Positions 1 to 64,000 of a stretch of 64,000 nt of DNA are shown here, in pieces. The stretch is from Pseudodesulfovibrio portus (GTDB lineage Bacteria; Desulfobacterota; Desulfovibrionia; Desulfovibrionales; Desulfovibrionaceae). The stretch spans positions 1,428,501 to 1,492,500 of the forward strand of contig NZ_AP026708.1 of the NCBI RefSeq assembly GCF_026000375.1, given 5' to 3'. Positions within the stretch are counted from its first letter, which is position 1. Each line of letters begins with the position of its first letter. The notes under the pieces are model-generated. The model saw nothing but the letters and a program-made list of their open reading frames with translations, searched no databases and was not told where the DNA came from. The position numbers were made by a program, and so were the translations under genes.

Positions 1-434
1 AGAAAATGGTGTGTCGAGGTCTCGCGCGTCACGCCGATCCGGTAGAACCTGGCCTCCTCAAGCGTGCACGCCGTTATGTCGGTTCGGTGGCAGGGCCGGA
101 AAAGGCACATGGCGGTGCGCAGGCCGTCGAGGTGTATCCACTTGAACAGCCCCTCCCGGTTGGGCAGTTTCAAGATGGAATAAATGAGAACGTTTTCATT
201 GTTTTTGGCGATGTCGTAAGCCCGTGCCCAGGGATACAGCTCGATGGAGTAGTCGAGCCCGGCCCGGTTCAGGGTGGCCTCGACGATTTCGGTGACCACC
301 CCCTTGATCTCGCCGTTCTCACTGTATGTATACGGAGGCCAGGACTCGGTCACCACCCGAAGGTCTCCCCCGAACGACATGCCCGCATGCGCCAGCAGCA
401 ACAGCACGGCAATAAGACTCATTCGAAACACGAC
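1..434 (-). CDS. Periplasmic amino-acid-type solute-binding protein (SBP_bac_3), partial
   Basis: The reading frame on the minus strand runs off the left edge, so only the first ~144 residues are visible. A GTG start at 434 has GGAGG four bases upstream and gives a good signal peptide (Arg3, then an Ile/Ala/Val/Leu run); the ATG at 422 is the alternative. The mature N-terminus contains ESWPPYTY followed by GVVTEIVEATL, typical of family-3 extracellular solute-binding proteins. No transporter permease is visible, and in this clade such proteins are often stand-alone sensors or amino-acid binders. The ligand cannot be told from the sequence. Confidence 0.8.
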
Positions 435-543
435 CCCTCCATTGTTGGGAAACGCCCCGGATGCATACGGCATTCAATACATGGTCAACGTATTGTCATG
501 ATACACCATCTCCCTCTCCCGTGTATACATTTTCCCAAAGCGA

Positions 544-578
544 AAAATGCCGGGCAGGAAATTCCCGCCCGGCATTTT
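544..578 (-). terminator. Intrinsic terminator after ilvD
   Basis: A 12-bp perfect stem (AAAATGCCGGGC with its complement) lies just past the ilvD stop codon. Read on the minus strand it is followed by a T run. Confidence 0.8.
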
Positions 579-596
579 CATTGACGTCGCTCAAGA

Positions 597-2258
597 TTAT
601 TTTTCGTACACCGCGCCGCGCGAGGCCGAAGTCACGAGCTTGGCGTAGCGGCGGAGGAAGGGCGATGTGATCTCCTTGGCCACGGGCTTGAAGGCCTTGC
701 GCCGCTCTTCGAGCTCGGCTTCGTCCACAAGCAGTTCGATGGACCGGGCCGGGATGTCGATGCTGATCCTGTCGCCGTCCTGGATCAGGCCGCACGGGCC
801 GCCCGCCGCCGCTTCCGGCGAGATGTGGCCGATGGCCGCGCCGCGCGTTCCGCCGGAGAACCGGCCGTCGGTGACCAGGGCCACGGACTCGCCCAACCCC
901 ATGCCGGAAATGGCCGAGGTCGGGGTGAGCATCTCGCGCATGCCGGGGCCGCCCTTGGGGCCTTCATAGAGCACGACCACCACGTCGCCGGACACGATCT
1001 TGCCGCCCAGGATGGCCTCCACGGCCTCCTCCTCGGAGTTGAACACGCGGGCGGTGCCGGTGTTCCGCATCATCTCCGGGGCCACGGCGGACTGCTTCAC
1101 GCAGCACCCCTCGGGCGCGATGTTGCCGTACAGGATGGCGATGCCGCCCTCTTCGGAATACGGGTTGTCGATGGGCCGGACGATCTCGGGGTTGGTCACC
1201 CGGGCGTTCATGTCCTTGAGGTTCTCGCCCAGGGTCTTGCCGGTGACGGTCATGACGTCCAGGTTGAGCAGGTCGCGCTTGACCAGCTCGGACATGACGG
1301 CGGGGATGCCGCCCGCCTCCTCCAGGTCCTCCATGTAGTGGGGACCGGCCGGGGAAAGCTTGCACAGGTTCGGGGTCTTGACGCTGATCTCGTTGAACAT
1401 CGAAAGATCGAGGTCCAGCCCGGCCTCGGCGAACAGGGCGGGCAGATGGAGCGTGGTGTTGGTGGAGCAGCCGAGCGCCATGTCCATGGTCACGGCGTTG
1501 TGCACGGCCTTCTCGGTGACGATGTCGCGGGGTTTGATGTCGCGCTCCAGCATCTCCATGACCTGCATGCCCGCCTTCTTGGCCAGCCGGATGCGGGCGG
1601 ACATGACCGCCGGGATGGTGCCGTTGCCGGGCAGGGCCAGGCCGATGGACTCGGAAAGACAGTTCATGGAGTTGGCCGTGAACATGCCCGCGCAGGAGCC
1701 GCAGGTGGGGCAGGCCCCGGCGGTGTACTCCTCAAGCTCGTCCTCGGTCATCAGCCCGGCGCGGACCTTGCCCACGCCCTCGAACACGGTGATCAGGTCG
1801 GACGTCTTCTTGTGCCCGGACAGCATGGGGCCGCCGGACACGATGACCGCCGGGATGTTCAGCCGCAGCATGGCCATGAGCATGCCGGGGACGATCTTGT
1901 CGCAGTTGGGGATGCAGACGATGGCGTCGAACGGATGGGCGGTTGCCATGATCTCCACGGAGTCGGCGATGATCTCGCGGCTGGGCAGGGACATCTTCAT
2001 GCCCTCGTGGTTCATGGCCAGCCCGTCGCATACCCCGATGGCCGGGAACTCGAGCGGCGTGCCGCCGGCCAGGCGAATGCCCGCCTTGACGGCCTCGGCA
2101 ATGGTGTCCAGATGCACATGACCGGGAATGATGTCGTTCTGGGCGTTGCATACGCCGATCAGCGGCCTGTCCATCTCTTCCTTGGACAACCCGCTCGCAT
2201 ACAAAAGCGAACGGTGCGGGGCCTTCTCCAATCCACCAGTCATCTTCTTGCTACGCAT
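597..2258 (-). CDS. ilvD: Dihydroxy-acid dehydratase
   Basis: A 553-residue protein, full length for the IlvD/Edd family. It dehydrates 2,3-dihydroxy-isovalerate and 2,3-dihydroxy-3-methylvalerate in branched-chain amino-acid synthesis. Family iron-sulfur signatures are present: [12 protein letters not shown] around residues 115-126 and [18 protein letters not shown] around 183-200. The start is the ATG at 2258. The gene is transcribed alone: a terminator follows it, and ~380 bp of gene-free DNA separates it from ribB. No leucine/isoleucine attenuator is evident upstream. Identification is secure from the motifs and length. Confidence 0.97.
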
Positions 2259-2353
2259 CGAAATTCTCTCCTAACTAAATAAAATTCGGAGTGGTAGTTC
2301 ACACCGGATAGGGGCCGGGTGTCAACTTGTTTGGAAGAAGGGGCCTCCGGCGG

Positions 2354-2445
2354 CCGGGGGAAGGGGAGGAAAAACCCTTTGGGAAAGGGTTCTTTCCTCC
2401 CCTTCCCCCGGACCCCCATCCCCTCCTTTTCCTAAACTTTTTGTG
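2354..2445. repeat. GC-rich intergenic hairpin, family-2 repeat copy 1
   Basis: A very long hairpin: CCGGGGGAAGGGGAGGAAA at 2354-2372 pairs with 2393-2411, and AACCCTTT/AAAGGGTT extends the stem around a 3-base loop. It is followed by a C-rich stretch ending in CTAAACTTTTTG. The same architecture and a similar 3' flank (CC/CT-rich, then AAACTTTTT) recur at 61649-61710. It lies between ilvD and ribB. It may act as a terminator-like or mobile hairpin; no gene was found here. Confidence 0.7.
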
Positions 2446-2511
2446 CGCGCATCCGCGCGGGGTTGAGGACAAGACAATAGTACGTCTGGTCCTTCCCTTC
2501 TTACACCCCGA

Positions 2512-2551
2512 GGCTTTCGAGAGTGGTGCAGATGTGCCGCTATCGGAAGCC
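2512..2551. repeat. Palindromic stop-codon element, internally deleted copy (copy F)
   Basis: A 40-bp imperfect palindrome whose arms (GGCTTTCGAGAGTGG and CCGCTATCGGAAGCC) closely match the outer arms of the full copy at 10154-10275. The whole interior is missing, and the TGCAGATGTG in the middle is the repeat that flanks the interior in the full copy. It sits downstream of the ribB terminator. Confidence 0.75.
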
Positions 2552-2561
2552 GCCGAGCAAG

Positions 2562-2595
2562 AAAAAGGCCCCTCCGGGCGAAAACCGGAGGGGCC
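2562..2595 (-). terminator. Intrinsic terminator of ribB
   Basis: A perfect 11-bp stem GGCCCCTCCGG at 2567-2577 pairs with 2585-2595, with a T5 run on the minus strand (A run at 2562-2566). Confidence 0.9.
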
Positions 2596-2637
2596 TACTA
2601 TATCGAAGGAGAAGCCGTATTTTGTTTTTGGCGTCGG

Positions 2638-3393
2638 TTACCAGCGGCTGTTGGAGCGCGACATGGCGCTGGTGCCTCTGGTGGCGCCGGCGGGCATCAT
2701 GCCCGGGGCCTTGGGGGCGTCTTCCACGGGCTTGAGGTTTCCGTCCTCGTCTTCGCGGTGTTCGCGGTAGGCGATGATGTCCTGGACGGTGCACACGGCC
2801 ATTTCGTTCTTGATGGCAAAGCCCACGATCTCGTGCAGCTTGGCCATGGTGCCGTCGGGGTTGGTCAGCTCGCAGAGCACGCCGCAGGGGTTGAGTCCGG
2901 CAAGCCGCATGAGGTCCACGGTGGCCTCGGTGTGGCCGCCGCGTTCGAGCACGCCGCCGGAGCGGGCGCAGAGCGGGAACACGTGGCCGGGCCGGGCCAG
3001 GTCGCCGGGCTTGGCGTCCGGGGCGATGGCCGCCTTGACCGTTGTCACCCGGTCGGCTGCGGACACGCCGGTGGTCACGCCCTGGGCGGCCTCGATGGAC
3101 ACCGTGAACGCGGTCCCGAACTGGCTCTCGTTTTCCTCCACCATCATGGGGAGGTCGAGCTGCAGGGCCTTTTCTTCGCTCATGCACAGGCAGACGATGC
3201 CGCTGCATTCGCGGATGAGCATGGCCATTTGCTCATTGGTCAGTGTTTCGGCGGCGAAGATGAGGTCGCCCTCGTTTTCGCGATTCGCGTCGTCGGTGAC
3301 CAGGATGCCCCGGCCCTTGCGCAACAAGGCGATCGCGTTTTCGACCCGCGAGATCGGGCCGCCGAACTGTTTGAGGATTGGCTGATCCATCAT
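2638..3393 (-). CDS. ribB: 3,4-dihydroxy-2-butanone 4-phosphate synthase
   Basis: A 251-residue protein that makes the four-carbon riboflavin precursor from ribulose 5-phosphate. The N-terminal metal/substrate motif [10 protein letters not shown] is at ~34-43, and [21 protein letters not shown] carries later active-site residues. The ATG at 3393 is preferred because GGAGG lies nine bases upstream; a TTG sits directly before it. The protein is ~35 residues longer than a stand-alone E. coli RibB; the tail after AYREHRED is acidic/proline-rich and looks like a linker, but no GTP cyclohydrolase II (RibA) domain follows. Transcription is under an FMN riboswitch. Confidence 0.95.
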
Positions 3394-3536
3394 CAAAGAA
3401 ACCCTCCAAGGAGGTTAGGGATGAATCAGGGCGCGTAGACAGAGTGGCGGGCACGGCTTGAGCGCCGGTGTTCGCCGGAACGCATGCGCACCATGAGGCG
3501 AGGACCGCCGGGATGCGCAAACGCAGAACTGCCTCA

Positions 3537-3674
3537 TTCTCTTCCATCCGGACTCTTACCGTCGGCCCCGGAATCACACCGGATCTGCTGACCCTCCCAC
3601 CTGAGGGAGGCGCTCGCGGGCTTCCCGGAAAGCCGGATCACCGCCGGTGGGGAATTGCACCCCGCCCTGAGAAC
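3537..3674 (-). promoter_or_regulatory. FMN riboswitch (RFN element) upstream of ribB
   Basis: On the minus strand this carries the RFN landmarks: TCAGGGCGGGGTGCAATTCC, then CCCCACCGGCGGT, a variable arm, and GACGGTAAGAGTCCGGATGG near the 3' end. It ends ~145 bases before the ribB start. Known RFN elements bind FMN and repress riboflavin genes. No strong terminator follows the aptamer, so control of translation initiation is more likely than attenuation (inference). Confidence 0.95.
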
Positions 3675-3684
3675 AAGTGCGGAA

Positions 3685-3713
3685 ACATTCCTGCAAATTT
3701 CCGGCCGTGTCAA
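3685..3713 (-). promoter_or_regulatory. Probable sigma70 promoter for the ribB leader
   Basis: On the minus strand a perfect TTGACA at 3713-3708 is followed after 17 bases by a weak -10 (GAATGT). This would start transcription a few bases before the riboswitch, which is the expected geometry. Confidence 0.5.
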
Positions 3714-3978
3714 CAAAAACCCGTCACAGCGAATCCGTTTCCGACCGCCCTCAAGCAACCCCGTTCCCAAGCCGGCACGTCTACTCCTCTCTTTCCCCGA
3801 ATCAAGGCTTGCAGGAGCGGGTCGAGTCCCAGGCGGACGGTTGGGGCTTTCCCGCAGCCGCATCCCGATACGGCGGGGCCGGACTCCGACCTTCCGACGA
3901 CGAAATCGGCCTGCTGTTGCAAGCCGACGCTGCCGTAGTTCTTGCCGCATAGGTCAAAAAGGAGTAAGCCCAATTCCC

Positions 3979-4335
3979 ATGCATGAAATGTCCATCGTCG
4001 AATCCATCCTCGGCATCCTGCGCGAAGAGATGGTCAAACATGACGGCAAGAGGCTCAAGAAGGTGACCATCAGAAACGGCCGCCTGGCCGGCGTGGTCAC
4101 CGAAGCCCTGGAGTTCGCATGGGAGGCGCTTATCCCCGGCGGCGAATTCGACGGAGCCGAACTGGAAGTGATCGAGGTGCCGGTCAAGGTGACCTGCGGC
4201 GAGTGCGGAGAGGAATTCTCGCCCGAGCACAATCGGTGCATGCCCTGCCCCAAGTGCGACGCCCTGCTCGGCCACAAGGTTCTCGAAGGTAAGGAACTGC
4301 TCATCGACTCCATTGAAGTGGATGACCAGCTATAG
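3979..4335 (+). CDS. hypA: Hydrogenase nickel incorporation protein HypA
   Basis: A 118-residue protein, the usual HypA length. It delivers nickel to [NiFe] hydrogenase precursors together with HypB. The start at 3979 gives the canonical N-terminus MHEMS, whose His2 is the nickel ligand. The zinc site is CGEC at 73-76 and CPKC at 90-93. AGGAG lies upstream. hypB follows 14 bases later, so the two form an operon. The ~265 bp between the ribB promoter and hypA holds no recognisable gene, and no sigma54 site was seen there. No hydrogenase structural genes lie in the window. Confidence 0.96.
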   Translation: MHEMSIVESILGILREEMVKHDGKRLKKVTIRNGRLAGVVTEALEFAWEALIPGGEFDGAELEVIEVPVKVTCGECGEEFSPEHNRCMPCPKCDALLGHKVLEGKELLIDSIEVDDQL

Positions 4336-4349
4336 CAAGGAGAGGAAAC

Positions 4350-5009
4350 ATGTCCCAGGAAGTCCCCATCGTCAGAAACGTGCTGGAAGCCAACGACCGT
4401 CTGTCCGATGAGTTGAACAAAAAATTTCGGGTCAAGAAGATCCTGTGCCTGAACCTCATGAGTTCTCCGGGCGCGGGCAAGACCACACTGCTTGAACGCA
4501 CCCTGACCGACCTCAAGGATGAGTTCAGGATGGCCGTCATCGAAGGCGACCTGCAGACCGACAACGACGCCCAGCGCGTGGCCGCCACCGGCGCCCAGGC
4601 CGTGCAGATCAACACCGAGGGCGGCTGCCACCTGGATTCCGGCATGGTCATGGACGCGCTCAAGTCCATCGACACCGAGGGGCTGGACATCCTGTTCGTG
4701 GAAAACGTGGGCAACCTTGTCTGCCCGGCCGAGTTCAACGTGGGCGAGGACTACAAGGTCACGCTCCTGTCCGTGGCCGAGGGCGACGACAAGCCCGAAA
4801 AGTACCCGTTCATGTTCCACATCTCCGCAGTCATGCTGCTGAACAAGGTGGACCTGCTGCCCTACGTGGACTTCGACCTGGACAAGGCCAAGGCCCACGC
4901 CACCAAGCTGAACAAGGACATCAAGGTCATGCCCATCTCCGCCCGCACCGGCGAGAACATGGAGGCGTGGTATGAGTGGCTGCGCGAGAAGCGGGCCGAG
5001 AAGCTGTAA
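4350..5009 (+). CDS. hypB: Hydrogenase/urease nickel incorporation GTPase HypB
   Basis: A 219-residue SIMIBI-class GTPase that works with HypA in nickel insertion. The Walker A motif SSPGAGKTT is at ~38-46, the metal-binding CH pair at 93-94 with Cys125, and the guanine-specificity NKVD at 165-168. It lacks the histidine-rich nickel-storage N-terminus found in some HypB proteins, so it is the non-storage type. It is second gene of the hypAB pair and is followed by a strong terminator. Confidence 0.97.
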   Translation: MSQEVPIVRNVLEANDRLSDELNKKFRVKKILCLNLMSSPGAGKTTLLERTLTDLKDEFRMAVIEGDLQTDNDAQRVAATGAQAVQINTEGGCHLDSGMVMDALKSIDTEGLDILFVENVGNLVCPAEFNVGEDYKVTLLSVAEGDDKPEKYPFMFHISAVMLLNKVDLLPYVDFDLDKAKAHATKLNKDIKVMPISARTGENMEAWYEWLREKRAEKL

Positions 5010-5035
5010 GCCGCTTCACCGCTTTTGAAGATTTG

Positions 5036-5074
5036 AAAGTCAGGCCGCCCTTGTGGGCGGCCTGACTTTTTTTT
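5036..5074 (+). terminator. Intrinsic terminator of hypAB
   Basis: A 15-bp stem AAAGTCAGGCCGCCC, loop TTGT and complement, followed by a T8 run. Confidence 0.95.
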
Positions 5075-5097
5075 GCGTGCGGAAGGAAGAAGCGGAG

Positions 5098-5693
5098 GCG
5101 CATTCGCGTTGTACGCTCTTCGTCCTCCTTACAACGTGTTCCGCCCCTCGGCGGCCCTATTTTTGGCTGGCGCCCCAAAAATAGGGGAAAAAGGGCGCTT
5201 TTGGGCTAGCTCGCGCTGCCAGGCCCAAGAGCCTGTAGGCGACTTTGCTGCCCGTCTGCAAACTTGCCTGCGGCAATGTCGACGGGCTGCGCAATTCGCC
5301 CGGAACAGGCTCTAGGACCTGCCAGCGAATTGCCGTCACTGCCGTTTGAACCTGCCATCTCCAGTAGGTGCACCTCTTGGTAGACGCACGCTCAATTAAT
5401 CATAGTATGCACCCGCCTTGATCGCGGCCTAGAAGCCGACTGCAAGGGACGGCGGCTCCCAAAATGCAGCCCGCCCCCCTGCCAGGGCCAACACCTCCCC
5501 ATACTTGCAACGCCAGCCATCCCCCACGGATGGGAGCCGTCCAGAGCTGATCGGATTCTTGCCGCGATCTTGGGGCGGCCAAGTTGGAAAAGCGCATTTT
5601 TTGCTTACTTTTTGGTGCGCCAGCCAAAAAGTCAGCCGCTGTAAAAGCGGAACACTCCAGAAGGAGAACGATTGCCGTCAAACGCGAATGCGC
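5098..5693. repeat. 596-bp gene-free fold-back element with inverted homologous ends
   Basis: The ends are a perfect 13-bp inverted repeat (GCGCATTCGCGTT at 5098-5110 and its complement at 5681-5693). Homology between the inverted ends continues for ~110 bp, including GTGTTCCGC, TTTTTGGCTGGCGC with a following CCAAAAA (a hairpin in each arm), and GCGCTTTT. Inside are two more nested palindromes: AGCCTGT/ACAGGCT enclosing GCCCGTC/GACGGGC (5228-5315), and GATCGCGGC/GCCGCGATC enclosing GGACGGCGGCTCCCA and its near-complement (5418-5568). No convincing ORF was found. It separates hypAB from the sigma54 regulator. It could be a non-autonomous mobile element or two hairpin repeats inserted head to head. 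Confidence 0.7.
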
Positions 5694-5774
5694 TAAAAAC
5701 CAAAATGGCGATCAAACTCGCATCGCGGGTTTGGAGCCCACAAAATAACCGGGAGAATTTTTCGCCCATTTTTC

Positions 5775-5808
5775 TTGGCAGCACATAAATAGACGCGTAC
5801 GCTGCCAA
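5775..5808. promoter_or_regulatory. Inverted repeat abutting the start of the sigma54 regulator
   Basis: TTGGCAGC at 5775-5782 and GCTGCCAA at 5801-5808 are separated by 18 bases and end two bases before the ATG at 5811. No Shine-Dalgarno lies between. It could be an autoregulatory operator or a leader hairpin covering the ribosome-binding region; both are inference. Confidence 0.45.
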
Positions 5809-5810
5809 TC

Positions 5811-7142
5811 ATGTCCTTCCCGAAAAACCTGCCCCTTGAAGACGTGTTCGCCTCCATCGCCGACGGGCTGTTCACCGTGGACGCCGACTGGAACGTCACC
5901 TACTTCAACGAGGCTGCCGAACGCATCACCGGCATCCCCGAGACCGAGGCCGTGGGCCGCAAGTGCTGGGACGTGTTCCGCTCCTCGCTGTGCGACGGGA
6001 ACTGCGCCATCTCCGCCTGCATGGACAGCGGCAAGCCCATCGTGAACAAGTCCATCTTCATCGTGCGCTCTGATGGCACCACCCTGCCGGTGTCCATCTC
6101 CGCCTCCACCCTGCGCGACGGCGACGGCAACATGGTCGGCGGCGTGGAGACCTTCCGCGACCTGACCGAAATCCACGCCACCCGGCGACAGGCCAAGGAC
6201 ATCTACCGGTTCGAAAACATCGTGGGCCGCAGCCCGGGCCTGGAAAAGATATTCGCCATCCTGCCGCGCATCAGCGACTCCGAGGCCACCACCCTGCTGC
6301 TGGGCGAATCAGGAACCGGCAAGGAGTTGTTCGCCCGGGCCATCCACAACCTGAGCCCGCGCAAGAACGGGCCGTTCATCGCCGTGAACTGCGGCGCCCT
6401 GCCCGAGACGCTGCTGGAATCCGAGCTGTTCGGCTACAAGGCGGGCGCGTTCACCGACGCGCGAAAGGACAAGCCGGGCCGGTTCCAGCTGGCCAACAGC
6501 GGCACCATCTTTCTGGACGAGATCGGGGATATGCCGGGCAAGCTCCAGGTCAAGCTGCTGCGCTTCCTCCAGGACAAGATGTACGAGCCGCTGGGCGGCG
6601 TGGAGCCGGTAAAGGCAGACGTGCGCGTGGTGGCGGCCACCAACCGCAACCTGGAACGGGCCGTGGCCGAAGGGTCCTTCCGCCAGGACCTGTTCTACCG
6701 CCTCAACGTGGTCACCCTGACCCTGCCGCCGCTCTCGGCCAGACAGGAGGACCTGCCGCTCCTGATCAGCCACTTCCTGGCCGAGTTCGAGGCCAGCCAG
6801 GGGAAGGGCATCCTGGGCGTGAGCGAGGACGCTCTCCAGGTGCTCATGCATCACGGCTACCCCGGAAACGTGCGCGAGCTGGAGAACATCCTGGAATACG
6901 CCTTCATCCTCTGCACGGGCGGCTTCATCCAGGTGGAACACCTGCCCGAATATCTCCAGCCCGGCCAGCCCGACCGGTCCGGCCCCGACCCCCTGCGCGG
7001 GACCATGGACGATATCAAGCGCCGGGCCGCCCGGCAGGCTGTGAAACGGAACAACGGCAAGAAAATGGCCGCCTGCCGCGAGCTCTCCATCACCAAGGAC
7101 ACCCTCCGCCGACTGCTCACCCCTCCCGGAAAGGGCAAATAA
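5811..7142 (+). CDS. Sigma54-dependent transcriptional activator with PAS sensor
   Basis: A 443-residue bacterial enhancer-binding protein. An N-terminal PAS domain (~8-122) carries four cysteines (52, 61, 65, 70) in a CDGNC-type cluster that could hold a redox cofactor. The AAA+ domain follows, with Walker A GESGTGKE (165-172), LDEIGDMP as Walker B, and a Fis-type helix-turn-helix at ~395-440. The sigma54-contact loop reads GAFTDA (212-217) instead of the usual GAFTGA. There is no response-regulator receiver domain. Its position beside a NifX-like/Mrp pair matches the regulator of the Desulfovibrio orange-protein (ORP) operons, so it probably activates the sigma54 promoter just downstream. 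The signal sensed is unknown. Confidence 0.9.
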   Translation: MSFPKNLPLEDVFASIADGLFTVDADWNVTYFNEAAERITGIPETEAVGRKCWDVFRSSLCDGNCAISACMDSGKPIVNKSIFIVRSDGTTLPVSISASTLRDGDGNMVGGVETFRDLTEIHATRRQAKDIYRFENIVGRSPGLEKIFAILPRISDSEATTLLLGESGTGKELFARAIHNLSPRKNGPFIAVNCGALPETLLESELFGYKAGAFTDARKDKPGRFQLANSGTIFLDEIGDMPGKLQVKLLRFLQDKMYEPLGGVEPVKADVRVVAATNRNLERAVAEGSFRQDLFYRLNVVTLTLPPLSARQEDLPLLISHFLAEFEASQGKGILGVSEDALQVLMHHGYPGNVRELENILEYAFILCTGGFIQVEHLPEYLQPGQPDRSGPDPLRGTMDDIKRRAARQAVKRNNGKKMAACRELSITKDTLRRLLTPPGKGK

Positions 7143-7232
7143 TTAGCCCAAACCTGTCTGTACCGGGCTTATTTTTAGCCACAAATCCGTATGCCGAAAT
7201 CATAACTTATTGATTTTCAATGCTATATGAGA

Positions 7233-7248
7233 TGGCACGGTCTGTGCT
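7233..7248 (+). promoter_or_regulatory. Sigma54 (-24/-12) promoter
   Basis: TGGCACG then GTGCT: GG at 7234-7235 and GC at 7246-7247 are separated by exactly 10 bases, with one mismatch to TTGC in the -12 box. Transcription would start near 7259, 37 bases before the NifX-like gene. A dyad GAAATCA-N8-TGATTTTC at 7196-7218 could be an activator site, although it is closer than usual. Confidence 0.8.
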
Positions 7249-7295
7249 TGATAGCGTGTATCCGGCTCGGGTCCGCCGTATGTGGAGTAGATGAA

Positions 7296-7646
7296 ATGAA
7301 AGCAGATACCGACCAGCTCATCTGCCTGGCATGTTACCGGAACCGACTGGCCTCCGTTTGCGAGAATGCTGACGGCTACAAGTTATTTGAAATACGTGAC
7401 GACAAATTTTACCCCGCAGGCCACCTATCCCTTCCCTCAAAGGACCCTATGGACAGGACATCCGCCATATTGGCCTGCGGGGTAACTGCTTTTCTTTGCG
7501 GCGCCATCCGCAACCAGACCCGGCAGACCCTTGAAGCGGGCGGCGTCACGGTCCTGCCCTGGCTCACCGGCTCCGAGACCCAGGTCCTCGACGGCTACAT
7601 GCGCCACGCGCTGGACGACCTGGCCATGCCGGGCACCCGCGTTTGA
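7296..7646 (+). CDS. NifX/NifB-fold protein, orange-protein (ORP)-like
   Basis: A 116-residue protein of the dinitrogenase iron-molybdenum-cofactor family. The segment LASVCENADGYKLFEI and the later CGAIRNQTRQTLEAGGVTVLP match the core of NifX/NafY-like domains. The start at 7296 is chosen because GGAG lies eight bases upstream. It follows a sigma54 promoter and precedes mrp. In Desulfovibrio vulgaris the orp1 operon contains a NifX-fold protein (ORP, carrying a Mo-Cu cluster) with an Mrp/ParA-family ATPase next to a sigma54 regulator. Assignment to ORP itself, rather than another NifX-like member, is inference from context. Confidence 0.75.
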   Translation: MKADTDQLICLACYRNRLASVCENADGYKLFEIRDDKFYPAGHLSLPSKDPMDRTSAILACGVTAFLCGAIRNQTRQTLEAGGVTVLPWLTGSETQVLDGYMRHALDDLAMPGTRV

Positions 7647-7757
7647 CAAATCCGAAACCATGCTTAATTAGCGTTGGCCCGGCTGGGAACCGATCCCGGA
7701 CGGGCGTTGCACGATACTTCAAAGGCGGTCACCGACCGCCGTTTTCAGGAGAATACC

Positions 7758-8633
7758 ATGAGCGGTTGTGAAGGCTGCGCGTCCGCAGCACCCGACGGTT
7801 CCTGCTCCAGCGAGAGCGGGTGCACCAATCCCGATGAGAAACTGAACAAGACCCTGTCCCGCATCAAGCACAAGATCGTGGTCATGTCCGGCAAGGGCGG
7901 CGTGGGCAAGTCCACCGTGGCCGCCAACATCGCCGTGGCCCTGTCCCTGGCCGGCAAGAAGGTCGGCCTGCTCGACGTGGACGTGCACGGCCCCAGCGTA
8001 CCGCGCCTCCTCTCCCTCAAGGGCAAGCAGCCCCATATGGGTGATCAGGTCATGGAGCCTGTTCCCTGGTCCAAGAACCTGTCCGTCATGTCCCTGGGCT
8101 TCATGCTCCCGGATGACCGCCAGGCCGTTATCTGGCGCGGCCCGGTCAAGATGGGGCTGATCAAGCAGTTCGTGGAAGACGTCATGTGGGGCGACCTGGA
8201 CTACCTGATCGTGGACTGTCCCCCCGGCACCGGCGACGAGCCGCTGTCCACCCTGCAGACGCTGGGACCCACAGCCATCGGCGTCATCGTCACCACCCCC
8301 CAGGGCGTGGCCATCGACGACGTGCGCCGCTCCGTGTCCTTCGTGGGCGAGGTGGGCAACCGCGTGCTCGGCATCGTGGAAAACATGTCCGGGTTCGCCT
8401 GTCCCAACTGCGGCACGGTGCACGACATCTTCAAGTCCGGCGGCGGCGAGGAGCTTGCCAAGGAAGCGGGCGTCCGGTTCCTGGGCCGCATCCCCCTCGA
8501 CCCTGAGGTGGCCACCTCCGGCGACGAGGGCTACCCGTTCATGAAGGTCCACCGCGAGACCGTCACGGGCAAGGCCTTCGAGCAGGTCATCGAACCCATG
8601 CTCAATCTTCCGGACCCGCCGAAAGCAGATTAG
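7758..8633 (+). CDS. mrp: Mrp/NBP35-family iron-sulfur carrier ATPase
   Basis: A 291-residue P-loop protein. The start at 7758 has AGGAG seven bases upstream. The N-terminus is cysteine-rich (Cys4, 7, 16, 22), as in NBP35-type scaffolds. The deviant Walker A SGKGGVGKST spans ~44-53, and the paired CPNC at 215-218 is the bridging Fe-S cluster site. Such proteins assemble or transfer Fe-S (or Mo-Cu) clusters. It is the second gene after the sigma54 promoter, and a strong terminator follows, so the ORP-like gene and mrp form a two-gene unit. Confidence 0.92.
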   Translation: MSGCEGCASAAPDGSCSSESGCTNPDEKLNKTLSRIKHKIVVMSGKGGVGKSTVAANIAVALSLAGKKVGLLDVDVHGPSVPRLLSLKGKQPHMGDQVMEPVPWSKNLSVMSLGFMLPDDRQAVIWRGPVKMGLIKQFVEDVMWGDLDYLIVDCPPGTGDEPLSTLQTLGPTAIGVIVTTPQGVAIDDVRRSVSFVGEVGNRVLGIVENMSGFACPNCGTVHDIFKSGGGEELAKEAGVRFLGRIPLDPEVATSGDEGYPFMKVHRETVTGKAFEQVIEPMLNLPDPPKAD

Positions 8634-8690
8634 CGACTCGCGACAGCGGCACATCCGCACCGCTTCCATGAACCGCAACGCGTAGACATA

Positions 8691-8727
8691 AAAAAACCGC
8701 CCCGGCACCAGCCGGGGCGGTTTTTCT
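8691..8727. terminator. Bidirectional intrinsic terminator between mrp and the HD-GYP gene
   Basis: A 14-bp stem AAAACCGCCCCGGC, loop ACCA and complement, with A and T runs on the two sides. It lies between convergent genes. Confidence 0.9.
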
Positions 8728-8744
8728 GTTGGATGCAGTCGCGG

Positions 8745-9431
8745 TTATGCGGCCTGTTCCTTGTTGGACAGGTAGGAAACCATCTTCAGAATGGTGTCCG
8801 CCGACTTCCTGAAAGCGATCACCACGGATGGGTCGAATTGCGTGGCGGAACAGCGAAGAATCTCGTCATGCGCCTTCGTGAAATCCATGGCGTTTCGGTA
8901 GGGACGGTTTTGCAGCATGGCGGACAGGGAGTCCGCCAGGGAGATGATCCGTGCACCCAGGGGAATCTGCACCCCCCTGAGCCGGGCCGGGTAGCCCTTG
9001 CCGTCCCAGCGTTCATGGTGATGCAGGACCATGTCCACGACGCCGAGGTCGCGCAATGCGGCCACGGGCTTGAGGATGTTGGCCCCCAGCTCCGGGTGCC
9101 TGCGTATGGCCTGCCACTCCTTGGTGTTCAGGGCCCCCTGCTTGCGGAGGACCGCGTCGGGCACCCCGATCTTGCCGATGTCGTGCAGGTGCGCCGCCAC
9201 GTGGATGATGTCCGCCTCGCGCGGGGAGAGCCCCATGGTCAGGGCCAGGGCGTGGGAAACTTCGGCCACCTCGTCGGAATGCATGGATGTGTGCGGGTCC
9301 TTGGCGTCTATGGCCGTGCCCAGGGACTCGGCGAACTGATGCAGCACGGTGGTCACGAAGTGGGTGGAATCGAGTGAGCACGACGTCCCACCAGCGGGTT
9401 TGTCACCCTGGACGTTTTTCCGGGTCGGCAT
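8745..9431 (-). CDS. HD-GYP domain protein, probable cyclic-di-GMP phosphodiesterase
   Basis: A 228-residue protein consisting almost only of an HD-GYP domain. It has the HD pair in HLHDIGK (81-87), the HHHE metal motif (137-140), and DGKGYP (143-148). HD-GYP domains hydrolyse cyclic-di-GMP. There is no receiver or membrane domain, so it is probably cytosolic and may be regulated by a partner. Its ATG lies one base after the stop of the upstream small TPR-like gene, so the two are translationally coupled. Confidence 0.9.
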   Translation of the reverse strand: MPTRKNVQGDKPAGGTSCSLDSTHFVTTVLHQFAESLGTAIDAKDPHTSMHSDEVAEVSHALALTMGLSPREADIIHVAAHLHDIGKIGVPDAVLRKQGALNTKEWQAIRRHPELGANILKPVAALRDLGVVDMVLHHHERWDGKGYPARLRGVQIPLGARIISLADSLSAMLQNRPYRNAMDFTKAHDEILRCSATQFDPSVVIAFRKSADTILKMVSYLSNKEQAA

Positions 9432-9432
9432 G

Positions 9433-9756
9433 CTACGCGCCCTGCCCCGTCACTTCGGCCTCGAGCCGATTCAGGTTCCGGGCGATGGCCTTGTGCAGGA
9501 CATTCCCCTCGCCCGCGCCCCTGACGGCTTCCTGCGCGGCCACCCGAAAGCAGGCCAGGGCCGCTTCGTGATTGCCTGCACCCTGATGCACCAGGCCGAT
9601 GTTGTTGCGCACCTTTGCCCCGTGCAGGGGCGACTCCATGGACTGCGCCAGCCGGTCCGCCTGGATCAGCTGAAACAGGGCGTCCTCGGTCCTCCCCTCG
9701 TTGAAGGCATCCATTCCGGCCCGGTTCAACATGCCGAGTATTTTCAAACTGCTCAT
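9433..9756 (-). CDS. Small TPR-like helical protein
   Basis: A 107-residue protein. The start at 9756 has AAGGAG eight bases upstream. The sequence has the spacing of tetratricopeptide-type helix pairs: NRAGMDAFNEGRTEDALFQL, then VRNNIGLVHQGAGNHEAALA. No enzymatic motif is visible. It is followed after one base by the HD-GYP gene, suggesting a protein-interaction partner or regulator of that enzyme. Upstream, 9757-10302 holds no gene, only a possible regulatory AT-rich tract, a terminator and a palindromic repeat. Confidence 0.75.
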   Translation of the reverse strand: MSSLKILGMLNRAGMDAFNEGRTEDALFQLIQADRLAQSMESPLHGAKVRNNIGLVHQGAGNHEAALACFRVAAQEAVRGAGEGNVLHKAIARNLNRLEAEVTGQGA

Positions 9757-9913
9757 TGGTATCTCCTTTTCGGTTAGACTCGCCGGCCCGCACCATTGCG
9801 GACCGGCCCCTACATCGTCCCCGAATTGAAGACACCGCCCTCCACGCGACGAAATCCACAGAGGCGACAACCGCCGCCCGCCTTCCCTCGTTGTTCAACA
9901 TGTGCGCACAATA

Positions 9914-9930
9914 TTGATTTTGATTTTCAA
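9914..9930. promoter_or_regulatory. Fur-like AT-rich motif upstream of the TPR/HD-GYP pair
   Basis: TTGATTTTGATTTTCAA resembles half-sites of the Fur-type GATTTTCAAT consensus. A similar ATTGATTTTCAAT lies at 7210-7222 in front of the ORP-like operon. The match is partial. Confidence 0.25.
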
Positions 9931-10056
9931 TTTCAAGCATTTTGTTCACATTTTTTCGCGTGCTTTTTCAACGTGTTGGAATCTGTCTCAGACAAACCGA
10001 CCAGACCATTCTCAATGAGGCTCCTTTTGGCCACCCCTCGCCGCGCAACACCCCAC

Positions 10057-10083
10057 GAAAAAAGGAGAGGCAAAAGCCTCTCC
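10057..10083 (-). terminator. Intrinsic terminator of the phosphate operon
   Basis: Stem GGAGAGGC, loop AAAA and complement at 10064-10083, with a T6 run on the minus strand. It lies downstream of the DUF47 gene and the palindromic element. Confidence 0.85.
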
Positions 10084-10153
10084 CCTAATTCGGACCAAAG
10101 GTGGCTCGGATGCAGCGCGCACCCAACAGCGACGGCCCCCCCCGGTGACGGGA

Positions 10154-10275
10154 GGCTTGGGAGAGTGGTGCAGATGTGCATTTTCCCGGGTATCGACCGA
10201 CCGGAGGCGTAGCAACGCTACGGTGAGGATCGGACGATGCCCGAAAAATGTGCAGATGCGCCGCTATCGCAAGCC
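10154..10275. repeat. Palindromic stop-codon element, copy E
   Basis: 122 bp. Outer arms GGCTTGGGAGAGTGGTGCAG and its near-complement at the right end; an inner stem with ATTTT and CCCG segments paired to CGGG/AAAAT; central GCGTAGCAACGCTACG. The interior is flanked by two copies of the CATCTGCAC word (minus strand). It begins 27 bp after the DUF47 stop codon. Confidence 0.85.
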
Positions 10276-10302
10276 GGATCTGCGCCGACAATAATCGCGC
10301 GT

Positions 10303-10977
10303 TTACCGCGCGATCATTGCGCGCAGCAATTCAGCGCAATTCTCGGTGTCATGCCCCATCTTGTCCAGGCAGTCCACAAAGTGGATAAGCTGGTAGATAT
10401 CCTTGAAATCTATATCCTTGTCGTAGATTTTCTGCTGCAACGCGTTCTTGCGGCGGCGCACCTCGTCGCGCTCGCGGCGGACCTTGCGGTAGCACTCCTT
10501 GGTCCCTTCGCGGTCCAGGGACTCGCCGTGGATGAGCGCGATGGTGGACTTGAGGGCCGGGCCGAGGAGCACCGTGCACTTGGCTATGGAGTCGAGCAGA
10601 TAGATCAGGTCCTTCTGCACGTCCTCGGGGATGATGACCTTGCGCATGGCCAGCCAATGCAGGGCGTCCTGGGCGGAGTCGAGGATATTGTCCTGGCTCT
10701 TGGTGTAGGAGAGGAAAAGCGACTTCTCCACGGCCATGAACAGCCCTTTGGGCAGATGGTTGCGGATGTTGCGCTTGATGGAGTCGGCGTGGTTCTCGAT
10801 CTCGTCCACTGCCTTGGTCAGCTCCTCGAACTCGCGACACACGCCGCCGGACACGTAGCATTCCAGGGAGTCGTCGATGGCCGCGATGCACTCGGCGATC
10901 TTGTCATAGTGCTCGGTCAAACCGTCCATGGGGGACCGGCTGGCGAGCAAACCGAAAAAGGGGAGTCTCAATGACAT
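10303..10977 (-). CDS. DUF47 (PhoU-like) protein partnering the Pit transporter
   Basis: A 224-residue all-helical protein of the TIGR00153/DUF47 family, related to PhoU. It lies 42 bases after pit in the same direction. Pairing with a Pit permease is the usual arrangement for this family, which is thought to modulate phosphate uptake. Visible features are conserved acidic/histidine-bearing helices (EIENHADSIKRNIR) and the C-terminal HFVDCLDKMGHDTEN. A GC-rich mini-hairpin overlaps its stop codon and a palindromic element follows. Confidence 0.9.
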   Translation of the reverse strand: MSLRLPFFGLLASRSPMDGLTEHYDKIAECIAAIDDSLECYVSGGVCREFEELTKAVDEIENHADSIKRNIRNHLPKGLFMAVEKSLFLSYTKSQDNILDSAQDALHWLAMRKVIIPEDVQKDLIYLLDSIAKCTVLLGPALKSTIALIHGESLDREGTKECYRKVRRERDEVRRRKNALQQKIYDKDIDFKDIYQLIHFVDCLDKMGHDTENCAELLRAMIAR

Positions 10978-11019
10978 GTATATGACCTCTTTTGAAAGGT
11001 TTTTTTATTTAATTGCGAC

Positions 11020-12258
11020 TTAGCTGTAACACAACCACTTGAGCAGCACAAAGATAACGATGCTGGTCAGGGCGGCAATGGGAACCGTGGCCACCCAGTA
11101 GGCCACGATCCGGAGCAGCACGCGGAAGTCCACGGCGTGGAACCCGCGGGCCAGGCCGACGCCGACCACGCCGCCTACGGCCGCGTGGGTGGTGGACACG
11201 GGCAGTCCCAGGTTGGACGCCACCAGCACGGTGGACGCGGCCCCGAAGTCCACCGCAAAACCGCGCGTGTTGGTCAGGGTGGTGATCTTCTGGCCCACGG
11301 TGGCCATGACCTTATGGCCGAGCAGGCCGATACCCACGGCGATGCCCACGCCGCCGAGCACCAGCATGGGCCAAGGCACCTCGGCCTTGGACAACAGCAC
11401 GTGCTCCTTGGCGATGAGGTAGATGGCGGCCACCGGCCCGATGGCGTTGGCCACGTCGTTGGCACCCTGGGACAGGGCCACGTAGCAGGAGGTGCCGACC
11501 TGCATCTTGCGGAATATCCGCTCGACGCCCTCGGCACCCTCTTCCTCGTCCAGAATGATCTTGGCCGCGAAATACCGGGCGACCAGCCAGGCCAGGAAGG
11601 ACAGGAACGCGGCCACGCCCAGCGAAGCGACCCAGTGCAGGTGGAGCGATTTGCCCGCCGGGGTCTTGTACAGGAAGGACAGGGAGATCATGGCCAGGGT
11701 GATGGCCACCCAGATGGGTGCCCACTTCTTTGCCTGGTGGATGAAATCCCGCTTGAACAGGATGTACTTCCTGATGTGCGTGAAGATGAAATAGGCGATG
11801 GCTGCGGCAAAGAACGGCGAAATGACCCATGACAGGACGATGCCGCCCATCTTGAGCCAGTTGACCACATTCGGGCCGCCCGCGATGAGGCCGAAGCCGG
11901 TGATGGCCCCGACGATGGAGTGGGTGGACGAGACCGGCAACGATGTCAGCGTGGCCACCAGCACCCACAGGGCCGCGGCCAGGAGCGCCGCGAACATGCC
12001 GATCATGATGATCTTGGGATCGGTGATGGCCTCGGGGTTGATGATCCCCTTGCTGATGGTGGCGGTCACATGCGAACCCAGGAAAACCGCGCCGACGAAG
12101 TTCAGGATGCCGGCGATGAACACGGCCTGCCTGATCGTGATCGCCCGGGCACCCACGGCCGAGGCCATGGAATTCGCCACGTCGTTCGCGCCGAGGTTGA
12201 AGGCCATGAGGAAGCCCGCCCCCAGCGACATGTAAAGGAACAGATCGTATATATCCAT
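11020..12258 (-). CDS. pit: Low-affinity inorganic phosphate transporter, Pit family
   Basis: A 412-residue inner-membrane protein with about ten membrane segments. The duplicated family signature is present as GANDVANS (23-30) and again as GANDVANA in the C-terminal half. It transports metal-phosphate with protons or sodium. It lies between a sensor kinase gene and a DUF47 gene on the same strand. With the PhoB-like site array upstream of the kinase, this suggests a phosphate-starvation-regulated operon, which is atypical for the constitutive Pit of E. coli. Confidence 0.95.
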   Translation of the reverse strand: MDIYDLFLYMSLGAGFLMAFNLGANDVANSMASAVGARAITIRQAVFIAGILNFVGAVFLGSHVTATISKGIINPEAITDPKIIMIGMFAALLAAALWVLVATLTSLPVSSTHSIVGAITGFGLIAGGPNVVNWLKMGGIVLSWVISPFFAAAIAYFIFTHIRKYILFKRDFIHQAKKWAPIWVAITLAMISLSFLYKTPAGKSLHLHWVASLGVAAFLSFLAWLVARYFAAKIILDEEEGAEGVERIFRKMQVGTSCYVALSQGANDVANAIGPVAAIYLIAKEHVLLSKAEVPWPMLVLGGVGIAVGIGLLGHKVMATVGQKITTLTNTRGFAVDFGAASTVLVASNLGLPVSTTHAAVGGVVGVGLARGFHAVDFRVLLRIVAYWVATVPIAALTSIVIFVLLKWLCYS

Positions 12259-12306
12259 TGTTACGCCCCTCTTTCGAGGGAGTTGGTTAAATGTTCGTCA
12301 CGATCG

Positions 12307-14088
12307 TCACGCCGGTTTGTCCAGGCGGAAGCAGAAGCGCGCTCCGCGGACGTCCTCGCCGTATCCGTCGTGCCAGATTTCCCCGCCGAAATTTTTCACT
12401 ATGCGGCGGCAGATGGCAAGCCCCAGCCCTGCGCTGCCCGATCCGTCGATGGTGTTCTCGTCCACCCGGTAGAACCGTTCGAACACCTTGGTCGAAAGTT
12501 CGCGCGAGATCCCGGGGCCCTGGTCCTCCACGCAGAAGACGATGGATTCGCCGTCGTCCTCGGCAAAGACCGTGATGCGACCGCCCATGGGGCTGTACTT
12601 CACGGCGTTGTTGAGCAGATTGTGGAAGACGTGCAGCAGCCCGTCGGTCTCGCCCATGACCATCATCTCGCCCTCGGGGGTGCGGGTCTCGATGACCACG
12701 TCCTTCTCGGCGGCCCACGGCGTCAGGTCGTTGACCGCCCGCGAAAGGTGCTCGCGACCGGACACCGGCACCCGCTCCAGCCGTTTGCCCATCTGCTCGG
12801 ACTTGGCCAGGGCGAGCATGGAGGAGATGACCTTGTCCATATGGTCCGCGTTCTTGAGCACGGTCTGCAGGAACCCCTTGGAGTCCTCGGGATTGGCCGG
12901 GGGCATGTCGATGAGCGTCTCGGTGTAGCCCTTGATGGAGGTCAGCGGCGTGCGCAGCTGATGCGAGGCGTTGGCCACGAAATCCTTGAGTCCCTTCTCG
13001 CTCTGCTTCATCTCGGTGATGTCATGGAAGACGAGGATGATTTTGCGCACCCCGTTCTGGTCCCGGTACGCCTCGGCCTTGACCTCCACGGTCCGCGAGT
13101 CGGACAGGTCTATCTGCACGGAACTCGAACCGTTGTCGGCGTCGGCCAGGATGGAGTCCACCAGATCCTGTATCTCGAACCGCCGGGAGACCTCGATGGG
13201 CGTCCTGCCGACGGAGGACTCCGGCATGTTGAACATCTTGTCCAGCGCCGGGTTGAAGGACTCGATGCGCCCCTCGCTGTCCAGGGTCAGCACGCCCTCG
13301 TGCATGCCCTGGAAGATGGCCTGGAGCTGCCCCTTCTGGTCGCTGACCAGTTGCATGTTGCGCTCGATGGACTGGGCCATGGCGTTGACCGACTCGGCCA
13401 GGGGCTTGAACTCGCCGCCCGGGACCCGGCGCAGCCGCTTGGAATAGTCACCTTCGCCGATGGCCCGGGCCAGGCCGGAAAAGGCCAGGATTTCCCGACC
13501 CATGTTGTGGGACATGACGATGCTGATGACCAGGGCCACGCCGAAGGTGATGACGAATATCCACAGGAAGTTCCGGCGCAACAGGCTCAGCCGCTCGCCC
13601 ACCTTGGAAAAGGACACGGCCAGCCGGATCACGCCTTCGGGCACGCCGGAGGAAGCCTCCATCTTCGAAGCCACGTAGAGCATGTCCTTGCTCAGGGTGT
13701 CGGAGTGGCGGACGTTGGCCCCCCAGCCGCTTTGCAGGGCGGCCATGACCTCCGGCCGGGAGGAGTGGTCGTCGAGGTTGCCCAGGTCGCCGAACAGGAC
13801 GTCGGAATCGGCAATGACCCGCCCGTCCACGATGTAGGTGATGCGCGAGCCGAGGCTGTAGCCGAAGGCGTCCACCCATTCGGAGAACTCCCGCTCATCG
13901 GCAAAGCTCTGATGATCCCTGATGAGCCACTTGATGGACTCGATCTCGCTTCTGGAACGGATTTCGGTATCCGCGATCAACTCTTCTTCCACGATGGAGG
14001 TGGAATAGAAAAAGATCACGCCCAGGACCGCGAGCAAAAGCGCCCACGTCCATAAAAGGATACGCATCTGAAAGGAGCCGAGCCTCAT
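12307..14088 (-). CDS. Membrane sensor histidine kinase, PhoR-like
   Basis: 593 residues from the ATG at 14088, which has GAGG eight bases upstream. Layout: TM1 (~8-28), ~140-residue extracytoplasmic domain, TM2 (~170-193), HAMP, PAS (LQAIFQGMHEGVLTLD), HisKA with phospho-acceptor ASHQLRTPLTS, and HATPase with NNAVKYSP and GLGLAICRRIV. It is first in an operon with pit and DUF47, preceded by PhoB-like sites, so phosphate sensing is likely. No response regulator gene adjoins it in this window; it would have to be elsewhere. The extracytoplasmic domain differs from the small loop of E. coli PhoR. Confidence 0.9.
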   Translation of the reverse strand: MRLGSFQMRILLWTWALLLAVLGVIFFYSTSIVEEELIADTEIRSRSEIESIKWLIRDHQSFADEREFSEWVDAFGYSLGSRITYIVDGRVIADSDVLFGDLGNLDDHSSRPEVMAALQSGWGANVRHSDTLSKDMLYVASKMEASSGVPEGVIRLAVSFSKVGERLSLLRRNFLWIFVITFGVALVISIVMSHNMGREILAFSGLARAIGEGDYSKRLRRVPGGEFKPLAESVNAMAQSIERNMQLVSDQKGQLQAIFQGMHEGVLTLDSEGRIESFNPALDKMFNMPESSVGRTPIEVSRRFEIQDLVDSILADADNGSSSVQIDLSDSRTVEVKAEAYRDQNGVRKIILVFHDITEMKQSEKGLKDFVANASHQLRTPLTSIKGYTETLIDMPPANPEDSKGFLQTVLKNADHMDKVISSMLALAKSEQMGKRLERVPVSGREHLSRAVNDLTPWAAEKDVVIETRTPEGEMMVMGETDGLLHVFHNLLNNAVKYSPMGGRITVFAEDDGESIVFCVEDQGPGISRELSTKVFERFYRVDENTIDGSGSAGLGLAICRRIVKNFGGEIWHDGYGEDVRGARFCFRLDKPA

Positions 14089-14168
14089 ACCCTGTACCTC
14101 GTTGCGCAACGGCGGTTGAAATTGGTCAAGCCGCTCAGACTATCCCGCCGCGCCGCGCGCGTGGGCTG

Positions 14169-14223
14169 TGTAACACAAACGTAACGAAATTGTAACGTCA
14201 TCCTTTGTTACAGTTCTGTTACA
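14169..14223. promoter_or_regulatory. Array of five PhoB-like TGTAAC half-sites
   Basis: (T/C)GTAAC occurs at 14169, 14180 and 14191 on the plus strand, then in the opposite orientation (GTTACA) at 14207 and 14218. Within each group the spacing is exactly 11 bp, the helical repeat used by PhoB-family regulators. It lies ~80 bp upstream of the sensor-kinase/pit operon. Confidence 0.75.
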
Positions 14224-14351
14224 AAACCCGTCCCGATCCCGCAATCAAGCCGTTTTCCCGCCATCCGCGTTCCGAAAGACAACTCCAGAAAATCCAAGCC
14301 CATGGGCCATGCCCGGTCCTCCAATAAGCCTGTTTCCGGTTCGAGCCAAGG

Positions 14352-14530
14352 CCGGTTCACCGAGAAGCGTACGAGTGCGGGGCGCAAAAAACGGCAAGAC
14401 CAAAGCGTAGTTTTCCTACGCGAGGGTCTTGCCGTTTTGCAGCACTCCTGAGTGCGGAATATCGCGTACGGCCCGAAGACTCGCCTGCAATTCGCTTGAC
14501 GCAGCAATGGTGCGCTTATCGGCAATCCGG
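14352..14530. repeat. Palindromic stop-codon element, copy G (long form)
   Basis: 179 bp. Outer arms CCGGTTCACCGAGAAGCG and the near-complement ending CCGG at 14530. A very strong inner stem AAAACGGCAAGACC with its complement, and central GCGTAGTTTTCCTACGCGAGG. Compared with other copies it carries ~60 extra bases between the inner stem and the GCAGCAATGG box. It ends two bases from the stop of the next gene. Confidence 0.85.
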
Positions 14531-14532
14531 AA

Positions 14533-14754
14533 TTAGAAGCCGCGCATGCACTCCATGAGATACATGGACACTTCAACGCGGCAGGTGCCGTTTTCCTCGA
14601 TCACGCGGACGTTGTTCTCGGGAATCAGGGCCATGTCCTCGGCCACGTTCAGCCATTTTCCTTCCAGCCAGGCAGGGGTCACGCCCTTCTCTTCCATGTC
14701 CTTGAGGGGGTAGCTCTCGGCCACGACCCATTCGTCGTCTTGCACTGCAGGCAT
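14533..14754 (-). CDS. Small conserved-looking acidic protein of unknown function
   Basis: 73 residues with AAGGAG at the right distance from the ATG at 14754. It lies 15 bases after alr in the same direction. It is rich in Glu and Met, with VAESYPLKDMEEKGVTPAWLEGKW near the centre and no signal peptide, membrane segment or metal motif. Codon use matches its neighbours. It is most likely co-transcribed with mutL and alr; no function can be assigned. Confidence 0.7.
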   Translation of the reverse strand: MPAVQDDEWVVAESYPLKDMEEKGVTPAWLEGKWLNVAEDMALIPENNVRVIEENGTCRVEVSMYLMECMRGF

Positions 14755-14769
14755 GTCGATCTCCTTGAA

Positions 14770-15894
14770 TTAAATATACTCTCTCGGGTTCATGCCCAGC
14801 AGGCAGAACACCTCGTAGTCGATGGTTCCCCACCACCCTGCCAATTCCTTGGGGGTGATGGCGTCCGGTCCCGGTCCGCCCAGAAGAAAGGCCCTGTCCC
14901 CGGCTCCGACGGCGTGACCTTCGCGCATATGTTCGGTGACGTCAACCGCGGTCATCTGCATGCAGACCCGCCCCCTGATGGGCGCCCGTTTTCCGTGGAT
15001 GAGCATCTCGCCCGTATTGGACAGGCCGCGCGAGTAGTTGTCGGCATAGCCCACGCCGACGACGGCCACCACCGAGTCGCGGTCCGCCGTGAAGGTCCAG
15101 CCGTAGCTGATGGACTCGCCCTTTTTCAGCTCGTGGACCTGCATGACCGGCGCGGTGACCTCCATGGCGGGCCGGAACTCCCGGCCCAGGGATTCCAGTT
15201 CGGAGCCCGAGAACGGGTTGCCGCCGTACAGGGTGATGCCCTGGCGCAGGGAACCCATCCGGCTCCGCTCAAAGGCCAGGGCCCCGGCGGAATTGGCGAT
15301 ATTGGCCTCCACGTCGAATCCGGCTGCGGTCAACCAGCCGACCATGGACTCGAAAGTGGCGATCTGCCCTTCCACATTGTCCTTGTGCCCGGGCACATCC
15401 GCCGACGCCAGGTGGGAAGAGGCCATGACCGGATTGAGCCCGGACCCCTTGATGACCTCCATGGCCGCGTCCAGCTCGCCGGGCAGGAACCCCAGCCGAC
15501 GCATGCCGGTGTCGAACTTGAGCCCGATGTCCAGCGGCCCGTTGGCCGCAGCGGCGGCAGCCACCTTTTTCAACTGGTCGATATGGGAGATGGCCGCCAG
15601 CACGTCATGCTGCCACAGGGCCTCCACGTCGGCGTCGTCCTGGGGACCGAGCAGGGCCAGGATGCGGGTCTTGCACCCGATCCCGCGCAGCTTGACCGCC
15701 TCGTTGACGAAACCGACCGCAAAGGTGATCACGCCCTCGGGCTCCAGGGCCCGGCAGGTCTCGGCCAGTCCGTGCCCGTAGGCGTCGGACTTGATGACCG
15801 GGATGACGTTGTCGTGAAGCTTCCGGTAGATTCGGTAATTGTGGCGCAGGTTGTCCGGGTTGATCCGAACGCGCAATTTGTTGTAATCGATCAT
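14770..15894 (-). CDS. alr: Alanine racemase
   Basis: A 374-residue PLP enzyme that makes D-alanine for peptidoglycan. The PLP-lysine motif PVIKSDAYGHG places Lys35 on the cofactor. The C-terminal catalytic tyrosine lies in GVGYADNYSRG, and RVCMQMT is the usual family block. Its start overlaps the mutL stop codon, so translation is coupled to mutL. Confidence 0.95.
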   Translation of the reverse strand: MIDYNKLRVRINPDNLRHNYRIYRKLHDNVIPVIKSDAYGHGLAETCRALEPEGVITFAVGFVNEAVKLRGIGCKTRILALLGPQDDADVEALWQHDVLAAISHIDQLKKVAAAAAANGPLDIGLKFDTGMRRLGFLPGELDAAMEVIKGSGLNPVMASSHLASADVPGHKDNVEGQIATFESMVGWLTAAGFDVEANIANSAGALAFERSRMGSLRQGITLYGGNPFSGSELESLGREFRPAMEVTAPVMQVHELKKGESISYGWTFTADRDSVVAVVGVGYADNYSRGLSNTGEMLIHGKRAPIRGRVCMQMTAVDVTEHMREGHAVGAGDRAFLLGGPGPDAITPKELAGWWGTIDYEVFCLLGMNPREYI

Positions 15895-17702
15895 TATTTT
15901 CTCTTGAAAATTTTTTCGAGGTCATGGGACGACCAGCGCAGGACAATGGGCCGCCCGTGAGGGCAGTACTCCCGCTCCGGGGTGACCAGCCAGGTTTCGA
16001 GCAGGGCCAGGGCCTCGTCCGTCGCCAGGGGCTGGTTGGCCTTGATGGCGGTCTTGCACGACATCATGATCCACAGGTCTTCCAATCCCCTGGCCTTTTC
16101 CGCCAGGGCGTCCGTGAGATACTCCCGCGCCTTGCCCGAGTCCAGCGTGGGCGGAATGCCGCGCACCAGCGCCTTGGCCGGGCCGTCCATGGAGATGACG
16201 AAGCCCATGGACCGCAGGTCGTCGTGCAGCCCCTGCAGCACCTCGGCCTCGCTGGGATGCAGGGCGATCTCGATGGGCAGGGCCAGGGGCTGGGAATCGC
16301 CCCTGGTCCGGGCCTTGCGCATGGCCTCCAGCAGAACGCGCTCATGGGCCGCGTGCTGGTCGATGAGCACCAGGGTATCGCCTTCGCGGACCACCAGATA
16401 GGTGTCGGCCACCTGGCCGAGATAGGTCATCCTGCCGCCCGCCAGGGACGCCGACCGGGTCGCGTCGAGGCCGGGCCCCGCCCCTTCCCGGGCCATGGGC
16501 GCGGACGGCCCCACGGGCAGGTCCAGGCCCCTCGGCGGGACGAAGTCGGGCTCGACCCGGCGGTAGGTGGAAAATTTCGGGCCGTCGCCCATGGACGCGG
16601 GCCGGTGCGCGAACTTTTCCGGCGGGCCGGGCGGCATGGAGGACGAGGGGCCGGACACGGACGAAGCGGGCGGCGGCGCATAGGCGGGACCGCCGCTCCC
16701 GGCCGGTTCCCGGTTGCCAAGGGCCTGCAGGATGCCCCCCCGGATGACGGAAAAGACCGCGCTCTCCTCGATGAACCGCACCTCCATCTTGGCCGGGTGC
16801 ACGTTCACGTCCACCTCCTCGCGCGGCAGTTCCAGGAAAAGCACGATCTGCGGATATTCGCGGGACAGGAGCATGCCCTTGTATGCCTGGCGCACGGCGG
16901 ACAGCATGAGCTTGTCCTGCACCGGACGGCCGTTCACATAGAGCAGGATGCGGTTGCCCCGCCCCTGGGCCGTGGCGGGCGAACCGGCCACGCCGTGGGC
17001 GCGGTAGCCGTGCCGCTCGAAATCAAAGGGACAAAGTTCCCGGCAGACCGCCGGGGGCCAGAACGCGGCCAGCCGGGCGCACAGGTCCTGGCCGGAGGGC
17101 AGCCGGAAGGCCTCGCGCCCGCCCACGGTCAGTGAAAACCCGGCATGCAGATGGGCCAGGGTCAGGCGCATGAGCGTCTCCTGGCAGCGCCGGTTCTCTG
17201 TGGACTCGGTCTTGAGGAACTTCAGCCGGGCCGGAATGGACTGAAAGAGGTCGCGAACCTCCACCCGGGTGCCGGATTGCAGGGCGGCCGGGCCTTCGGC
17301 GGCCACTTCGCTGTTGCGCACCTCGATGAAGGCGGCCTCATGCCCCTCGGCGCGGGAGGTCATGATGAACCGCGACACCGAGGCGATGGACGGCAGTGCC
17401 TCGCCCCGGAAGCCGAAGGAGCCGATGGCGGACAGGTCGGAGAAATCCCGTATCTTGCTGGTGGCGTGCCGGGTCACGGCCAGGGCGAGTTGGTCCGGGG
17501 AGATGCCGGTGCCGTTGTCCTGGACCACCATGAGCGCGCGCCCGCCCTTTTCCACGGTCACGTCCACGCGGGTGGACCCCGCGTCCAGGGAGTTCTCCAC
17601 CAGTTCCTTGACCACGCTGGCCGGTCGCTCCACCACCTCGCCCGCAGCGATCTGGTTCTTCAGGCCCGGGGGCAGGATACGGATTTCAGCAGGTTCCATC
17701 AT
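15894..17702 (-). CDS. mutL: DNA mismatch repair protein MutL, endonuclease type
   Basis: 602 residues. The N-terminal GHKL ATPase has NQIAAGEVVERPASVVKELV and DNGTGI and GFRGEAL motifs. A proline/glycine-rich linker spans ~330-425. The C-terminal dimerisation/nuclease domain contains DQHAAHERVLLE near 446, the metal-binding endonuclease motif absent from E. coli MutL, and CPHGRPIVL near the end. It should therefore nick DNA itself, as expected in organisms without MutH. It is the upstream gene of the mutL-alr-small-protein operon. No mutS lies in the window. Confidence 0.95.
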   Translation of the reverse strand: MMEPAEIRILPPGLKNQIAAGEVVERPASVVKELVENSLDAGSTRVDVTVEKGGRALMVVQDNGTGISPDQLALAVTRHATSKIRDFSDLSAIGSFGFRGEALPSIASVSRFIMTSRAEGHEAAFIEVRNSEVAAEGPAALQSGTRVEVRDLFQSIPARLKFLKTESTENRRCQETLMRLTLAHLHAGFSLTVGGREAFRLPSGQDLCARLAAFWPPAVCRELCPFDFERHGYRAHGVAGSPATAQGRGNRILLYVNGRPVQDKLMLSAVRQAYKGMLLSREYPQIVLFLELPREEVDVNVHPAKMEVRFIEESAVFSVIRGGILQALGNREPAGSGGPAYAPPPASSVSGPSSSMPPGPPEKFAHRPASMGDGPKFSTYRRVEPDFVPPRGLDLPVGPSAPMAREGAGPGLDATRSASLAGGRMTYLGQVADTYLVVREGDTLVLIDQHAAHERVLLEAMRKARTRGDSQPLALPIEIALHPSEAEVLQGLHDDLRSMGFVISMDGPAKALVRGIPPTLDSGKAREYLTDALAEKARGLEDLWIMMSCKTAIKANQPLATDEALALLETWLVTPEREYCPHGRPIVLRWSSHDLEKIFKRK

Positions 17703-17706
17703 GGCT

Positions 17707-17846
17707 CAACAATAAGACTTCCGGAAGGTTCAGCAAGGTTCGAATGCAGGACGCAATGAAAAGAAACCAGCGGGAAGCGGATTCCCCTCACGGCAGTCTG
17801 CCTTTTTTGCGGCGGCGGCGCAATCGAGCATTGGGGGATCGCTTGG
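17707..17846. repeat. Possible degenerate palindromic element (copy I)
   Basis: Lies between mutL and the lptD stop codon. Degenerate versions of the two conserved boxes are visible (GAATGCAGGACGCAATG and GGCGGCGGCGCAATCG), in the right order and spacing. The outer stem is poor and the central palindrome is lost, so this may be a decayed copy or a coincidence. Confidence 0.3.
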
Positions 17847-20243
17847 CTAGAAATTGAGCAGATCGAAACCGATCTCGAACCGGTGGTCGTCGGGCTTCTG
17901 GGTGTAGGCGAAATACAGGGAGTAGCACTCCGCAGCCCAGTTGAACTTGAGGGTGCGCTCCAAATCCTTGCCGGACACGAAGTCGTGGCGATACTTGGCG
18001 CCGATGGAGAAGTCCTCGGTGACCTCCCACCTGGCACCCAGGTTGAGCACGGACATGCGATCGGTGCGGGTGCGCAGGTACTCGTCCACCTTGTCCAGGA
18101 AATCGTAGCCCACGGAGATCATGCCCAACCCGTCCTTGTGGAACACGACCGAGGTCTCGCTCTGGGTCAGGCCGGTGATGTAGGGCGAGAACCAGTTGCG
18201 GGTCAGCACGTCGATGAATGTCTCGGGCTTGACCTTGAGTTCCACCATGACGTCGGAGAAGGGACGGCGCTCATACTGCCCCAACTCGTCCGTGCGGTCC
18301 GCCTCGCGCAGATTGTAGGACTGCTCCACGCGGAACAGGACGAAATCGAGGTAGTCGCTGGCCACGGAGGTCACGGGCCGGCCGCCGTTTTCACCCGGCG
18401 ACAGGATCACGGAATCGCGCCGCCGGTCGAGCAGGTTGGTCAGTGAATAGGTCACCTTGTTCTTCGCCTCAAGCCGGTCCAGGGCATCGAAATACGGGAG
18501 CTTTGACTGGCCCGAGACATGCGGCGTGTACCCATATTCCACCCGAGGCACGATGGAGTGCTTGAGCCTGGTCCAGCGGCTGGTCCCGGCCAGCCCCGGC
18601 TCGGGACTGAGATCCTCGGCCAGGTTGAACACGCGGGTCATCTCCGAAAATGCGGTGAACCCGCCCGCCCAGGAGGTCCGGCTCTGGAACCCGTCCTCCA
18701 TGACGCCCGTGTCGATGGACTGCGTCTTCCCGCCCGGGCCGGTGACGGTCATGACGCCGGTCTTCTCATGGGAGGTCACGTTGTAGGAGGTGTGATCCAG
18801 GGACAGGGACGGGATGAACGTGACCAGGTCGGTCTTGAGCGGCAGTTTCAGCTCCGGCGTGGCCCGGAACCGGTGCCCGGAATTGCCGTATTCACGATGA
18901 AAATAATTGTATTTGGTTTCCAGGGAGGCCTCGAGCCCGGTGCCGAACAGGGACTGCTGCCAGGCGAACCCGTCCAGTTCCGGGAACTTCTGGACCGTGG
19001 GGTCCTGGGACGACGAGTTGTTGCCGTTGCGGTATTCCAGGGCCTGATCGTACTGGACCAGGCCGACGACGCCGAAGCGGTCCCAACTGCGGCTGACGTA
19101 GGCCGTGCTCAGGCGGTGCAGGGAGTCTATGTTCTCGATGTCGCGACCGAAGGCGTCGAGGAACTGGTCACGCGAGGCCTCGTATCCGTTGGGGCCGTTC
19201 TGAAAATCGCGCAGGTAGTTCTGGTCGGAGACCACGTCCAGGTCGAGCCTGACCTGCCACTTGGGGCTGCCCAGCCAGCCGTTGTACTTGGAGCGCACCC
19301 ACCACCGGTCCGGGTTGTCGCGGGTCAGCCCGTCCCCCCGGTAGGACTCGAACTCGTCACCCTCGGTCGGGGCCCGCTTTTTGTCGTAGAGGACGTCCGC
19401 CTGCCAGACGCCCTTGGTGGCGGAGTCGTTGGCGTGGCGGTACTCGATGCCCTGCATGTATCCGCGCTTGCTCATGAAATTCTGATAGAAGGTGGCATCG
19501 GACTCGTCGTCGATGGCCCAATAGTACGGCAGGTTGAACTGGAAGCCGAGCTTGTCCGAACTGGCCATGTACGGAATCAGGAAACCGCTCTGGCGCTTGG
19601 CCGTGCCGGGCAGGGCCATATACGGCCAGTAGAAGACCGGCACGTCCTTGATGCGGAAGGCGGAATGGTAGAGGTGGACGCGGCCGTCCAGGGTCACGTC
19701 GCCCTCTGCGGTGGTCACGGACCAGGCGGGCCTTTCGCCGGAGCAGGCCGTGACCTTGGCGTTCTTGAAGGTGTAGGTGTCGCCTGCGGCCTTGCCCACG
19801 CGCTCGGCCTCCACGTAGATGTGGGGCTTGGCCATGAACAGCTTGCCGTTCTTGAGCCACCCGGTCATGTTGTTCAGGTCGAACTCGGCCTCGTCGGCCT
19901 GGAGGAAATCGCCGTCCCAGTGGGCGCGGATGTTGCCCTTGAGAAAGACCCAGCCCGTGGACTGGTAGTACCGCGCGAAGTCCGCCCGCAGCTGGTTCTT
20001 GCCCAGGCTCAGGGAGCAGTTGCCGAAGGCCTCCACGTACTCGCTGGTATGGTCGCCCACCACGCGGTCCGCCGAGAAGGTCCATTCCGACTGCTTGGGC
20101 TGCTCCACCGGGGCCTCGGGCACGTACTTCCGAACCCGGTTCCCGTCGGGCGTCTTGCCGATGAGCGTCCAGGGGAGGCACAGCACGAGGACGAAAACCG
20201 TCCCGGCCAGTATTGATATGCGCGACCTGCGTTCCAAATACAC
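17847..20243 (-). CDS. lptD: LPS-assembly outer-membrane protein LptD
   Basis: 798 residues with a signal segment at ~8-28. A periplasmic OstA/jellyroll domain (~50-220; WTFSADRVVGDHTSEYVEAFGNC) is followed by a large beta-barrel domain with FYWPYMALPG and the LptD-type GFLIPYM block. It inserts lipopolysaccharide into the outer leaflet. It begins six bases after hldD, a heptose-precursor enzyme, so the pair serve LPS core synthesis and export. Its cysteine content is low compared with E. coli LptD, where two disulfides are required for activation. Confidence 0.93.
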   Translation of the reverse strand: MYLERRSRISILAGTVFVLVLCLPWTLIGKTPDGNRVRKYVPEAPVEQPKQSEWTFSADRVVGDHTSEYVEAFGNCSLSLGKNQLRADFARYYQSTGWVFLKGNIRAHWDGDFLQADEAEFDLNNMTGWLKNGKLFMAKPHIYVEAERVGKAAGDTYTFKNAKVTACSGERPAWSVTTAEGDVTLDGRVHLYHSAFRIKDVPVFYWPYMALPGTAKRQSGFLIPYMASSDKLGFQFNLPYYWAIDDESDATFYQNFMSKRGYMQGIEYRHANDSATKGVWQADVLYDKKRAPTEGDEFESYRGDGLTRDNPDRWWVRSKYNGWLGSPKWQVRLDLDVVSDQNYLRDFQNGPNGYEASRDQFLDAFGRDIENIDSLHRLSTAYVSRSWDRFGVVGLVQYDQALEYRNGNNSSSQDPTVQKFPELDGFAWQQSLFGTGLEASLETKYNYFHREYGNSGHRFRATPELKLPLKTDLVTFIPSLSLDHTSYNVTSHEKTGVMTVTGPGGKTQSIDTGVMEDGFQSRTSWAGGFTAFSEMTRVFNLAEDLSPEPGLAGTSRWTRLKHSIVPRVEYGYTPHVSGQSKLPYFDALDRLEAKNKVTYSLTNLLDRRRDSVILSPGENGGRPVTSVASDYLDFVLFRVEQSYNLREADRTDELGQYERRPFSDVMVELKVKPETFIDVLTRNWFSPYITGLTQSETSVVFHKDGLGMISVGYDFLDKVDEYLRTRTDRMSVLNLGARWEVTEDFSIGAKYRHDFVSGKDLERTLKFNWAAECYSLYFAYTQKPDDHRFEIGFDLLNF

Positions 20244-20249
20244 CTCGCC

Positions 20250-21230
20250 CTAGCGGGACTTGAGATAGCGGTCTTCTTTGTCCAGGTAATTCTGCACGTA
20301 GTCCTTGGCGCCGTCTTCCAGGGTCGTCATTTCCCCGTCATACCCGGCAGACCTGAGCTTGTCCATGTCGGCCTGCGTAAAATACTGGTATTTATCGCGA
20401 ATGGATTCCGGCATGGGGATATACTCGATATTCGGCTCCCTTCCCAGGGCCGCGAACACCGAGTTGGCTAGGTCATTCCATGTCCTTGCAGTTCCCGTAC
20501 CGATGTTGAAGATGCCGTTCTTGTCCGGATTCTCCAGGAACCAGGCCATGATGTCCACGCAGTCCTTGATGTACACGAAGTCGCGTTTCTGGCCGCCGTC
20601 GGGGTACTCGTCGCGGTAGGACTTGAACAGCTTGAGCGCGCCGGTCTCCAGTATCTGGGAGTGGGCCTTGCAGATGACCGACTTCATGTCGTCCTTGTGG
20701 TACTCGTTGGGGCCGAAGACGTTGAAGAACTTGAGGCTGACGATGCGGTCAAGGACATTGGCGTCCTTGGCCCAGAGATCGAAAAGCTGCTTGGAGTAGC
20801 CGTACATGTTCAGCGGGTTGAGCCGATCGATGCCCTCGTGGGCGTCGTTGAAGCCGAACTCGCCGTTGCCGTAGGTGGCCGCCGAGGAGGCGTTGATGAA
20901 CCGGGCGTCGTGATCCAGGCAGAAGCGGCAGACGTACTGGGTGTAGCGGTAGTTGTTCTCCATGAGGAAGTCGGCGTCGAGCTCCGTGGTGGAGGAGCAG
21001 GCGCCCATGTGGATCACCGCCTGGGTCTCGAACGGGTCGTCCCCCTCCAGCATGAACTTGAGGAACTGGTCGCGGTGAAGATAGTCCTGATACCGCAGGC
21101 CGACAAGATTCTTCCACTTGTCCGAAGTGGACAGGTTGTCGACCACCAGGATGTCGTCGATGCCCATCCGGTTGAGTTTCCAGACCATGGCGCTTCCGAT
21201 GAATCCCGCGCCGCCCGTGACTATGTACAT
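20250..21230 (-). CDS. hldD: ADP-L-glycero-D-manno-heptose 6-epimerase
   Basis: A 326-residue short-chain dehydrogenase/epimerase that converts ADP-D-glycero- to ADP-L-glycero-manno-heptose for the LPS inner core. It has the NAD(P)-binding TGGAGFIGS (5-13), the catalytic YGYSK motif, and family-typical FNVFGPNEYHKDDMKSV and KRDFVYIKD blocks. The start ATG at 21230 is supported by the glycine-rich motif position. It is upstream of lptD in one transcription unit. Confidence 0.95.
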   Translation of the reverse strand: MYIVTGGAGFIGSAMVWKLNRMGIDDILVVDNLSTSDKWKNLVGLRYQDYLHRDQFLKFMLEGDDPFETQAVIHMGACSSTTELDADFLMENNYRYTQYVCRFCLDHDARFINASSAATYGNGEFGFNDAHEGIDRLNPLNMYGYSKQLFDLWAKDANVLDRIVSLKFFNVFGPNEYHKDDMKSVICKAHSQILETGALKLFKSYRDEYPDGGQKRDFVYIKDCVDIMAWFLENPDKNGIFNIGTGTARTWNDLANSVFAALGREPNIEYIPMPESIRDKYQYFTQADMDKLRSAGYDGEMTTLEDGAKDYVQNYLDKEDRYLKSR

Positions 21231-21464
21231 AACTGCTCCTTGCTCCCCCGAGATTCATCCTCGGGGTGTAAACGTCTTTTTATACTGTGTTCCCGGCCGG
21301 GACGCAACCCGAAGAACTCTTCATTCCCTGTTGAGATCGCATTACTTTTCCTATATTTCCCGGCATACCCCCTTGCGCCAGGGGCCACACTCTTGTAATG
21401 TCATAATTCGCAAATCATGCTGATTGTGCTTTTTTGAGAACAATTCTTATCAAGGAGAAAAAAT

Positions 21465-22508
21465 ATGAAAACTTCAAAGCGTCTGCTGTTCCTGGCTCTG
21501 GCCGCTCTCTTGACCCTGTCCTTTGCGTTCGCGGCCACCGCCAACGCTAAGATGGTCAAGAAAGTCGACAACTTCATCCTGTTCGTGGACCAGTCCGGTT
21601 CCATGGCCATGAAAGGCGACTTCAAAGTGAAGAAAATCGAGATGGCCGTCCAGAACATCCTGGCCCTGAACAACGCCATCCCGGAACTCGACTACAATTC
21701 CGGCGTGTACATGTTCGCCCCCTTTGAGGAAATGTGCGGCATGAAGCCCTACTCCAAGGCCAACGTGGAAGGCGCCGCCAAAGCCATCGACACCGGCTTC
21801 GACATCTTCAACCGCCAGACCCCCATGGGCGCGGGCCTTGCCAGCATCGACGGTCCCCTGTCCTCCTTGAGCGGCAAGACCGCCCTGATCATCTTCACCG
21901 ACGGCGCGTCGAACATCGGTGCCGACCCGGTCGCCAAGGCACAGGCCCTGTACGCCAAGTACGGCGACAAGCTCTGCGTCCACGTGGTCTCCTACGCCGA
22001 CACCGCCGACGGACAGGCCGTCATCGAGGGCATCCGCGCAGCCTTCCCGTGCACGGTCCCGGCCGACGCCGCCACCTTTGCCGACGCAGGTGCCCTCAAG
22101 CGTTATGCCCAGGCCGTCTTTTACGGCGAAGTCGCTGATCCGGCTCCGAAGCCCGCTCCGGTGCCCATGGTCAAGGAAACTATCTCCTTCAACCTGAACT
22201 TCGACTTCGACAAGTATTCGATCACCGAGGAAATGACCCCGATCCTGAGCAGGGCCAAGGCTCTTCTGGAGCAGGACCCCGCCGCTTCCTACGTCATCTC
22301 CGGTCACACCGACTCCACCGGTACCGACGCCTACAACCAGGGCTTGTCCGAGCGCCGCGCCAACTCCGTCATGAACTGGCTGACCGCCAACGGCGTGGGT
22401 GCAGACCGCATGGAGGCCGTGGGCTATGGTGAATCCCAGCCCAAGTACGACAACACGACCAAGGAAGGCCGCAGGCTGAACCGCAGGGTTGAAATCCTGA
22501 CCAAGTAG
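21465..22508 (+). CDS. Secreted von Willebrand A - OmpA fusion protein
   Basis: 347 residues with AAGGAG before the ATG at 21465. A signal peptide at 1-28 ends at ATANA-K. A VWA domain (~34-210) has a MIDAS motif DQSGSM (42-47) and a downstream TDGASN block. A linker of Pro/Ala/Lys precedes an OmpA-type peptidoglycan-binding domain (~235-347), with HTDSTGTDAYNQGLSERRA. It is probably periplasmic or outer-membrane associated and anchored to peptidoglycan, with VWA presented for protein interaction. Partners are unknown. A hairpin without a T run follows at 22524-22548. Confidence 0.9.
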   Translation: MKTSKRLLFLALAALLTLSFAFAATANAKMVKKVDNFILFVDQSGSMAMKGDFKVKKIEMAVQNILALNNAIPELDYNSGVYMFAPFEEMCGMKPYSKANVEGAAKAIDTGFDIFNRQTPMGAGLASIDGPLSSLSGKTALIIFTDGASNIGADPVAKAQALYAKYGDKLCVHVVSYADTADGQAVIEGIRAAFPCTVPADAATFADAGALKRYAQAVFYGEVADPAPKPAPVPMVKETISFNLNFDFDKYSITEEMTPILSRAKALLEQDPAASYVISGHTDSTGTDAYNQGLSERRANSVMNWLTANGVGADRMEAVGYGESQPKYDNTTKEGRRLNRRVEILTK

Positions 22509-22523
22509 CGTTATAGTGCAAAC

Positions 22524-22548
22524 GGCTGGGCGGCACTGCCGCCCAGCC
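22524..22548 (+). terminator. GC hairpin after the VWA-OmpA gene
   Basis: Perfect 11-bp stem GGCTGGGCGGC, loop ACT and complement. There is no T run, so it may stabilise the mRNA or act as a weak terminator. Confidence 0.45.
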
Positions 22549-22576
22549 CACTGCTCTGGTTGGAAGGATGCGACCC

Positions 22577-23110
22577 ATGCAACAATCTGCTATCTATGTT
22601 ATTTTGGCCGTGTTTCTGACCGGGGCCTTTTTTACGTCCGCCGCACAGGCGCAGAGCGAGGCCCTGGCGAGCCCCCCCGTGGAGACCGCCTCCATCCAGG
22701 ACTCCGACACCGAATCGCCCGGCAAATCCGCCCTGACCGTCCTGAAAAAGGACCTGGCCCGCAAACAGCAGCAGCTGGTCACGTCGGCCCTGGAGTGGAT
22801 GGCCACCGCCAACACCCACCTCCTGCCCTCACGCCGCAAGCCGCGCATCGAGAAACAGTCCGACGGCACATACAAGGCCGTGTACTTCATGCGCCGCCAG
22901 TACCTCGAAGAAGAGGTCGCCCCGGGAATGGGCAAGCTGTTCGAGGTGACCAAGGAACAACACGGCTATTCCGGCCTGTTCCGCTTCGTGGAAGTGGTAT
23001 ACGAGGCCCGGGGTTCCTCTCCCGAGGAATGCCGCGCTGCCGAGTTCACCCCCAAGGTCCGCCGCCCCAACGCCCAGATTTTCTGCTATTCCGGCGGTCG
23101 CTGGCAGTAA
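22577..23110 (+). CDS. Secreted protein of unknown function
   Basis: 177 residues from the ATG at 22577, preceded by GGAAGG nine bases upstream. A clear signal peptide runs to AQAQ (~25). The mature region has an acidic/serine start, a helix rich in Lys/Gln, and a C-terminal part with YKAVYFMRRQYLEEEV and two cysteines (AAEFTPK region and QIFCYSGGRW). No family was recognised. It follows the VWA-OmpA gene by ~70 bp on the same strand and may be exported with it. Confidence 0.75.
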   Translation: MQQSAIYVILAVFLTGAFFTSAAQAQSEALASPPVETASIQDSDTESPGKSALTVLKKDLARKQQQLVTSALEWMATANTHLLPSRRKPRIEKQSDGTYKAVYFMRRQYLEEEVAPGMGKLFEVTKEQHGYSGLFRFVEVVYEARGSSPEECRAAEFTPKVRRPNAQIFCYSGGRWQ

Positions 23111-23267
23111 TCCCCTTCGCGCAGGTTTGCGAAAGCCGCGCATCCGCACTTTTTTCGAACCGGCCGCCCGCCCGAACGGGCACGGCATGCATGGTTGCGG
23201 TCGGCAGATTGCACGGCAACCCACTCCAGCAAACCCCGACGCGGGGTAAACCACCAGAGGCCGTTGA

Positions 23268-23462
23268 ATGAGTATTCCCAGAAAAGACATCAAGCCCGGC
23301 ATGCGGGTGCATATCGTCCTGAAGAAAGACCAGCGCTCGGGGAACCTCACCGAGGGCGTGGTCGAACGGCTGCTGACCAAATCGCCCACCCATCCGCACG
23401 GCATCAAGGTCCGCCTGGACGACGGCCAGGTGGGCAGGGTCAAGGCGATCCTGGCCGACTAG
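23268..23462 (+). CDS. YwbE-family protein
   Basis: A 64-residue protein matching the YwbE family (DUF2196): IKPGMRVHIVLKKDQRSGNLTEG, then a GIKVRLDDGQVGRVKAI C-terminus. The family is short, widely distributed and functionally uncharacterised; its KOW-like beta character hints at nucleic-acid binding. Flanking gaps contain no further gene. Confidence 0.85.
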   Translation: MSIPRKDIKPGMRVHIVLKKDQRSGNLTEGVVERLLTKSPTHPHGIKVRLDDGQVGRVKAILAD

Positions 23463-23595
23463 CCGCACCTCGCCCTTCTATTTCCTCTCCATCTTGCCGC
23501 AACCGTGCGCATGCTGTATGCAATAGCCAATATTGCAACCGGCCCGCGCCGTGCGTCGGATTCAGACGCTGTTTCCCGGGCCAGAGGAGGACGGC

Positions 23596-24774
23596 ATGAT
23601 CAACTACTGGCCGCTCAAGCGCATGGACAGGAAGTCCCGGAAGCGGACCGTGGACGGGCTGGAGAGAATCCGGAAACTCGTGGCCGCGGAAATGCCCGGA
23701 CGGACCCTGCAGTCGACGCTGGTGCTGGGCACCTGGAACATCCGCAATTTCGACGACAACCGGTTCGGCGACGGCCCCCGGCTCGAGGAGTCGCTCTACT
23801 ACATCGCCGAAGTCATCTCCGCATTCGACGTCATCGCCATCCAGGAAATCTGCCGCGACCTCGGCCCCCTCAAGGAGGTCATGCGGCTGCTGGGGGCCGA
23901 CTACGACTACATCGTCACCGACGTGACCGAGGGGAGCAGCGGCAACAAGGAGCGCCTCGGGTTCATCTACAACACCAACAAGGTCCGCTTCCGCAACATC
24001 GCGGGCGAGATCGTCCTGCCCTGGAAGGACCAGATCAGCGACGTGACCCGGAAACGGCAGTTCGCCCGCACCCCGTTCGCCTGCGCCTTCCAGTCCGGCT
24101 GGTTCCGGTTCATCTTCTCCACGGTGCACATCTATTACGGCAAGCAGTCCAAGAACTCCGACGAGTACAGGCGACGGGTCGGTGAAATCGAGTCCGTGGC
24201 CAAACACCTGGCCAAGCTGGCGAAGAAGGAAAAGGACAACTACATTCTGGTGGGCGACTTCAACATCGACAAGATGGGTGACGATGCCGGGAATGCCCTG
24301 GTGGGACAGGGATTCGAAACCACCCAGAACATCATCGGGAGCAACTCCAGGAAAAACAAATTCTACGACCAGATATCCTGGCTGCCGAGGGAGGGCTCGG
24401 TGCGCCGCGCCGATTCCGACCGGAGCCACGGCGTCCTGGACGTGCTCTCTGCGGTCATGCGGGACGGGGTCACGCAGTTTCGCGACTACGACCCGTTCGT
24501 CACCGCCACCCTGCAAAGGAAACTGGCGGATGCCGAGGAAGCCCTGCGCGAGGCCAGGCGGAAAAACAAACCCACCGCCAAGAAACTGAACGCCGTGAAC
24601 GACTTCAAGAAGACTCTGGCCGACGAGGAACTGCGCAGGGACTACTACGTCAACACCTGGCGCACCTTCCAGATCAGCGACCACCTCCCCCTCTGGGTCG
24701 AACTCGAGGTGGACTTCAGCGCCGAATACCTGACCACCCTCAAGGACGGCACCTTCACCCCCCTCGAAGAATAG
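23596..24774 (+). CDS. Endonuclease/exonuclease/phosphatase-family protein
   Basis: 392 residues from the ATG at 23596, which has GAGGAGG five bases upstream. The DNase I-like fold motifs are in order: GTWNIRNF (~45-52), AIQE with catalytic Glu84, FSTVHIYYG, VGDFNID (~218-224), and SDHLPLW (~360). A charged helical insert precedes the last motif (AEEALREARRKNKP). There is no signal peptide, so it is probably cytosolic. Substrate could be DNA, an inositol phosphate or another phosphodiester; the sequence does not decide. Confidence 0.88.
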   Translation: MINYWPLKRMDRKSRKRTVDGLERIRKLVAAEMPGRTLQSTLVLGTWNIRNFDDNRFGDGPRLEESLYYIAEVISAFDVIAIQEICRDLGPLKEVMRLLGADYDYIVTDVTEGSSGNKERLGFIYNTNKVRFRNIAGEIVLPWKDQISDVTRKRQFARTPFACAFQSGWFRFIFSTVHIYYGKQSKNSDEYRRRVGEIESVAKHLAKLAKKEKDNYILVGDFNIDKMGDDAGNALVGQGFETTQNIIGSNSRKNKFYDQISWLPREGSVRRADSDRSHGVLDVLSAVMRDGVTQFRDYDPFVTATLQRKLADAEEALREARRKNKPTAKKLNAVNDFKKTLADEELRRDYYVNTWRTFQISDHLPLWVELEVDFSAEYLTTLKDGTFTPLEE

Positions 24775-24788
24775 CCCCCACCCAAGCA

Positions 24789-24822
24789 AAAAGCCCGGCC
24801 TCATCAGAGACCGGGCTTTTTA
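24789..24822. terminator. Bidirectional terminator
   Basis: Stem AAAAAGCCCGG, loop of 12 and complement, with A and T runs on both sides. It lies between the convergent nuclease-fold gene and roo. Confidence 0.85.
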
Positions 24823-24843
24823 TCTTTACTGACGAACAGCCAA

Positions 24844-24961
24844 GGCTGTTCAGAGTGGTTCGAGTGCAAGGCGCAAGGTCAAAGAGTACCGCAGCGTATC
24901 CCAATACGCGAGGACGCTCTTTGACCGCAGCAACGCAGCAATCGGGCCGCTATGGACAGCC
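24844..24961. repeat. Palindromic stop-codon element, copy A
   Basis: 118 bp. Outer arms GGCTGTTCAGAGTGG and CCGCTATGGACAGCC; box GTGCAAGGCGCAAG; perfect inner stem GGTCAAAGAG/CTCTTTGACC; central GCGTATCCCAATACGCGAGG; box CCGCAGCAACGCAGCA. It starts two bases after the roo stop codon. Confidence 0.9.
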
Positions 24962-24963
24962 GC

Positions 24964-26163
24964 TTACCCAAGCTTGGCCTTGACCGCAGCGGCAATGGCC
25001 TTGCCCTGCTCGTAGCACTTCTCCATGGCGTCGTGATCGGGCACGAACTTGGTCTTGACCGGCTCCACCACTTCCATGCTCATGTCCTCCAGCCACTGGG
25101 TGAGGACCTTGACGCACTCGCCGGACCAGCCGAAGGAGCCGATGGCCGAGCCGATCTTGTTCTGGGGCCGCAGTCCCTTCATGTAGGTCAGCATGTCGGC
25201 CATGAGCGGCAGGATGCCGTTGTTGTGGGTCGGGGACCCGACGATAACGGCGGCGGCGTCGAACACCTCCAGCATGACCTCGGAATGATGGTTGGACTTC
25301 ATGGACATGAGACGCACGGAAACGCCCTCGTCCGCCAGTCCGGCCGCCACGGCCTTGGCCATCTTCTCGGTGGAATGCCACATGGTGTCGTAGATGATGA
25401 CCGCCCTGTTCTTTGGCTTCTGCTCGGCGTACTGCTGGTATTTCTCCATGGCCCATGCGCAGTCGTCACCCCGGAACATGAGCCCGTGGTCCGGGCAGAT
25501 CATGTCGAATTCGAGGTTCATCTCCTTGAGCGCGGCCAGGGTCTTGAGGACCACCGGGGAGTAGGGCAGCACGATGTTGGCGTAGTAGAAGCGCATCAGC
25601 TCTTCCAGCTTGGCGCGGTCCACCTCGTCCGCCCAGCGTTCGCTGGTGGCCCAGTTCTGGCCGAATGCGTCGTTGGTGAAGGCGATCTTCTCCTCCGGGC
25701 AGTAGGTCAGCATGGCGTCGGGCCAGTGCAGCATGCGGGTCTCGACAAAGGTCAGCGTGCGCTTGCCGATGTTGATCTCGCTGCCGGTGGGCACGACCTC
25801 GACGGGCCAGTCCTTGTAGTGGAAGTGCGCCTCCATGGCCTTCTGGCCCATGGGAGAGGTGTAGATCTTCTCGGGCTTGTATTTTTCCACCACCTTGGCG
25901 AGGCAACCGGAATGATCCGGTTCCAGGTGGTTGACGACGATATAGTCGATCTTCCTGTCGCCGAGCACGTTGGCCAGGTTGCACTGGAGCGTGCCCCAGA
26001 ACTCCTCGGCCACGGTGTCGACCAGGGTGACCTTCTCGTCCATGATCAGATAGTTGTTGTAGGTGGTGCCCATGGGGGCCACGGAATAGCCGTGGAAGTT
26101 GCGGCGGTTCCAGTCCACCGCACCAATCCAGTATACATCTTTCTTTATTTCGACAGGTTTCAT
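24964..26163 (-). CDS. roo: Rubredoxin:oxygen oxidoreductase (flavodiiron protein)
   Basis: 399 residues from the ATG at 26163, which has GGAG six bases upstream. The N-terminal metallo-beta-lactamase domain carries the diiron ligands HLEPDH (His79, Glu81, Asp83, His84), and the C-terminal flavodoxin domain starts at ~250 (AVIIYDTMWHSTEKMA) with the FMN-binding SPTHNNGILP loop. It reduces oxygen (or NO) to water with electrons from rubredoxin. The rubredoxin gene lies directly upstream, and dfx, rbr and perR precede it, making an oxygen-defence locus as in other Desulfovibrio. Confidence 0.97.
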   Translation of the reverse strand: MKPVEIKKDVYWIGAVDWNRRNFHGYSVAPMGTTYNNYLIMDEKVTLVDTVAEEFWGTLQCNLANVLGDRKIDYIVVNHLEPDHSGCLAKVVEKYKPEKIYTSPMGQKAMEAHFHYKDWPVEVVPTGSEINIGKRTLTFVETRMLHWPDAMLTYCPEEKIAFTNDAFGQNWATSERWADEVDRAKLEELMRFYYANIVLPYSPVVLKTLAALKEMNLEFDMICPDHGLMFRGDDCAWAMEKYQQYAEQKPKNRAVIIYDTMWHSTEKMAKAVAAGLADEGVSVRLMSMKSNHHSEVMLEVFDAAAVIVGSPTHNNGILPLMADMLTYMKGLRPQNKIGSAIGSFGWSGECVKVLTQWLEDMSMEVVEPVKTKFVPDHDAMEKCYEQGKAIAAAVKAKLG

Positions 26164-26259
26164 GCAATGCTCCACATTGAACGGTCAATCAATTCCCAAA
26201 TCCAAAAGAAGCGCGATCTGACCGGAACGCGCTTCCTCATCACCGACATGTCCGGAAGA

Positions 26260-26709
26260 CTAGTCTTCCGGGACGAAGCTTTCCTTGGTAGCGCCGCAGA
26301 TGGGGCAGGTCCAATCGTCCGGCAGGTCGTCGAAGCTGGTGCCGGCGGGGATGTCGGAATCGGGGTCACCCACCTCGGGGTCGTACACATAGCCACAAAT
26401 TTCGCAAACGTATTTCTGCATGGGATCTCTCTCCTTTTGGTCGGGCATGTTCGCAGCAGCCGCGACGGCTGTCAACTTGTCAGGGTCTGTTTCCACAGGC
26501 AATTCACAGTCGGCCTTGGTGGAGCCGGGGCCCATGAGCGGCCTGAAACAATTCTTGGTCCCGCCGCAGATGGGGCACCGCCACTCGTCCGGCAGGTCCT
26601 CGAACTTGGTTCCCTTGGGAATCTTCCCCTTCCGGTCGCCCTTGTCGGGGTTGTAGATATAACCGCAATTGACGGTCTGGCATTGGTACATCTCTTCAGG
26701 CAGAGCCAT
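26260..26709 (-). CDS. rub: Two-domain rubredoxin with internal start
   Basis: A 149-residue frame holds two rubredoxin domains. Domain 1 (~7-60) has a C-x4-C first site (Cys10, Cys15) and CPIC at 45-48, a spacing known from type-2 rubredoxins. Domain 2 (~97-149) is canonical, CEIC (102-105) and CPIC (135-138). The ~37-residue Ala/Asp/Pro linker has no stop. A strong AAGGAG lies before Met97 (ATG at 26421), so a free 53-residue rubredoxin may also be made from the same mRNA. It is the electron donor to the downstream roo gene. Confidence 0.9.
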
Positions 26710-26748
26710 AAATTTTCCTCGCTGCTCTCCCCCGCTTGCGCAGAGGGC

Positions 26749-26773
26749 AAAAAGGCGGGCCGCCGGGCCCGCC
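26749..26773 (-). terminator. Terminator between dfx and rub
   Basis: Stem GGCGGGCC, loop GCCG and complement, with a T5 run on the minus strand. It implies that rub-roo has its own promoter or depends on readthrough. Confidence 0.75.
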
Positions 26774-26797
26774 CATCATTAACTCACGAATGGTCCT

Positions 26798-26908
26798 GCT
26801 TAAAAGGTCGGGAGTGGTGCAGGTGCAAGGCGCAAGGGCGAAGCTGTAGTCCCCCTACAGCGATGTCCGCAGCACTGCGGCAGATGCGCCGCCATCGCCC
26901 TTTTAAGC
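26798..26908. repeat. Palindromic stop-codon element, copy B (overlaps dfx end)
   Basis: 111 bp. Outer arms share a perfect GCTTAAAAGG and its complement; box GGTGCAAGGCGCAAG; inner stem GGCGAAGCTGTAG with a near-complement; central CTGTAGTCCCCCTACAG. The arm at 26908 contains the last codon and TAA stop of dfx. Confidence 0.9.
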
Positions 26909-27286
26909 TTTCCAGAGCCCGTGGAGGTTGCAGTACTCGCGGACCTTGATGTCACCGGACAGCCCGCAGACGCAGAACTCGGCTTCCGGGGCTTCGCCGG
27001 GCTTGAGCATCTTGGTCAGGACGGTCTCGCCGATCTGGACCTCGATCCATTCGATGTAATGCTTCTCTTCCATGGGATGGGCCACGTCGCCGACCTTGAC
27101 GGTGATCTTGTCGCCGTCCTTGGTCCAGACCGGGACGTGCTTTTCCTTGGCGGCATCAACGGTGTTTTCGGTCATCAGTTTCATTTCCTGTCCGCAGCAG
27201 ACCAGGTCGCCGCCGCCCTCGTGGATGGCCATGACGATATTGCCGCACACTTCACATTTGTACACTTCACCCAGTTTGATTGCCAT
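26903..27286 (-). CDS. dfx: Desulfoferrodoxin (superoxide reductase, two iron centres)
   Basis: 127 residues. Centre I: CEVC (11-14) and CC (30-31), desulforedoxin-type. Centre II, the superoxide-reducing site: His50, His70, His76, Cys119 and His122, with the conserved Glu48/Lys49 that gate the sixth position. It reduces superoxide to peroxide, with rubredoxin as donor. It sits between rbr (upstream, 21 bases) and rub/roo (downstream). Its stop codon lies inside a palindromic element. The gene is also called rbo. Confidence 0.97.
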
Positions 27287-27307
27287 GTCGTTTCTCCTTG
27301 TGCTGGT

Positions 27308-27880
27308 TTACCAGTTGGTGTCCTTCATCTCGAAATGGGCCTGGGGATGATCGCAGGCGGGGCATTTCACCGGGGCGGTCGTGCCCTTGTGATTGTACCC
27401 GCAGTTCTGGCAGCGCCAGACGATCTCTTCATCCTTCTTGAAAACCCTGTCGGCCTCGATATTGGCGATCAGGGCCTTGTAACGTTCTTCGTGGTAGGAC
27501 TCGGCCACGGCGATGTTTTCCATGACTGCGGCGATTTCGGCAAAGCCCTCTTCCCGGGCGATCTTGGCGAATTCGGGGTACATGTGCTGCCACTCCTCGT
27601 TCTCGCCCTCGGCAGCGGCGTAGAGGTTCTCCAGGGTCGTGCCGATCTTGCCCGCCGGGAAGGTGGCCGTGATCTCGGCGTCGCCGCCCTCAAGGAACTT
27701 GAACAGCCGCTTGGCGTGTTCCTTCTCGTGATTGGCGGTCTCTTCAAAAATCCTGAATATCTGGACGTAGCCTTCTTTCTTGGCCACACTTGCGAAATAA
27801 TTGTATTTGTTGCGGGCCTGGGATTCCCCGCAAAAAGCGGTCAAAAGGTTCTTTTCCGTCCGGGTGCCTTTAAGTGACAT
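27308..27880 (-). CDS. rbr: Rubrerythrin
   Basis: 190 residues. The ferritin-like diiron domain spans 1-145 with Glu19, Glu52/His55, Glu93 and Glu127/His130 in the expected helices. The C-terminal rubredoxin-like domain has CQNC (157-160) and CPAC (173-176). It acts as a cytosolic peroxidase. It is the first structural gene behind perR, and a PerR-like operator lies ~130 bp upstream. Confidence 0.97.
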   Translation of the reverse strand: MSLKGTRTEKNLLTAFCGESQARNKYNYFASVAKKEGYVQIFRIFEETANHEKEHAKRLFKFLEGGDAEITATFPAGKIGTTLENLYAAAEGENEEWQHMYPEFAKIAREEGFAEIAAVMENIAVAESYHEERYKALIANIEADRVFKKDEEIVWRCQNCGYNHKGTTAPVKCPACDHPQAHFEMKDTNW

Positions 27881-28011
27881 ACATGTTCTCCTTTTTGGAC
27901 TTTCACCGTTTCTTACATCAAAATCGATGCGCTGTCGTATTATTTTGTTCCCAATCGGCCGCCGTTGTCAAAACATTGCATTCATGGCGGCGTCAATTCA
28001 CTTTGTGAGAA

Positions 28012-28025
28012 CTATTACTAATAAG
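28012..28025. promoter_or_regulatory. Probable PerR operator upstream of rbr
   Basis: CTATTACTAATAAG is a near-palindrome centred on C28018 (TATTA-C-TAATA). It shares the core ATTACTA with an AT-rich site upstream of perR. This fits the 7-1-7 PerR/Fur box type but is not a full consensus match. Confidence 0.4.
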
Positions 28026-28055
28026 CAGTGCGCGCTATGTCAAGACCCTGAAGAA

Positions 28056-28091
28056 AAAAAGAAAAGCCGGTCACACGGTTGTGTGACCGGC
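28056..28091 (-). terminator. Intrinsic terminator of perR
   Basis: Perfect 11-bp stem GCCGGTCACAC, loop GGTT and complement, with a T-rich tract on the minus strand. Confidence 0.9.
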
Positions 28092-28115
28092 CTTGAAATA
28101 TCGGAAGCAGTGGCG

Positions 28116-28514
28116 TTACTGCTGCGTCTTTTGGCACTTGGGGCAAATGCCCACAAACTCGACGTTGGTGTTCAAAATCCTGTAGCCGCCCGTGCAGGAC
28201 TCGGGGATATCGGGAATCTCGATCTCGCATTCGACATCGGCCACGGCGGTGCAAACCTCGCAACGGATATGCGGGTGCGGGTCAGGTGTCCCGTCGAACC
28301 GCTTCTGCTCACCCGGTGCGCCCAGCTTCAAGACGAGGCCTTTGCTGGAAAGAAACTCCAGGTTGCGGTAGACCGTTCCCAGGCTTATTCTCGGGATGAT
28401 CTTTCGCACCATGTCATATACTTCATCAGCGGTAGGATGGCTTTTAACCTTCCTTAACTCTTCAAGAATAACTTTCCTTTGCTTGGAAAGCCTAAATCCC
28501 ATTTCATGCGCCAT
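28116..28514 (-). CDS. perR: Fur-family peroxide-responsive repressor PerR
   Basis: 132 residues from the ATG at 28514 with GAAGGAG upstream. A winged-helix domain (HPTADEVYDMV, ISLGTVYRNLEFL) is followed by the metal-binding dimerisation domain. Regulatory-site ligands His26, Asp74, His80 and His82 are present, and Asp at 74 rather than Glu points to PerR over Fur. The structural zinc site is CEVC (85-88) and CPKC (124-127). It heads the rbr-dfx-rub-roo cluster and probably represses it and itself. Confidence 0.92.
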   Translation of the reverse strand: MAHEMGFRLSKQRKVILEELRKVKSHPTADEVYDMVRKIIPRISLGTVYRNLEFLSSKGLVLKLGAPGEQKRFDGTPDPHPHIRCEVCTAVADVECEIEIPDIPESCTGGYRILNTNVEFVGICPKCQKTQQ

Positions 28515-28536
28515 AAGAACTCCTTCGAAAAAATTC

Positions 28537-28553
28537 GATAACAATTACTATTC
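28537..28553. promoter_or_regulatory. Possible PerR autoregulatory site
   Basis: GATAACAATTACTATTC lies 23 bases upstream of the perR start and shares ATTACTA with the site before rbr. Symmetry is imperfect. Confidence 0.35.
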
Positions 28554-28693
28554 TTTTGTTGTCGAAAAGTCAAGCTCCCCACGCCAGCTTACCGGCGCAG
28601 TATTCCCCTACAACAGAAAGTCCTTTCCTGCAAATGCCTTAACCCAATAAGGACTCACGCAATGAATAGGCGGAATCGTTATCAACCCCACAT

Positions 28694-28729
28694 AAAAAAG
28701 GGCGGCCCGAAAACTCGGGCCGCCCTTTT
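28694..28729 (-). terminator. Intrinsic terminator of the chemoreceptor gene
   Basis: Perfect 15-bp stem AAAAGGGCGGCCCGA, loop AAAC and complement, at the end of the MCP gene. The minus strand has a T-rich tail. Confidence 0.9.
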
Positions 28730-28742
28730 GTGTTGATCGATG

Positions 28743-30761
28743 CTAGTTGCGGAACTTGGCCACCAGGCCGGCAAGGTTCTGTGCCATGCCCGACACCACT
28801 TGGATACCGCGGTTGGAGTCGTTGATCCCGGCCAGGATTTCCTGGGACAGATTGTTGATCTGCGTGACGCGGGTGTTGATCTCATCCGAGGTGCTGGACT
28901 GCTCCTCGGCCGCCGTGGCGATGCCGTTGACCATATCGGCAATGGTGTTGGAATGCTTGACGATCTCTTCGAGAACACCGCCCGCTTCCTGGGCCATGCC
29001 CGAGGTCTTGACCACGCGCTCCCTGGCGGTGTCCATCTCCTTGACCACGTCCGAGGTGGACTGCTGGATGAGAGAGATGGCGCCCTCCACTTCCTTGGTG
29101 GCGTCCATGGTCTTTTCCGCCAGCTTGCGGACTTCGTCGGCAACCACCGCAAAGCCCCGACCGGCCTCGCCCGCACGGGCGGCCTCGATGGCCGCGTTCA
29201 GCGCAAGCAGGTTGGTCTGGTCCGCGATGTCGTTGATGACCGCCATGACCTTGCCGATGTTTTCGGCCCGGCTGGACAGGGCGCTCAGGGCCTCGGCCAG
29301 GTTCTCCGTGGTCCGCGCGACCGCGTTGATCTCGTCCACGGTCTTGCCCACCACGATGCCGCCGTCGGCCGCCACCTTGTTGGCCTGGCCGGACGCCTCG
29401 GCGGTCTCGGAGGCGTTCTTGGCAACCTCCAGGACCGTGGCGTTCATCTCTTCCATGGCCGTGGCCACCTGGCCGGTCTGATCGGCGGTGGTGTCCACGC
29501 CGCTGGCCAACTGGTCCATCTGCGAAGACAGTTCGTCGGACGCCTCGTTGAGCTTGTTGGCGACCTCGGTGACCTCGTTGGCCACTTCCAGAAGGTTCTG
29601 GCGCTGCAGTTCGATATTCTTCTTGTCCTCTTCCTCGCGGCTGAGGTCGATGAGCACGCAGATGACGCCCACGGTCTCGCCCTCGGCGTCCTTGAGCGGG
29701 GAAGCCTCGAAGAGCAGCGGGAAGGTCACGCCGTCCTTTCGGGGATAGAGGAAACGCCCGGTGACCGGCTCTCCGGTGATCATGACCTTGTCGGCCTCGC
29801 AGGTCCCGGCTTCCTCGTCGTCGCAGGTGAAGATTTCGGACACGGGCCGTCCCTTCACCTCGTCTTCCACAAACCCGAGAATCCGCTGCAGGGGCGGATT
29901 GATGAACTGGAACGTCATGGCCGCATCGGTGACGAACAGGGGAACCACGATGCCGTTCAGGACGGACTGGTTGTATTGAAGCTGGTTCTTGATCTGGTCC
30001 ACCATGGCCGTCAGATACCCGGCCAGGCTGGCCATCTCGTCCTGTCCCTTGACGTGGAACTGGGCATCCAGGTCGCCCTTGGCCACTTCCTCGGCCGTGG
30101 CCGCGATGGAGGTGATGGGCTTGATGACCGACTGGCGCATGAAGATGATCAGGGCGGCCAGCAGGGCGATGACGCCGAGCGCCGAGATGCCTGCGGACCT
30201 GAACTGATTGTTCTTCAGGGCCTCGAATTGCGGGCTGACGTCAACGGCCACGACCATGGTGCCCAGAATCTTCCGGGTGCCTCCGTGGCAGTGGTAGCAG
30301 AACGGGTTGTTCTCAATGGACTTGACCTCGGCGAAATGGAGCTTGCCGTTGATCTCCATGAGCTCGCCGGAACGCATCTTTTCGTCCAGGCTGTTCTGGA
30401 TCATGCCCGGCAGGCCGTTTTCAGAACGTTCCTCGAAAATGGACTTGCGGATGGCTCCGGAGACGGTCGAATACGTGACCTCGCCCTTGTAGTCCGTCAG
30501 GTAGACCATGGTATCCGGATACCGTTCCGCCATCTGCAGGAATTTGATCTCGGTGCCCTCGTTGTCGCCGACGGCCATGGGGTCCTCGATGGCGATGTAG
30601 AGCATGTCGGCCACACGCTCGGCTGCGGCCTCGACCTCATGCAGGGTGTGGTCTTTGGTGGAAATGGACGTATACACGAACAGGCCCGTGAAGGCGACGA
30701 TGGTCAATACGGACGACAGCAGGGAAACCTTGACGCCCAGGGATTTCTTGATGAAATTCAT
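28743..30761 (-). CDS. Methyl-accepting chemotaxis protein with periplasmic c-heme motif
   Basis: 672 residues. TM1 (~12-31) and TM2 (~189-208) bracket a periplasmic sensor domain carrying one CYHCH c-type heme motif (155-159). HAMP (~210-262), PAS (~272-385, with CDDEEAGTC) and the MA signalling domain (~400-672, hairpin tip EQSSTSDEINTR region) follow. The heme suggests redox or gas sensing, as in DcrA of D. vulgaris. It begins nine bases after a tetraheme cytochrome gene, so the cytochrome may feed electrons to, or signal through, this receptor. Confidence 0.93.
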   Translation of the reverse strand: MNFIKKSLGVKVSLLSSVLTIVAFTGLFVYTSISTKDHTLHEVEAAAERVADMLYIAIEDPMAVGDNEGTEIKFLQMAERYPDTMVYLTDYKGEVTYSTVSGAIRKSIFEERSENGLPGMIQNSLDEKMRSGELMEINGKLHFAEVKSIENNPFCYHCHGGTRKILGTMVVAVDVSPQFEALKNNQFRSAGISALGVIALLAALIIFMRQSVIKPITSIAATAEEVAKGDLDAQFHVKGQDEMASLAGYLTAMVDQIKNQLQYNQSVLNGIVVPLFVTDAAMTFQFINPPLQRILGFVEDEVKGRPVSEIFTCDDEEAGTCEADKVMITGEPVTGRFLYPRKDGVTFPLLFEASPLKDAEGETVGVICVLIDLSREEEDKKNIELQRQNLLEVANEVTEVANKLNEASDELSSQMDQLASGVDTTADQTGQVATAMEEMNATVLEVAKNASETAEASGQANKVAADGGIVVGKTVDEINAVARTTENLAEALSALSSRAENIGKVMAVINDIADQTNLLALNAAIEAARAGEAGRGFAVVADEVRKLAEKTMDATKEVEGAISLIQQSTSDVVKEMDTARERVVKTSGMAQEAGGVLEEIVKHSNTIADMVNGIATAAEEQSSTSDEINTRVTQINNLSQEILAGINDSNRGIQVVSGMAQNLAGLVAKFRN

Positions 30762-30770
30762 ACGCCCTCC

Positions 30771-31256
30771 CTAGTGCGCCCCGCCGTACAACAGCGGCTT
30801 GAAGTCAAATGCCTCGACCCGTTCCGGGTTGTGGCATGTCTGGCAATCCGCCATGTCCAGCGACCCCTTGATCAATTCGGAGTCGCCCCCGGATTCCACG
30901 TGGTCGTACCCCGGTCCGTGACAGACCTCACAGCCGCAGTCGGCCATGCCCGGAGTCTCTTCAAAGCTGACGAAGCCGCCCGGCTGGCCATAGCCCGTCA
31001 CGTGACAGTGGAAACACTCCTTGAGTTCCTCTTCGGTCAGGTCACCCGACATGAGCTTGACCGATTCGCCGGAGTGGGCCTTTTTGGCGAATTGCTTGAA
31101 ATTACCATACTCGGTTTCGTGACATTCCTCGCATGCCGCAGACCCGACGAACTGCCCGGAGTTCGTGCGGCCTGTGCCGGCCATGCAGACGGCGATAAAA
31201 AAGGCAGCCCCAAAGAACATGAGACAGCCTTTCGACCAAACAGTAGAAAAAGACAT
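30771..31256 (-). CDS. Tetraheme cytochrome c, cytochrome c554-like
   Basis: 161 residues from an ATG at 31256. An N-terminal signal/anchor (~10-26) leads into a periplasmic domain with four CxxCH motifs: CEECH (42-46), CFHCH (81-85), CEVCH (109-113) and CQTCH (138-142). Distal histidines (His61, His119) are spaced as in c554-type modules. It is the first gene of a two-gene operon with the heme chemoreceptor. Electron donor and acceptor are not evident. Confidence 0.92.
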   Translation of the reverse strand: MSFSTVWSKGCLMFFGAAFFIAVCMAGTGRTNSGQFVGSAACEECHETEYGNFKQFAKKAHSGESVKLMSGDLTEEELKECFHCHVTGYGQPGGFVSFEETPGMADCGCEVCHGPGYDHVESGGDSELIKGSLDMADCQTCHNPERVEAFDFKPLLYGGAH

Positions 31257-31387
31257 GTACCAACCCCCGTAGCGATATCCTTGGTGTGGCGGCAGACCTC
31301 TCAAGCCGCCATTACTATTGCTTAGAACTTATAGAGGTATTTTTCAATCAGGTAAAGCAGTTATTGTTCTCAAACCGACAACAACCA

Positions 31388-34384
31388 CTACCAATCGAGT
31401 GTTGCCTTGAACGCCTGGGCCAAGGCTCCGACCTCCTCGTTCAGCACTGTCTCTTCGGCATATTTTGCAATTAATTTAGGGGCATTTGAGACCTGCCCGA
31501 TCAAGCCGAGGATTTGCCCGGCAAAAAGGGCCTCAAAGGCCGCCCGGTCCGCCGGTTTCACGGTGACGACGAACCGGCTGGCGGACTCGGCATAGAGCAC
31601 GCCGGTCAGGTTCATGTCGCCGCAGGTCGGCACAGCGTCCAGGTCGACTTCCGCGCCCAGCCTGCCTCCGATGCACATCTCGGCCAGGGCCACGCCCAGC
31701 CCGCCGTCCGAGCAGTCGTGGCAGGCGGAGATCAGTCCCTGCTGCGAGGCCGCGAACACGGCTTCGTAACGGGCCTTGGCGGACAGGAGGTCCACCTGGG
31801 GTGCGTCGGGATTGGAGAAGCCCAGTTCGTCGGCCACCTCGGAGCCGCCCAGTTCGGGGCGGGTCAGGCCGAGCACGTAGATCAGGTCGCCCTCTCTCTT
31901 GAAATCCGAGGTCATGCACTTGTTCACGTCCGGGATGACGCCGATGACCGAGAAGAGCACGGTGGGAGGGATGGATATCTTGTGGCCGCCGCCCTTGTAG
32001 TCGTTCTTCATGGAGTCCTTGCCGGACACGCAGGGCACGCCGAAGCCGAGGCAATAGTGGGCCAGGGCCTGGTTGGCACGCACCAGCTGGGCGAGCTTGT
32101 ACTGTCCGTCGGGGGTGGTTTCGGACTGCACGGGATCGCACCAGCAGAAATTGTCGCAACCGGCCATGTAGTTGACGTCGCCGCCCACGGCCACGGCGTT
32201 GCGGATGCCTTCGTCAATGGCGTTGGCCATCATCCAGTAGGTGTCGTAATCGGAAAACTGCGGGCAGATGCCGTGGGAGATGACCAATCCCTTATCCGAA
32301 CCGTATTCCGGGCGCACCACGCCCGCGTCGGACGGGCCGTCAGCCTTGACGCCCACCATGGGCTTGACCGCGGACCGGCCCTGTACCTCGTGGTCGTACT
32401 GGCGCACCACGTACTCCTTGGAGCAGATGTTCAGGCGGCCCAGCATGTTCTTGAGCAGCCCGTTCTGGTCGGCGGGAACCGGGACCTCGTCGCGGTCGTG
32501 GACCGGACGCTCCCAGGTGGCCGTCAATTCCATCTGGGGCACGCCGTTGTGCAGAAAATCCATATCCAGGCAGGTAACGATCTTGTCGCCGTACCGGACC
32601 AGGTACTTGCCGGAGTCGGTGAAGTTGCCGAGCACGGTGGACTCCACGTCCATCTCCGCGCTCAGTGCCATGAACTCGTCCAGCTTCTCGGGCGGCACGG
32701 CCATGGTCATGCGCTCCTGGGCCTCGGAGATGAGAATCTCCCAGGGCCGCAGGCCGTCGTACTTGAGGGGGGCCTTGGCCAGGTCCATGTCGAAGCCGCC
32801 CGAGTCCTCGGCCATCTCGCCCACGGACGAGGACAGCCCGCCCGCGCCGTTGTCGGTGATGGCGTTGTAGAGGCCCCGGTCGCGGGCGCGCATCAGGAAA
32901 TCGTACATCTTGCGCTGGGTGATGGGGTCGCCGATCTGGACGGCCGTGGCCGGGGAGCCCTCGTGCAGCTCCTCGGAGGAGAAGGTCGCGCCGTGGATGC
33001 CGTCCGCGCCGATGCGGCCACCGGACATGACGATGAAATCGCCGGACATGGCGCACTTCTCGTGGGACGGCCTGCCGGCCACGGTGACGGGCATGGTGCC
33101 GATGGTGCCGCAGTAGACCAGCGGCTTGCCGAAATAACGCTCGTCAAAGACGATGGACCCGTTCACGGTGGGGATGCCGGACTTGTTGCCGCCGTGCTCA
33201 ACGCCCTCGCGCACGCCCTCGAACACCCGGCGCGGGTGGAGCAGCCTGGGCGGCAGCTCGCCCTCGTAGAAGGGATCGGCAAAGCAGAACACGTCGGTGT
33301 TGCACAGCAGGTTGGCGCCGATGCCGGTGCCCATGGGGTCGCGGTTGACGCCCACGATGCCGGTCAGGGCCCCGCCGTAGGGGTCGAGCGCGGACGGGGA
33401 GTTGTGGGTCTCCATCTTCACGCAGACGTTGATGGAGTCGGAAAAGGAGATCACGCCCGCATTGTCCTTGAACACGGACAGGCAGTAGTCGCCGCCCTCG
33501 CGGGTGGCCGCGTTGCGCTCGCGAATCTGTTTGGTGGAACCCTGGATGAAGGTCTTGTACAGGCTGGACAGCTCGGAAATCTTGCCGGTCTCGGTGTTCT
33601 CGTAGGCGATCTTTGCGGAGAATATCTTGTGCTTGCAGTGCTCGGACCAGGTCTGTGCCAGGACCTCGATCTCGGCGTCGGTGGGGTCGATGCCCAGGCC
33701 GAACTTGGCGCGCTCGGCCTGCACCGCCGGGTCGGCGTACCAGGCCCGGATGTCGTGCATCTCGCGCAGGGACAGGGCCAGGGTGTTGGCCCGGGAAAAG
33801 TCCGTCATCTCCTGATCCGTCATGGTGGACAGGGGGATGATGTTCACCTCGTCGGACGCCTCGCCCGTGACCCGGGCGGCCTTGGCCTCGAAGCCGGGGT
33901 CCGTGGTCCAGGTGGCGGCGGATTTGTACTCGAAGCGCTGGATGAGCTCGTTGGCAAGCAGGTCCTTGCCGATGCGTTTGATGTCGCCCTCGGCCATGTC
34001 GGCGGTGATGAGATACTGGCGGGAGGTGTAGACCTTGACGCCCTCAAGCGCCTTCTTGTCCAGGCCCAGCACCACGCCCAGGGTCTCCCTGGCGGTGCGG
34101 CCCTCGTTGTCGGTCACGCCGGGCCGGAAGCCGACCTCGATGATCCAGTCGAAATCACGGGCCAGCGGCGAAAGGGACGCCTCGTGCAGCACGGGGTCGT
34201 GCAGGGCGGCCCGCTCCAGGGCGAGGTCCACCTGGGCCTGATCGAGCCCTTCCAGGGTGTAGACGTTGACGATGCGCACACCGCCCACGTCCATGTGCAG
34301 CTCTCCGGTGATCTTGCGGGCGATCTTCTCGCCCAACACGTCACGCACATTTTCCTTCAGACCGACAAGTACACGGCACAGCAT
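31388..34384 (-). CDS. purL: Phosphoribosylformylglycinamidine synthase, PurS-PurL fusion
   Basis: 998 residues, much longer than a stand-alone PurL (~740) and shorter than the gamma-proteobacterial PurL with glutaminase. The first ~85 residues resemble PurS (CRVLVGLKENVRDVLGEKI). Two AIR-synthase-type halves follow, with WSEHCKHK and KMETHNSPSALDPYGGA in the ATP/FGAR site. No C-terminal glutamine-amidotransferase domain is present, so a separate PurQ is required. It catalyses the fourth step of purine synthesis. It is preceded by a terminator after the prenyl synthase gene. Confidence 0.95.
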   Translation of the reverse strand: MLCRVLVGLKENVRDVLGEKIARKITGELHMDVGGVRIVNVYTLEGLDQAQVDLALERAALHDPVLHEASLSPLARDFDWIIEVGFRPGVTDNEGRTARETLGVVLGLDKKALEGVKVYTSRQYLITADMAEGDIKRIGKDLLANELIQRFEYKSAATWTTDPGFEAKAARVTGEASDEVNIIPLSTMTDQEMTDFSRANTLALSLREMHDIRAWYADPAVQAERAKFGLGIDPTDAEIEVLAQTWSEHCKHKIFSAKIAYENTETGKISELSSLYKTFIQGSTKQIRERNAATREGGDYCLSVFKDNAGVISFSDSINVCVKMETHNSPSALDPYGGALTGIVGVNRDPMGTGIGANLLCNTDVFCFADPFYEGELPPRLLHPRRVFEGVREGVEHGGNKSGIPTVNGSIVFDERYFGKPLVYCGTIGTMPVTVAGRPSHEKCAMSGDFIVMSGGRIGADGIHGATFSSEELHEGSPATAVQIGDPITQRKMYDFLMRARDRGLYNAITDNGAGGLSSSVGEMAEDSGGFDMDLAKAPLKYDGLRPWEILISEAQERMTMAVPPEKLDEFMALSAEMDVESTVLGNFTDSGKYLVRYGDKIVTCLDMDFLHNGVPQMELTATWERPVHDRDEVPVPADQNGLLKNMLGRLNICSKEYVVRQYDHEVQGRSAVKPMVGVKADGPSDAGVVRPEYGSDKGLVISHGICPQFSDYDTYWMMANAIDEGIRNAVAVGGDVNYMAGCDNFCWCDPVQSETTPDGQYKLAQLVRANQALAHYCLGFGVPCVSGKDSMKNDYKGGGHKISIPPTVLFSVIGVIPDVNKCMTSDFKREGDLIYVLGLTRPELGGSEVADELGFSNPDAPQVDLLSAKARYEAVFAASQQGLISACHDCSDGGLGVALAEMCIGGRLGAEVDLDAVPTCGDMNLTGVLYAESASRFVVTVKPADRAAFEALFAGQILGLIGQVSNAPKLIAKYAEETVLNEEVGALAQAFKATLDW

Positions 34385-34407
34385 GATTACTCTCTCCTCT
34401 CAATATG

Positions 34408-34439
34408 CAAAAGGCCGGTCCCTTCCTCGGAACCGGCCT
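34408..34439 (-). terminator. Terminator of the prenyl synthase gene
   Basis: Stem AGGCCGGT, 12-base interior with further pairing, and complement, with a T4 tail on the minus strand. It lies between the prenyl synthase and purL. Confidence 0.75.
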
Positions 34440-34444
34440 GAAAA

Positions 34445-35413
34445 TCACTTGGTTCTGGTCAGCACGAAATCCGCGGCCTGCTTCAGCACGGCCACCTCCT
34501 CGACGGAGTCGAGTCCGTCCAGGCACGCCTTGGCCTTCTCGACATAGCGGGCGGCCTCCTCCCGGGTCTTGTCCGAGTAGCGCCCTTCCCGCACCTGGGC
34601 CAGCACGTCCTCGCACTGGGCCTCGCTCAGGGACTTCTCCTTGAGGGCATCGAGCAGCGCCTCGCTCCCGGCCTCGTCGCCGTCCTCCATGAGCAGGATC
34701 AGCGGCAGGGTCACCTTGCCCTCCTTGAGATCGCCGCCCTCGGGCTTGCCGGTCTCGCTGGTGGGCGAGGCGTAATCCAGGGCGTCGTCCACCAGCTGGA
34801 AGGCGATGCCCACGTTCAGGCCGTACCGGCCCGCGGCGTCCTCCTGCTCCGGGGTGGCCCCTGCCAGGGCGGCCCCGCACCGGCAGGCGCACTCGATGAG
34901 ACGCGCGGTCTTGCCGATGATGATCTCCATGTAGGTGGCGCGGTCCAGGGACGGGTTCCGGGAGAAGGCTATCTCCTCGATCTCGCCCACGGCGGTCTCC
35001 ATGATGCCCCTGGCCAGCAGCCAGGACAGCCGGGAGTTGCCGTAGCGCGCGCCCATCTCGTTGGCCAGGGCGAGCAATGCGTCGCCTGCCAGGATGGTCT
35101 CGGTCCGCCCGAAAACCAGGTGGGCGGCCTTCTTGCCGCGCCTGAGCTCGGCGTCGTCCAGGTAGTCGTCGTGCAGCAGGGTTGCCGAATGGAGCAGTTC
35201 CAGCGCGCAGGCAATGGCGTGGTAGTCGTCCTTGCCGTACCCGAAGGCGCGGGCGAAGAGCAGGGTCATCATGGGCCGGATGCGTTTGCCGCCCGAACCG
35301 ATGATGTGCTTGGCCACATCCCTGACCAAACCGCTCAGCTGATCGGCTTCCTTGTCGAGAAAATCATTGATGCCGGGGAGTTCCCGTTGGAAATATCGTA
35401 AGAGGTCTTCCAT
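34445..35413 (-). CDS. Long-chain polyprenyl diphosphate synthase
   Basis: 322 residues of the trans-isoprenyl synthase family. The first aspartate-rich motif DDYLD is at 82-86, with LELLHSATLLHDD before it; the second is DDALD at ~210. Residues before the first motif are small (Ala/Thr), as in long-chain (C35-C45) enzymes, so it probably makes the menaquinone side chain rather than farnesyl diphosphate. It follows mqnB by 45 bases on the same strand, which supports a menaquinone role. ispB/hepT-like. Confidence 0.92.
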   Translation of the reverse strand: MEDLLRYFQRELPGINDFLDKEADQLSGLVRDVAKHIIGSGGKRIRPMMTLLFARAFGYGKDDYHAIACALELLHSATLLHDDYLDDAELRRGKKAAHLVFGRTETILAGDALLALANEMGARYGNSRLSWLLARGIMETAVGEIEEIAFSRNPSLDRATYMEIIIGKTARLIECACRCGAALAGATPEQEDAAGRYGLNVGIAFQLVDDALDYASPTSETGKPEGGDLKEGKVTLPLILLMEDGDEAGSEALLDALKEKSLSEAQCEDVLAQVREGRYSDKTREEAARYVEKAKACLDGLDSVEEVAVLKQAADFVLTRTK

Positions 35414-35458
35414 ATCGTTTCAGTATGTCAGGTTGCCGGGTGCGGGGCAAGTCCCGCG

Positions 35459-36151
35459 TTAGCCCGAAAAAAGGTCCGCAGCGGCATCTTTCAGGGCCTT
35501 GAGCGCGCCCTTGAGATCCCAGTCCTCTGCCTCGCGGGAGCCCACCAGATTGGAAAGCGTCCGCAGCTCAAGAAACGGCAGCCCTGCCTGCATGCACGGG
35601 TAGGCCAGGGCGAACCCTTCCATGTTTTCCATGTCCGCGTTGCAGGACAGCTTGAGCCATCCGGCCCGCTCCGGGGTCCCGGTCACGCCGGACACGGTCA
35701 CGCCCGCAGCGCGCAGCCAGCCGTCACGCAGCGTCAGGCCCATGCCCGCCGCATCGTTGACCGGATTGAGCTTGATCCGGTTCCAGACAATCTGCTTGCC
35801 CGCCGTGCCCTGGGCAAAGCCGATGCCCTTGGGGTCCACGCTCCCCTCCTCGTCCAGCAGCCCGTATTCGGGCCAGGTCTCCTGCCAGGCGTAGCAGGTG
35901 GACAACAGGGGATACTCTTCGGGATTGTAGGACCCGGCGATGCCGAGGTTGACCATCCCGTCCACGTCCGGACGGGACAGGAGCCTCCCGGCGGCCAGGG
36001 CCGCGTTGACCACGCCCACGCCGGTCACGGCGAGCAGCAGGTCACGGCCCTGGAATCCGTATTCCACGGCCCCGCCCTGCTCCACAGCGGGCGCGTCGGG
36101 AAAGGCCGCCTTCATCTCGTTCACCGTGGCCGTTGCAACAACGATCATCAA
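35459..36151 (-). CDS. mqnB: Futalosine hydrolase
   Basis: A 230-residue nucleosidase of the phosphorylase/MTA-SAH nucleosidase fold. It has the family VTGVGVVNAA and NLGIAGSY phosphate/purine-site blocks and CNADMENMEGFALA, which contains the catalytic Glu. Within this fold, N-terminal VVATATVNEMKAAF fits MqnB. It cleaves futalosine to hypoxanthine and dehypoxanthine futalosine in the alternative menaquinone pathway. It lies between a nucleotide-sugar dehydrogenase (5-base gap) and a prenyl synthase. Confidence 0.88.
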   Translation of the reverse strand: MMIVVATATVNEMKAAFPDAPAVEQGGAVEYGFQGRDLLLAVTGVGVVNAALAAGRLLSRPDVDGMVNLGIAGSYNPEEYPLLSTCYAWQETWPEYGLLDEEGSVDPKGIGFAQGTAGKQIVWNRIKLNPVNDAAGMGLTLRDGWLRAAGVTVSGVTGTPERAGWLKLSCNADMENMEGFALAYPCMQAGLPFLELRTLSNLVGSREAEDWDLKGALKALKDAAADLFSG

Positions 36152-36156
36152 ATCCC

Positions 36157-37479
<1,323 letters not shown>

Positions 37480-37539
37480 ATGCTCTCCGTTTCTCCGTCC
37501 CGGTGGACACAGGCCCGCGTTTGGGGCAGTGTGGCCACC

Positions 37540-37746
37540 ATGAACATCGACTGGTCGCTTCTCATCATGGCAATAGGCCTTGCCTTCGTTTTCGAGGGCA
37601 TACCCTACTTCCTGTTTGCCGAGCGCATGCCCAAATGGCTGCTGACCTTTGCCACCCAGCCACCGAAGTTTTTACGCTTCGTCGGGCTGACCGCGATCAT
37701 ACTCGGCCTCCTGACTATTTCTTTCGGGCGCTCTCTGAACTTTTAG
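37540..37746 (+). CDS. DUF2065 (YjeT-like) small membrane protein
   Basis: 68 residues with two membrane segments: SLLIMAIGLAFVFEGIPYFL and the C-terminal LRFVGLTAIILGLLTISFG. These match DUF2065/YjeT. It is the only plus-strand gene in this stretch and its 3' end overlaps the 3' end of ubiE by 32 bp. The upstream Shine-Dalgarno is weak. The family's function is unknown; it often lies near hflKC, but not here. Confidence 0.8.
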   Translation: MNIDWSLLIMAIGLAFVFEGIPYFLFAERMPKWLLTFATQPPKFLRFVGLTAIILGLLTISFGRSLNF

Positions 37747-38584
37747 CGCCCTTCCCGCCCGCCGGTCTCTTCGCCTTGGCTGCCGCCTTTTTCGGCGCGG
37801 CCTTCTTTTTGGGCGCGGCCTCTGCGGGGGCGGCGTTCCCAAGCGGCTTCTCGGCCACGTGCAGGTAGACGATGCCGGACATCATGGGCACGTTGTAGAC
37901 CCGCTCGAATCCGGCGTTGAGCAGCTCGACGCCCAAGGCCCGCTCGTCCGGGAAGGACTTGATGGTCTCCGCCAGGTAGCGGTAGGCGCCGGGGTCGCCG
38001 GAGATGCGGTCGCCGATGAACGGCAGCAGCTTTTCCAGGTAGAAATTGTACAGCCCCTTCCAGACCCGCTTGGACCCGGTGCCGAACTCCAGGATGCACA
38101 GCCGCGCGCCGGGCTTGAGCACACGCATGAACTCGGCGTAGGCCTCCTCGCGGGGCAGGATGTTGCGGATGCCGAAGGCGATGGTGGCTGCGGACATGGA
38201 ATTGTCCGGCAGGGGCAGGGCCCGGCCGTCGGCCTGGACCGGGAAGATGCGCTCTTCGCGCCCTTCCCTGAGCTTCTTGCGCTTGCCGTTCTCCAGCATG
38301 GGCAGGGCGAAATCAAGGGCCGCCACCGTGCACCCGGGATACTGCCGGAGCAGCTCCACGGACACGTCCATGGTCCCGGCGGCCAGGTCCAGGACCATGC
38401 CGCCCGGTTCCGGGCGGGCCGCCTTGGCCAACCGGTAGCGCCAGAAGATGTCCTGCCCGCCGCTCAGGGCGTGGTTGAGGAAATCATACCACCCGGCGAT
38501 GCGGCCGAACATGGCGGCGACGCGCTCGCCATGCTCGGTGTGGGTGGTGGCCCCGGTGTGGGATTCACATTCCGGACGGGTCAT
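37715..38584 (-). CDS. ubiE: Demethylmenaquinone C-methyltransferase (UbiE/MenG)
   Basis: 289 residues. The class-I methyltransferase core is at ~1-240: VLDLAAGTMDVSVELL is the SAM site and AFGIRNILPREEAYAEFMRVLKPGA is the UbiE signature. It performs the last methylation of menaquinone. An extra ~45-residue tail is almost entirely Lys, Ala and Pro (PKKKAAPKKAAAKAKR), resembling histone-like or RNA-binding tails. It starts directly after the stop of the upstream small gene and overlaps DUF2065 at its 3' end. Confidence 0.93.
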   Translation of the reverse strand: MTRPECESHTGATTHTEHGERVAAMFGRIAGWYDFLNHALSGGQDIFWRYRLAKAARPEPGGMVLDLAAGTMDVSVELLRQYPGCTVAALDFALPMLENGKRKKLREGREERIFPVQADGRALPLPDNSMSAATIAFGIRNILPREEAYAEFMRVLKPGARLCILEFGTGSKRVWKGLYNFYLEKLLPFIGDRISGDPGAYRYLAETIKSFPDERALGVELLNAGFERVYNVPMMSGIVYLHVAEKPLGNAAPAEAAPKKKAAPKKAAAKAKRPAGGKGAKSSESARKK

Positions 38585-38788
38585 CTATTCGGCCTTGTCC
38601 GCCTTTTCGACCAGCTCTTCCTCACGGGAGCCGTCGCCTGCGGTTTCGCCGGTGATGGTACGCATGATGTCCTTGTAGATGACGTCGAAATTCTGCCCGA
38701 AGTTGGAAGGCGAGATGCGCCCCACCTCGATGAACTTGATGACCACTTCCTTGGCCACCTGGAGCGCCTGCTTGTCTAACTTTTCCAT
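38585..38788 (-). CDS. Small helical protein of unknown function
   Basis: 67 residues from the ATG at 38788, with GGGAG eight bases upstream. It starts MEKLDKQALQVAKEVVIKFI, is amphipathic and highly charged, with an acidic C-terminus. No family was recognised with confidence. Its stop abuts the ubiE start, so translation is coupled. A terminator-like hairpin lies immediately upstream in its leader, which suggests attenuation of the operon. Confidence 0.75.
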   Translation of the reverse strand: MEKLDKQALQVAKEVVIKFIEVGRISPSNFGQNFDVIYKDIMRTITGETAGDGSREEELVEKADKAE

Positions 38789-38813
38789 GAACAATCTCCC
38801 GGGATAAAAATGG

Positions 38814-38869
38814 AAAAAACCGCCCGGTGGGAAATGGCCTTGACCAACATAGTCAGGGTAGCCGGGCGG
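38814..38869 (-). terminator. Attenuator-like hairpin in the leader of the small gene-ubiE operon
   Basis: CCGCCCGG at 38820-38827 pairs with 38862-38869, with an inner CCTGAC/GTCAAGG pairing, and is followed on the minus strand by T6. It ends 25 bases before the gene start, and no minus-strand gene lies upstream for it to terminate. Confidence 0.6.
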
Positions 38870-39013
38870 GAAAAAAGAAAGAAACCGAAAAGCCCCTTTC
38901 TTTTTTGCGGATTCAGTAGCATGCGCGGCACGGGTCCGTCGAGTTCTTTATCCCTGTCCCCGCGCCGGGAACACGTGGCCGGATGCCGTGGCGCAACCCG
39001 ACGAAACACCATT

Positions 39014-39087
39014 TCAAACGATGTTTGATTTTCCTGTTGACAACCGCACGGGCCATCTCTATATGAGCCCTTCAAACGCTGTTTGAA
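39014..39087 (+). promoter_or_regulatory. TetR-regulated sigma70 promoter with two operators
   Basis: TTGACA at 39037-39042, 17-bp spacer, TATATG at 39060-39065. Operator 1 TCAAAC-GAT-GTTTGA (39014-39028) lies just upstream of the -35, and operator 2 TTCAAAC-GCT-GTTTGAA (39071-39087) just downstream of the -10. Binding at both would enclose RNA polymerase's site. Confidence 0.85.
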
Positions 39088-39119
39088 ATGACGATTTAAT
39101 CGCACATTTGGAGAGACCA

Positions 39120-39752
39120 ATGAGCAAAGACTCAACCCGCGACAGAATTCTTGCCGCCGCCAGCGCCGAGTTCTCGATCAAGGGATTCGACAAGACCACG
39201 GTCCGGGACATCTGCACCAGGGCGGACGTGAACGTTGCGGCCATCAACTACCATTTCCGCGACAAGCAGAACCTCTATTACAAGGTGCTCGCCCACTGGA
39301 TGGACGACTACATGGAAAAGACCGGATTGCGCGAAAGCATGACGTCCCTCAAGAGCCCGGAAGAGAAATACCGGCAGTACCTGCGCGCGGAACTCAGCTA
39401 CATGTGCAAGGCCAACGACCCCGACGGCGTCCAGCTCAACCAGGCCCGGCAGATCATTCAGGAGCTGAGCTCGGAGGACCATGACCCCGAAGTGTTCAGA
39501 TGTCACAAGGAAGTGGAGGAAGAGATCCTCTTCCCCGTTCTACAGGAACTGCTCGGCGGCTGCGAAGACATGGCCGTGGTGGCCGACGCGGCCATGGCCG
39601 CCACCTCGCTGAGCGTTCACTATTTCCTCCGGGCCCTGGACGACCCCCAATTCACCATCCAGACCGAGGAAGACCTGGACCATACCACGAACTTTCTTGC
39701 CACGTTCGCCCTGGGCGGACTCAAAGCCATCAAAGAGAAATACAATGCTTGA
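39120..39752 (+). CDS. TetR-family repressor of the efflux operon
   Basis: 210 residues from the ATG at 39120 with GGAGAG upstream. The N-terminal TetR helix-turn-helix (STRDRILAAASAEFSIKGFDKTTVRDIC... AAINYHF) is at ~5-50, and the C-terminal ligand domain is of the CerR-like type. It heads a tetR-MFP-RND operon whose promoter has two palindromic operators, so it most probably represses itself and the pump. The inducer is unknown. Confidence 0.92.
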   Translation: MSKDSTRDRILAAASAEFSIKGFDKTTVRDICTRADVNVAAINYHFRDKQNLYYKVLAHWMDDYMEKTGLRESMTSLKSPEEKYRQYLRAELSYMCKANDPDGVQLNQARQIIQELSSEDHDPEVFRCHKEVEEEILFPVLQELLGGCEDMAVVADAAMAATSLSVHYFLRALDDPQFTIQTEEDLDHTTNFLATFALGGLKAIKEKYNA

Positions 39753-40791
39753 GAATAAATTCATCCCCCTCATGATCCTCGTCTCCCTTGCCATGGGATT
39801 GACCCTGGCCGGTTGCGACGGCGAGGAATCCAAGGCCAAGGCAGTGGAGCACGAACGGGTGGTCAAGGTGGAAACCGTGACCGTGACCCCGATTCCCCTG
39901 AAGGACATCCTGACCCTGCCCGGCGAGACCGAGCCGGACGAGGACGTGTCCGTGTCCTCGGATTCCGCAGGCACGGTCAAGTGGCTGGGCGTCCATGAAG
40001 GCGACCGGGTCGAAAAGGGCGCGATCGTCGCCCGCGTGGACGTGGCCTCCAGCGGCGCCCGCCTCGACCAGGCCAAGGCCTCCCGGGAGCTGGCCGCCGA
40101 GCAGCTCCGCCGACGCCGCGAGCTGCTGGAAAAGGGCGTCCTGGCCCAGGAGGAATTCGACGAGATGGCCGCCAAGCTGGAAGAGTCCGACGCATCCCTG
40201 CGCGAGATGCAGGTCAGCGTGGACAACGGCGTGATCCGCGCCCCGGTCTCGGGCATCGTCAACAAGCTGCACGTGGACCAGGGCGAACGGTTGAGCGAGG
40301 GCAGCCCCGTGGTGGACATCGTGGACCCGACCCTCATCCGCGTGACCATCAACGTGCCCGAGATGGACATCCCCTACATCAAAAAGGACCAGAAGGTGAC
40401 CGTGACCGTGGACGCCATCCCCGGCCGCACCTGGGACGGCGTGGTGGAATTCATCTCGTTCAAGGCGGACGCCACGTCCAAGACCTTCGAGACCCGCGTG
40501 CTGACCGACAACCTGGACGGGGCCATCCGCGCGGGCATGCTCGCCCGCGTGTCCCTTGAGCGGCGCACCATTGAAGACGCCGTGACCGCCCCGCTCTACG
40601 CCGTCATCAACCAGGGCGGCGAACGGCTGCTCTACGTCAACGAGAACGGCACGGCCCGCGCCCGGACCATCGAGATCGGCGTGGTCAGCGACGACCTCGT
40701 CCAGGTGACCAGGGGCCTGAAGGCCGGCGACGAACTCATCGTGTCCGGCCACACCATGGTCGAGGACGGCACCAGGGTGGAAACGAAATGA
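39745..40791 (+). CDS. RND efflux periplasmic adaptor (membrane fusion) lipoprotein
   Basis: 348 residues from the ATG at 39745, which overlaps the last codons of tetR. A lipoprotein signal with lipobox TLAGC places the lipid on Cys24. A barrel-sandwich/biotinyl-lipoyl half (AGTVKWLGVHEGDRVEKGA), a coiled-coil alpha-hairpin (~95-150), the second lipoyl half and a beta-barrel domain follow. It links an RND pump to an outer-membrane channel. Its stop overlaps the RND start (ATGA). Confidence 0.93.
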   Translation: MLENKFIPLMILVSLAMGLTLAGCDGEESKAKAVEHERVVKVETVTVTPIPLKDILTLPGETEPDEDVSVSSDSAGTVKWLGVHEGDRVEKGAIVARVDVASSGARLDQAKASRELAAEQLRRRRELLEKGVLAQEEFDEMAAKLEESDASLREMQVSVDNGVIRAPVSGIVNKLHVDQGERLSEGSPVVDIVDPTLIRVTINVPEMDIPYIKKDQKVTVTVDAIPGRTWDGVVEFISFKADATSKTFETRVLTDNLDGAIRAGMLARVSLERRTIEDAVTAPLYAVINQGGERLLYVNENGTARARTIEIGVVSDDLVQVTRGLKAGDELIVSGHTMVEDGTRVETK

Positions 40792-43700
40792 TCATCAACA
40801 GAGCCGCACTGAATCGGCAGTCCACGGTCATCGTGCTGCTGCTCTTCATCATCATCGCCGGAATGGCCGCATACGCCGCCCTGCCGCGAGAGGACGAGCC
40901 GGACATCACCATCCCGTACATCTTCGTGCAGACCAACTTCGAGGGCGTGGCCCCGGAGGACATGGAGACCCTGGTCACCATGCCGCTGGAGCGCAAGCTC
41001 AAGGGATTGTCCGACACCAAGGAGATATCCTCCATCTCGGACGACGGCGTGTCGCTGATCAAGGTTGAATTCAACCCCGGCGTGGACATCGACGACGCCC
41101 TGCAGAAGGTGCGCGACAAGGTGGACCAGGCCAAGCCGGACCTGCCCGCCGACCTGCCCGACGACCCGACCATCAACGAGGTCAACCTGTCCGAGCAGCC
41201 CATCCTGAACGTGGTCCTGTCCGGGCCGTTCTCCCTGAAACGGCTCAAGGTCTTTGCCGAAACCCTGGAAGACCGCATCGAATCCATCCAGGGCGTGCTC
41301 GACGCCGACGTCATCGGCGGACTGGACCGCGAGATTCACGTCGAGTTCGACATGGACCGGGTGGCCTACTACAACATCCCGGTCTCCTCCCTCCTCGACG
41401 CCGTATCCGCAGCCAACGTCAACACCCCGGGCGGGTCCGTGGAGATCGGCAAGGCCAAGTACCTGGTGCGCGTGCCTGCGGACTTCAAGACCCCGGACGA
41501 GATATTCAACATCATCGTCTACTCCCACGACGGCAAGCCCGTGTACCTGCGCGACGTGGCCACCATCCGCGACCACTACGCGGACCCGACCTCCGTCAGC
41601 CGGTTCAACGGAGACCAGTCCGTGACCATCGCGGTCAAGAAGCGGGCGGGCGAAAACATCATCGAGATCAACGACGCGGTGAAGCAGATCATCAAGGAAG
41701 AGCAGGAAATCCTGCCCCCCTCGCTGACCATCAACCTGACCGCCGACAAGTCCCAGGACATCCGCAACATGATCAAGGACCTGGAGAACAACATCATCAC
41801 CGGCCTGCTGCTGGTGCTGGTGGTGGTCTTCGCCTTCATCGGCGGACGCTCGGCCGTGTTCGTGTCCCTGGCCATCCCGGTGTCCATGCTGATCACCTTC
41901 GCCGTGCTCGACGCCATCTCGTTCACCCTGAACATGGTCGTGCTCTTCTCGCTCATCCTGAGCCTGGGCATGCTCGTGGACAACGGCATCGTGGTGGTGG
42001 AGAACATCTACCGCCACATGCAGATGGGCAAGACCCGGCTCCAGGCCGCGCGCGACGCATCCGACGAGGTGGCCTGGCCGGTCATCGCCTCCACCCTGAC
42101 CACGGTGGGCGCGTTCCTGCCCATGATCTTCTGGCCCGGCATCATGGGCCAGTTCATGAGCTACCTGCCCATCACGGTCATCATCGCCCTGTTCGCCTCC
42201 CTGTTCATCGCCCTGGTCATCAACCCGGTGCTGTCAGCCAAGTTCCAGGGCATCCCCAAGACCGGAAAGGACCTGAAGCCGTCCATGATCGACCGCATGA
42301 TGGAGCGCCTCAAGGACATATACCGCCCGGTGCTGGTCTGGTCCCTGGACCACCGCTTTACCATCCTGGGCATGTCCTTTGCCCTGCTGGTCGTGTCCAC
42401 CCTAGCCTTCGGCATGTTCGGCAAGGGCGTGGAATTCTTGCCCAACACCGATCCCAAGCGGGTGGAAGTCAAGATCAAGGCCCCGGTGGGCACCAACCTC
42501 GACGCCTCGGACGAATACGTCAAGGTGGTGGAGAAAATGGCCGCCGAGTACCCGGACATCGAGTACGTCATCGCCAACACCGGCGAATCCGGCGCCTCGG
42601 ACGAGATCGGCACCCACTACTCCCTGGTCAAGCTCGACTTCGTGGACATCCAGGACCGGTCCCGCACCTCGCCGGAGATCACCGACGAGTTGCGCTCAAG
42701 GCTCCAGGCCGCCATCCGGGGCGCGGAAGTGCGCGTGGAGCCCGAGAAGATGGGCCCGCCCACAGGCGATCCCGTGAACATGGAAATCACCGGCACGGAC
42801 CTGCGCACCCTGGGCGAGATGGCCCAGAGGATAAAGCGCATGATCGCGGACGTGCCCGGCATGGTGGACCTCAAGGACGACTTCGTGGCGGGCAAGCCCG
42901 AGATCCGCGTTGACGTGGACAAGGAAAAGGCCGCCCTCATGGGCGTCAGCGCCTCCACCATCGCCCAGACCGTGAAGACCTCGGTCAACGGGTTCAAGGT
43001 GGGCGTATACCGCGAAGGCAAGGACGAATACGACATCGTGGCCCGGCTGCCCAAGAAGAGCCGCAGTTCCCTGGAAGACATCAAGCGCATCACGGTCTCC
43101 GGCCCGGACGGCCGGCCCGTGCCCATCACCTCCTTGGCCACCGTGTCCCTGGGCGGCGGCCTGGGCGGCATCAACCGCATCGACCAGAAACGGGTGGTCA
43201 CCGTGTCCGCAGACGTGTCCGGCCGTTTGGCCACGGACGTGATCAAGGACATCAACGACCGACTGGCCGGGTTCGAGTTCCCGCGCGGCTATTCCTACAA
43301 GTTCACCGGCGAGCAGGAGGAGCAGGACAACGCCTCCGCGTTCCTGGAGCGCGCCTTCGTGGCCGCCCTGTTCCTGATCTTCATCGTGCTGGTCACCCAG
43401 TTCAACTCCATGACCACGCCGTTCATCATCCTGACCTCGGTCATCCTGTCGCTCGGCGGCGTCATGCTCGGCCTGCTCATAACGGGCACGGCCTTCGGCG
43501 TGATCATGACCGGCGTGGGCGTGCTCTCGCTGGCGGGCGTGGTGGTCAACAACGCCATCGTGCTCATCGACTACTACGAGCAGCTCAAGGAGTCCGGCAT
43601 CGAGGCCCGCGACGCCATCATCGAGGCGGGCCTGACCCGGTTCCGTCCGGTCATGCTGACGGCCATCACCACGGTGCTGGGCCTGGTGCCCATGGCCACG

Positions 43701-43907
43701 GGCGTGAGCTTCGACTTCATCAACTTCCGCCTGGACATGGGCTCCGAGACCTCCCAGTGGTGGGGCCCCATGGCCGTGGCCGTGATCTTCGGCCTGGGCG
43801 TGGCCACCCTCCTCACCCTGGTGGTGGTCCCTTGCCTCTGCTCCCTGCAGCACGGCATGAAGCGACGGGCGGCAGAACGCAAGGCGAAGAAGGAAGCGAC
43901 GGCGTAA
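40788..43907 (+). CDS. RND-family multidrug/solute efflux pump
   Basis: 1039 residues with the twelve-TM, two-porter-loop layout of AcrB/MexB-type pumps. N-terminal NRQSTVIVLLLFIIIAGMAA is TM1. TM4 carries the proton-relay acidic residue in LILSLGMLVDNGIVVVENI; the second half has VGVLSLAGVVVNNAIVLIDYYEQL. It is encoded with its adaptor and TetR repressor. No TolC-type channel gene follows, so the outer-membrane component must be encoded elsewhere. Substrate unknown. Confidence 0.95.
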   Translation: MIINRAALNRQSTVIVLLLFIIIAGMAAYAALPREDEPDITIPYIFVQTNFEGVAPEDMETLVTMPLERKLKGLSDTKEISSISDDGVSLIKVEFNPGVDIDDALQKVRDKVDQAKPDLPADLPDDPTINEVNLSEQPILNVVLSGPFSLKRLKVFAETLEDRIESIQGVLDADVIGGLDREIHVEFDMDRVAYYNIPVSSLLDAVSAANVNTPGGSVEIGKAKYLVRVPADFKTPDEIFNIIVYSHDGKPVYLRDVATIRDHYADPTSVSRFNGDQSVTIAVKKRAGENIIEINDAVKQIIKEEQEILPPSLTINLTADKSQDIRNMIKDLENNIITGLLLVLVVVFAFIGGRSAVFVSLAIPVSMLITFAVLDAISFTLNMVVLFSLILSLGMLVDNGIVVVENIYRHMQMGKTRLQAARDASDEVAWPVIASTLTTVGAFLPMIFWPGIMGQFMSYLPITVIIALFASLFIALVINPVLSAKFQGIPKTGKDLKPSMIDRMMERLKDIYRPVLVWSLDHRFTILGMSFALLVVSTLAFGMFGKGVEFLPNTDPKRVEVKIKAPVGTNLDASDEYVKVVEKMAAEYPDIEYVIANTGESGASDEIGTHYSLVKLDFVDIQDRSRTSPEITDELRSRLQAAIRGAEVRVEPEKMGPPTGDPVNMEITGTDLRTLGEMAQRIKRMIADVPGMVDLKDDFVAGKPEIRVDVDKEKAALMGVSASTIAQTVKTSVNGFKVGVYREGKDEYDIVARLPKKSRSSLEDIKRITVSGPDGRPVPITSLATVSLGGGLGGINRIDQKRVVTVSADVSGRLATDVIKDINDRLAGFEFPRGYSYKFTGEQEEQDNASAFLERAFVAALFLIFIVLVTQFNSMTTPFIILTSVILSLGGVMLGLLITGTAFGVIMTGVGVLSLAGVVVNNAIVLIDYYEQLKESGIEARDAIIEAGLTRFRPVMLTAITTVLGLVPMATGVSFDFINFRLDMGSETSQWWGPMAVAVIFGLGVATLLTLVVVPCLCSLQHGMKRRAAERKAKKEATA

Positions 43908-43929
43908 GGAATCCCCAAAAAAGCAACGC

Positions 43930-43967
43930 AAAGGGGGAGCGGGGCATTGCCCCGCTCCCCCTTTTTC
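43930..43967 (+). terminator. Intrinsic terminator of the efflux operon
   Basis: 16-bp stem AAAGGGGGAGCGGGGC, loop ATT and complement, then a T run. Confidence 0.95.
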
Positions 43968-44043
43968 TTCAGATCAACCGCCCCCCTGCGCCTGAATCCC
44001 CACCCCCTTGCATTCCCCGGGAACCGTTGCTATATAACGGTCT

Positions 44044-44562
44044 ATGAAATCTCTAGATTTTCTCAAGACTGAACGGCGTCCATTTTTCAGCCGATTTTTC
44101 CGCGTTTTGCCGCTCGCGCTGCTGCTCTGCGCCGTGGTGCCAACCGCTGCCACGCCGGAGGTCATCGGCACAGTGGACACCGTGTTCCGTCTGCTGTCCC
44201 GTGACGACGACATCGTGGTCGAGGCCTTCGACGATCCCGACATCCCGGGCGTGTCCTGCTACCTGAGCCGGGCGCGCAAGGGCGGGGTCAAGGGCATGCT
44301 CGGCGTGGCCGAGGACACGTCCGACGCTTCCATCGAGTGTCTGTGCACGGACGACATCGTCGTCCCGGAGCGCATCCGGTCCGGCAAGGCGGACGGGGAA
44401 AGGGTGTTCAAAAAGGGCACGTCCCTGATATTCAAGTCCATGCAGGTGGTCCGCTTCTACGACCAGAAACGGGACGTGATCATCTACCTGGTCTACAGCG
44501 ACCGGGTGGTGGAAGGCTCTCCCAAGAACAGCGTGACCTGCGTCAAGGTGCCCACGAAATAA
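44044..44562 (+). CDS. creA: CreA-family secreted protein
   Basis: 172 residues. A signal peptide (~1-37) ends near PTAA; the mature part begins EVIGTVDTVFRLLSRDDDIVVEAFDDP, the CreA signature, and contains cysteines in VSCYLSRARKGGVKGMLG and IECLC. CreA proteins are periplasmic and of unknown function. The upstream hydrophobic run is preceded by a charged Arg-rich segment. A small Nif11-like gene follows after 11 bases with its own Shine-Dalgarno. Confidence 0.9.
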   Translation: MKSLDFLKTERRPFFSRFFRVLPLALLLCAVVPTAATPEVIGTVDTVFRLLSRDDDIVVEAFDDPDIPGVSCYLSRARKGGVKGMLGVAEDTSDASIECLCTDDIVVPERIRSGKADGERVFKKGTSLIFKSMQVVRFYDQKRDVIIYLVYSDRVVEGSPKNSVTCVKVPTK

Positions 44563-44573
44563 AAGGAGCGGGC

Positions 44574-44828
44574 ATGAGCCAGGAAGAAGTTTCACGGCTG
44601 GTCAACGACGTCATGTCCAAGCCGGACATGCTGGCCGAGGCCATGACCATCCGGGACCAGGCCGGGATGGAAGCATATATCACCGCCAAGGGGTACGACC
44701 TGACCAAGGCCGAAATGGCCGATGTCTGGGCCATGGCTGCCAAGGTCATGGCGGGCCGCGCCGAGCCCATGGACGCGGCCGAGGAACGCATCAACACGGT
44801 CAAGAGCAAGGTCCGGCCCAAGGACTGA
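44574..44828 (+). CDS. Nif11-like small protein
   Basis: 84 residues with AAAGGAG upstream of the ATG at 44574. The N-terminal half resembles the Nif11 domain found in leader regions of ribosomally made, modified peptides: SRLVNDVMSKPDMLAEAM, then GYDLTKAEMADVW. The C-terminal part is short, charged and lacks a Gly-Gly cleavage site or Cys/Ser/Thr-rich core. No modification enzyme or exporter is nearby. It is probably an orphan Nif11 protein rather than a peptide precursor. Confidence 0.6.
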   Translation: MSQEEVSRLVNDVMSKPDMLAEAMTIRDQAGMEAYITAKGYDLTKAEMADVWAMAAKVMAGRAEPMDAAEERINTVKSKVRPKD

Positions 44829-44918
44829 TTTTCCTCGAACCGGTTGAAGGATAGTGGTTGATATGCGGGTGTCCCCGGCGGGGCATCCGCATATTCCTTT
44901 TTCGATTTCCGAAACACG

Positions 44919-44953
44919 AACGCCCGGCTCGGCTTTTGCCGAACCGGGCGTTT
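44919..44953. terminator. Hairpin between the Nif11-like gene and secA
   Basis: AACGCCCGG/CCGGGCGTT stem with an inner TCGGC/GCCGA stem, placed between convergent genes. The flanking T run is weak. Confidence 0.7.
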
Positions 44954-44974
44954 ATGAATTGAATGTCTATCTGA

Positions 44975-47518
<2,544 letters not shown>

Positions 47519-47676
47519 TATACGTGGTCTCCTGAAGAGTTATGTACCTACCGGCGTGCAAAAAGACGGGGCCGACGCCCCGCCGCTGATTCCGTACATA
47601 TAGTCATGAGCCGGAAAGTCAACGACAGTCGGGTGAAAAACGGGATTTTCCCGACCGAAAGGGGATAGCACAAGGA

Positions 47677-47701
47677 AGGCCGCCCGTAAAACGGACGGCC
47701 T
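47677..47701 (-). terminator. Terminator of the membrane-protein gene
   Basis: 11-bp stem AGGCCGCCCGT, loop AAA and near-complement. It lies just after the membrane protein on the minus strand; the T tail is short. Confidence 0.65.
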
Positions 47702-47726
47702 CTGGAAAACGGAATGGGTTATGCCA

Positions 47727-48530
47727 CTATTCGGCGGACGGAGCAGACGCCATCGCCTCCTGCCGCAGCCGAAGTTTTTCGTACCAGACAGGCAAAGTGA
47801 CGAAAGCCACGAGAGAAACGATACAAGCCACCGCCAGCAACAGGATAAAGGGGAGCACGGGAAAACCTCCGTCCTGGGCCTCGCCGCCGGATGGACCAAG
47901 CACCGTCACGAACAAAATTTGCAGCACGATCATCGGCAAAATCGTCATCACCAGCGAACCGACCATCCGCCAGACATGCCCTTTGGTCATGGCCAGCGCC
48001 TCTTTGACTTTAACGACCCGGCCCGTAGCTGCGCCCGGGATCATGACGGCCAGTCGAAGCATCAGCCCGAATCCCGCCAACCAACCAATGAATGCGAAAA
48101 TGACACCTGCGGTGAACAGGCCGGTGCTGATTTCCCCGCCCGGCCCCGCCCCGTACAGAATTATCAGAATGAACGGCAGCATTCCTATCAGCATAGGCAG
48201 GGCCATTCCCAGATACGCGATGAGCCCGCGAACAAAAACGCGCCACATGGCCAACACCATGTTCTTTGGGAAAAAGTCATCCTCACCGCGCATCTGGGAG
48301 ATAGCCGTGTGGTTCAGCATCACATAAACGAAGCAACTCACCACCATCACACAGGCAAACCCTACGATGCCCACGACCGCCGCCAGGTCGGGATAGGCCA
48401 ATTGAATCCCCACCATCAGCAGGGACGGCATTATGCCGAGAATCATCACCCCCACGAGTGTTCCCTTCCTGGCCCAACTGACCGCCAGCGCTTCCTTGAC
48501 CACCGCAACAGGAGAAATCTTGTCCGACAT
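47727..48530 (-). CDS. Multi-pass membrane protein of unknown function
   Basis: 267 residues with about six membrane segments and no recognised catalytic motif. A GAGG-type Shine-Dalgarno lies inside the end of glcF, and the ATG at 48530 is six bases after the glcF stop, so the gene is probably co-transcribed with it. The C-terminus (RLRQEAMASAPSAE) is cytosolic by charge. Its place behind glcD-glcF suggests a transport or accessory role in lactate/glycolate use, but nothing in the sequence proves it. Confidence 0.75.
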   Translation of the reverse strand: MSDKISPVAVVKEALAVSWARKGTLVGVMILGIMPSLLMVGIQLAYPDLAAVVGIVGFACVMVVSCFVYVMLNHTAISQMRGEDDFFPKNMVLAMWRVFVRGLIAYLGMALPMLIGMLPFILIILYGAGPGGEISTGLFTAGVIFAFIGWLAGFGLMLRLAVMIPGAATGRVVKVKEALAMTKGHVWRMVGSLVMTILPMIVLQILFVTVLGPSGGEAQDGGFPVLPFILLLAVACIVSLVAFVTLPVWYEKLRLRQEAMASAPSAE

Positions 48531-48536
48531 GTATAC

Positions 48537-49661
48537 CTACCTCATGATTTCCAACCAGTGTCCCACCATCACCCCTTCCGGGGCGGTTGCCGAAAGCTGG
48601 GCCAGACAGGCGGAGCAGCCCGTGAGCAGGACCTCCGCGCCGTCAAGCGCGGCCCAGCACTCGCGATTGACCGGGTCGGTGGCGCCGGGCGCGGCCAACC
48701 GCATGACGCCGCCGAAGCCGCAGCACTGCCTGTCCGTGGCCGCGACCAGCCGGTCTCCGAGCATTGTGGTGAGCAGCGCCCGGTCCGGGTCCGCCTTCCC
48801 CGCGTGGCAGGGGTGGTGATAGCCCAACGTTTTCGGCAGGTTGTCGGTTATCATGAAGCGCACATCATGTAAACCAATCGATAACGGAAACATGGATTCC
48901 AACCAGAACGTGCACTCCGCCTCGTCTTCAAAACACCCGGCGTATCCTTTCAGACCGGCCAGGCAGGAGGTGCAGAAGGTGACGATCTTGGGCCTGCCCG
49001 CCTCGCGCCAGACCGCCACGTTCTTCTCGGCCATCTCCCGGCTCTCTTCCTCGAAACCCGCGCACTTGAGACCCGAGCCGCAGCAGGCGAAGTCGCCGGA
49101 AATGACGTCCACGCCCAGCCCGTCCAGGAGCTTGAGCGCGGCCATGAGCCAGCGCCCCTGCACGAAGTTCGCGGTGCAGCCCGCGAACAGGAGCATCCGC
49201 TCGCCGCGCCATGTATCGGGATATTTCTCGATCTCGACAAACGGGTCCAGGCCGGGGCCGCCCGACATCCCGGCCAGCATCTTGAGCATGGGGCCGAGCT
49301 TTTCGGTGTGAAACGCATGGGGAATGAGCTTGGCCGCTGCCGAACCGGCGGGCCAGAGCTGTTTGGCGCGGGTCAGCCATGTCTTCCACAGCCACGCCTT
49401 GAAATCAGGGTGCGCGCCGCGCAGTCCGGCCACCAGCGCGGGTACGTCCACGCCCTGGGAACAGACCTCGGCGCACCGGCCGCAGCCCAGGCACAACCCG
49501 GCCAGCCGGGCCGCCTCGACCTCGGACAACTCGCCGGGATTCTCCGCCAGCACGCGGCACAACTCGGCCTTGGCGCGCGGGCTCAGTTCCTCGCGGTTGG
49601 TGGCGCGCAGAAGCGGACACACTTCCATGCACTTGCCGCACAAGATGCAGTGATTCGACAT
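48537..49661 (-). CDS. GlcF-type iron-sulfur subunit of lactate/glycolate dehydrogenase
   Basis: 374 residues. Two [4Fe-4S] ferredoxin motifs at the N-terminus: CILCGKCMEVCP (5-16) and CLGCGRCAEVC (57-67). Two CCG domains follow, with FACCGSG and RQCCGFGG, as in GlcF, HdrD and LldE. It passes electrons from the flavin subunit, encoded upstream by the GlcD-like gene, towards quinone. In Desulfovibrio such pairs act as D-lactate dehydrogenases; which 2-hydroxyacid is used here is inference. Confidence 0.9.
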   Translation of the reverse strand: MSNHCILCGKCMEVCPLLRATNREELSPRAKAELCRVLAENPGELSEVEAARLAGLCLGCGRCAEVCSQGVDVPALVAGLRGAHPDFKAWLWKTWLTRAKQLWPAGSAAAKLIPHAFHTEKLGPMLKMLAGMSGGPGLDPFVEIEKYPDTWRGERMLLFAGCTANFVQGRWLMAALKLLDGLGVDVISGDFACCGSGLKCAGFEEESREMAEKNVAVWREAGRPKIVTFCTSCLAGLKGYAGCFEDEAECTFWLESMFPLSIGLHDVRFMITDNLPKTLGYHHPCHAGKADPDRALLTTMLGDRLVAATDRQCCGFGGVMRLAAPGATDPVNRECWAALDGAEVLLTGCSACLAQLSATAPEGVMVGHWLEIMR

Positions 49662-49702
49662 GGCCTATGTCCTAACTCGTACCGACGCGGATTGACAACG
49701 GT

Positions 49703-49830
49703 GCCGTATTGTTCAGGTGGTATCGGCTGCAAGGCGCAAGTGAAATCCGGGGCCGTGGCGTATTCCGCATACGCGAGGGTCCGGATTTGCCGCAGCAACG
49801 CAGCAGACGGTGCCGCATGGACAATACGGC
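49703..49830. repeat. Palindromic stop-codon element, copy C
   Basis: 128 bp. Outer arms with a perfect GCCGTATTGT and its complement; box CTGCAAGGCGCAAG; inner stem AAATCCGG/CCGGATTT; central GCGTATTCCGCATACGCGAGG; box CCGCAGCAACGCAGCA. The arm at 49830 begins with the last base of the TAG stop of the glcD-like gene. Confidence 0.92.
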
Positions 49831-51215
49831 TACCACCCCTTTCCGGGGTTCATGATGTCGTTGGGATCGAAAACCTTTTTGATGTCCGCCATGATCCGCA
49901 ACTCGTCCGCCGAGAGCTGCTCGGGCACAAACGAGGCCTTGGCCAGCCCGGTGCCGTGCTCGCCGGAGATGGTGCCGCCGAGGCGCAGGGCCAGCCGGAA
50001 CAATTCGTCCTTGATCGTGTGGGCCGTGGCCCGTTCGCCCTCTGCCGCGCCGTCGAACATGATGTTGGCGTGGATGTTGCCGTCGCCCAGATGGCCGTAG
50101 CAGAGCACGGGCAGGCCGTATTCGTCGCCGGTGCGGTGGATGGTCTCCACGAGCTCGCCGACCTTGGAGCGCGGCACGGCGATGTCCTCGGACACCTTGT
50201 CGGGCCGCAGCCGGTAGGAGCCGGGCGAGATGGAACGCCGCACGTCCCAGATGGCCTCCTCGGCCTCGTCGACGCCCACTTCCACGGACAGGGGACGCAC
50301 GGCGTCGAGCGCCTGCGTCAGCCGCCGGACCTCGGCGTCCACCCCTTCGCTCGTGCCGTCCACCTTGAACAGGAGCGCGCCCTTGGCCTTCTGCGCCACC
50401 GGGATGTCGTTGCCCATGCGCACCACGTCCAGGACCGTCCCGTCCATGAACTCGCAGGCCGACGGCAGCAGCCCGGCCCGGAACACGGCCCGGGCCCCGT
50501 CCATGCAGGTGGCCAGGTCGCGGAAGCCGACCAGCACCGAGGCCGAGGCCTCGGGCAGGGGCACCAACTTGACCGTCACCTCGGTGATCAGGCCGAGCTT
50601 GCCCGCCGAGCCGACAAAGAGCCGCTTCAGGTCCAGGCCGACCACGTCCTTGTGCGCCCGGCCGCCCATGGTCAGGATGCGTCCGCCGGGCAGGACCGCT
50701 TCCAGGCCGAGCACCCAGTCGCGGGTCACGCCGTACTTCACGGCCCGGAGCCCGCCCGCGCAGGTGGCGATGTTGCCGCCCACGGTGGAAGTCTTCACGC
50801 TGGCCGGGTCGGGTGGATAGAAAAGCCGTTGTTTCGCGCACGCGGCCTGGAGGTCCGCAGTGACCACGCCGGGCTGGAGCACCGCCGCGAAGTCTTGCCC
50901 GTCGATGTCGATGATCGTGTTCATGCGCAGCAGGGAGACCACCACCCCGCCATGGATCGGCACCACCGCGCCCACCTGGTTGGTGGCCCGCGCCCGGGGA
51001 ACCACGGGCATGCGCTCTGCATCGGCCCAGCGCAACAGCTCGGCCACCTGCCCGCGATTCTCCGGCCGGACGACCGCCAGGGGCATGGCCCGCTCGCGGC
51101 CCGCGTCCGTGGCGAACACGTTCATTGCCTCGGGCGTGAGCAGACACCCGTCTCCGGGAAACAGATCGGTCAAAAAGGCTTCATGCGCCTTGGTCAGGGC
51201 TTGGGCGTACGGCAT
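49830..51215 (-). CDS. FAD-linked 2-hydroxyacid (D-lactate/glycolate) dehydrogenase, GlcD type
   Basis: 461 residues of the vanillyl-alcohol-oxidase/GlcD flavoprotein family. The PCMH FAD domain is at ~40-220 (KTSTVGGNIATCAGGLRAVKYG), and the C-terminal oxidase domain has CYGHLGDGNIH and GEHGTGLAK. The FAD pyrophosphate loop, usually RGAGTGLSGG, reads RARATNQVGA here. It is encoded upstream of glcF with a palindromic element between. It probably oxidises D-lactate, the main growth substrate of these bacteria. Confidence 0.9.
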   Translation of the reverse strand: MPYAQALTKAHEAFLTDLFPGDGCLLTPEAMNVFATDAGRERAMPLAVVRPENRGQVAELLRWADAERMPVVPRARATNQVGAVVPIHGGVVVSLLRMNTIIDIDGQDFAAVLQPGVVTADLQAACAKQRLFYPPDPASVKTSTVGGNIATCAGGLRAVKYGVTRDWVLGLEAVLPGGRILTMGGRAHKDVVGLDLKRLFVGSAGKLGLITEVTVKLVPLPEASASVLVGFRDLATCMDGARAVFRAGLLPSACEFMDGTVLDVVRMGNDIPVAQKAKGALLFKVDGTSEGVDAEVRRLTQALDAVRPLSVEVGVDEAEEAIWDVRRSISPGSYRLRPDKVSEDIAVPRSKVGELVETIHRTGDEYGLPVLCYGHLGDGNIHANIMFDGAAEGERATAHTIKDELFRLALRLGGTISGEHGTGLAKASFVPEQLSADELRIMADIKKVFDPNDIMNPGKGW

Positions 51216-51411
51216 GGCAGAAAACTACGGCCGGACCGCCGGGGTGTCAATGAAAGCAAACGTCCCGACCGTATGGCGGCAGCCTCGGCAGGCAAACGGA
51301 CATCGAACCGGACATAAATTGGAACCGTTATTGCCCCGAAGAGTAAACCGTGCTACATTTATACATATTTTCGATCTGGGGCGGTCATTAACCGGACAGG
51401 ATGTCGGACTC

Positions 51412-52545
51412 ATGAAAAGAACGGGACAACGTTTTCTCTGGCTGGTCCTTTGTGCATTGCTGCTCGCCGCTCTCCCGACGAACTCCCTCGCTGCGGTCGA
51501 ATTGCCCTCCGTAACCTTCGTCAGCCCCTCCATGGCTTCCAAGCGGCCCTTCTGGAACGACTTTATCGCCTTCATGAAGGTCGCGGCTGAAGACCTCGGA
51601 ATAAACCTGACCGTGCTTGAAGCCGACAACCGTTTCGAGGTGAACGACCTGGTCCGCAAAACGCTGTCCGGCCAGGCCAGGCCCGATTACCTGGTGAGCA
51701 TCTACCAGGCGGACACCACCATAGCCACCCTGACCATGGCCCGCGACGCCGGGGTGAAGACGCTCATCGTCAACACCGACGTCGTCGACGCCGAGAGGGC
51801 CGCAGCCGGTTCCCCGCGAGGGATCTACCCGTCCTGGATCGGGCACATATTCCCTGACGACGCCTCGGCCGGGCGCATGCTGGCAAAACGACTGTTTGAC
51901 CGGGCCGGGCAGATGAATCTCCGGGCTCCGGACGGGAAAATCCATGTCATCGGCCTCGGGGGCAGCCATACGGCCACTTCTTCCTCGCACAGAAGGACCG
52001 GGTTGTTGTCCGCCGTGGCGGATTTTCCCGACGTGGTCGTGGACCAATTCGTCCTCGCCTACTGGAAGCGGGAAGTGTCGCGCCAGAAGGCCGTGAAGCT
52101 CCTGTCCCTCTACCCCGACGCAACGGTATTCTGGGCCATCAACGACCACACCGCCATGGGGGTCCTGGACGCCATGGACAAGAGGGGGGCCGTGCCCGGC
52201 AAGGACATCCTGACCGGGGGCATAGACTGGTCCCCGGAGTGCGTGGGAAAGGTGCTGAACGGGAGCATGGTGACCACCATCGGCGGCCATTTCATGGAGG
52301 GGGCCTGGGCGCTGTTGCTGCTTCTGGACTACCACAACGGCCACGACTTCGCCCAGCCGGACCCGACGCTGCATTCGGAGATGCGCATCATCGACAGCGA
52401 CACCGCCCACAGGTTTCTTCCGGTCCTCGACCGCGACAACTGGCCGTCCATCGACTTCAGGCGGTTGAGCAAAACGTACAACCCCGGACTGGAGAAGTAC
52501 GACTTCAGCCCGGACGCCGTGGCCCGCCAGCTCTCCGAACAATAA
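51412..52545 (+). CDS. Periplasmic sugar/AI-2-type binding protein, paralogue 1
   Basis: 377 residues with a signal peptide (~1-28, ending LAA). The mature region begins LPSVTFVSPSMASKRPFWNDF, typical of the Peripla_BP_4 (ribose/LuxP-like) fold. It is closely similar along its length to the protein at 53816-54937 (shared PRxIYPxWIGHI, GGHFMEGAWAL and C-terminal YDFSPDAV). No ABC permease or ATPase lies nearby. It may therefore feed a sensor instead of a transporter. The Shine-Dalgarno is weak; a possible promoter lies at 51331-51359. Confidence 0.85.
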   Translation: MKRTGQRFLWLVLCALLLAALPTNSLAAVELPSVTFVSPSMASKRPFWNDFIAFMKVAAEDLGINLTVLEADNRFEVNDLVRKTLSGQARPDYLVSIYQADTTIATLTMARDAGVKTLIVNTDVVDAERAAAGSPRGIYPSWIGHIFPDDASAGRMLAKRLFDRAGQMNLRAPDGKIHVIGLGGSHTATSSSHRRTGLLSAVADFPDVVVDQFVLAYWKREVSRQKAVKLLSLYPDATVFWAINDHTAMGVLDAMDKRGAVPGKDILTGGIDWSPECVGKVLNGSMVTTIGGHFMEGAWALLLLLDYHNGHDFAQPDPTLHSEMRIIDSDTAHRFLPVLDRDNWPSIDFRRLSKTYNPGLEKYDFSPDAVARQLSEQ

Positions 52546-52564
52546 CGGCCCGCTCCCGGACGAA

Positions 52565-53671
52565 CTACTCCATTTCCACCCAGACGGTATCGTCCCGGGA
52601 GCTCTCAAGGCACGCCTCGATGAAGCGCACGCCGCGCACGCCGTCCTCCCCGGTGGGAAAATCCACGGGCGCGTTTGATATGAGGGTGTCGCAGAACGCC
52701 CGATAGATGTTGGCAAAGGCCATCAGCCACCCCTCGGGATGACCGGCCGGGGTATGCGAATAGGCCATGGCCCCGGGCAGCAGATCGGGCGAGCCGCGCA
52801 CGATGGTCCGGGCGGACTCGCCCAGCGGCATGTACCGGAGATGCTCCGCATCCTCCTGAAACCATTCCAGGCCGCCCCGGTCGCCGAAGACCCGCAATTT
52901 CAAGCCGTTGACCATGCCCGTGGCCGCCTGGGAGTACCAGTACATGCCGCGCGCGCCGCCCGCGTATTCGGTCAGGATGGCGCCGTTGTCGTCCAGCTCG
53001 CGGCCCTCCACCAGGGAATCCAGCCGGGCGGCCAGCCGGGTCAGCTTGAGCCCGGTGACGTGGGGCACCAGGTATTCGATGTGCGAACCCACGTCGCCCA
53101 GGGACAGGGTGCCGCCGCTGCGCTCCGGGTCCGCCCGCCAGCTCGCCTGGGTGTGGCCGGTGGCTTCCAGCAGCTCGGCCAGCCATCCCTGCGGGTACTC
53201 GGCGTTGACGAATCGGACCTCCCCGATGTCGCCGCGCGCGATCATCTCCCGCATCTGGCGGACCATGGGATAGCCCGCGTAGGTATAGGTCACGGCCAGG
53301 TGGAGGCCGCCGGCGCGGGCAAGCCCGACCAGTTCCTCGGCCTGGGCCGAAGTGTGGGTGAACGGCTTGTCGCACATGACGTTGATGCCGTTCTCCAGGC
53401 ACGTCTTCACGTTGGGGTAATGGGCCTCGTTGGAGGTGACCACCACGGCGAAATCGATATCGCCCGCCTCGAGCCGGGCCATCTCCTCGGGCGTGGCGTA
53501 GAGCCTGTCCTCGTCCAGGCCGAGTTCCAGGCCGAGTTCCCGCGTCTTTTCCAGATCGCGGGAAAAGCATCCCGCCACCAGTGTCGCCTGCCCGTTGAGG
53601 GCCAGGGCGTTGCGGTGCACCGCGCCCACGAATGCGCCGGGGCCGCCGCCGATCATTGCGTATTTAAGCAT
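52565..53671 (-). CDS. Gfo/Idh/MocA-family oxidoreductase
   Basis: 368 residues from the ATG at 53671, which has GGAGG five bases upstream. The N-terminal Rossmann domain has MIGGGPGAFVGAVHRNAL, and the catalytic Lys lies in MCDKPFTHT. The C-terminal substrate domain has SLGDVGSHIEYLV. Such enzymes oxidise sugars, inositols or their derivatives with NAD(P). It lies between, and convergent/divergent to, two paralogous binding proteins, which suggests a shared polyol or sugar-like ligand (inference). Confidence 0.9.
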   Translation of the reverse strand: MLKYAMIGGGPGAFVGAVHRNALALNGQATLVAGCFSRDLEKTRELGLELGLDEDRLYATPEEMARLEAGDIDFAVVVTSNEAHYPNVKTCLENGINVMCDKPFTHTSAQAEELVGLARAGGLHLAVTYTYAGYPMVRQMREMIARGDIGEVRFVNAEYPQGWLAELLEATGHTQASWRADPERSGGTLSLGDVGSHIEYLVPHVTGLKLTRLAARLDSLVEGRELDDNGAILTEYAGGARGMYWYSQAATGMVNGLKLRVFGDRGGLEWFQEDAEHLRYMPLGESARTIVRGSPDLLPGAMAYSHTPAGHPEGWLMAFANIYRAFCDTLISNAPVDFPTGEDGVRGVRFIEACLESSRDDTVWVEME

Positions 53672-53815
53672 GGGAGCCTCCTGCCCGGAGCATACCCCAA
53701 AACACTCGAGGCAAAAAGAGGTGATGCGGCCCAACAACGAACTTGCTCCTTTTCCCCTGAAACTATAACCTACCGTCTACAGCCCCTCGCATAAGCAACC
53801 GAAAACTGGAAAAGC

Positions 53816-54937
53816 ATGAAACGCCTGTCCGCAATAATCGCACTCTGCCTGTGCCTGCTCCCCCTCGTCCCCTCCGGTTCGGCTGCGCGGACGCCCATAC
53901 GGGTGGCCTTCATCTCCCCCTCGCCACAGGGGGAACAGCCCTTCTGGGATGAATTCGCGGCCTTCATGCAGGAGGCCGCCCGGGACCTCGGCATGGAGCT
54001 CGAAGTGGTCTACGCAAGACATCGCTTCGAGGTGGAGGAAAATGCCGACCAGATCGCCCACCAAAAGGCCAAGCCGGACTATCTCGTCTACATGTATCAG
54101 GCCACCAGCACCCGGAACATGCTGCCCATGCTCGAACAGATGGGCATCAAGTCGGTCATCGTCAACACGGACACCATCCCGCTGGAACGGCCGCTGGTCG
54201 GAGGCCCGCGGGAAATCTACCCGCACTGGATCGGGCACATATATCCCGACGACCTCCTGGCCGGGCGCATGCTGGCGGACCGCCTGATCCACCAGGGCAT
54301 CGAGAATGGACTGACGGACAATGACAGGTTGCTGCACATGGTCGGCATCGGCGGATCAAGGGACGCCACCTCGGGCACCTACAGGATGAACGGGCTGATG
54401 CAGGCCCTTGAGAACAACCCCAGAGCCGTGCTGGACCGGTTCGTCTGGGCGGAGTGGCAGCGGGACAAGGCCCGGACCAAGACCCTGGCCCTGCTGGACT
54501 ACCATCCCGACGCCCGGGTGTACTGGGCCGTGCACGGAGACACCGCCCTCGGCATCCTGGACGCGGTCGAGGAGTTGGGCATCAAGGCCGGAAAGAGTTT
54601 TCTCACCGGAGGCATCGGCTGGTCGGCGGACTGCCTCCAGGCCGTGAGGGAAGGCCGCATGGAGGCCGCCATCGGCGGGCACTTCATGGAGGGCGCGTGG
54701 GCCCTGGTCATGATCCTCGATTACCACCACGGACACGATTTCGCCGCGCCCGATCCGACCCTGCAATCCGAAATGCGCCTCATCGACAACTCCAACCTCG
54801 ACACCTACGCACCGCTTCTCGACCCCGACAACTGGAAGAAGATCGACTTCAGGCTGTTCAGCAAAACGTATAATTCCCGCATCACGGAATACGATTTCAG
54901 CCCCGACGCCGTTGTCCGGCAGTTGAGCGGGAATTGA
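53816..54937 (+). CDS. Periplasmic sugar/AI-2-type binding protein, paralogue 2
   Basis: 373 residues with a signal peptide (~1-23). The same fold as the protein at 51412-52545 and aligned with it almost end to end (FISPSPQGEQPFWDEF, then PREIYPHWIGHIYPDD, GGHFMEGAWALVMILDYHHG, and YDFSPDAVVRQLS). The pair looks like a duplication with the oxidoreductase caught between. No transporter genes adjoin. Differences concentrate in the central ligand-cleft segments, so ligand specificities may differ. Confidence 0.85.
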   Translation: MKRLSAIIALCLCLLPLVPSGSAARTPIRVAFISPSPQGEQPFWDEFAAFMQEAARDLGMELEVVYARHRFEVEENADQIAHQKAKPDYLVYMYQATSTRNMLPMLEQMGIKSVIVNTDTIPLERPLVGGPREIYPHWIGHIYPDDLLAGRMLADRLIHQGIENGLTDNDRLLHMVGIGGSRDATSGTYRMNGLMQALENNPRAVLDRFVWAEWQRDKARTKTLALLDYHPDARVYWAVHGDTALGILDAVEELGIKAGKSFLTGGIGWSADCLQAVREGRMEAAIGGHFMEGAWALVMILDYHHGHDFAAPDPTLQSEMRLIDNSNLDTYAPLLDPDNWKKIDFRLFSKTYNSRITEYDFSPDAVVRQLSGN

Positions 54938-54987
54938 CGCCTGCGCCGTCTGGCAAGCCGGGCTCCCCTGTGCTATCTCTCCACTTC

Positions 54988-55377
54988 ATGGGCTTTTTCG
55001 CAAAATTGCTGCCGACCAAACGGATCGGCGACCTGGGCGAGGACGCCGCCGCCCGGTATCTCGAGTCCAAGGGGCTGCGCGTGCTGGACCGCAACTGGCG
55101 GTTCCGGCAGTGGGAGCTGGACCTGGTCTGCCGCGACCGCGACACCATCGTGTTCGTGGAGGTCAAGACGCGCAGGGCGGGCTCCATGACGAGCCCGGCG
55201 GACGGATTGACCCCGAAGAAGCGCGCCCGGCTGGTCAAGGCGGCCAGCCGGTACCTGACGGAAAAGGCGCTGTGGGACGAGCCCTGCCGGTTCGACCTGG
55301 CCGCAGTCACGGACTCCGGGACATCCATGGACGTGGAACACACCGAAAACGCATTCGACCTGACCGGGATGGAATAA
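54988..55377 (+). CDS. yraN: YraN/UPF0102 nuclease-like protein
   Basis: 129 residues from the ATG at 54988. The family pattern GDLGEDAAARYLESKG, NWRFRQWELDLVCRD and IVFVEVKTR is complete; E, D and ExK form a restriction-endonuclease-like active site. Function is unproven; it is widely linked to rsmI and rnhB. Here it overlaps rsmI by the TAATG junction. rnhB and rplS, often next to it, lie ~7 kb away, so the usual cluster is split by the bio/PTS block. Confidence 0.9.
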   Translation: MGFFAKLLPTKRIGDLGEDAAARYLESKGLRVLDRNWRFRQWELDLVCRDRDTIVFVEVKTRRAGSMTSPADGLTPKKRARLVKAASRYLTEKALWDEPCRFDLAAVTDSGTSMDVEHTENAFDLTGME

Positions 55378-56204
55378 TGACGGATACCGGAACACTCTGG
55401 GTGGTGGCCACCCCCCTGGGCAATGTGGACGATCTCTCGCCCCGCGCCCGCGCCGTGCTGGAAGACGCCGACGTGGTCCTGGCCGAGGACACCCGCCGGG
55501 CCGGGCTGCTCTTCCAGCGGCTCGGACTCGCCAGGCACGGACGGCTGATGTCCTTTTTCGAGCACAACGAGGACAAGCGGCTGCCCAAGGTCGTGGGCTT
55601 CCTCGAAGACGGGCTCGACGTCGCCCTCATCTCGGACGCGGGCACCCCGCTGCTGTCCGACCCCGGCTTCACCCTGGTCCGCGCCTGCCGCGACCAGGAT
55701 ATTCCGGTCAGGCCCGTGCCCGGCCCCAGCGCGCCGGTGACCGCCCTGTCCGCCTCGGGCCTGCCGCCCCTGCCCTACACCTTTCTCGGGTTCGCCCCGC
55801 GCAAGAAATCCCAGACCGAGAAACTCCTCAAGGCCCACCGCGACACCGGCGCCACCCTGGTCCTGTTCGAACGCAAGTCCCGCCTTGCGGGCACCCTCGG
55901 CATCGCCTTCGACATCCTGGGCGACCGCGAGTTCTGCGTGGCCCGCGAGCTGACCAAAGAGTATGAGGAATTCATCCGGGGCACCCTGGGCGACCTCGAC
56001 AGCGTGGATCTCGACCTGCGCGGCGAGTTGACCGTCATCATCGCCCCGGCCGGAGCGACCGGCGATGCGGGCGAGGACACGATCCGCGAGTTGATCGACG
56101 AGGAGGCCGGGGCCGGGGGCAAGCCCAAGGAAATCGCCCGCAGGGTGGCCGACCGGGTGACGGGCTGGACGTCCAAGGAAGTCTATGCCCTGATGCGGGA
56201 CTGA
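55377..56204 (+). CDS. rsmI: 16S rRNA (cytidine1402-2'-O)-methyltransferase
   Basis: 275 residues of the tetrapyrrole-methylase fold. Signature VATPLGNVDDLSPRA, AEDTRRAGLL, SDAGTPLLSDPG and PGPSAPVTALSASGLP are all present and in order. The start ATG overlaps the yraN stop codon. It methylates C1402 of 16S rRNA. The C-terminus has the family KEIARRVAD helix. A perfect 40-bp palindromic terminator follows. Confidence 0.96.
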   Translation: MTDTGTLWVVATPLGNVDDLSPRARAVLEDADVVLAEDTRRAGLLFQRLGLARHGRLMSFFEHNEDKRLPKVVGFLEDGLDVALISDAGTPLLSDPGFTLVRACRDQDIPVRPVPGPSAPVTALSASGLPPLPYTFLGFAPRKKSQTEKLLKAHRDTGATLVLFERKSRLAGTLGIAFDILGDREFCVARELTKEYEEFIRGTLGDLDSVDLDLRGELTVIIAPAGATGDAGEDTIRELIDEEAGAGGKPKEIARRVADRVTGWTSKEVYALMRD

Positions 56205-56220
56205 TCTTTCCCGGACAAAC

Positions 56221-56260
56221 CGAAAGGCCGGAAGCGGGATATCCCGCTTCCGGCCTTTCG
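56221..56260. terminator. Perfect 40-bp palindromic terminator
   Basis: CGAAAGGCCGGAAGCGGGAT and its exact complement without a spacer, just after rsmI. It lies between convergent genes and may serve both. Confidence 0.85.
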
Positions 56261-56285
56261 ATTTGTATTTCAGCCGCGAAGCGCC

Positions 56286-56504
56286 CTAACTTCCGTACAG
56301 TGCGCCCTTGCGGAAGAAGCAGTAGAAGTCGCCCTGGTCGAACAGGCCGGGATGGCGCCGCTCGAAACGGGCGGCAATGCGGAACAGCGCCGGGCACCTG
56401 TGCCGGGCGAGCCCTCCGATGAAATGGCCGAGGCTCGCGCCCAGCGCCATCAAGGCGACCAGCAGCACCCCGTCCACAAAGAAAAGATCCAGTTCCATTT
56501 CCAT
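56286..56504 (-). CDS. Small membrane protein of unknown function
   Basis: 72 residues from the ATG at 56504, which has GGAGG eight bases upstream. One N-terminal membrane segment (VDGVLLVALMALGASLGHFIG) is followed by an Arg-rich cytosolic part with three cysteines/aromatics (FYCFFRKGALYGS). It is a single-gene unit convergent with rsmI. No family was recognised. Confidence 0.65.
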   Translation of the reverse strand: MEMELDLFFVDGVLLVALMALGASLGHFIGGLARHRCPALFRIAARFERRHPGLFDQGDFYCFFRKGALYGS

Positions 56505-56664
56505 AATACATACCTCCCGAATAAGAATCAGAACCAAAGCATAGGCTTTTCCGGCGGCGAATCAACCCCCCTTTTCAAATCCTTTTATTCACATGGCGTC
56601 GCCCCGGGTGTGCAGAATCCGGCCCGGCTTGACTTCTCCCCGCGACTGGCCCAAATAGCACCCC

Positions 56665-57639
56665 ATGAGCCTGAACGCCGCCTGCCGCAAAGTCCTTGAC
56701 GGGCGCGACCTCGCGGATTCCGAGATCCGATACCTCATCGAACTCCCCGACGAGCGCCTCGGCGAATTCCTGCCCCTCGCACACCGCATAAAAACGGCCC
56801 GCTTCACCAATGCGGTGGGATTGTGCGCCATCATCAACGCCAAGTCCGGGACCTGTTCCGAGGACTGCTCGTTCTGCGCCCAGTCGGGCCACCACCGGGG
56901 GGAAAGCCCGGTGTATCCGCTGCTGCCCGCCGACGACATCGAGAAGGCCGCCGTTGCCGCACAAGGTCACGGCGTGACCCGCTTCGGCATCGTGGCCAGC
57001 GGCAAGCTGGTGGGCGGCAGGGACCTGGACGGCTTTGCCGAATCCGTGCGCCGGGTGGCGGCCCTGGGCATGGCCCCGGACCTTTCGCCCGGCATCCTTG
57101 ACCGCTCGCAATTAAAAACATTGAAACATGCCGGGTTGAAGGGCTATCATCACAACCTGGAAACATCGGCCTCGTTCTTCCCCCGCATGTGCTCCACGCA
57201 CGCGTACGAGGAGGACGTGGCCGCGGTGCGCGCCGGGATCGACGCCGGGCTGCACGTCTGCTCCGGCGGCATCTTCGGCATCGGCGAATCGTGGGACGAC
57301 CGGGTGGAGCTGGCCCTGCTCCTGAGGGAACTGAAGGTACACTCCGTGCCCGTCAACTTCCTCCACCCCGTCCCGGGCACGCCGCTGGAAAACCGGCCCG
57401 TGCTCTCGCCGGAAGAAGCGCTGAAGATCGTGGCCCTGTTCCGCTTCCTGCTGCCGGACCGGCACCTGCGCATCTGCGGCGGGCGGCCCACCGTGTTCGG
57501 CGAAACGCGCAAAAGCGAACTGCTCACGTCCGGGGCCAGCGGCCTCATGGTCGGGGACTACCTGACCACGCGGGGCAACAGCGTCCGCTCGGACCTGGAT
57601 GACATCAACCGCGCCGGCCTGGTTCCGGCGGCATCATAA
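56665..57639 (+). CDS. bioB: Biotin synthase
   Basis: A 324-residue radical-SAM enzyme that inserts sulfur into dethiobiotin. The cluster motif CSEDCSFCAQS gives Cys64, 68 and 71. Further family blocks are GIVASGKL, YHHNLETS and RICGGR with the second-cluster arginine. It is directly followed by bioY. No other bio genes (A, D, F) are in the window, so the locus covers the last step and uptake only. The Shine-Dalgarno is weak. Confidence 0.96.
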   Translation: MSLNAACRKVLDGRDLADSEIRYLIELPDERLGEFLPLAHRIKTARFTNAVGLCAIINAKSGTCSEDCSFCAQSGHHRGESPVYPLLPADDIEKAAVAAQGHGVTRFGIVASGKLVGGRDLDGFAESVRRVAALGMAPDLSPGILDRSQLKTLKHAGLKGYHHNLETSASFFPRMCSTHAYEEDVAAVRAGIDAGLHVCSGGIFGIGESWDDRVELALLLRELKVHSVPVNFLHPVPGTPLENRPVLSPEEALKIVALFRFLLPDRHLRICGGRPTVFGETRKSELLTSGASGLMVGDYLTTRGNSVRSDLDDINRAGLVPAAS

Positions 57640-57642
57640 CGG

Positions 57643-58200
57643 ATGACAATGACCGAAAATTCAATGCTCGACCTGCACCGGCTCGTCTGGACCGCGCTCA
57701 TGGCCGCCCTCATCGGCGCAGGCGCATACCTCATCGTGCCCATAGGCCCCGTGCCCATCTCCATGCAGCCGCTGTTCATCTTCCTGGCCGGGTACGCCCT
57801 CGGCCCCCGGCACGGCGTCATGGCCATGGGCCTCTACCTGCTGGCCGGAACCGTAGGCCTGCCCGTTTTCGCGGGCGGCAAGTCCGGGCTCGGGCACCTG
57901 CTCGGCCCCACGGGCGGCTACCTGTTCGGCTTCCTGGCCTCCGCCCTGCTCTGCGGGCTGGCCCGGACCGGCAGGGACCTGATTCCCTGGACCAGGGGCA
58001 TCGTCTTCGGCATCATGGCCATTCTCGCCGCCTACGGCGCAGGGGCCGCCTGGCTCAAGTTCGCCCTTGATTTCTCCTGGGGCAAGGCCGTGGCCGTCGG
58101 CGTGGTCCCGTTCATCCCCTGGGACGCGGTCAAGATCTTCGTGGCCCTGGCCTGCTGCCGCTACCTGGCCCGCCACAACCTCCTGCCCGGACAGCGGTAG
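57643..58200 (+). CDS. bioY: Biotin transporter substrate-binding subunit BioY
   Basis: 185 residues with about six membrane segments. Family motifs GPVPISMQP, GLPVFAGGKSGLGHLLGPTGGYLFGF and the C-terminal PFIPWDAVK are all present. It binds biotin in the membrane as an S-component, alone or with an ECF module (BioMN), which is not encoded here. It begins three bases after bioB, so the operon couples synthesis and salvage. Confidence 0.95.
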   Translation: MTMTENSMLDLHRLVWTALMAALIGAGAYLIVPIGPVPISMQPLFIFLAGYALGPRHGVMAMGLYLLAGTVGLPVFAGGKSGLGHLLGPTGGYLFGFLASALLCGLARTGRDLIPWTRGIVFGIMAILAAYGAGAAWLKFALDFSWGKAVAVGVVPFIPWDAVKIFVALACCRYLARHNLLPGQR

Positions 58201-58215
58201 GCGGGAAGGCGCACC

Positions 58216-59007
58216 ATGAAAGACAGGGGATCGGCGCAGACGCGGACGGACAGCCGGGGCATGGCCTTCGTGCGCAGCTTCCTGCGCTGCTACCTGGTGG
58301 GCGCGGGATTCAACACGCGCGGCATGCAGAACATCGGGCTGATGTACGCCATGCAACCCGGCCTGCGCGCCATCCACAACGATCCCAAGATGCTCAGGAA
58401 CGCCCAGAAACGGTACGCCCGCCACTACCAGTCCCATCCGTTCTGGACGCCGTGTCTGGTGGGCATCCTCCTCAACGTCGAGGGGGCCATCAAGACGGGC
58501 CGGTTCCCGCCCAAGATGCTGGCCAAGGTCAAGGACACCATGGCCTACACCCTGTCCGCCATCGGCGACTCGGTGTTCGCGGGCAGCCTGCTCATCTTCT
58601 GGGCGCTGCTCACCATCTGCCTGATCCTGTCGGGCCTGCCCCGGACGGCCCTGGCCGTGGGCGTGGTCTTCCTGGCCGGGCTCCAGATATTTCGGGCCTA
58701 CACCTTCGCCGCAGGCGTCCGGGAAGGGTTCAAGCTGCTGGAGAAGCTCAAGCGGTGGGATCTCATCAACTGGGGCCGGAGGGTGAAATACGCCAACGCC
58801 GGGCTGCTCATCTGGCTGTGGACCCTGATCTGGCCGAATCCCCAGCAGTGGTGGGAGCTGCCCATCGGCGTGGGCGGGCTGCTGCTCTTCGCCCGCTTCG
58901 TGCGCACGGGAGTGCTCTCCCGCGTGCTGGCAGTGATCGTGTTCGTGATGCTGATAGACATTTTCCCCTGGGTGGAAGAAGCCGTCCGAAACGGATTTGG
59001 CTTGTGA
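58216..59007 (+). CDS. PTS mannose-family EIID component
   Basis: 263 residues of the mannose-type PTS EIID family: FLRCYLVGAGFNTRGMQNIGLMYAMQPGL, RHYQSHPFWTP and LVGILLNVEGAIKTG, then several membrane segments at the C-terminus. In other bacteria EIID works with EIIA, EIIB and EIIC, none of which lies in this window. HPr and EI follow. It probably belongs to a split or reduced PTS with a regulatory role. Confidence 0.9.
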   Translation: MKDRGSAQTRTDSRGMAFVRSFLRCYLVGAGFNTRGMQNIGLMYAMQPGLRAIHNDPKMLRNAQKRYARHYQSHPFWTPCLVGILLNVEGAIKTGRFPPKMLAKVKDTMAYTLSAIGDSVFAGSLLIFWALLTICLILSGLPRTALAVGVVFLAGLQIFRAYTFAAGVREGFKLLEKLKRWDLINWGRRVKYANAGLLIWLWTLIWPNPQQWWELPIGVGGLLLFARFVRTGVLSRVLAVIVFVMLIDIFPWVEEAVRNGFGL

Positions 59008-59056
59008 TTTTCCGCTCAATCATACATAACCACGGGTTGAAAAAGCAGGTTCGATA

Positions 59057-59359
59057 ATGACGGATGAAAGCACCACAGACATGGACAACGAAGATTACCT
59101 CTCCCGGAAGGTCATCGTCGCCTCCGACAACGGGCTGCATGCCCGTCCGGCGGGCAGGCTCGCCCAGGAGGCACAGACCTTTGAGGCCGACATCTCCCTG
59201 GTCCTGGACGACCAGGAGGCGGACGCCAAGTCCATACTCGACATCCTGACCCTGGCCGCCGGGCCGGGCAACGTCCTGGAACTGCGCGCCACCGGCGTGG
59301 ACGCCGAGGCCGCCCTGGAACGGCTGGAAGAACTGTTCGCCAACAAGCTCGAAGGATAA
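59057..59359 (+). CDS. ptsH: Phosphocarrier protein HPr
   Basis: 100 residues. The active-site motif GLHARPAG places the phospho-histidine at 28, and DAKSILDILTL provides the regulatory serine (59) for HPr kinase. The N-terminus is ~12 residues longer and acidic compared with standard HPr; an alternative start at Met9 (59081) would shorten it. It lies 49 bases after EIID and three bases before ptsI. Confidence 0.94.
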   Translation: MTDESTTDMDNEDYLSRKVIVASDNGLHARPAGRLAQEAQTFEADISLVLDDQEADAKSILDILTLAAGPGNVLELRATGVDAEAALERLEELFANKLEG

Positions 59360-59362
59360 TTC

Positions 59363-61147
59363 ATGGCCGACTCGATCATCACGGGCATACCGGTTGCCAC
59401 GGGCATCGCCATAGGCAAGGCCTTTTTCGTCAACCGAAGTCATGCCGCCAACCTGCCGAGACAGACCGTCGCGGCCCGGCTGGTCGGTGACGAGATCACG
59501 CGGCTGCACGAGGCCTTCGCCACCGTGGAGGGGGAACTCAAGACCATTCGCAAGACCCTTCCCGAAGAGCTGAAAAGCCACGGCTCCCTCATCGACACCC
59601 ACCTGATGATGCTCAGGGACCCCAAGCTCTCCGGGGCCGCCGAGGAATACATCAAGACGCTCGGCCTGAACGCGGCCTGGGCGCTGGAAAAGGCCGTGGC
59701 CGACCAGGAGCAGGCCTTCGGGGCCATCCGCGACCCCTACATCCGCGAGCGCATGCAGGACGTCCGCGTGGTGGCCGACAAGGTACAGACCAAGCTCATG
59801 GGCCTGGAAGTTGACATGACCGCCATCTCGGGCCGGGCCATCATCATGGCCCACGACCTGACCCCGGCGGACACCGTGGAGCTCCAGGCGGACAAGATCA
59901 TGGGCTTTGCCACGGTGCGCGGCGGCAAGACCTCCCACACCGGCATCATGGCCCGCTCACTGGCCATCCCGGCCCTGGTCGGCGTGGACGGGCTGGAGGA
60001 CAAGGTCCGCGACGGCGACCTGGTCGTCCTGGATGGGTTGACCGGCAAGATCGTGGTCAATCCCACCGAGTCGGAACTCGAGGATTACAACGAGCGGGCC
60101 GCCCTGTTCGAGGACTACTCGCGCAAGATCAAGCGCCAGTGCCACCTGCCCGCCGAGACCTTCGACGGCTCCCGGGTCGAGGTGCAGGCAAACATCGAGC
60201 TGGTGGAGGAAGTGGCCGCTGTCCTGGACAACGGCGGCGAGGGCGTGGGCCTCTACCGCACCGAGTACGCCTACCTGAACCGCAAGGAGCTGCCCTCCGA
60301 GGACGAGCTGGCCGACAAGTATATCGACCTGGCGTCCATCATGTCCCCGCGCAAGGTCGTCTTCCGCACCCTGGATCTGGGCAGCGACAAGTTCATCGCC
60401 TCCTTCGGCGAACTGCACGAGGCCAACCCGGCCATGGGGCTTCGGGCCATCCGTTTCTGCCTGAAGAACCCGCAATTGTTCAAGACCCAGCTCCGGGCCA
60501 TCCTGCGCGCCTCGGCCTACGGCAACGTGTCGCTCATGTTCCCCATGATCTCCGGGGTCAAGGAAATCAGGCAGGCCAAGGCGTGGCTCGCCCAGGCCAA
60601 GGCGGAGCTTCGCCGCGAGGGCGTGGAATACGACCCGAACATGCCGGTGGGCACCATGATCGAACTGCCCGCCGCCGTGATGATCGCCGAGTACCTGGCC
60701 CACGAGGTGGACTTCTTCTCCATCGGCACCAACGACCTGATCCAGTATTCGCTGGGCGTGGACCGGACCAACCGCCATGTCTCCTACCTGTACCAGCCGC
60801 TCCACCCGGCCACCCTCAGGGCCATCAAATTGGTGGTTGACGCGGCCCATCAGGCGGGCATAGAAGTATCGCTCTGCGGCGAGGTGGCGTCCGACCCGTT
60901 CTGCGTGCCCATCCTGCTCGGCATGGGCATCGACTCCATCTCCATGACCCCGCAGGCCATTCCCGGCATCAAGCGCATCATCCGGCAGACCAACATGCAC
61001 GACTGCCGCAAGCTGCTCAGGGACGTCCTGGAATGCCGCACGGTCAGCCGCATCAACAACCTGGTGATGGACAACATTTTCAAGCACTTCCCCGAGGAAG
61101 TCACATTCTTCTCGTCCCTTCTCGAAAACGACGAGTTGCCCTCATAA
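59363..61147 (+). CDS. ptsI: PTS enzyme I (phosphoenolpyruvate-protein phosphotransferase)
   Basis: 594 residues. Phospho-histidine His192 in GGKTSHTGIMAR, the PEP-binding domain with YRTEYAYLNR, and the active-site SLCGEVASDP near 503. It transfers phosphate from PEP to HPr. Length and domain order are standard. It is in the EIID-HPr-EI-smpB unit. Confidence 0.97.
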   Translation: MADSIITGIPVATGIAIGKAFFVNRSHAANLPRQTVAARLVGDEITRLHEAFATVEGELKTIRKTLPEELKSHGSLIDTHLMMLRDPKLSGAAEEYIKTLGLNAAWALEKAVADQEQAFGAIRDPYIRERMQDVRVVADKVQTKLMGLEVDMTAISGRAIIMAHDLTPADTVELQADKIMGFATVRGGKTSHTGIMARSLAIPALVGVDGLEDKVRDGDLVVLDGLTGKIVVNPTESELEDYNERAALFEDYSRKIKRQCHLPAETFDGSRVEVQANIELVEEVAAVLDNGGEGVGLYRTEYAYLNRKELPSEDELADKYIDLASIMSPRKVVFRTLDLGSDKFIASFGELHEANPAMGLRAIRFCLKNPQLFKTQLRAILRASAYGNVSLMFPMISGVKEIRQAKAWLAQAKAELRREGVEYDPNMPVGTMIELPAAVMIAEYLAHEVDFFSIGTNDLIQYSLGVDRTNRHVSYLYQPLHPATLRAIKLVVDAAHQAGIEVSLCGEVASDPFCVPILLGMGIDSISMTPQAIPGIKRIIRQTNMHDCRKLLRDVLECRTVSRINNLVMDNIFKHFPEEVTFFSSLLENDELPS

Positions 61148-61150
61148 TCC

Positions 61151-61633
61151 ATGGCAAAGAAAAAAAAGAAATCCACCTCCCCGAACACCATCGCGGTCAA
61201 CAAGCAGGCGCGGCGGCTGTACGACATCACCGAAGACCTCGAGGCGGGCATCTCGCTCAAGGGCAGCGAGGTCAAATCCCTGCGCGCCGGGCAGGTGTCC
61301 TTCAAGGACGGCTACGTCCGGTTCACGGCCGACGGCGAGGCGTATCTCGTGGGTGTGCACATCGCCCCCTACGACAAGACCGGGGTCTACGATCAGCACG
61401 ATCCTGAACGCCCCCGGCGGCTGCTCATGCACAAGCAGGAAATCGAGAACCTCCAGGCCAAGACCGAACAAAAGGGCCTGTCCGTGATCCCCATGCGCCT
61501 CTACTTCGCGCGCGGCAAGGTCAAGGTCCAGATCGGCCTGGGACGCGGCAAGAACGTCCACTCAAAGAAGCAGGACATCAAGGACCGCGATATCGCGCGC
61601 GACACCGCCCGGCAATTGGCGGACTACAAGTAA
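61151..61633 (+). CDS. smpB: SsrA-binding protein SmpB
   Basis: 160 residues. The beta-barrel tmRNA-binding core has [20 protein letters not shown] and [12 protein letters not shown]. The basic C-terminal tail ends [17 protein letters not shown]. It binds tmRNA in ribosome rescue. It follows ptsI by three bases. No tmRNA gene was recognised nearby. Confidence 0.97.
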
Positions 61634-61648
61634 GAATGTCTCCGACGG

Positions 61649-61710
61649 CCAGAGGGGGAACCTTTCGAGAAAGGTTCCCCCTCTGGACTCCCCCTCCAAA
61701 ACTTTTTATC
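61649..61710. repeat. GC-rich intergenic hairpin, family-2 repeat copy 2
   Basis: A perfect 18-bp stem CCAGAGGGGGAACCTTTC, GA and complement, followed by CTCCCCCTCCAAAACTTTTT. It matches the architecture of 2354-2445 and also serves as the likely terminator of the smpB operon. Confidence 0.8.
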
Positions 61711-61773
61711 GCCGCTTCGCGGGGTGGGTGATCGATGTTGGGTGCCTCGTGCTGCTGTGCGAGGCGGTCAGGC

Positions 61774-62034
61774 TCAGTAGTGGTAACGGCATTGGGCGAT
61801 GATCAGTGCGTCCGCCTCGCTGTCGTAGGCGTAGACAAGGCGGTGTTCCCTGTCGATGCGGCGGGACCAGTAGCCGGTGAGGTCGAAACGGAGCGGTTCG
61901 GGCTTGCCCCGCCCTTCAAAGGGAGTCCTCAGGGCGTCCCGGATGAGCAGATTGATGCGCTTGACCATCTTTTTGTCGGCCTTCTGCCAATACAGATAAT
62001 CTTCCCAACCGTGTTCGGTCCAGGTGAGGCGCAT
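61774..62034 (-). CDS. yoeB: YoeB-family mRNA-interferase toxin
   Basis: 86 residues. Matches YoeB/Txe: WTEHGWEDYLYWQKADKK, RINLLIRDALRTPFEGRGKPE, then SRRIDREHRLVY and the C-terminal YHY with the catalytic His/Tyr pair. It cleaves mRNA at the ribosome when freed from YefM. Its ATG overlaps the stop codon of the upstream antitoxin gene. Confidence 0.95.
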   Translation of the reverse strand: MRLTWTEHGWEDYLYWQKADKKMVKRINLLIRDALRTPFEGRGKPEPLRFDLTGYWSRRIDREHRLVYAYDSEADALIIAQCRYHY

Positions 62035-62291
62035 CAGTCCTCCAGGAGCGCGTGTTCTTCAAGCTCCCCCGCCTGGGCGGAACGGATTGACGCACGCAAC
62101 CGGTCGGCATTGGCCGGGCTGCCTAGCAGATACGCCGTTTCAGCGATCGAATTATAGTCTTCCAGGGACATCATGACCACAGACTTTGCCTTGCGCCGCG
62201 TGATGATCACGGGCTCATGCGAATCGCACACCTCGTCCATGGTGGACGCCAGGCGTTGACGAGCATCGGTGTAGGTGATGGCTTCGGGCAT
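62034..62291 (-). CDS. yefM: YefM-family antitoxin (Phd/YefM)
   Basis: 85 residues from the ATG at 62291 with AAGGAGG upstream. N-terminal TYTDARQRLASTMDEVCDSHEPVIITRR is the DNA-binding Phd/YefM fold, followed by VVMMSLEDYNSIAET and the toxin-binding acidic C-terminus. Its promoter region holds a TGTACA-type palindrome typical of yefM operators. It forms a self-contained toxin-antitoxin unit inserted between smpB and rnhB. Confidence 0.95.
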   Translation of the reverse strand: MPEAITYTDARQRLASTMDEVCDSHEPVIITRRKAKSVVMMSLEDYNSIAETAYLLGSPANADRLRASIRSAQAGELEEHALLED

Positions 62292-62305
62292 GTCGGCCTC
62301 CTTTT

Positions 62306-62325
62306 CTGTACAATAAATAGTACAG
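62306..62325 (-). promoter_or_regulatory. YefM operator and promoter
   Basis: CTGTAC-N8-GTACAG, an inverted repeat with TGTACA at its left half, just upstream of yefM. TATTTAT between the half-sites may be the -10 region, so binding would block transcription. Confidence 0.75.
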
Positions 62326-62382
62326 GTTTGCCCCATGGTCAAGGACGGGCCCTGCGCCCGATCACGGAAGGTCGTGCCGCGC

Positions 62383-63024
62383 CTAGAACAGGCTGGCCTG
62401 TTCCTGCGGCTTGTCTTCGGGTTTGACCTTTTTGAAGGTCAGGCGGTGGAGGCGGCAGGGGCCGAGTTTTCGGATGGCCTCGATGTGGGCCTTGGTGCCG
62501 TAGCCCATGTGCTGGGAGATGCCGTAGCCGGGGTAGCGTTTGGCCAGCTTGACCATGAGCCGGTCGCGGAAGGTCTTGGCCAGGACCGAGGCGGCGGAGA
62601 TGGCAGGGACCTTGCCGTCGCCCTTGATCACGTACTCCTGATGGATGTCGCGCCCCAGCGCGTAACCCGGAATGGTCTTGTCCCCGTCGATGCGCAGGAA
62701 TCTCGGCTCCGCCTTGAGGCAGCGCACGGCCCGCCCCATGGCCCGGAACGTGGCCTGCAAAATATTGACTTCGTCTATCTCCGGCGCCCAGGCCACACCC
62801 ACGGCCCAGGCCACTGCCTGCTCCCGGATCAGGGGATACAGCTCCTCGCGCCGCACGGCCGTCAACTGCTTGGAGTCGGTCAGCCCCGGCAGGTCGTACT
62901 CGACCGGCAGGATGCACGCCCCGGCCACCACGGGCCCGGCCAGACACCCCCGCCCGGCCTCGTCCACCCCGGCGATCTCCGTCGGGGAATACCCCCCTGC
63001 TTCGTACAAAACGACCTGGCTCAT
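62383..63024 (-). CDS. rnhB: Ribonuclease HII
   Basis: 213 residues from the ATG at 63024, which has GAGGAG ten bases upstream. The DEAGRG motif ([13 protein letters not shown], ~19-31) supplies the catalytic Asp/Glu pair, and ISAASVLAK(T)FRD and HMGYGTKAH are further family blocks. It removes RNA primers and misincorporated ribonucleotides. It lies downstream of rplS with a palindromic element in between. Confidence 0.96.
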
Positions 63025-63101
63025 CCGCTGATCTCCTCCGGCACTGTTTGTGCCCCAAAGCTCCACAAAAAGCCACCACGGCCATCCCCAAAACCCAGAA
63101 A

Positions 63102-63129
63102 GCCCGAAGTGTCAGTTGACACTTCGGGC
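63102..63129. terminator. Hairpin between rplS and rnhB
   Basis: Perfect 13-bp stem GCCCGAAGTGTCA, GT and complement. T tail is weak, so it may be a processing or partial terminator hairpin. Confidence 0.6.
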
Positions 63130-63146
63130 ATATATTCCATCACAGG

Positions 63147-63270
63147 AATTTTTCGGAGAAGTGGTGAGATGTGCCGATGCGAGGGGATTGCAGGACCGCC
63201 GCGTAGTCCTCCTACGCAAGGGTCTGCTATCGCCGAGCAGCGGTGCAGATCGCCGCTTCTCCGGAAAATT
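63147..63270. repeat. Palindromic stop-codon element, copy D
   Basis: 124 bp. Outer arms AATTTTTCGGAGAAGTGG and CCGCTTCTCCGGAAAATT; central GCGTAGTCCTCCTACGCAAGG; inner stem around GCAGGACC/GGTCTGC; the GCAGCGGTGCAGATCGCC box resembles the full boxes loosely. It starts inside the TAA stop codon of rplS. Confidence 0.88.
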
Positions 63271-63619
63271 ACTCCCAGATCTGTTTGGACTTGATGCGTG
63301 CGGCCTTACCCCGCAGATTGCGCAGGTAGTAGATGCGGCTGCGGCGAACCTTGCCCTCGGAGACCACTTCCACGCGGTCGATGAAGGGGGAGTTCATGGG
63401 GAACACGCGCTCCACGCCGATACCGTCGGAAATCTTGCGCACGGTGAAGGTGGAGTTGGTGGTGCCGCGACGGCGACGCAGGACAGCGCCCTGGAAGACC
63501 TGGATGCGTTCCTTTTCACCCTCGATGATGCGGTAGTGAACCTTGACGGTGTCACCGGCCTTGAACTCGGGCATGTCCAAACGAATGTGTTCGGACTCGA
63601 TTTTCTTGATGATGTCCAT
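63269..63619 (-). CDS. rplS: 50S ribosomal protein L19
   Basis: 116 residues. The family blocks FKAGDTVKVHYRIIEGEKERIQ, FQGAVLRRRRG and FPMNSPFIDRVEV are present, and the basic C-terminus KVRRSRIYYLRNLRGKAARIK is typical. It lies next to an RNA methyltransferase, as in the usual trmD-rplS neighbourhood. The stop codon is part of a palindromic element. Confidence 0.98.
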   Translation of the reverse strand: MDIIKKIESEHIRLDMPEFKAGDTVKVHYRIIEGEKERIQVFQGAVLRRRRGTTNSTFTVRKISDGIGVERVFPMNSPFIDRVEVVSEGKVRRSRIYYLRNLRGKAARIKSKQIWE

Positions 63620-63636
63620 AGCAGTCTCCTGAATTC

Positions 63637-64000
63637 TTAGTACTCATCCGCGATGAGGCGATCAACAATGATGGCAACCGCACTTCTTACCGACAGATGG
63701 TTGTAGTCGTCCAAATACCTGACAGGCCGCATTATGCCGTCCGCTTTGGAGAGGACTTCTTCCGCCAAACCGTGTCCGGTTCCAAAAATCAATAAAACCG
63801 GAGAGTTGGCGAGCCATTTTTGGACCTCTGAACAGGTCAGGGCAGGCTCCGCCTCCTTGCGGCGATCCAGCCGTGCTGAAGTGGCCGCGAGGCGGGGACA
63901 TTGCCCTGTTTGCGCCTCGATGTCAAGGACCGCAGACTCGATATCGTCAAAAACCTTGACCTTGGAAAAGGCCTCGGCGCGGTCCGGATTGGCCTGGCTG
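63637..64000 (-). CDS. SPOUT-type RNA methyltransferase, 3' part (truncated at window edge)
   Basis: Only the C-terminal 120 residues are visible on the minus strand; the 5' end lies beyond the right edge. The end reads VLLIFGTGHGLAEEVLSKADG, then DDYNHLSVRSAVAIIVDRL, which is the SAM-binding trefoil-knot segment of RNA_Me_trans/PF09936 SPOUT proteins that sit between trmD and rplS in many deltaproteobacteria. It is the first visible gene of the rplS operon. The RNA target is unknown. Confidence 0.85.
   Translation of the reverse strand, partial: SQANPDRAEAFSKVKVFDDIESAVLDIEAQTGQCPRLAATSARLDRRKEAEPALTCSEVQKWLANSPVLLIFGTGHGLAEEVLSKADGIMRPVRYLDDYNHLSVRSAVAIIVDRLIADEY

What the first reader, a model, noticed from the sequence alone, without database searches (positions are those of the whole stretch)
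2512..63270. Dispersed palindromic elements placed at gene stop codons, with conserved boxes and copy-specific self-complementary stems
Six full copies (10154, 14352, 24844, 26798, 49703, 63147), one deleted copy (2512) and one doubtful copy (17707) share a central GCGTA-n-TACGCGAGG palindrome; the best copies also share GTGCAAGGCGCAAG and CCGCAGCAACGCAGCA boxes. The outer and inner stems are unrelated between copies but complementary within each copy. All full copies start 0-27 bp after the stop codon of a minus-strand gene. Seen directly: boxes, pairing, positions. Inference: the fold, not the sequence, is selected, as in attC sites or a structured RNA, or the arms are made by hairpin copying. 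The gene functions differ (phosphate, oxygen defence, ribosomal, lactate), so regulation of one pathway is unlikely.
Basis: partly seen in the sequence, partly recalled or inferred. Interest (0 to 1): 0.85.

Follow-up and report, generated by a model that had tools for sequence, protein, structure and literature searches.

The report
Mobile folded repeat beside stop codons
A short folding DNA element, apparently spread by a jumping-gene mechanism through sulfate-reducing bacteria and relatives, is often found directly after genes and keeps its fold on one particular strand while its letters change, which suggests that at least one copy now does a job for the cell.

Summary
A covariance model finds 69 places in the 3.40-Mb genome and copies in 23 of 31 genomes, own included. 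Named hits are mainly Desulfovibrionaceae and Desulfobacterales.

The element is MITE-like. In G027 (same order, another family) 16 of 20 readable copies have an exact 4-bp direct repeat, mostly NTAN, at both ends. Its ends match those of IS1182-like DDE transposons with the same kind of target, up to 18 of 19 bases.

It is not tied to RAYT transposases: PF01797 is absent here and from eight same-genus genomes with 27 to 68 copies.

Unusually, one strand is held to its fold: G.U exceeds A.C 315 to 72, and that strand folds better in 65 of 68 copies. At rplS, a copy shared by 8 species shows strong compensatory change with the same bias. That strand is antisense to the adjacent gene. Copies sit one way round at stop codons (37 to 4).

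Its job is unknown; my best guess is a one-way hairpin at gene ends.

The parts
24842..24961 (+). full copy (canonical strand +), 2 nt from the stop of the minus-strand flavodiiron-protein gene (ODP + flavodoxin domains)
   Evidence: 121.4 bits; context; Pfam
49705..49826 (+). full copy, 3 nt from the stop of the minus-strand FAD-linked oxidase gene, between it and a downstream same-strand gene; absent at this place in G017, the genome with the most similar protein (85%)
   Evidence: 112.5 bits; ortholog comparison
63147..63268 (+). full copy directly after the stop of minus-strand rplS; present after rplS in 8 same-genus genomes with compensatory changes
   Evidence: 89.9 bits
14353..14473 (+). 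full copy in a long intergenic region, 296 nt from the stop of the alr gene
   Evidence: 73.5 bits
10152..10275 (+). full copy of subfamily II, 27 nt from the stop of the DUF47 (PhoU-like) gene
   Evidence: 65.8 bits
26801..26903 (+). shortened copy (short inner stem), abutting the stop of the desulfoferrodoxin gene
   Evidence: 56.5 bits
   Evidence: 53.6 bits, E 1e-10
17722..17843 (+). degenerate copy, 3 nt from the stop of the minus-strand lptD gene
   Evidence: 30.5 bits, E 4e-5 in the window
2510..2551 (+). remnant: outer arms only, centre deleted
   Evidence: 26.9 bits, E 3e-4; sequence

Best explanation
The copies belong to one family of non-autonomous, MITE-like transposons. The intact form, seen in relative G027, is a leader of about 27 nt (CTGAGTGTTGAAAAAGTCC...) that resembles the left end of IS1182-like transposons, followed by a hairpin of about 124 nt whose last arm carries the right end. 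It inserts at a 4-bp NTAN-like site and duplicates it (shown by the direct repeats in G027; the transposase is inferred from the shared ends). In the few window-genome copies that I inspected the leader is degenerate or missing and no clear duplication remains; this was not tested systematically. The hairpin keeps its fold better on one strand, independently of the neighbouring gene (shown). Copies are found preferentially with their right end at a stop codon, so that the better-folding strand is antisense to that gene (shown); selective retention rather than directed insertion is inferred from weak evidence in G027. At least the rplS copy is kept in place with compensatory changes (shown). 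Function (inference, about 0.25): a one-way RNA hairpin that stops or marks transcripts running antisense or convergent into the gene end, while giving the gene's own mRNA a weaker 3' hairpin.
For: 69 distinct places in the genome. In G027, 11 identical hairpins and 6 more within two edits among 30 loci, and exact 4-bp duplications in 16 of 20 readable copies of those 30. IS1182-like transposons (DUF772 + DDE_Tnp_1; 11 copies scored in G181) have NTAN-type targets and ends that match the element's ends 13-18 of 19 (G027) and 12-14 of 19 (G015). G.U 315 against A.C 72 in 67 own copies and 362 against 63 in 89 copies of other genera. Canonical strand folds better in 65 of 68 and 72 of 80 copies, and in all four copies at the stop of a same-strand gene, so the bias follows the element, not the gene. 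rplS orthologs: 96% paired against 85% in shuffles, 17 of 44 pairs with double changes against 8.7, covariation 0.36 against 0.16, G.U 40 against A.C 4. Right end at a stop 37 against left end 4.
Against: No full-length IS with the element's leader was found in G027 (exact 13-mer search), and no DUF772 transposase in the window genome or G027, so the mobilising enzyme is inferred. Of 7 IS copies read, 5 have identical 4-mers at both ends and 2 do not. No transcript of the canonical strand is known; I ran no promoter scan and saw no conserved promoter by eye. Outside G000 the stop-codon placement is weaker: 33 of 83 right-stop, 14 of 83 left-stop, 5 of them both. At rplS the element is degenerate in 3 and not recognised in 8 other same-genus genomes, so it is not essential, and in those three degenerate copies the strand bias is absent (gene-sense slightly better in 3 of 3). 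The consensus pairs were predicted on the canonical strand, which inflates the G.U count; the folding-energy test does not share this bias.
Confidence: 0.67

Rival explanations
1. Purely selfish MITE: the fold is needed only for its own spread (for example as a single-stranded or transposase-bound form) and resident copies do nothing; stop-codon placement is what is left after harmful insertions are lost and because stop codons supply TA targets.
For: Recent identical copies with target duplications; one-strand bias independent of the gene strand; stop-codon usage at elements (TAG/TAA 31 of 38) is close to that of all called genes (216 of 275); bias absent in the three degenerate rplS copies.
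Against: The rplS copy keeps 96% pairing with double changes in 8 species, and its wobbles are G.U rather than A.C 40 to 4: a dead copy should decay. A target with TA in the middle does not explain the orientation bias of 37 to 4.
Confidence: 0.3
2. Ordinary 3'-UTR mRNA hairpin, REP- or ERIC-like, acting on the gene's own transcript (protection from 3' exonucleases, or orientation-dependent mRNA stability).
For: Placement directly after stops, between the stop and the native terminator or between same-strand genes; the gene-sense strand also folds well (about -41 to -57 kcal/mol in the 8 rplS orthologs). For ERIC in Yersinia an orientation-dependent effect on upstream mRNA is reported (passages of the review PMC2229807).
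Against: In the mRNA the tolerated mismatches are A.C rather than G.U, and that strand is the weaker folder in 65 of 68 copies; selection on the mRNA strand should give the opposite.
Confidence: 0.25
3. REP elements moved by a RAYT (Y1) transposase.
For: Dispersed palindromes in intergenic regions with a strand-specific fold; some genomes have both (G005, G010, G012, G013, G017, G018).
Against: PF01797 is absent from G000 (68 copies) and from G001, G002, G003, G004, G007, G014, G015 and G016 (27 to 68 copies), while G011 has two Y1 matches and no element; 4-bp duplications and IS1182-like ends.
Confidence: 0.02
4. Palindrome maintained only by template-switch (quasi-palindrome) correction, without selection.
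For: Arms differ between copies yet pair within each.
Against: Correction would remove the conserved internal loops and give no excess of G.U over A.C on one strand; both persist.
Confidence: 0.05

Closest known systems
ERIC/IRU/RU-1, NEMIS/Correia, RUP and other bacterial MITEs
   Same: Small non-coding units of about 100-200 bp, in most families with terminal inverted repeats and target duplications with TA, long stem-loops, largely intergenic; RUP has ends like those of IS630-Spn1; the ERIC effect depends on orientation (passages of PMC2229807).
   Different: No blastn match of one query copy in 20,395 E. coli records at E 0.01; 4-bp NTAN-like duplication and IS1182-like ends; strong one-strand covariation, which the passages read do not mention for the other MITEs; found in Desulfobacterota.
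[quoted passage not shown] S1 legend and text passages)
   Same: Intergenic multicopy element with central palindrome GRCGTAGCGCTGCTACGCC; the copy at G000 367021 contains exactly that string.
REP/REPIN with RAYT
   Same: Dispersed intergenic palindromes with a strand-specific fold (REP part recalled).
   Different: No RAYT in nine element-rich genomes, longer unit, target duplication.
IS1182-family transposons
   Same: Ends and target type shared with the element; nearest NCBIfam model of the G181 transposase is IS1182 (E 1.6e-47, 162.5 bits, below its curated cut-off of 270).
   Different: Autonomous, open frame of 469 aa; the element is non-coding.
Integron attC sites
   Same: Long imperfect hairpin after a stop codon, better fold on the strand antisense to the gene (attC part recalled, no call).
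   Different: Single dispersed copies with direct duplications and transposon-like ends.

Membership tests
MITE (non-autonomous DNA transposon) | multiple near-identical dispersed non-coding copies | tested here: met
   G027: 11 identical and 6 more within two edits of 30 loci
MITE (non-autonomous DNA transposon) | target-site duplication | tested here: met
   exact 4-bp repeats in 16 of 20 G027 copies with readable left end, of 30; not tested systematically in the window genome
MITE (non-autonomous DNA transposon) | terminal inverted repeats shared with an autonomous element | tested here: met
   12-18 of 19 bases with ends of IS1182-like elements
MITE (non-autonomous DNA transposon) | mobilised by that transposase | not testable with these tools
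   needs a transposition assay
REP/RAYT | RAYT (Y1, PF01797) in genomes with the repeats | tested here: not met
   no match in the own genome and in eight other same-genus genomes with 27 to 68 copies; some other element-bearing genomes do have Y1 genes
ERIC | sequence homology to ERIC | tested here: not met
   no blastn match of one copy (L062) in the E. coli collection
intrinsic terminator | U-run directly after the hairpin | tested here: not met
   by eye (the terminator scan tool was not run): no U-run as a rule at the element's end; separate terminators remain further downstream in many loci
Rfam structured RNA | match to a curated family | tested here: not met
   window, both strands: only FMN at gathering score; up to E 5 only chance-level partial overlaps with or beside copies, such as E 1.9 at 24785-24858
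attC | recombination by an integron integrase | not tested
   no search for IntI was made; duplications at both ends argue against it
Geobacter 2009 short RNA family | shared sequence beyond the central palindrome | not testable with these tools

The most novel reading that the evidence does not exclude
A transposon-borne structured RNA: a MITE family that carries a highly conserved one-strand RNA fold and has been domesticated many times, at stop codons, as an antisense-strand RNA device (terminator, processing site or protein-binding RNA) guarding gene 3' ends, evolving in place by compensatory change.
Probability: 0.26. Interest if true: 0.8.

Novelty: new variant of a known kind. Interest (0 to 1): 0.62.

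Why it matters
Bacterial MITEs and REPs are usually treated as selfish or as mRNA hairpins (my general knowledge). Here dozens of copies in many genomes keep a fold on one strand, and one shared insertion shows covariation like that of a structured RNA. That makes a question directly testable: when does a mobile palindrome become a host RNA, and can the strand antisense to the neighbouring gene be the functional one?

Tried and rejected
Single-motif counting was useless. A first pattern with a guessed spacer found nothing. Rfam gave no family for the copies. The RAYT/REP idea was rejected. Replication-strand bias: orientation follows the neighbouring gene (56 of 68) more than the replication arm; skew of the stretches held suggests an origin near 1.9 Mb, but the two are confounded and I drew nothing from it. 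A special preference for TAG stops was not supported. A full IS with the element's leader inside G027 was sought and not found; a scan of the 326 loci then held, plus the window, for long elements with these ends gave one false lead, two inverted element copies in Fundidesulfovibrio. Plasmid, phage and E. coli collections held no match (one or two query copies). Literature searches listed no description of this family; only the Geobacter notes are a possible overlap.

Weak points: copy numbers are lower bounds, since only part of the first-look candidates is scored (150 of 589, 115 at most per genome). My gene caller is a simple codon-score program; starts are unreliable, stops less so. The window for a left stop (up to 45 nt, to allow for the leader) was wider than that for a right stop (15 nt). 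The G027 contrast (older copies more often at a right stop than recent ones) was chosen after seeing the data and depends on the cut: with at most 2 edits as recent, 2 of 17 against 7 of 13 (p 0.02); with at most 4 edits 4 of 21 against 5 of 9 (p 0.08); with at most 6, p 0.14. Dropped rows: 14 of 81 alignment rows (opposite-strand or overlapping duplicates); one of 69 places had no context; 6 of 89 hits left out (cut-off or partial); 9 of 89 in the folding test. On the second look I lowered two odds slightly because of the strand result in the degenerate rplS copies.
Full report
What was checked. The six full copies, the deleted copy and the doubtful copy exist. The short centre TACGCGAGG alone is no more frequent in the window than chance, but the two-part centre occurs 12 times exactly in the 3.40-Mb genome and 0 times in the reversed control, and CCGCAGCAACGCAGCA with up to two mismatches 16 times (control 2). 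A covariance model from 17 copies finds 71 matches in the genome at E 0.01; two are the opposite strand of a place already listed, leaving 69 places, 52 of them not in the seed. In the window it finds the six copies, a further one at 3804-3925, and weak matches at the doubtful and deleted copies.

Distribution. Of 31 genomes (own included) 23 have matches at E 1e-4: 0 to 114 per genome, with 115 candidates scored at most. Two of 18 same-genus relatives have none and two have only 2. A pattern scan of the species collection gave 95 stretches; the 80 listed loci are mainly Desulfovibrionaceae (Pseudodesulfovibrio, Fundidesulfovibrio, Desulfovibrio) and Desulfobacterales (Desulfospira, Desulfobacula, Desulfobacter), with a few bins named only Proteobacteria and one Alkaliphilus; no chance control was computed for this pattern. 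Viral contigs gave 3 with a shorter pattern; plasmids, phages and E. coli none by blastn with one or two query copies. Relatives also have tandem arrays.

Placement. With a simple gene caller, 68 of the 69 places could be given a context. In the orientation of the model, the right-hand gene points at the element in 56 of 68, and in 38 its stop lies within 15 nt of the right end (one of these also has a left stop); 4 are left-stop only (37 against 4, p 1e-7). In other genera 33 of 83 places are right-stop and 14 of 83 left-stop, 5 of them both (28 against 9, p 0.003). Native terminators often remain downstream of the element (by eye), and some copies follow a terminator instead of a stop.

Mobility. 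G027, from another family of the order, has 56 matches; of the 30 loci read, 11 hairpins are identical and 6 more lie within two edits. Beyond the modelled hairpin they share a leader, CTGAGTGTTGAAAAAGTCCTTATCCGG, and they are flanked by direct repeats of 4 bp (CTAG, ATAA, GTAA, TTAA and the like; also TTGG and TCAT): 16 exact of 20 readable, of 30 loci. A 13-mer of the leader occurs 28 times in G027 and never in the control; the eight without a hairpin match were fetched: seven are interrupted, partial or gap-containing variants of the element, one (L316) is a match inside a called gene, and none is an autonomous transposon. In G004 a decayed DUF772 transposase lies next to a matching end. 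A protein search of 347 genomes of the order found relatives in 18, with 11 scored copies in G181. Copies from G181 and G218 start with NTAN|CAGCGTGTTGAAAAACTCC; the 4-mers at the two ends are identical in 5 of the 7 read. Starts in other genomes are CTGAGTGTTGAAAAACTCC (G237), CTGACTGTTGAAAAACTCT (G011) and CTGCGTGTTGAAAAAGTCG (G053); with G181 they are 16 to 18 of 19 bases identical to the element's leader. The G181 protein has DUF772 and DDE_Tnp_1 domains and is nearest to the IS1182 model, below its curated cut-off. RAYT transposases (PF01797) are absent from the window genome and from eight same-genus genomes that hold 27 to 68 copies; other element-bearing genomes, such as G005, G012 and G018, do have Y1 matches.

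One strand keeps the fold. In all 20 copies first folded, the canonical strand is the more stable; over the genome 65 of 68, and in other genera 72 of 80. In consensus pairs G.U outnumbers A.C 315 to 72 (67 copies) and 362 to 63 (89 copies). The pairs were chosen on that strand, which inflates the ratio. The bias holds in all four copies that follow a same-strand gene, so it belongs to the element and not to its neighbour.

A shared copy. After the rplS stop the element is full in 8 same-genus genomes (own included), divergent in G007, and reduced to outer arms in G009 and G010; it was not recognised in the other 8, and in G003, G004 and G015 a native terminator follows the stop within a few dozen bases. 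The 8 share rplS-specific outer arms, so one insertion is the simplest reading. They are 61-83% identical to each other, yet 96% of cells pair (shuffles 85%), 17 of 44 pairs have changes on both sides (shuffles 8.7), and the covariation score is 0.36 (shuffles 0.16; slid versions at most 0.09). G.U 40 against A.C 4; leaving out three pairs whose commonest state is U.G, 23 against 4 (p 3e-4). The canonical strand is more stable in 8 of 8; in the divergent copy and the two remnants it is not (0 of 3). At the FAD-oxidase locus, by contrast, G017, with the most similar protein, has no element and the next start codon lies 2 nt after the stop, while G014 has an element directly after that stop.

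Reading. Origin as a MITE-like transposon with IS1182-like ends is well supported. Maintenance of a strand-specific fold in place is well supported for one locus and plausible for others. What the fold does is not known; because the strand is antisense to the adjacent gene and the element sits at the last possible place before the coding end, I favour a one-way hairpin acting on antisense or convergent transcripts, at about 0.25. An effect on the gene's own mRNA, as reported for ERIC (passages), remains possible.

Prior notice. [quoted passage not shown] one copy here contains that string (G000 367021). Whether the families are the same could not be tested. [quoted passage not shown] a second Pelobacter paper had nothing to the point in the passages shown. 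No other description was listed by my searches of the held library.

Noticed in passing
window 3532-3678, minus: FMN riboswitch (116 bits, E 2e-26).
   Followed up: no
G000 copies of subfamily II (for example 2412799, 2413026, 1723140): Some 40 to 80 nt downstream in gene sense many share a further box, ggtgacccgctgttgggtgcc..ggcacccaaatcgct, a second hairpin; 2412799 and 2413026 form a 227-bp tandem duplication.
   Followed up: partly
L064, L077, L081: Tandem arrays of the element in relatives (period about 125 in L064 and about 151 in L077).
   Followed up: no
L319, L321: Element copies in G027 with a second, partly palindromic insert nested in the inner arm.
   Followed up: no
L318, L323: Assembly gaps (runs of N) lie inside element copies, possibly because the hairpin hinders sequencing or assembly.
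   Followed up: no
L156: A match in a metagenome bin labelled Alkaliphilus (Bacillota by recall): contamination or transfer.
   Followed up: no
G000 1396047-1402299 (L099): Six copies within about 6 kb; 1396047 and 1396180 are adjacent with closely similar arms and inner stems.
   Followed up: no
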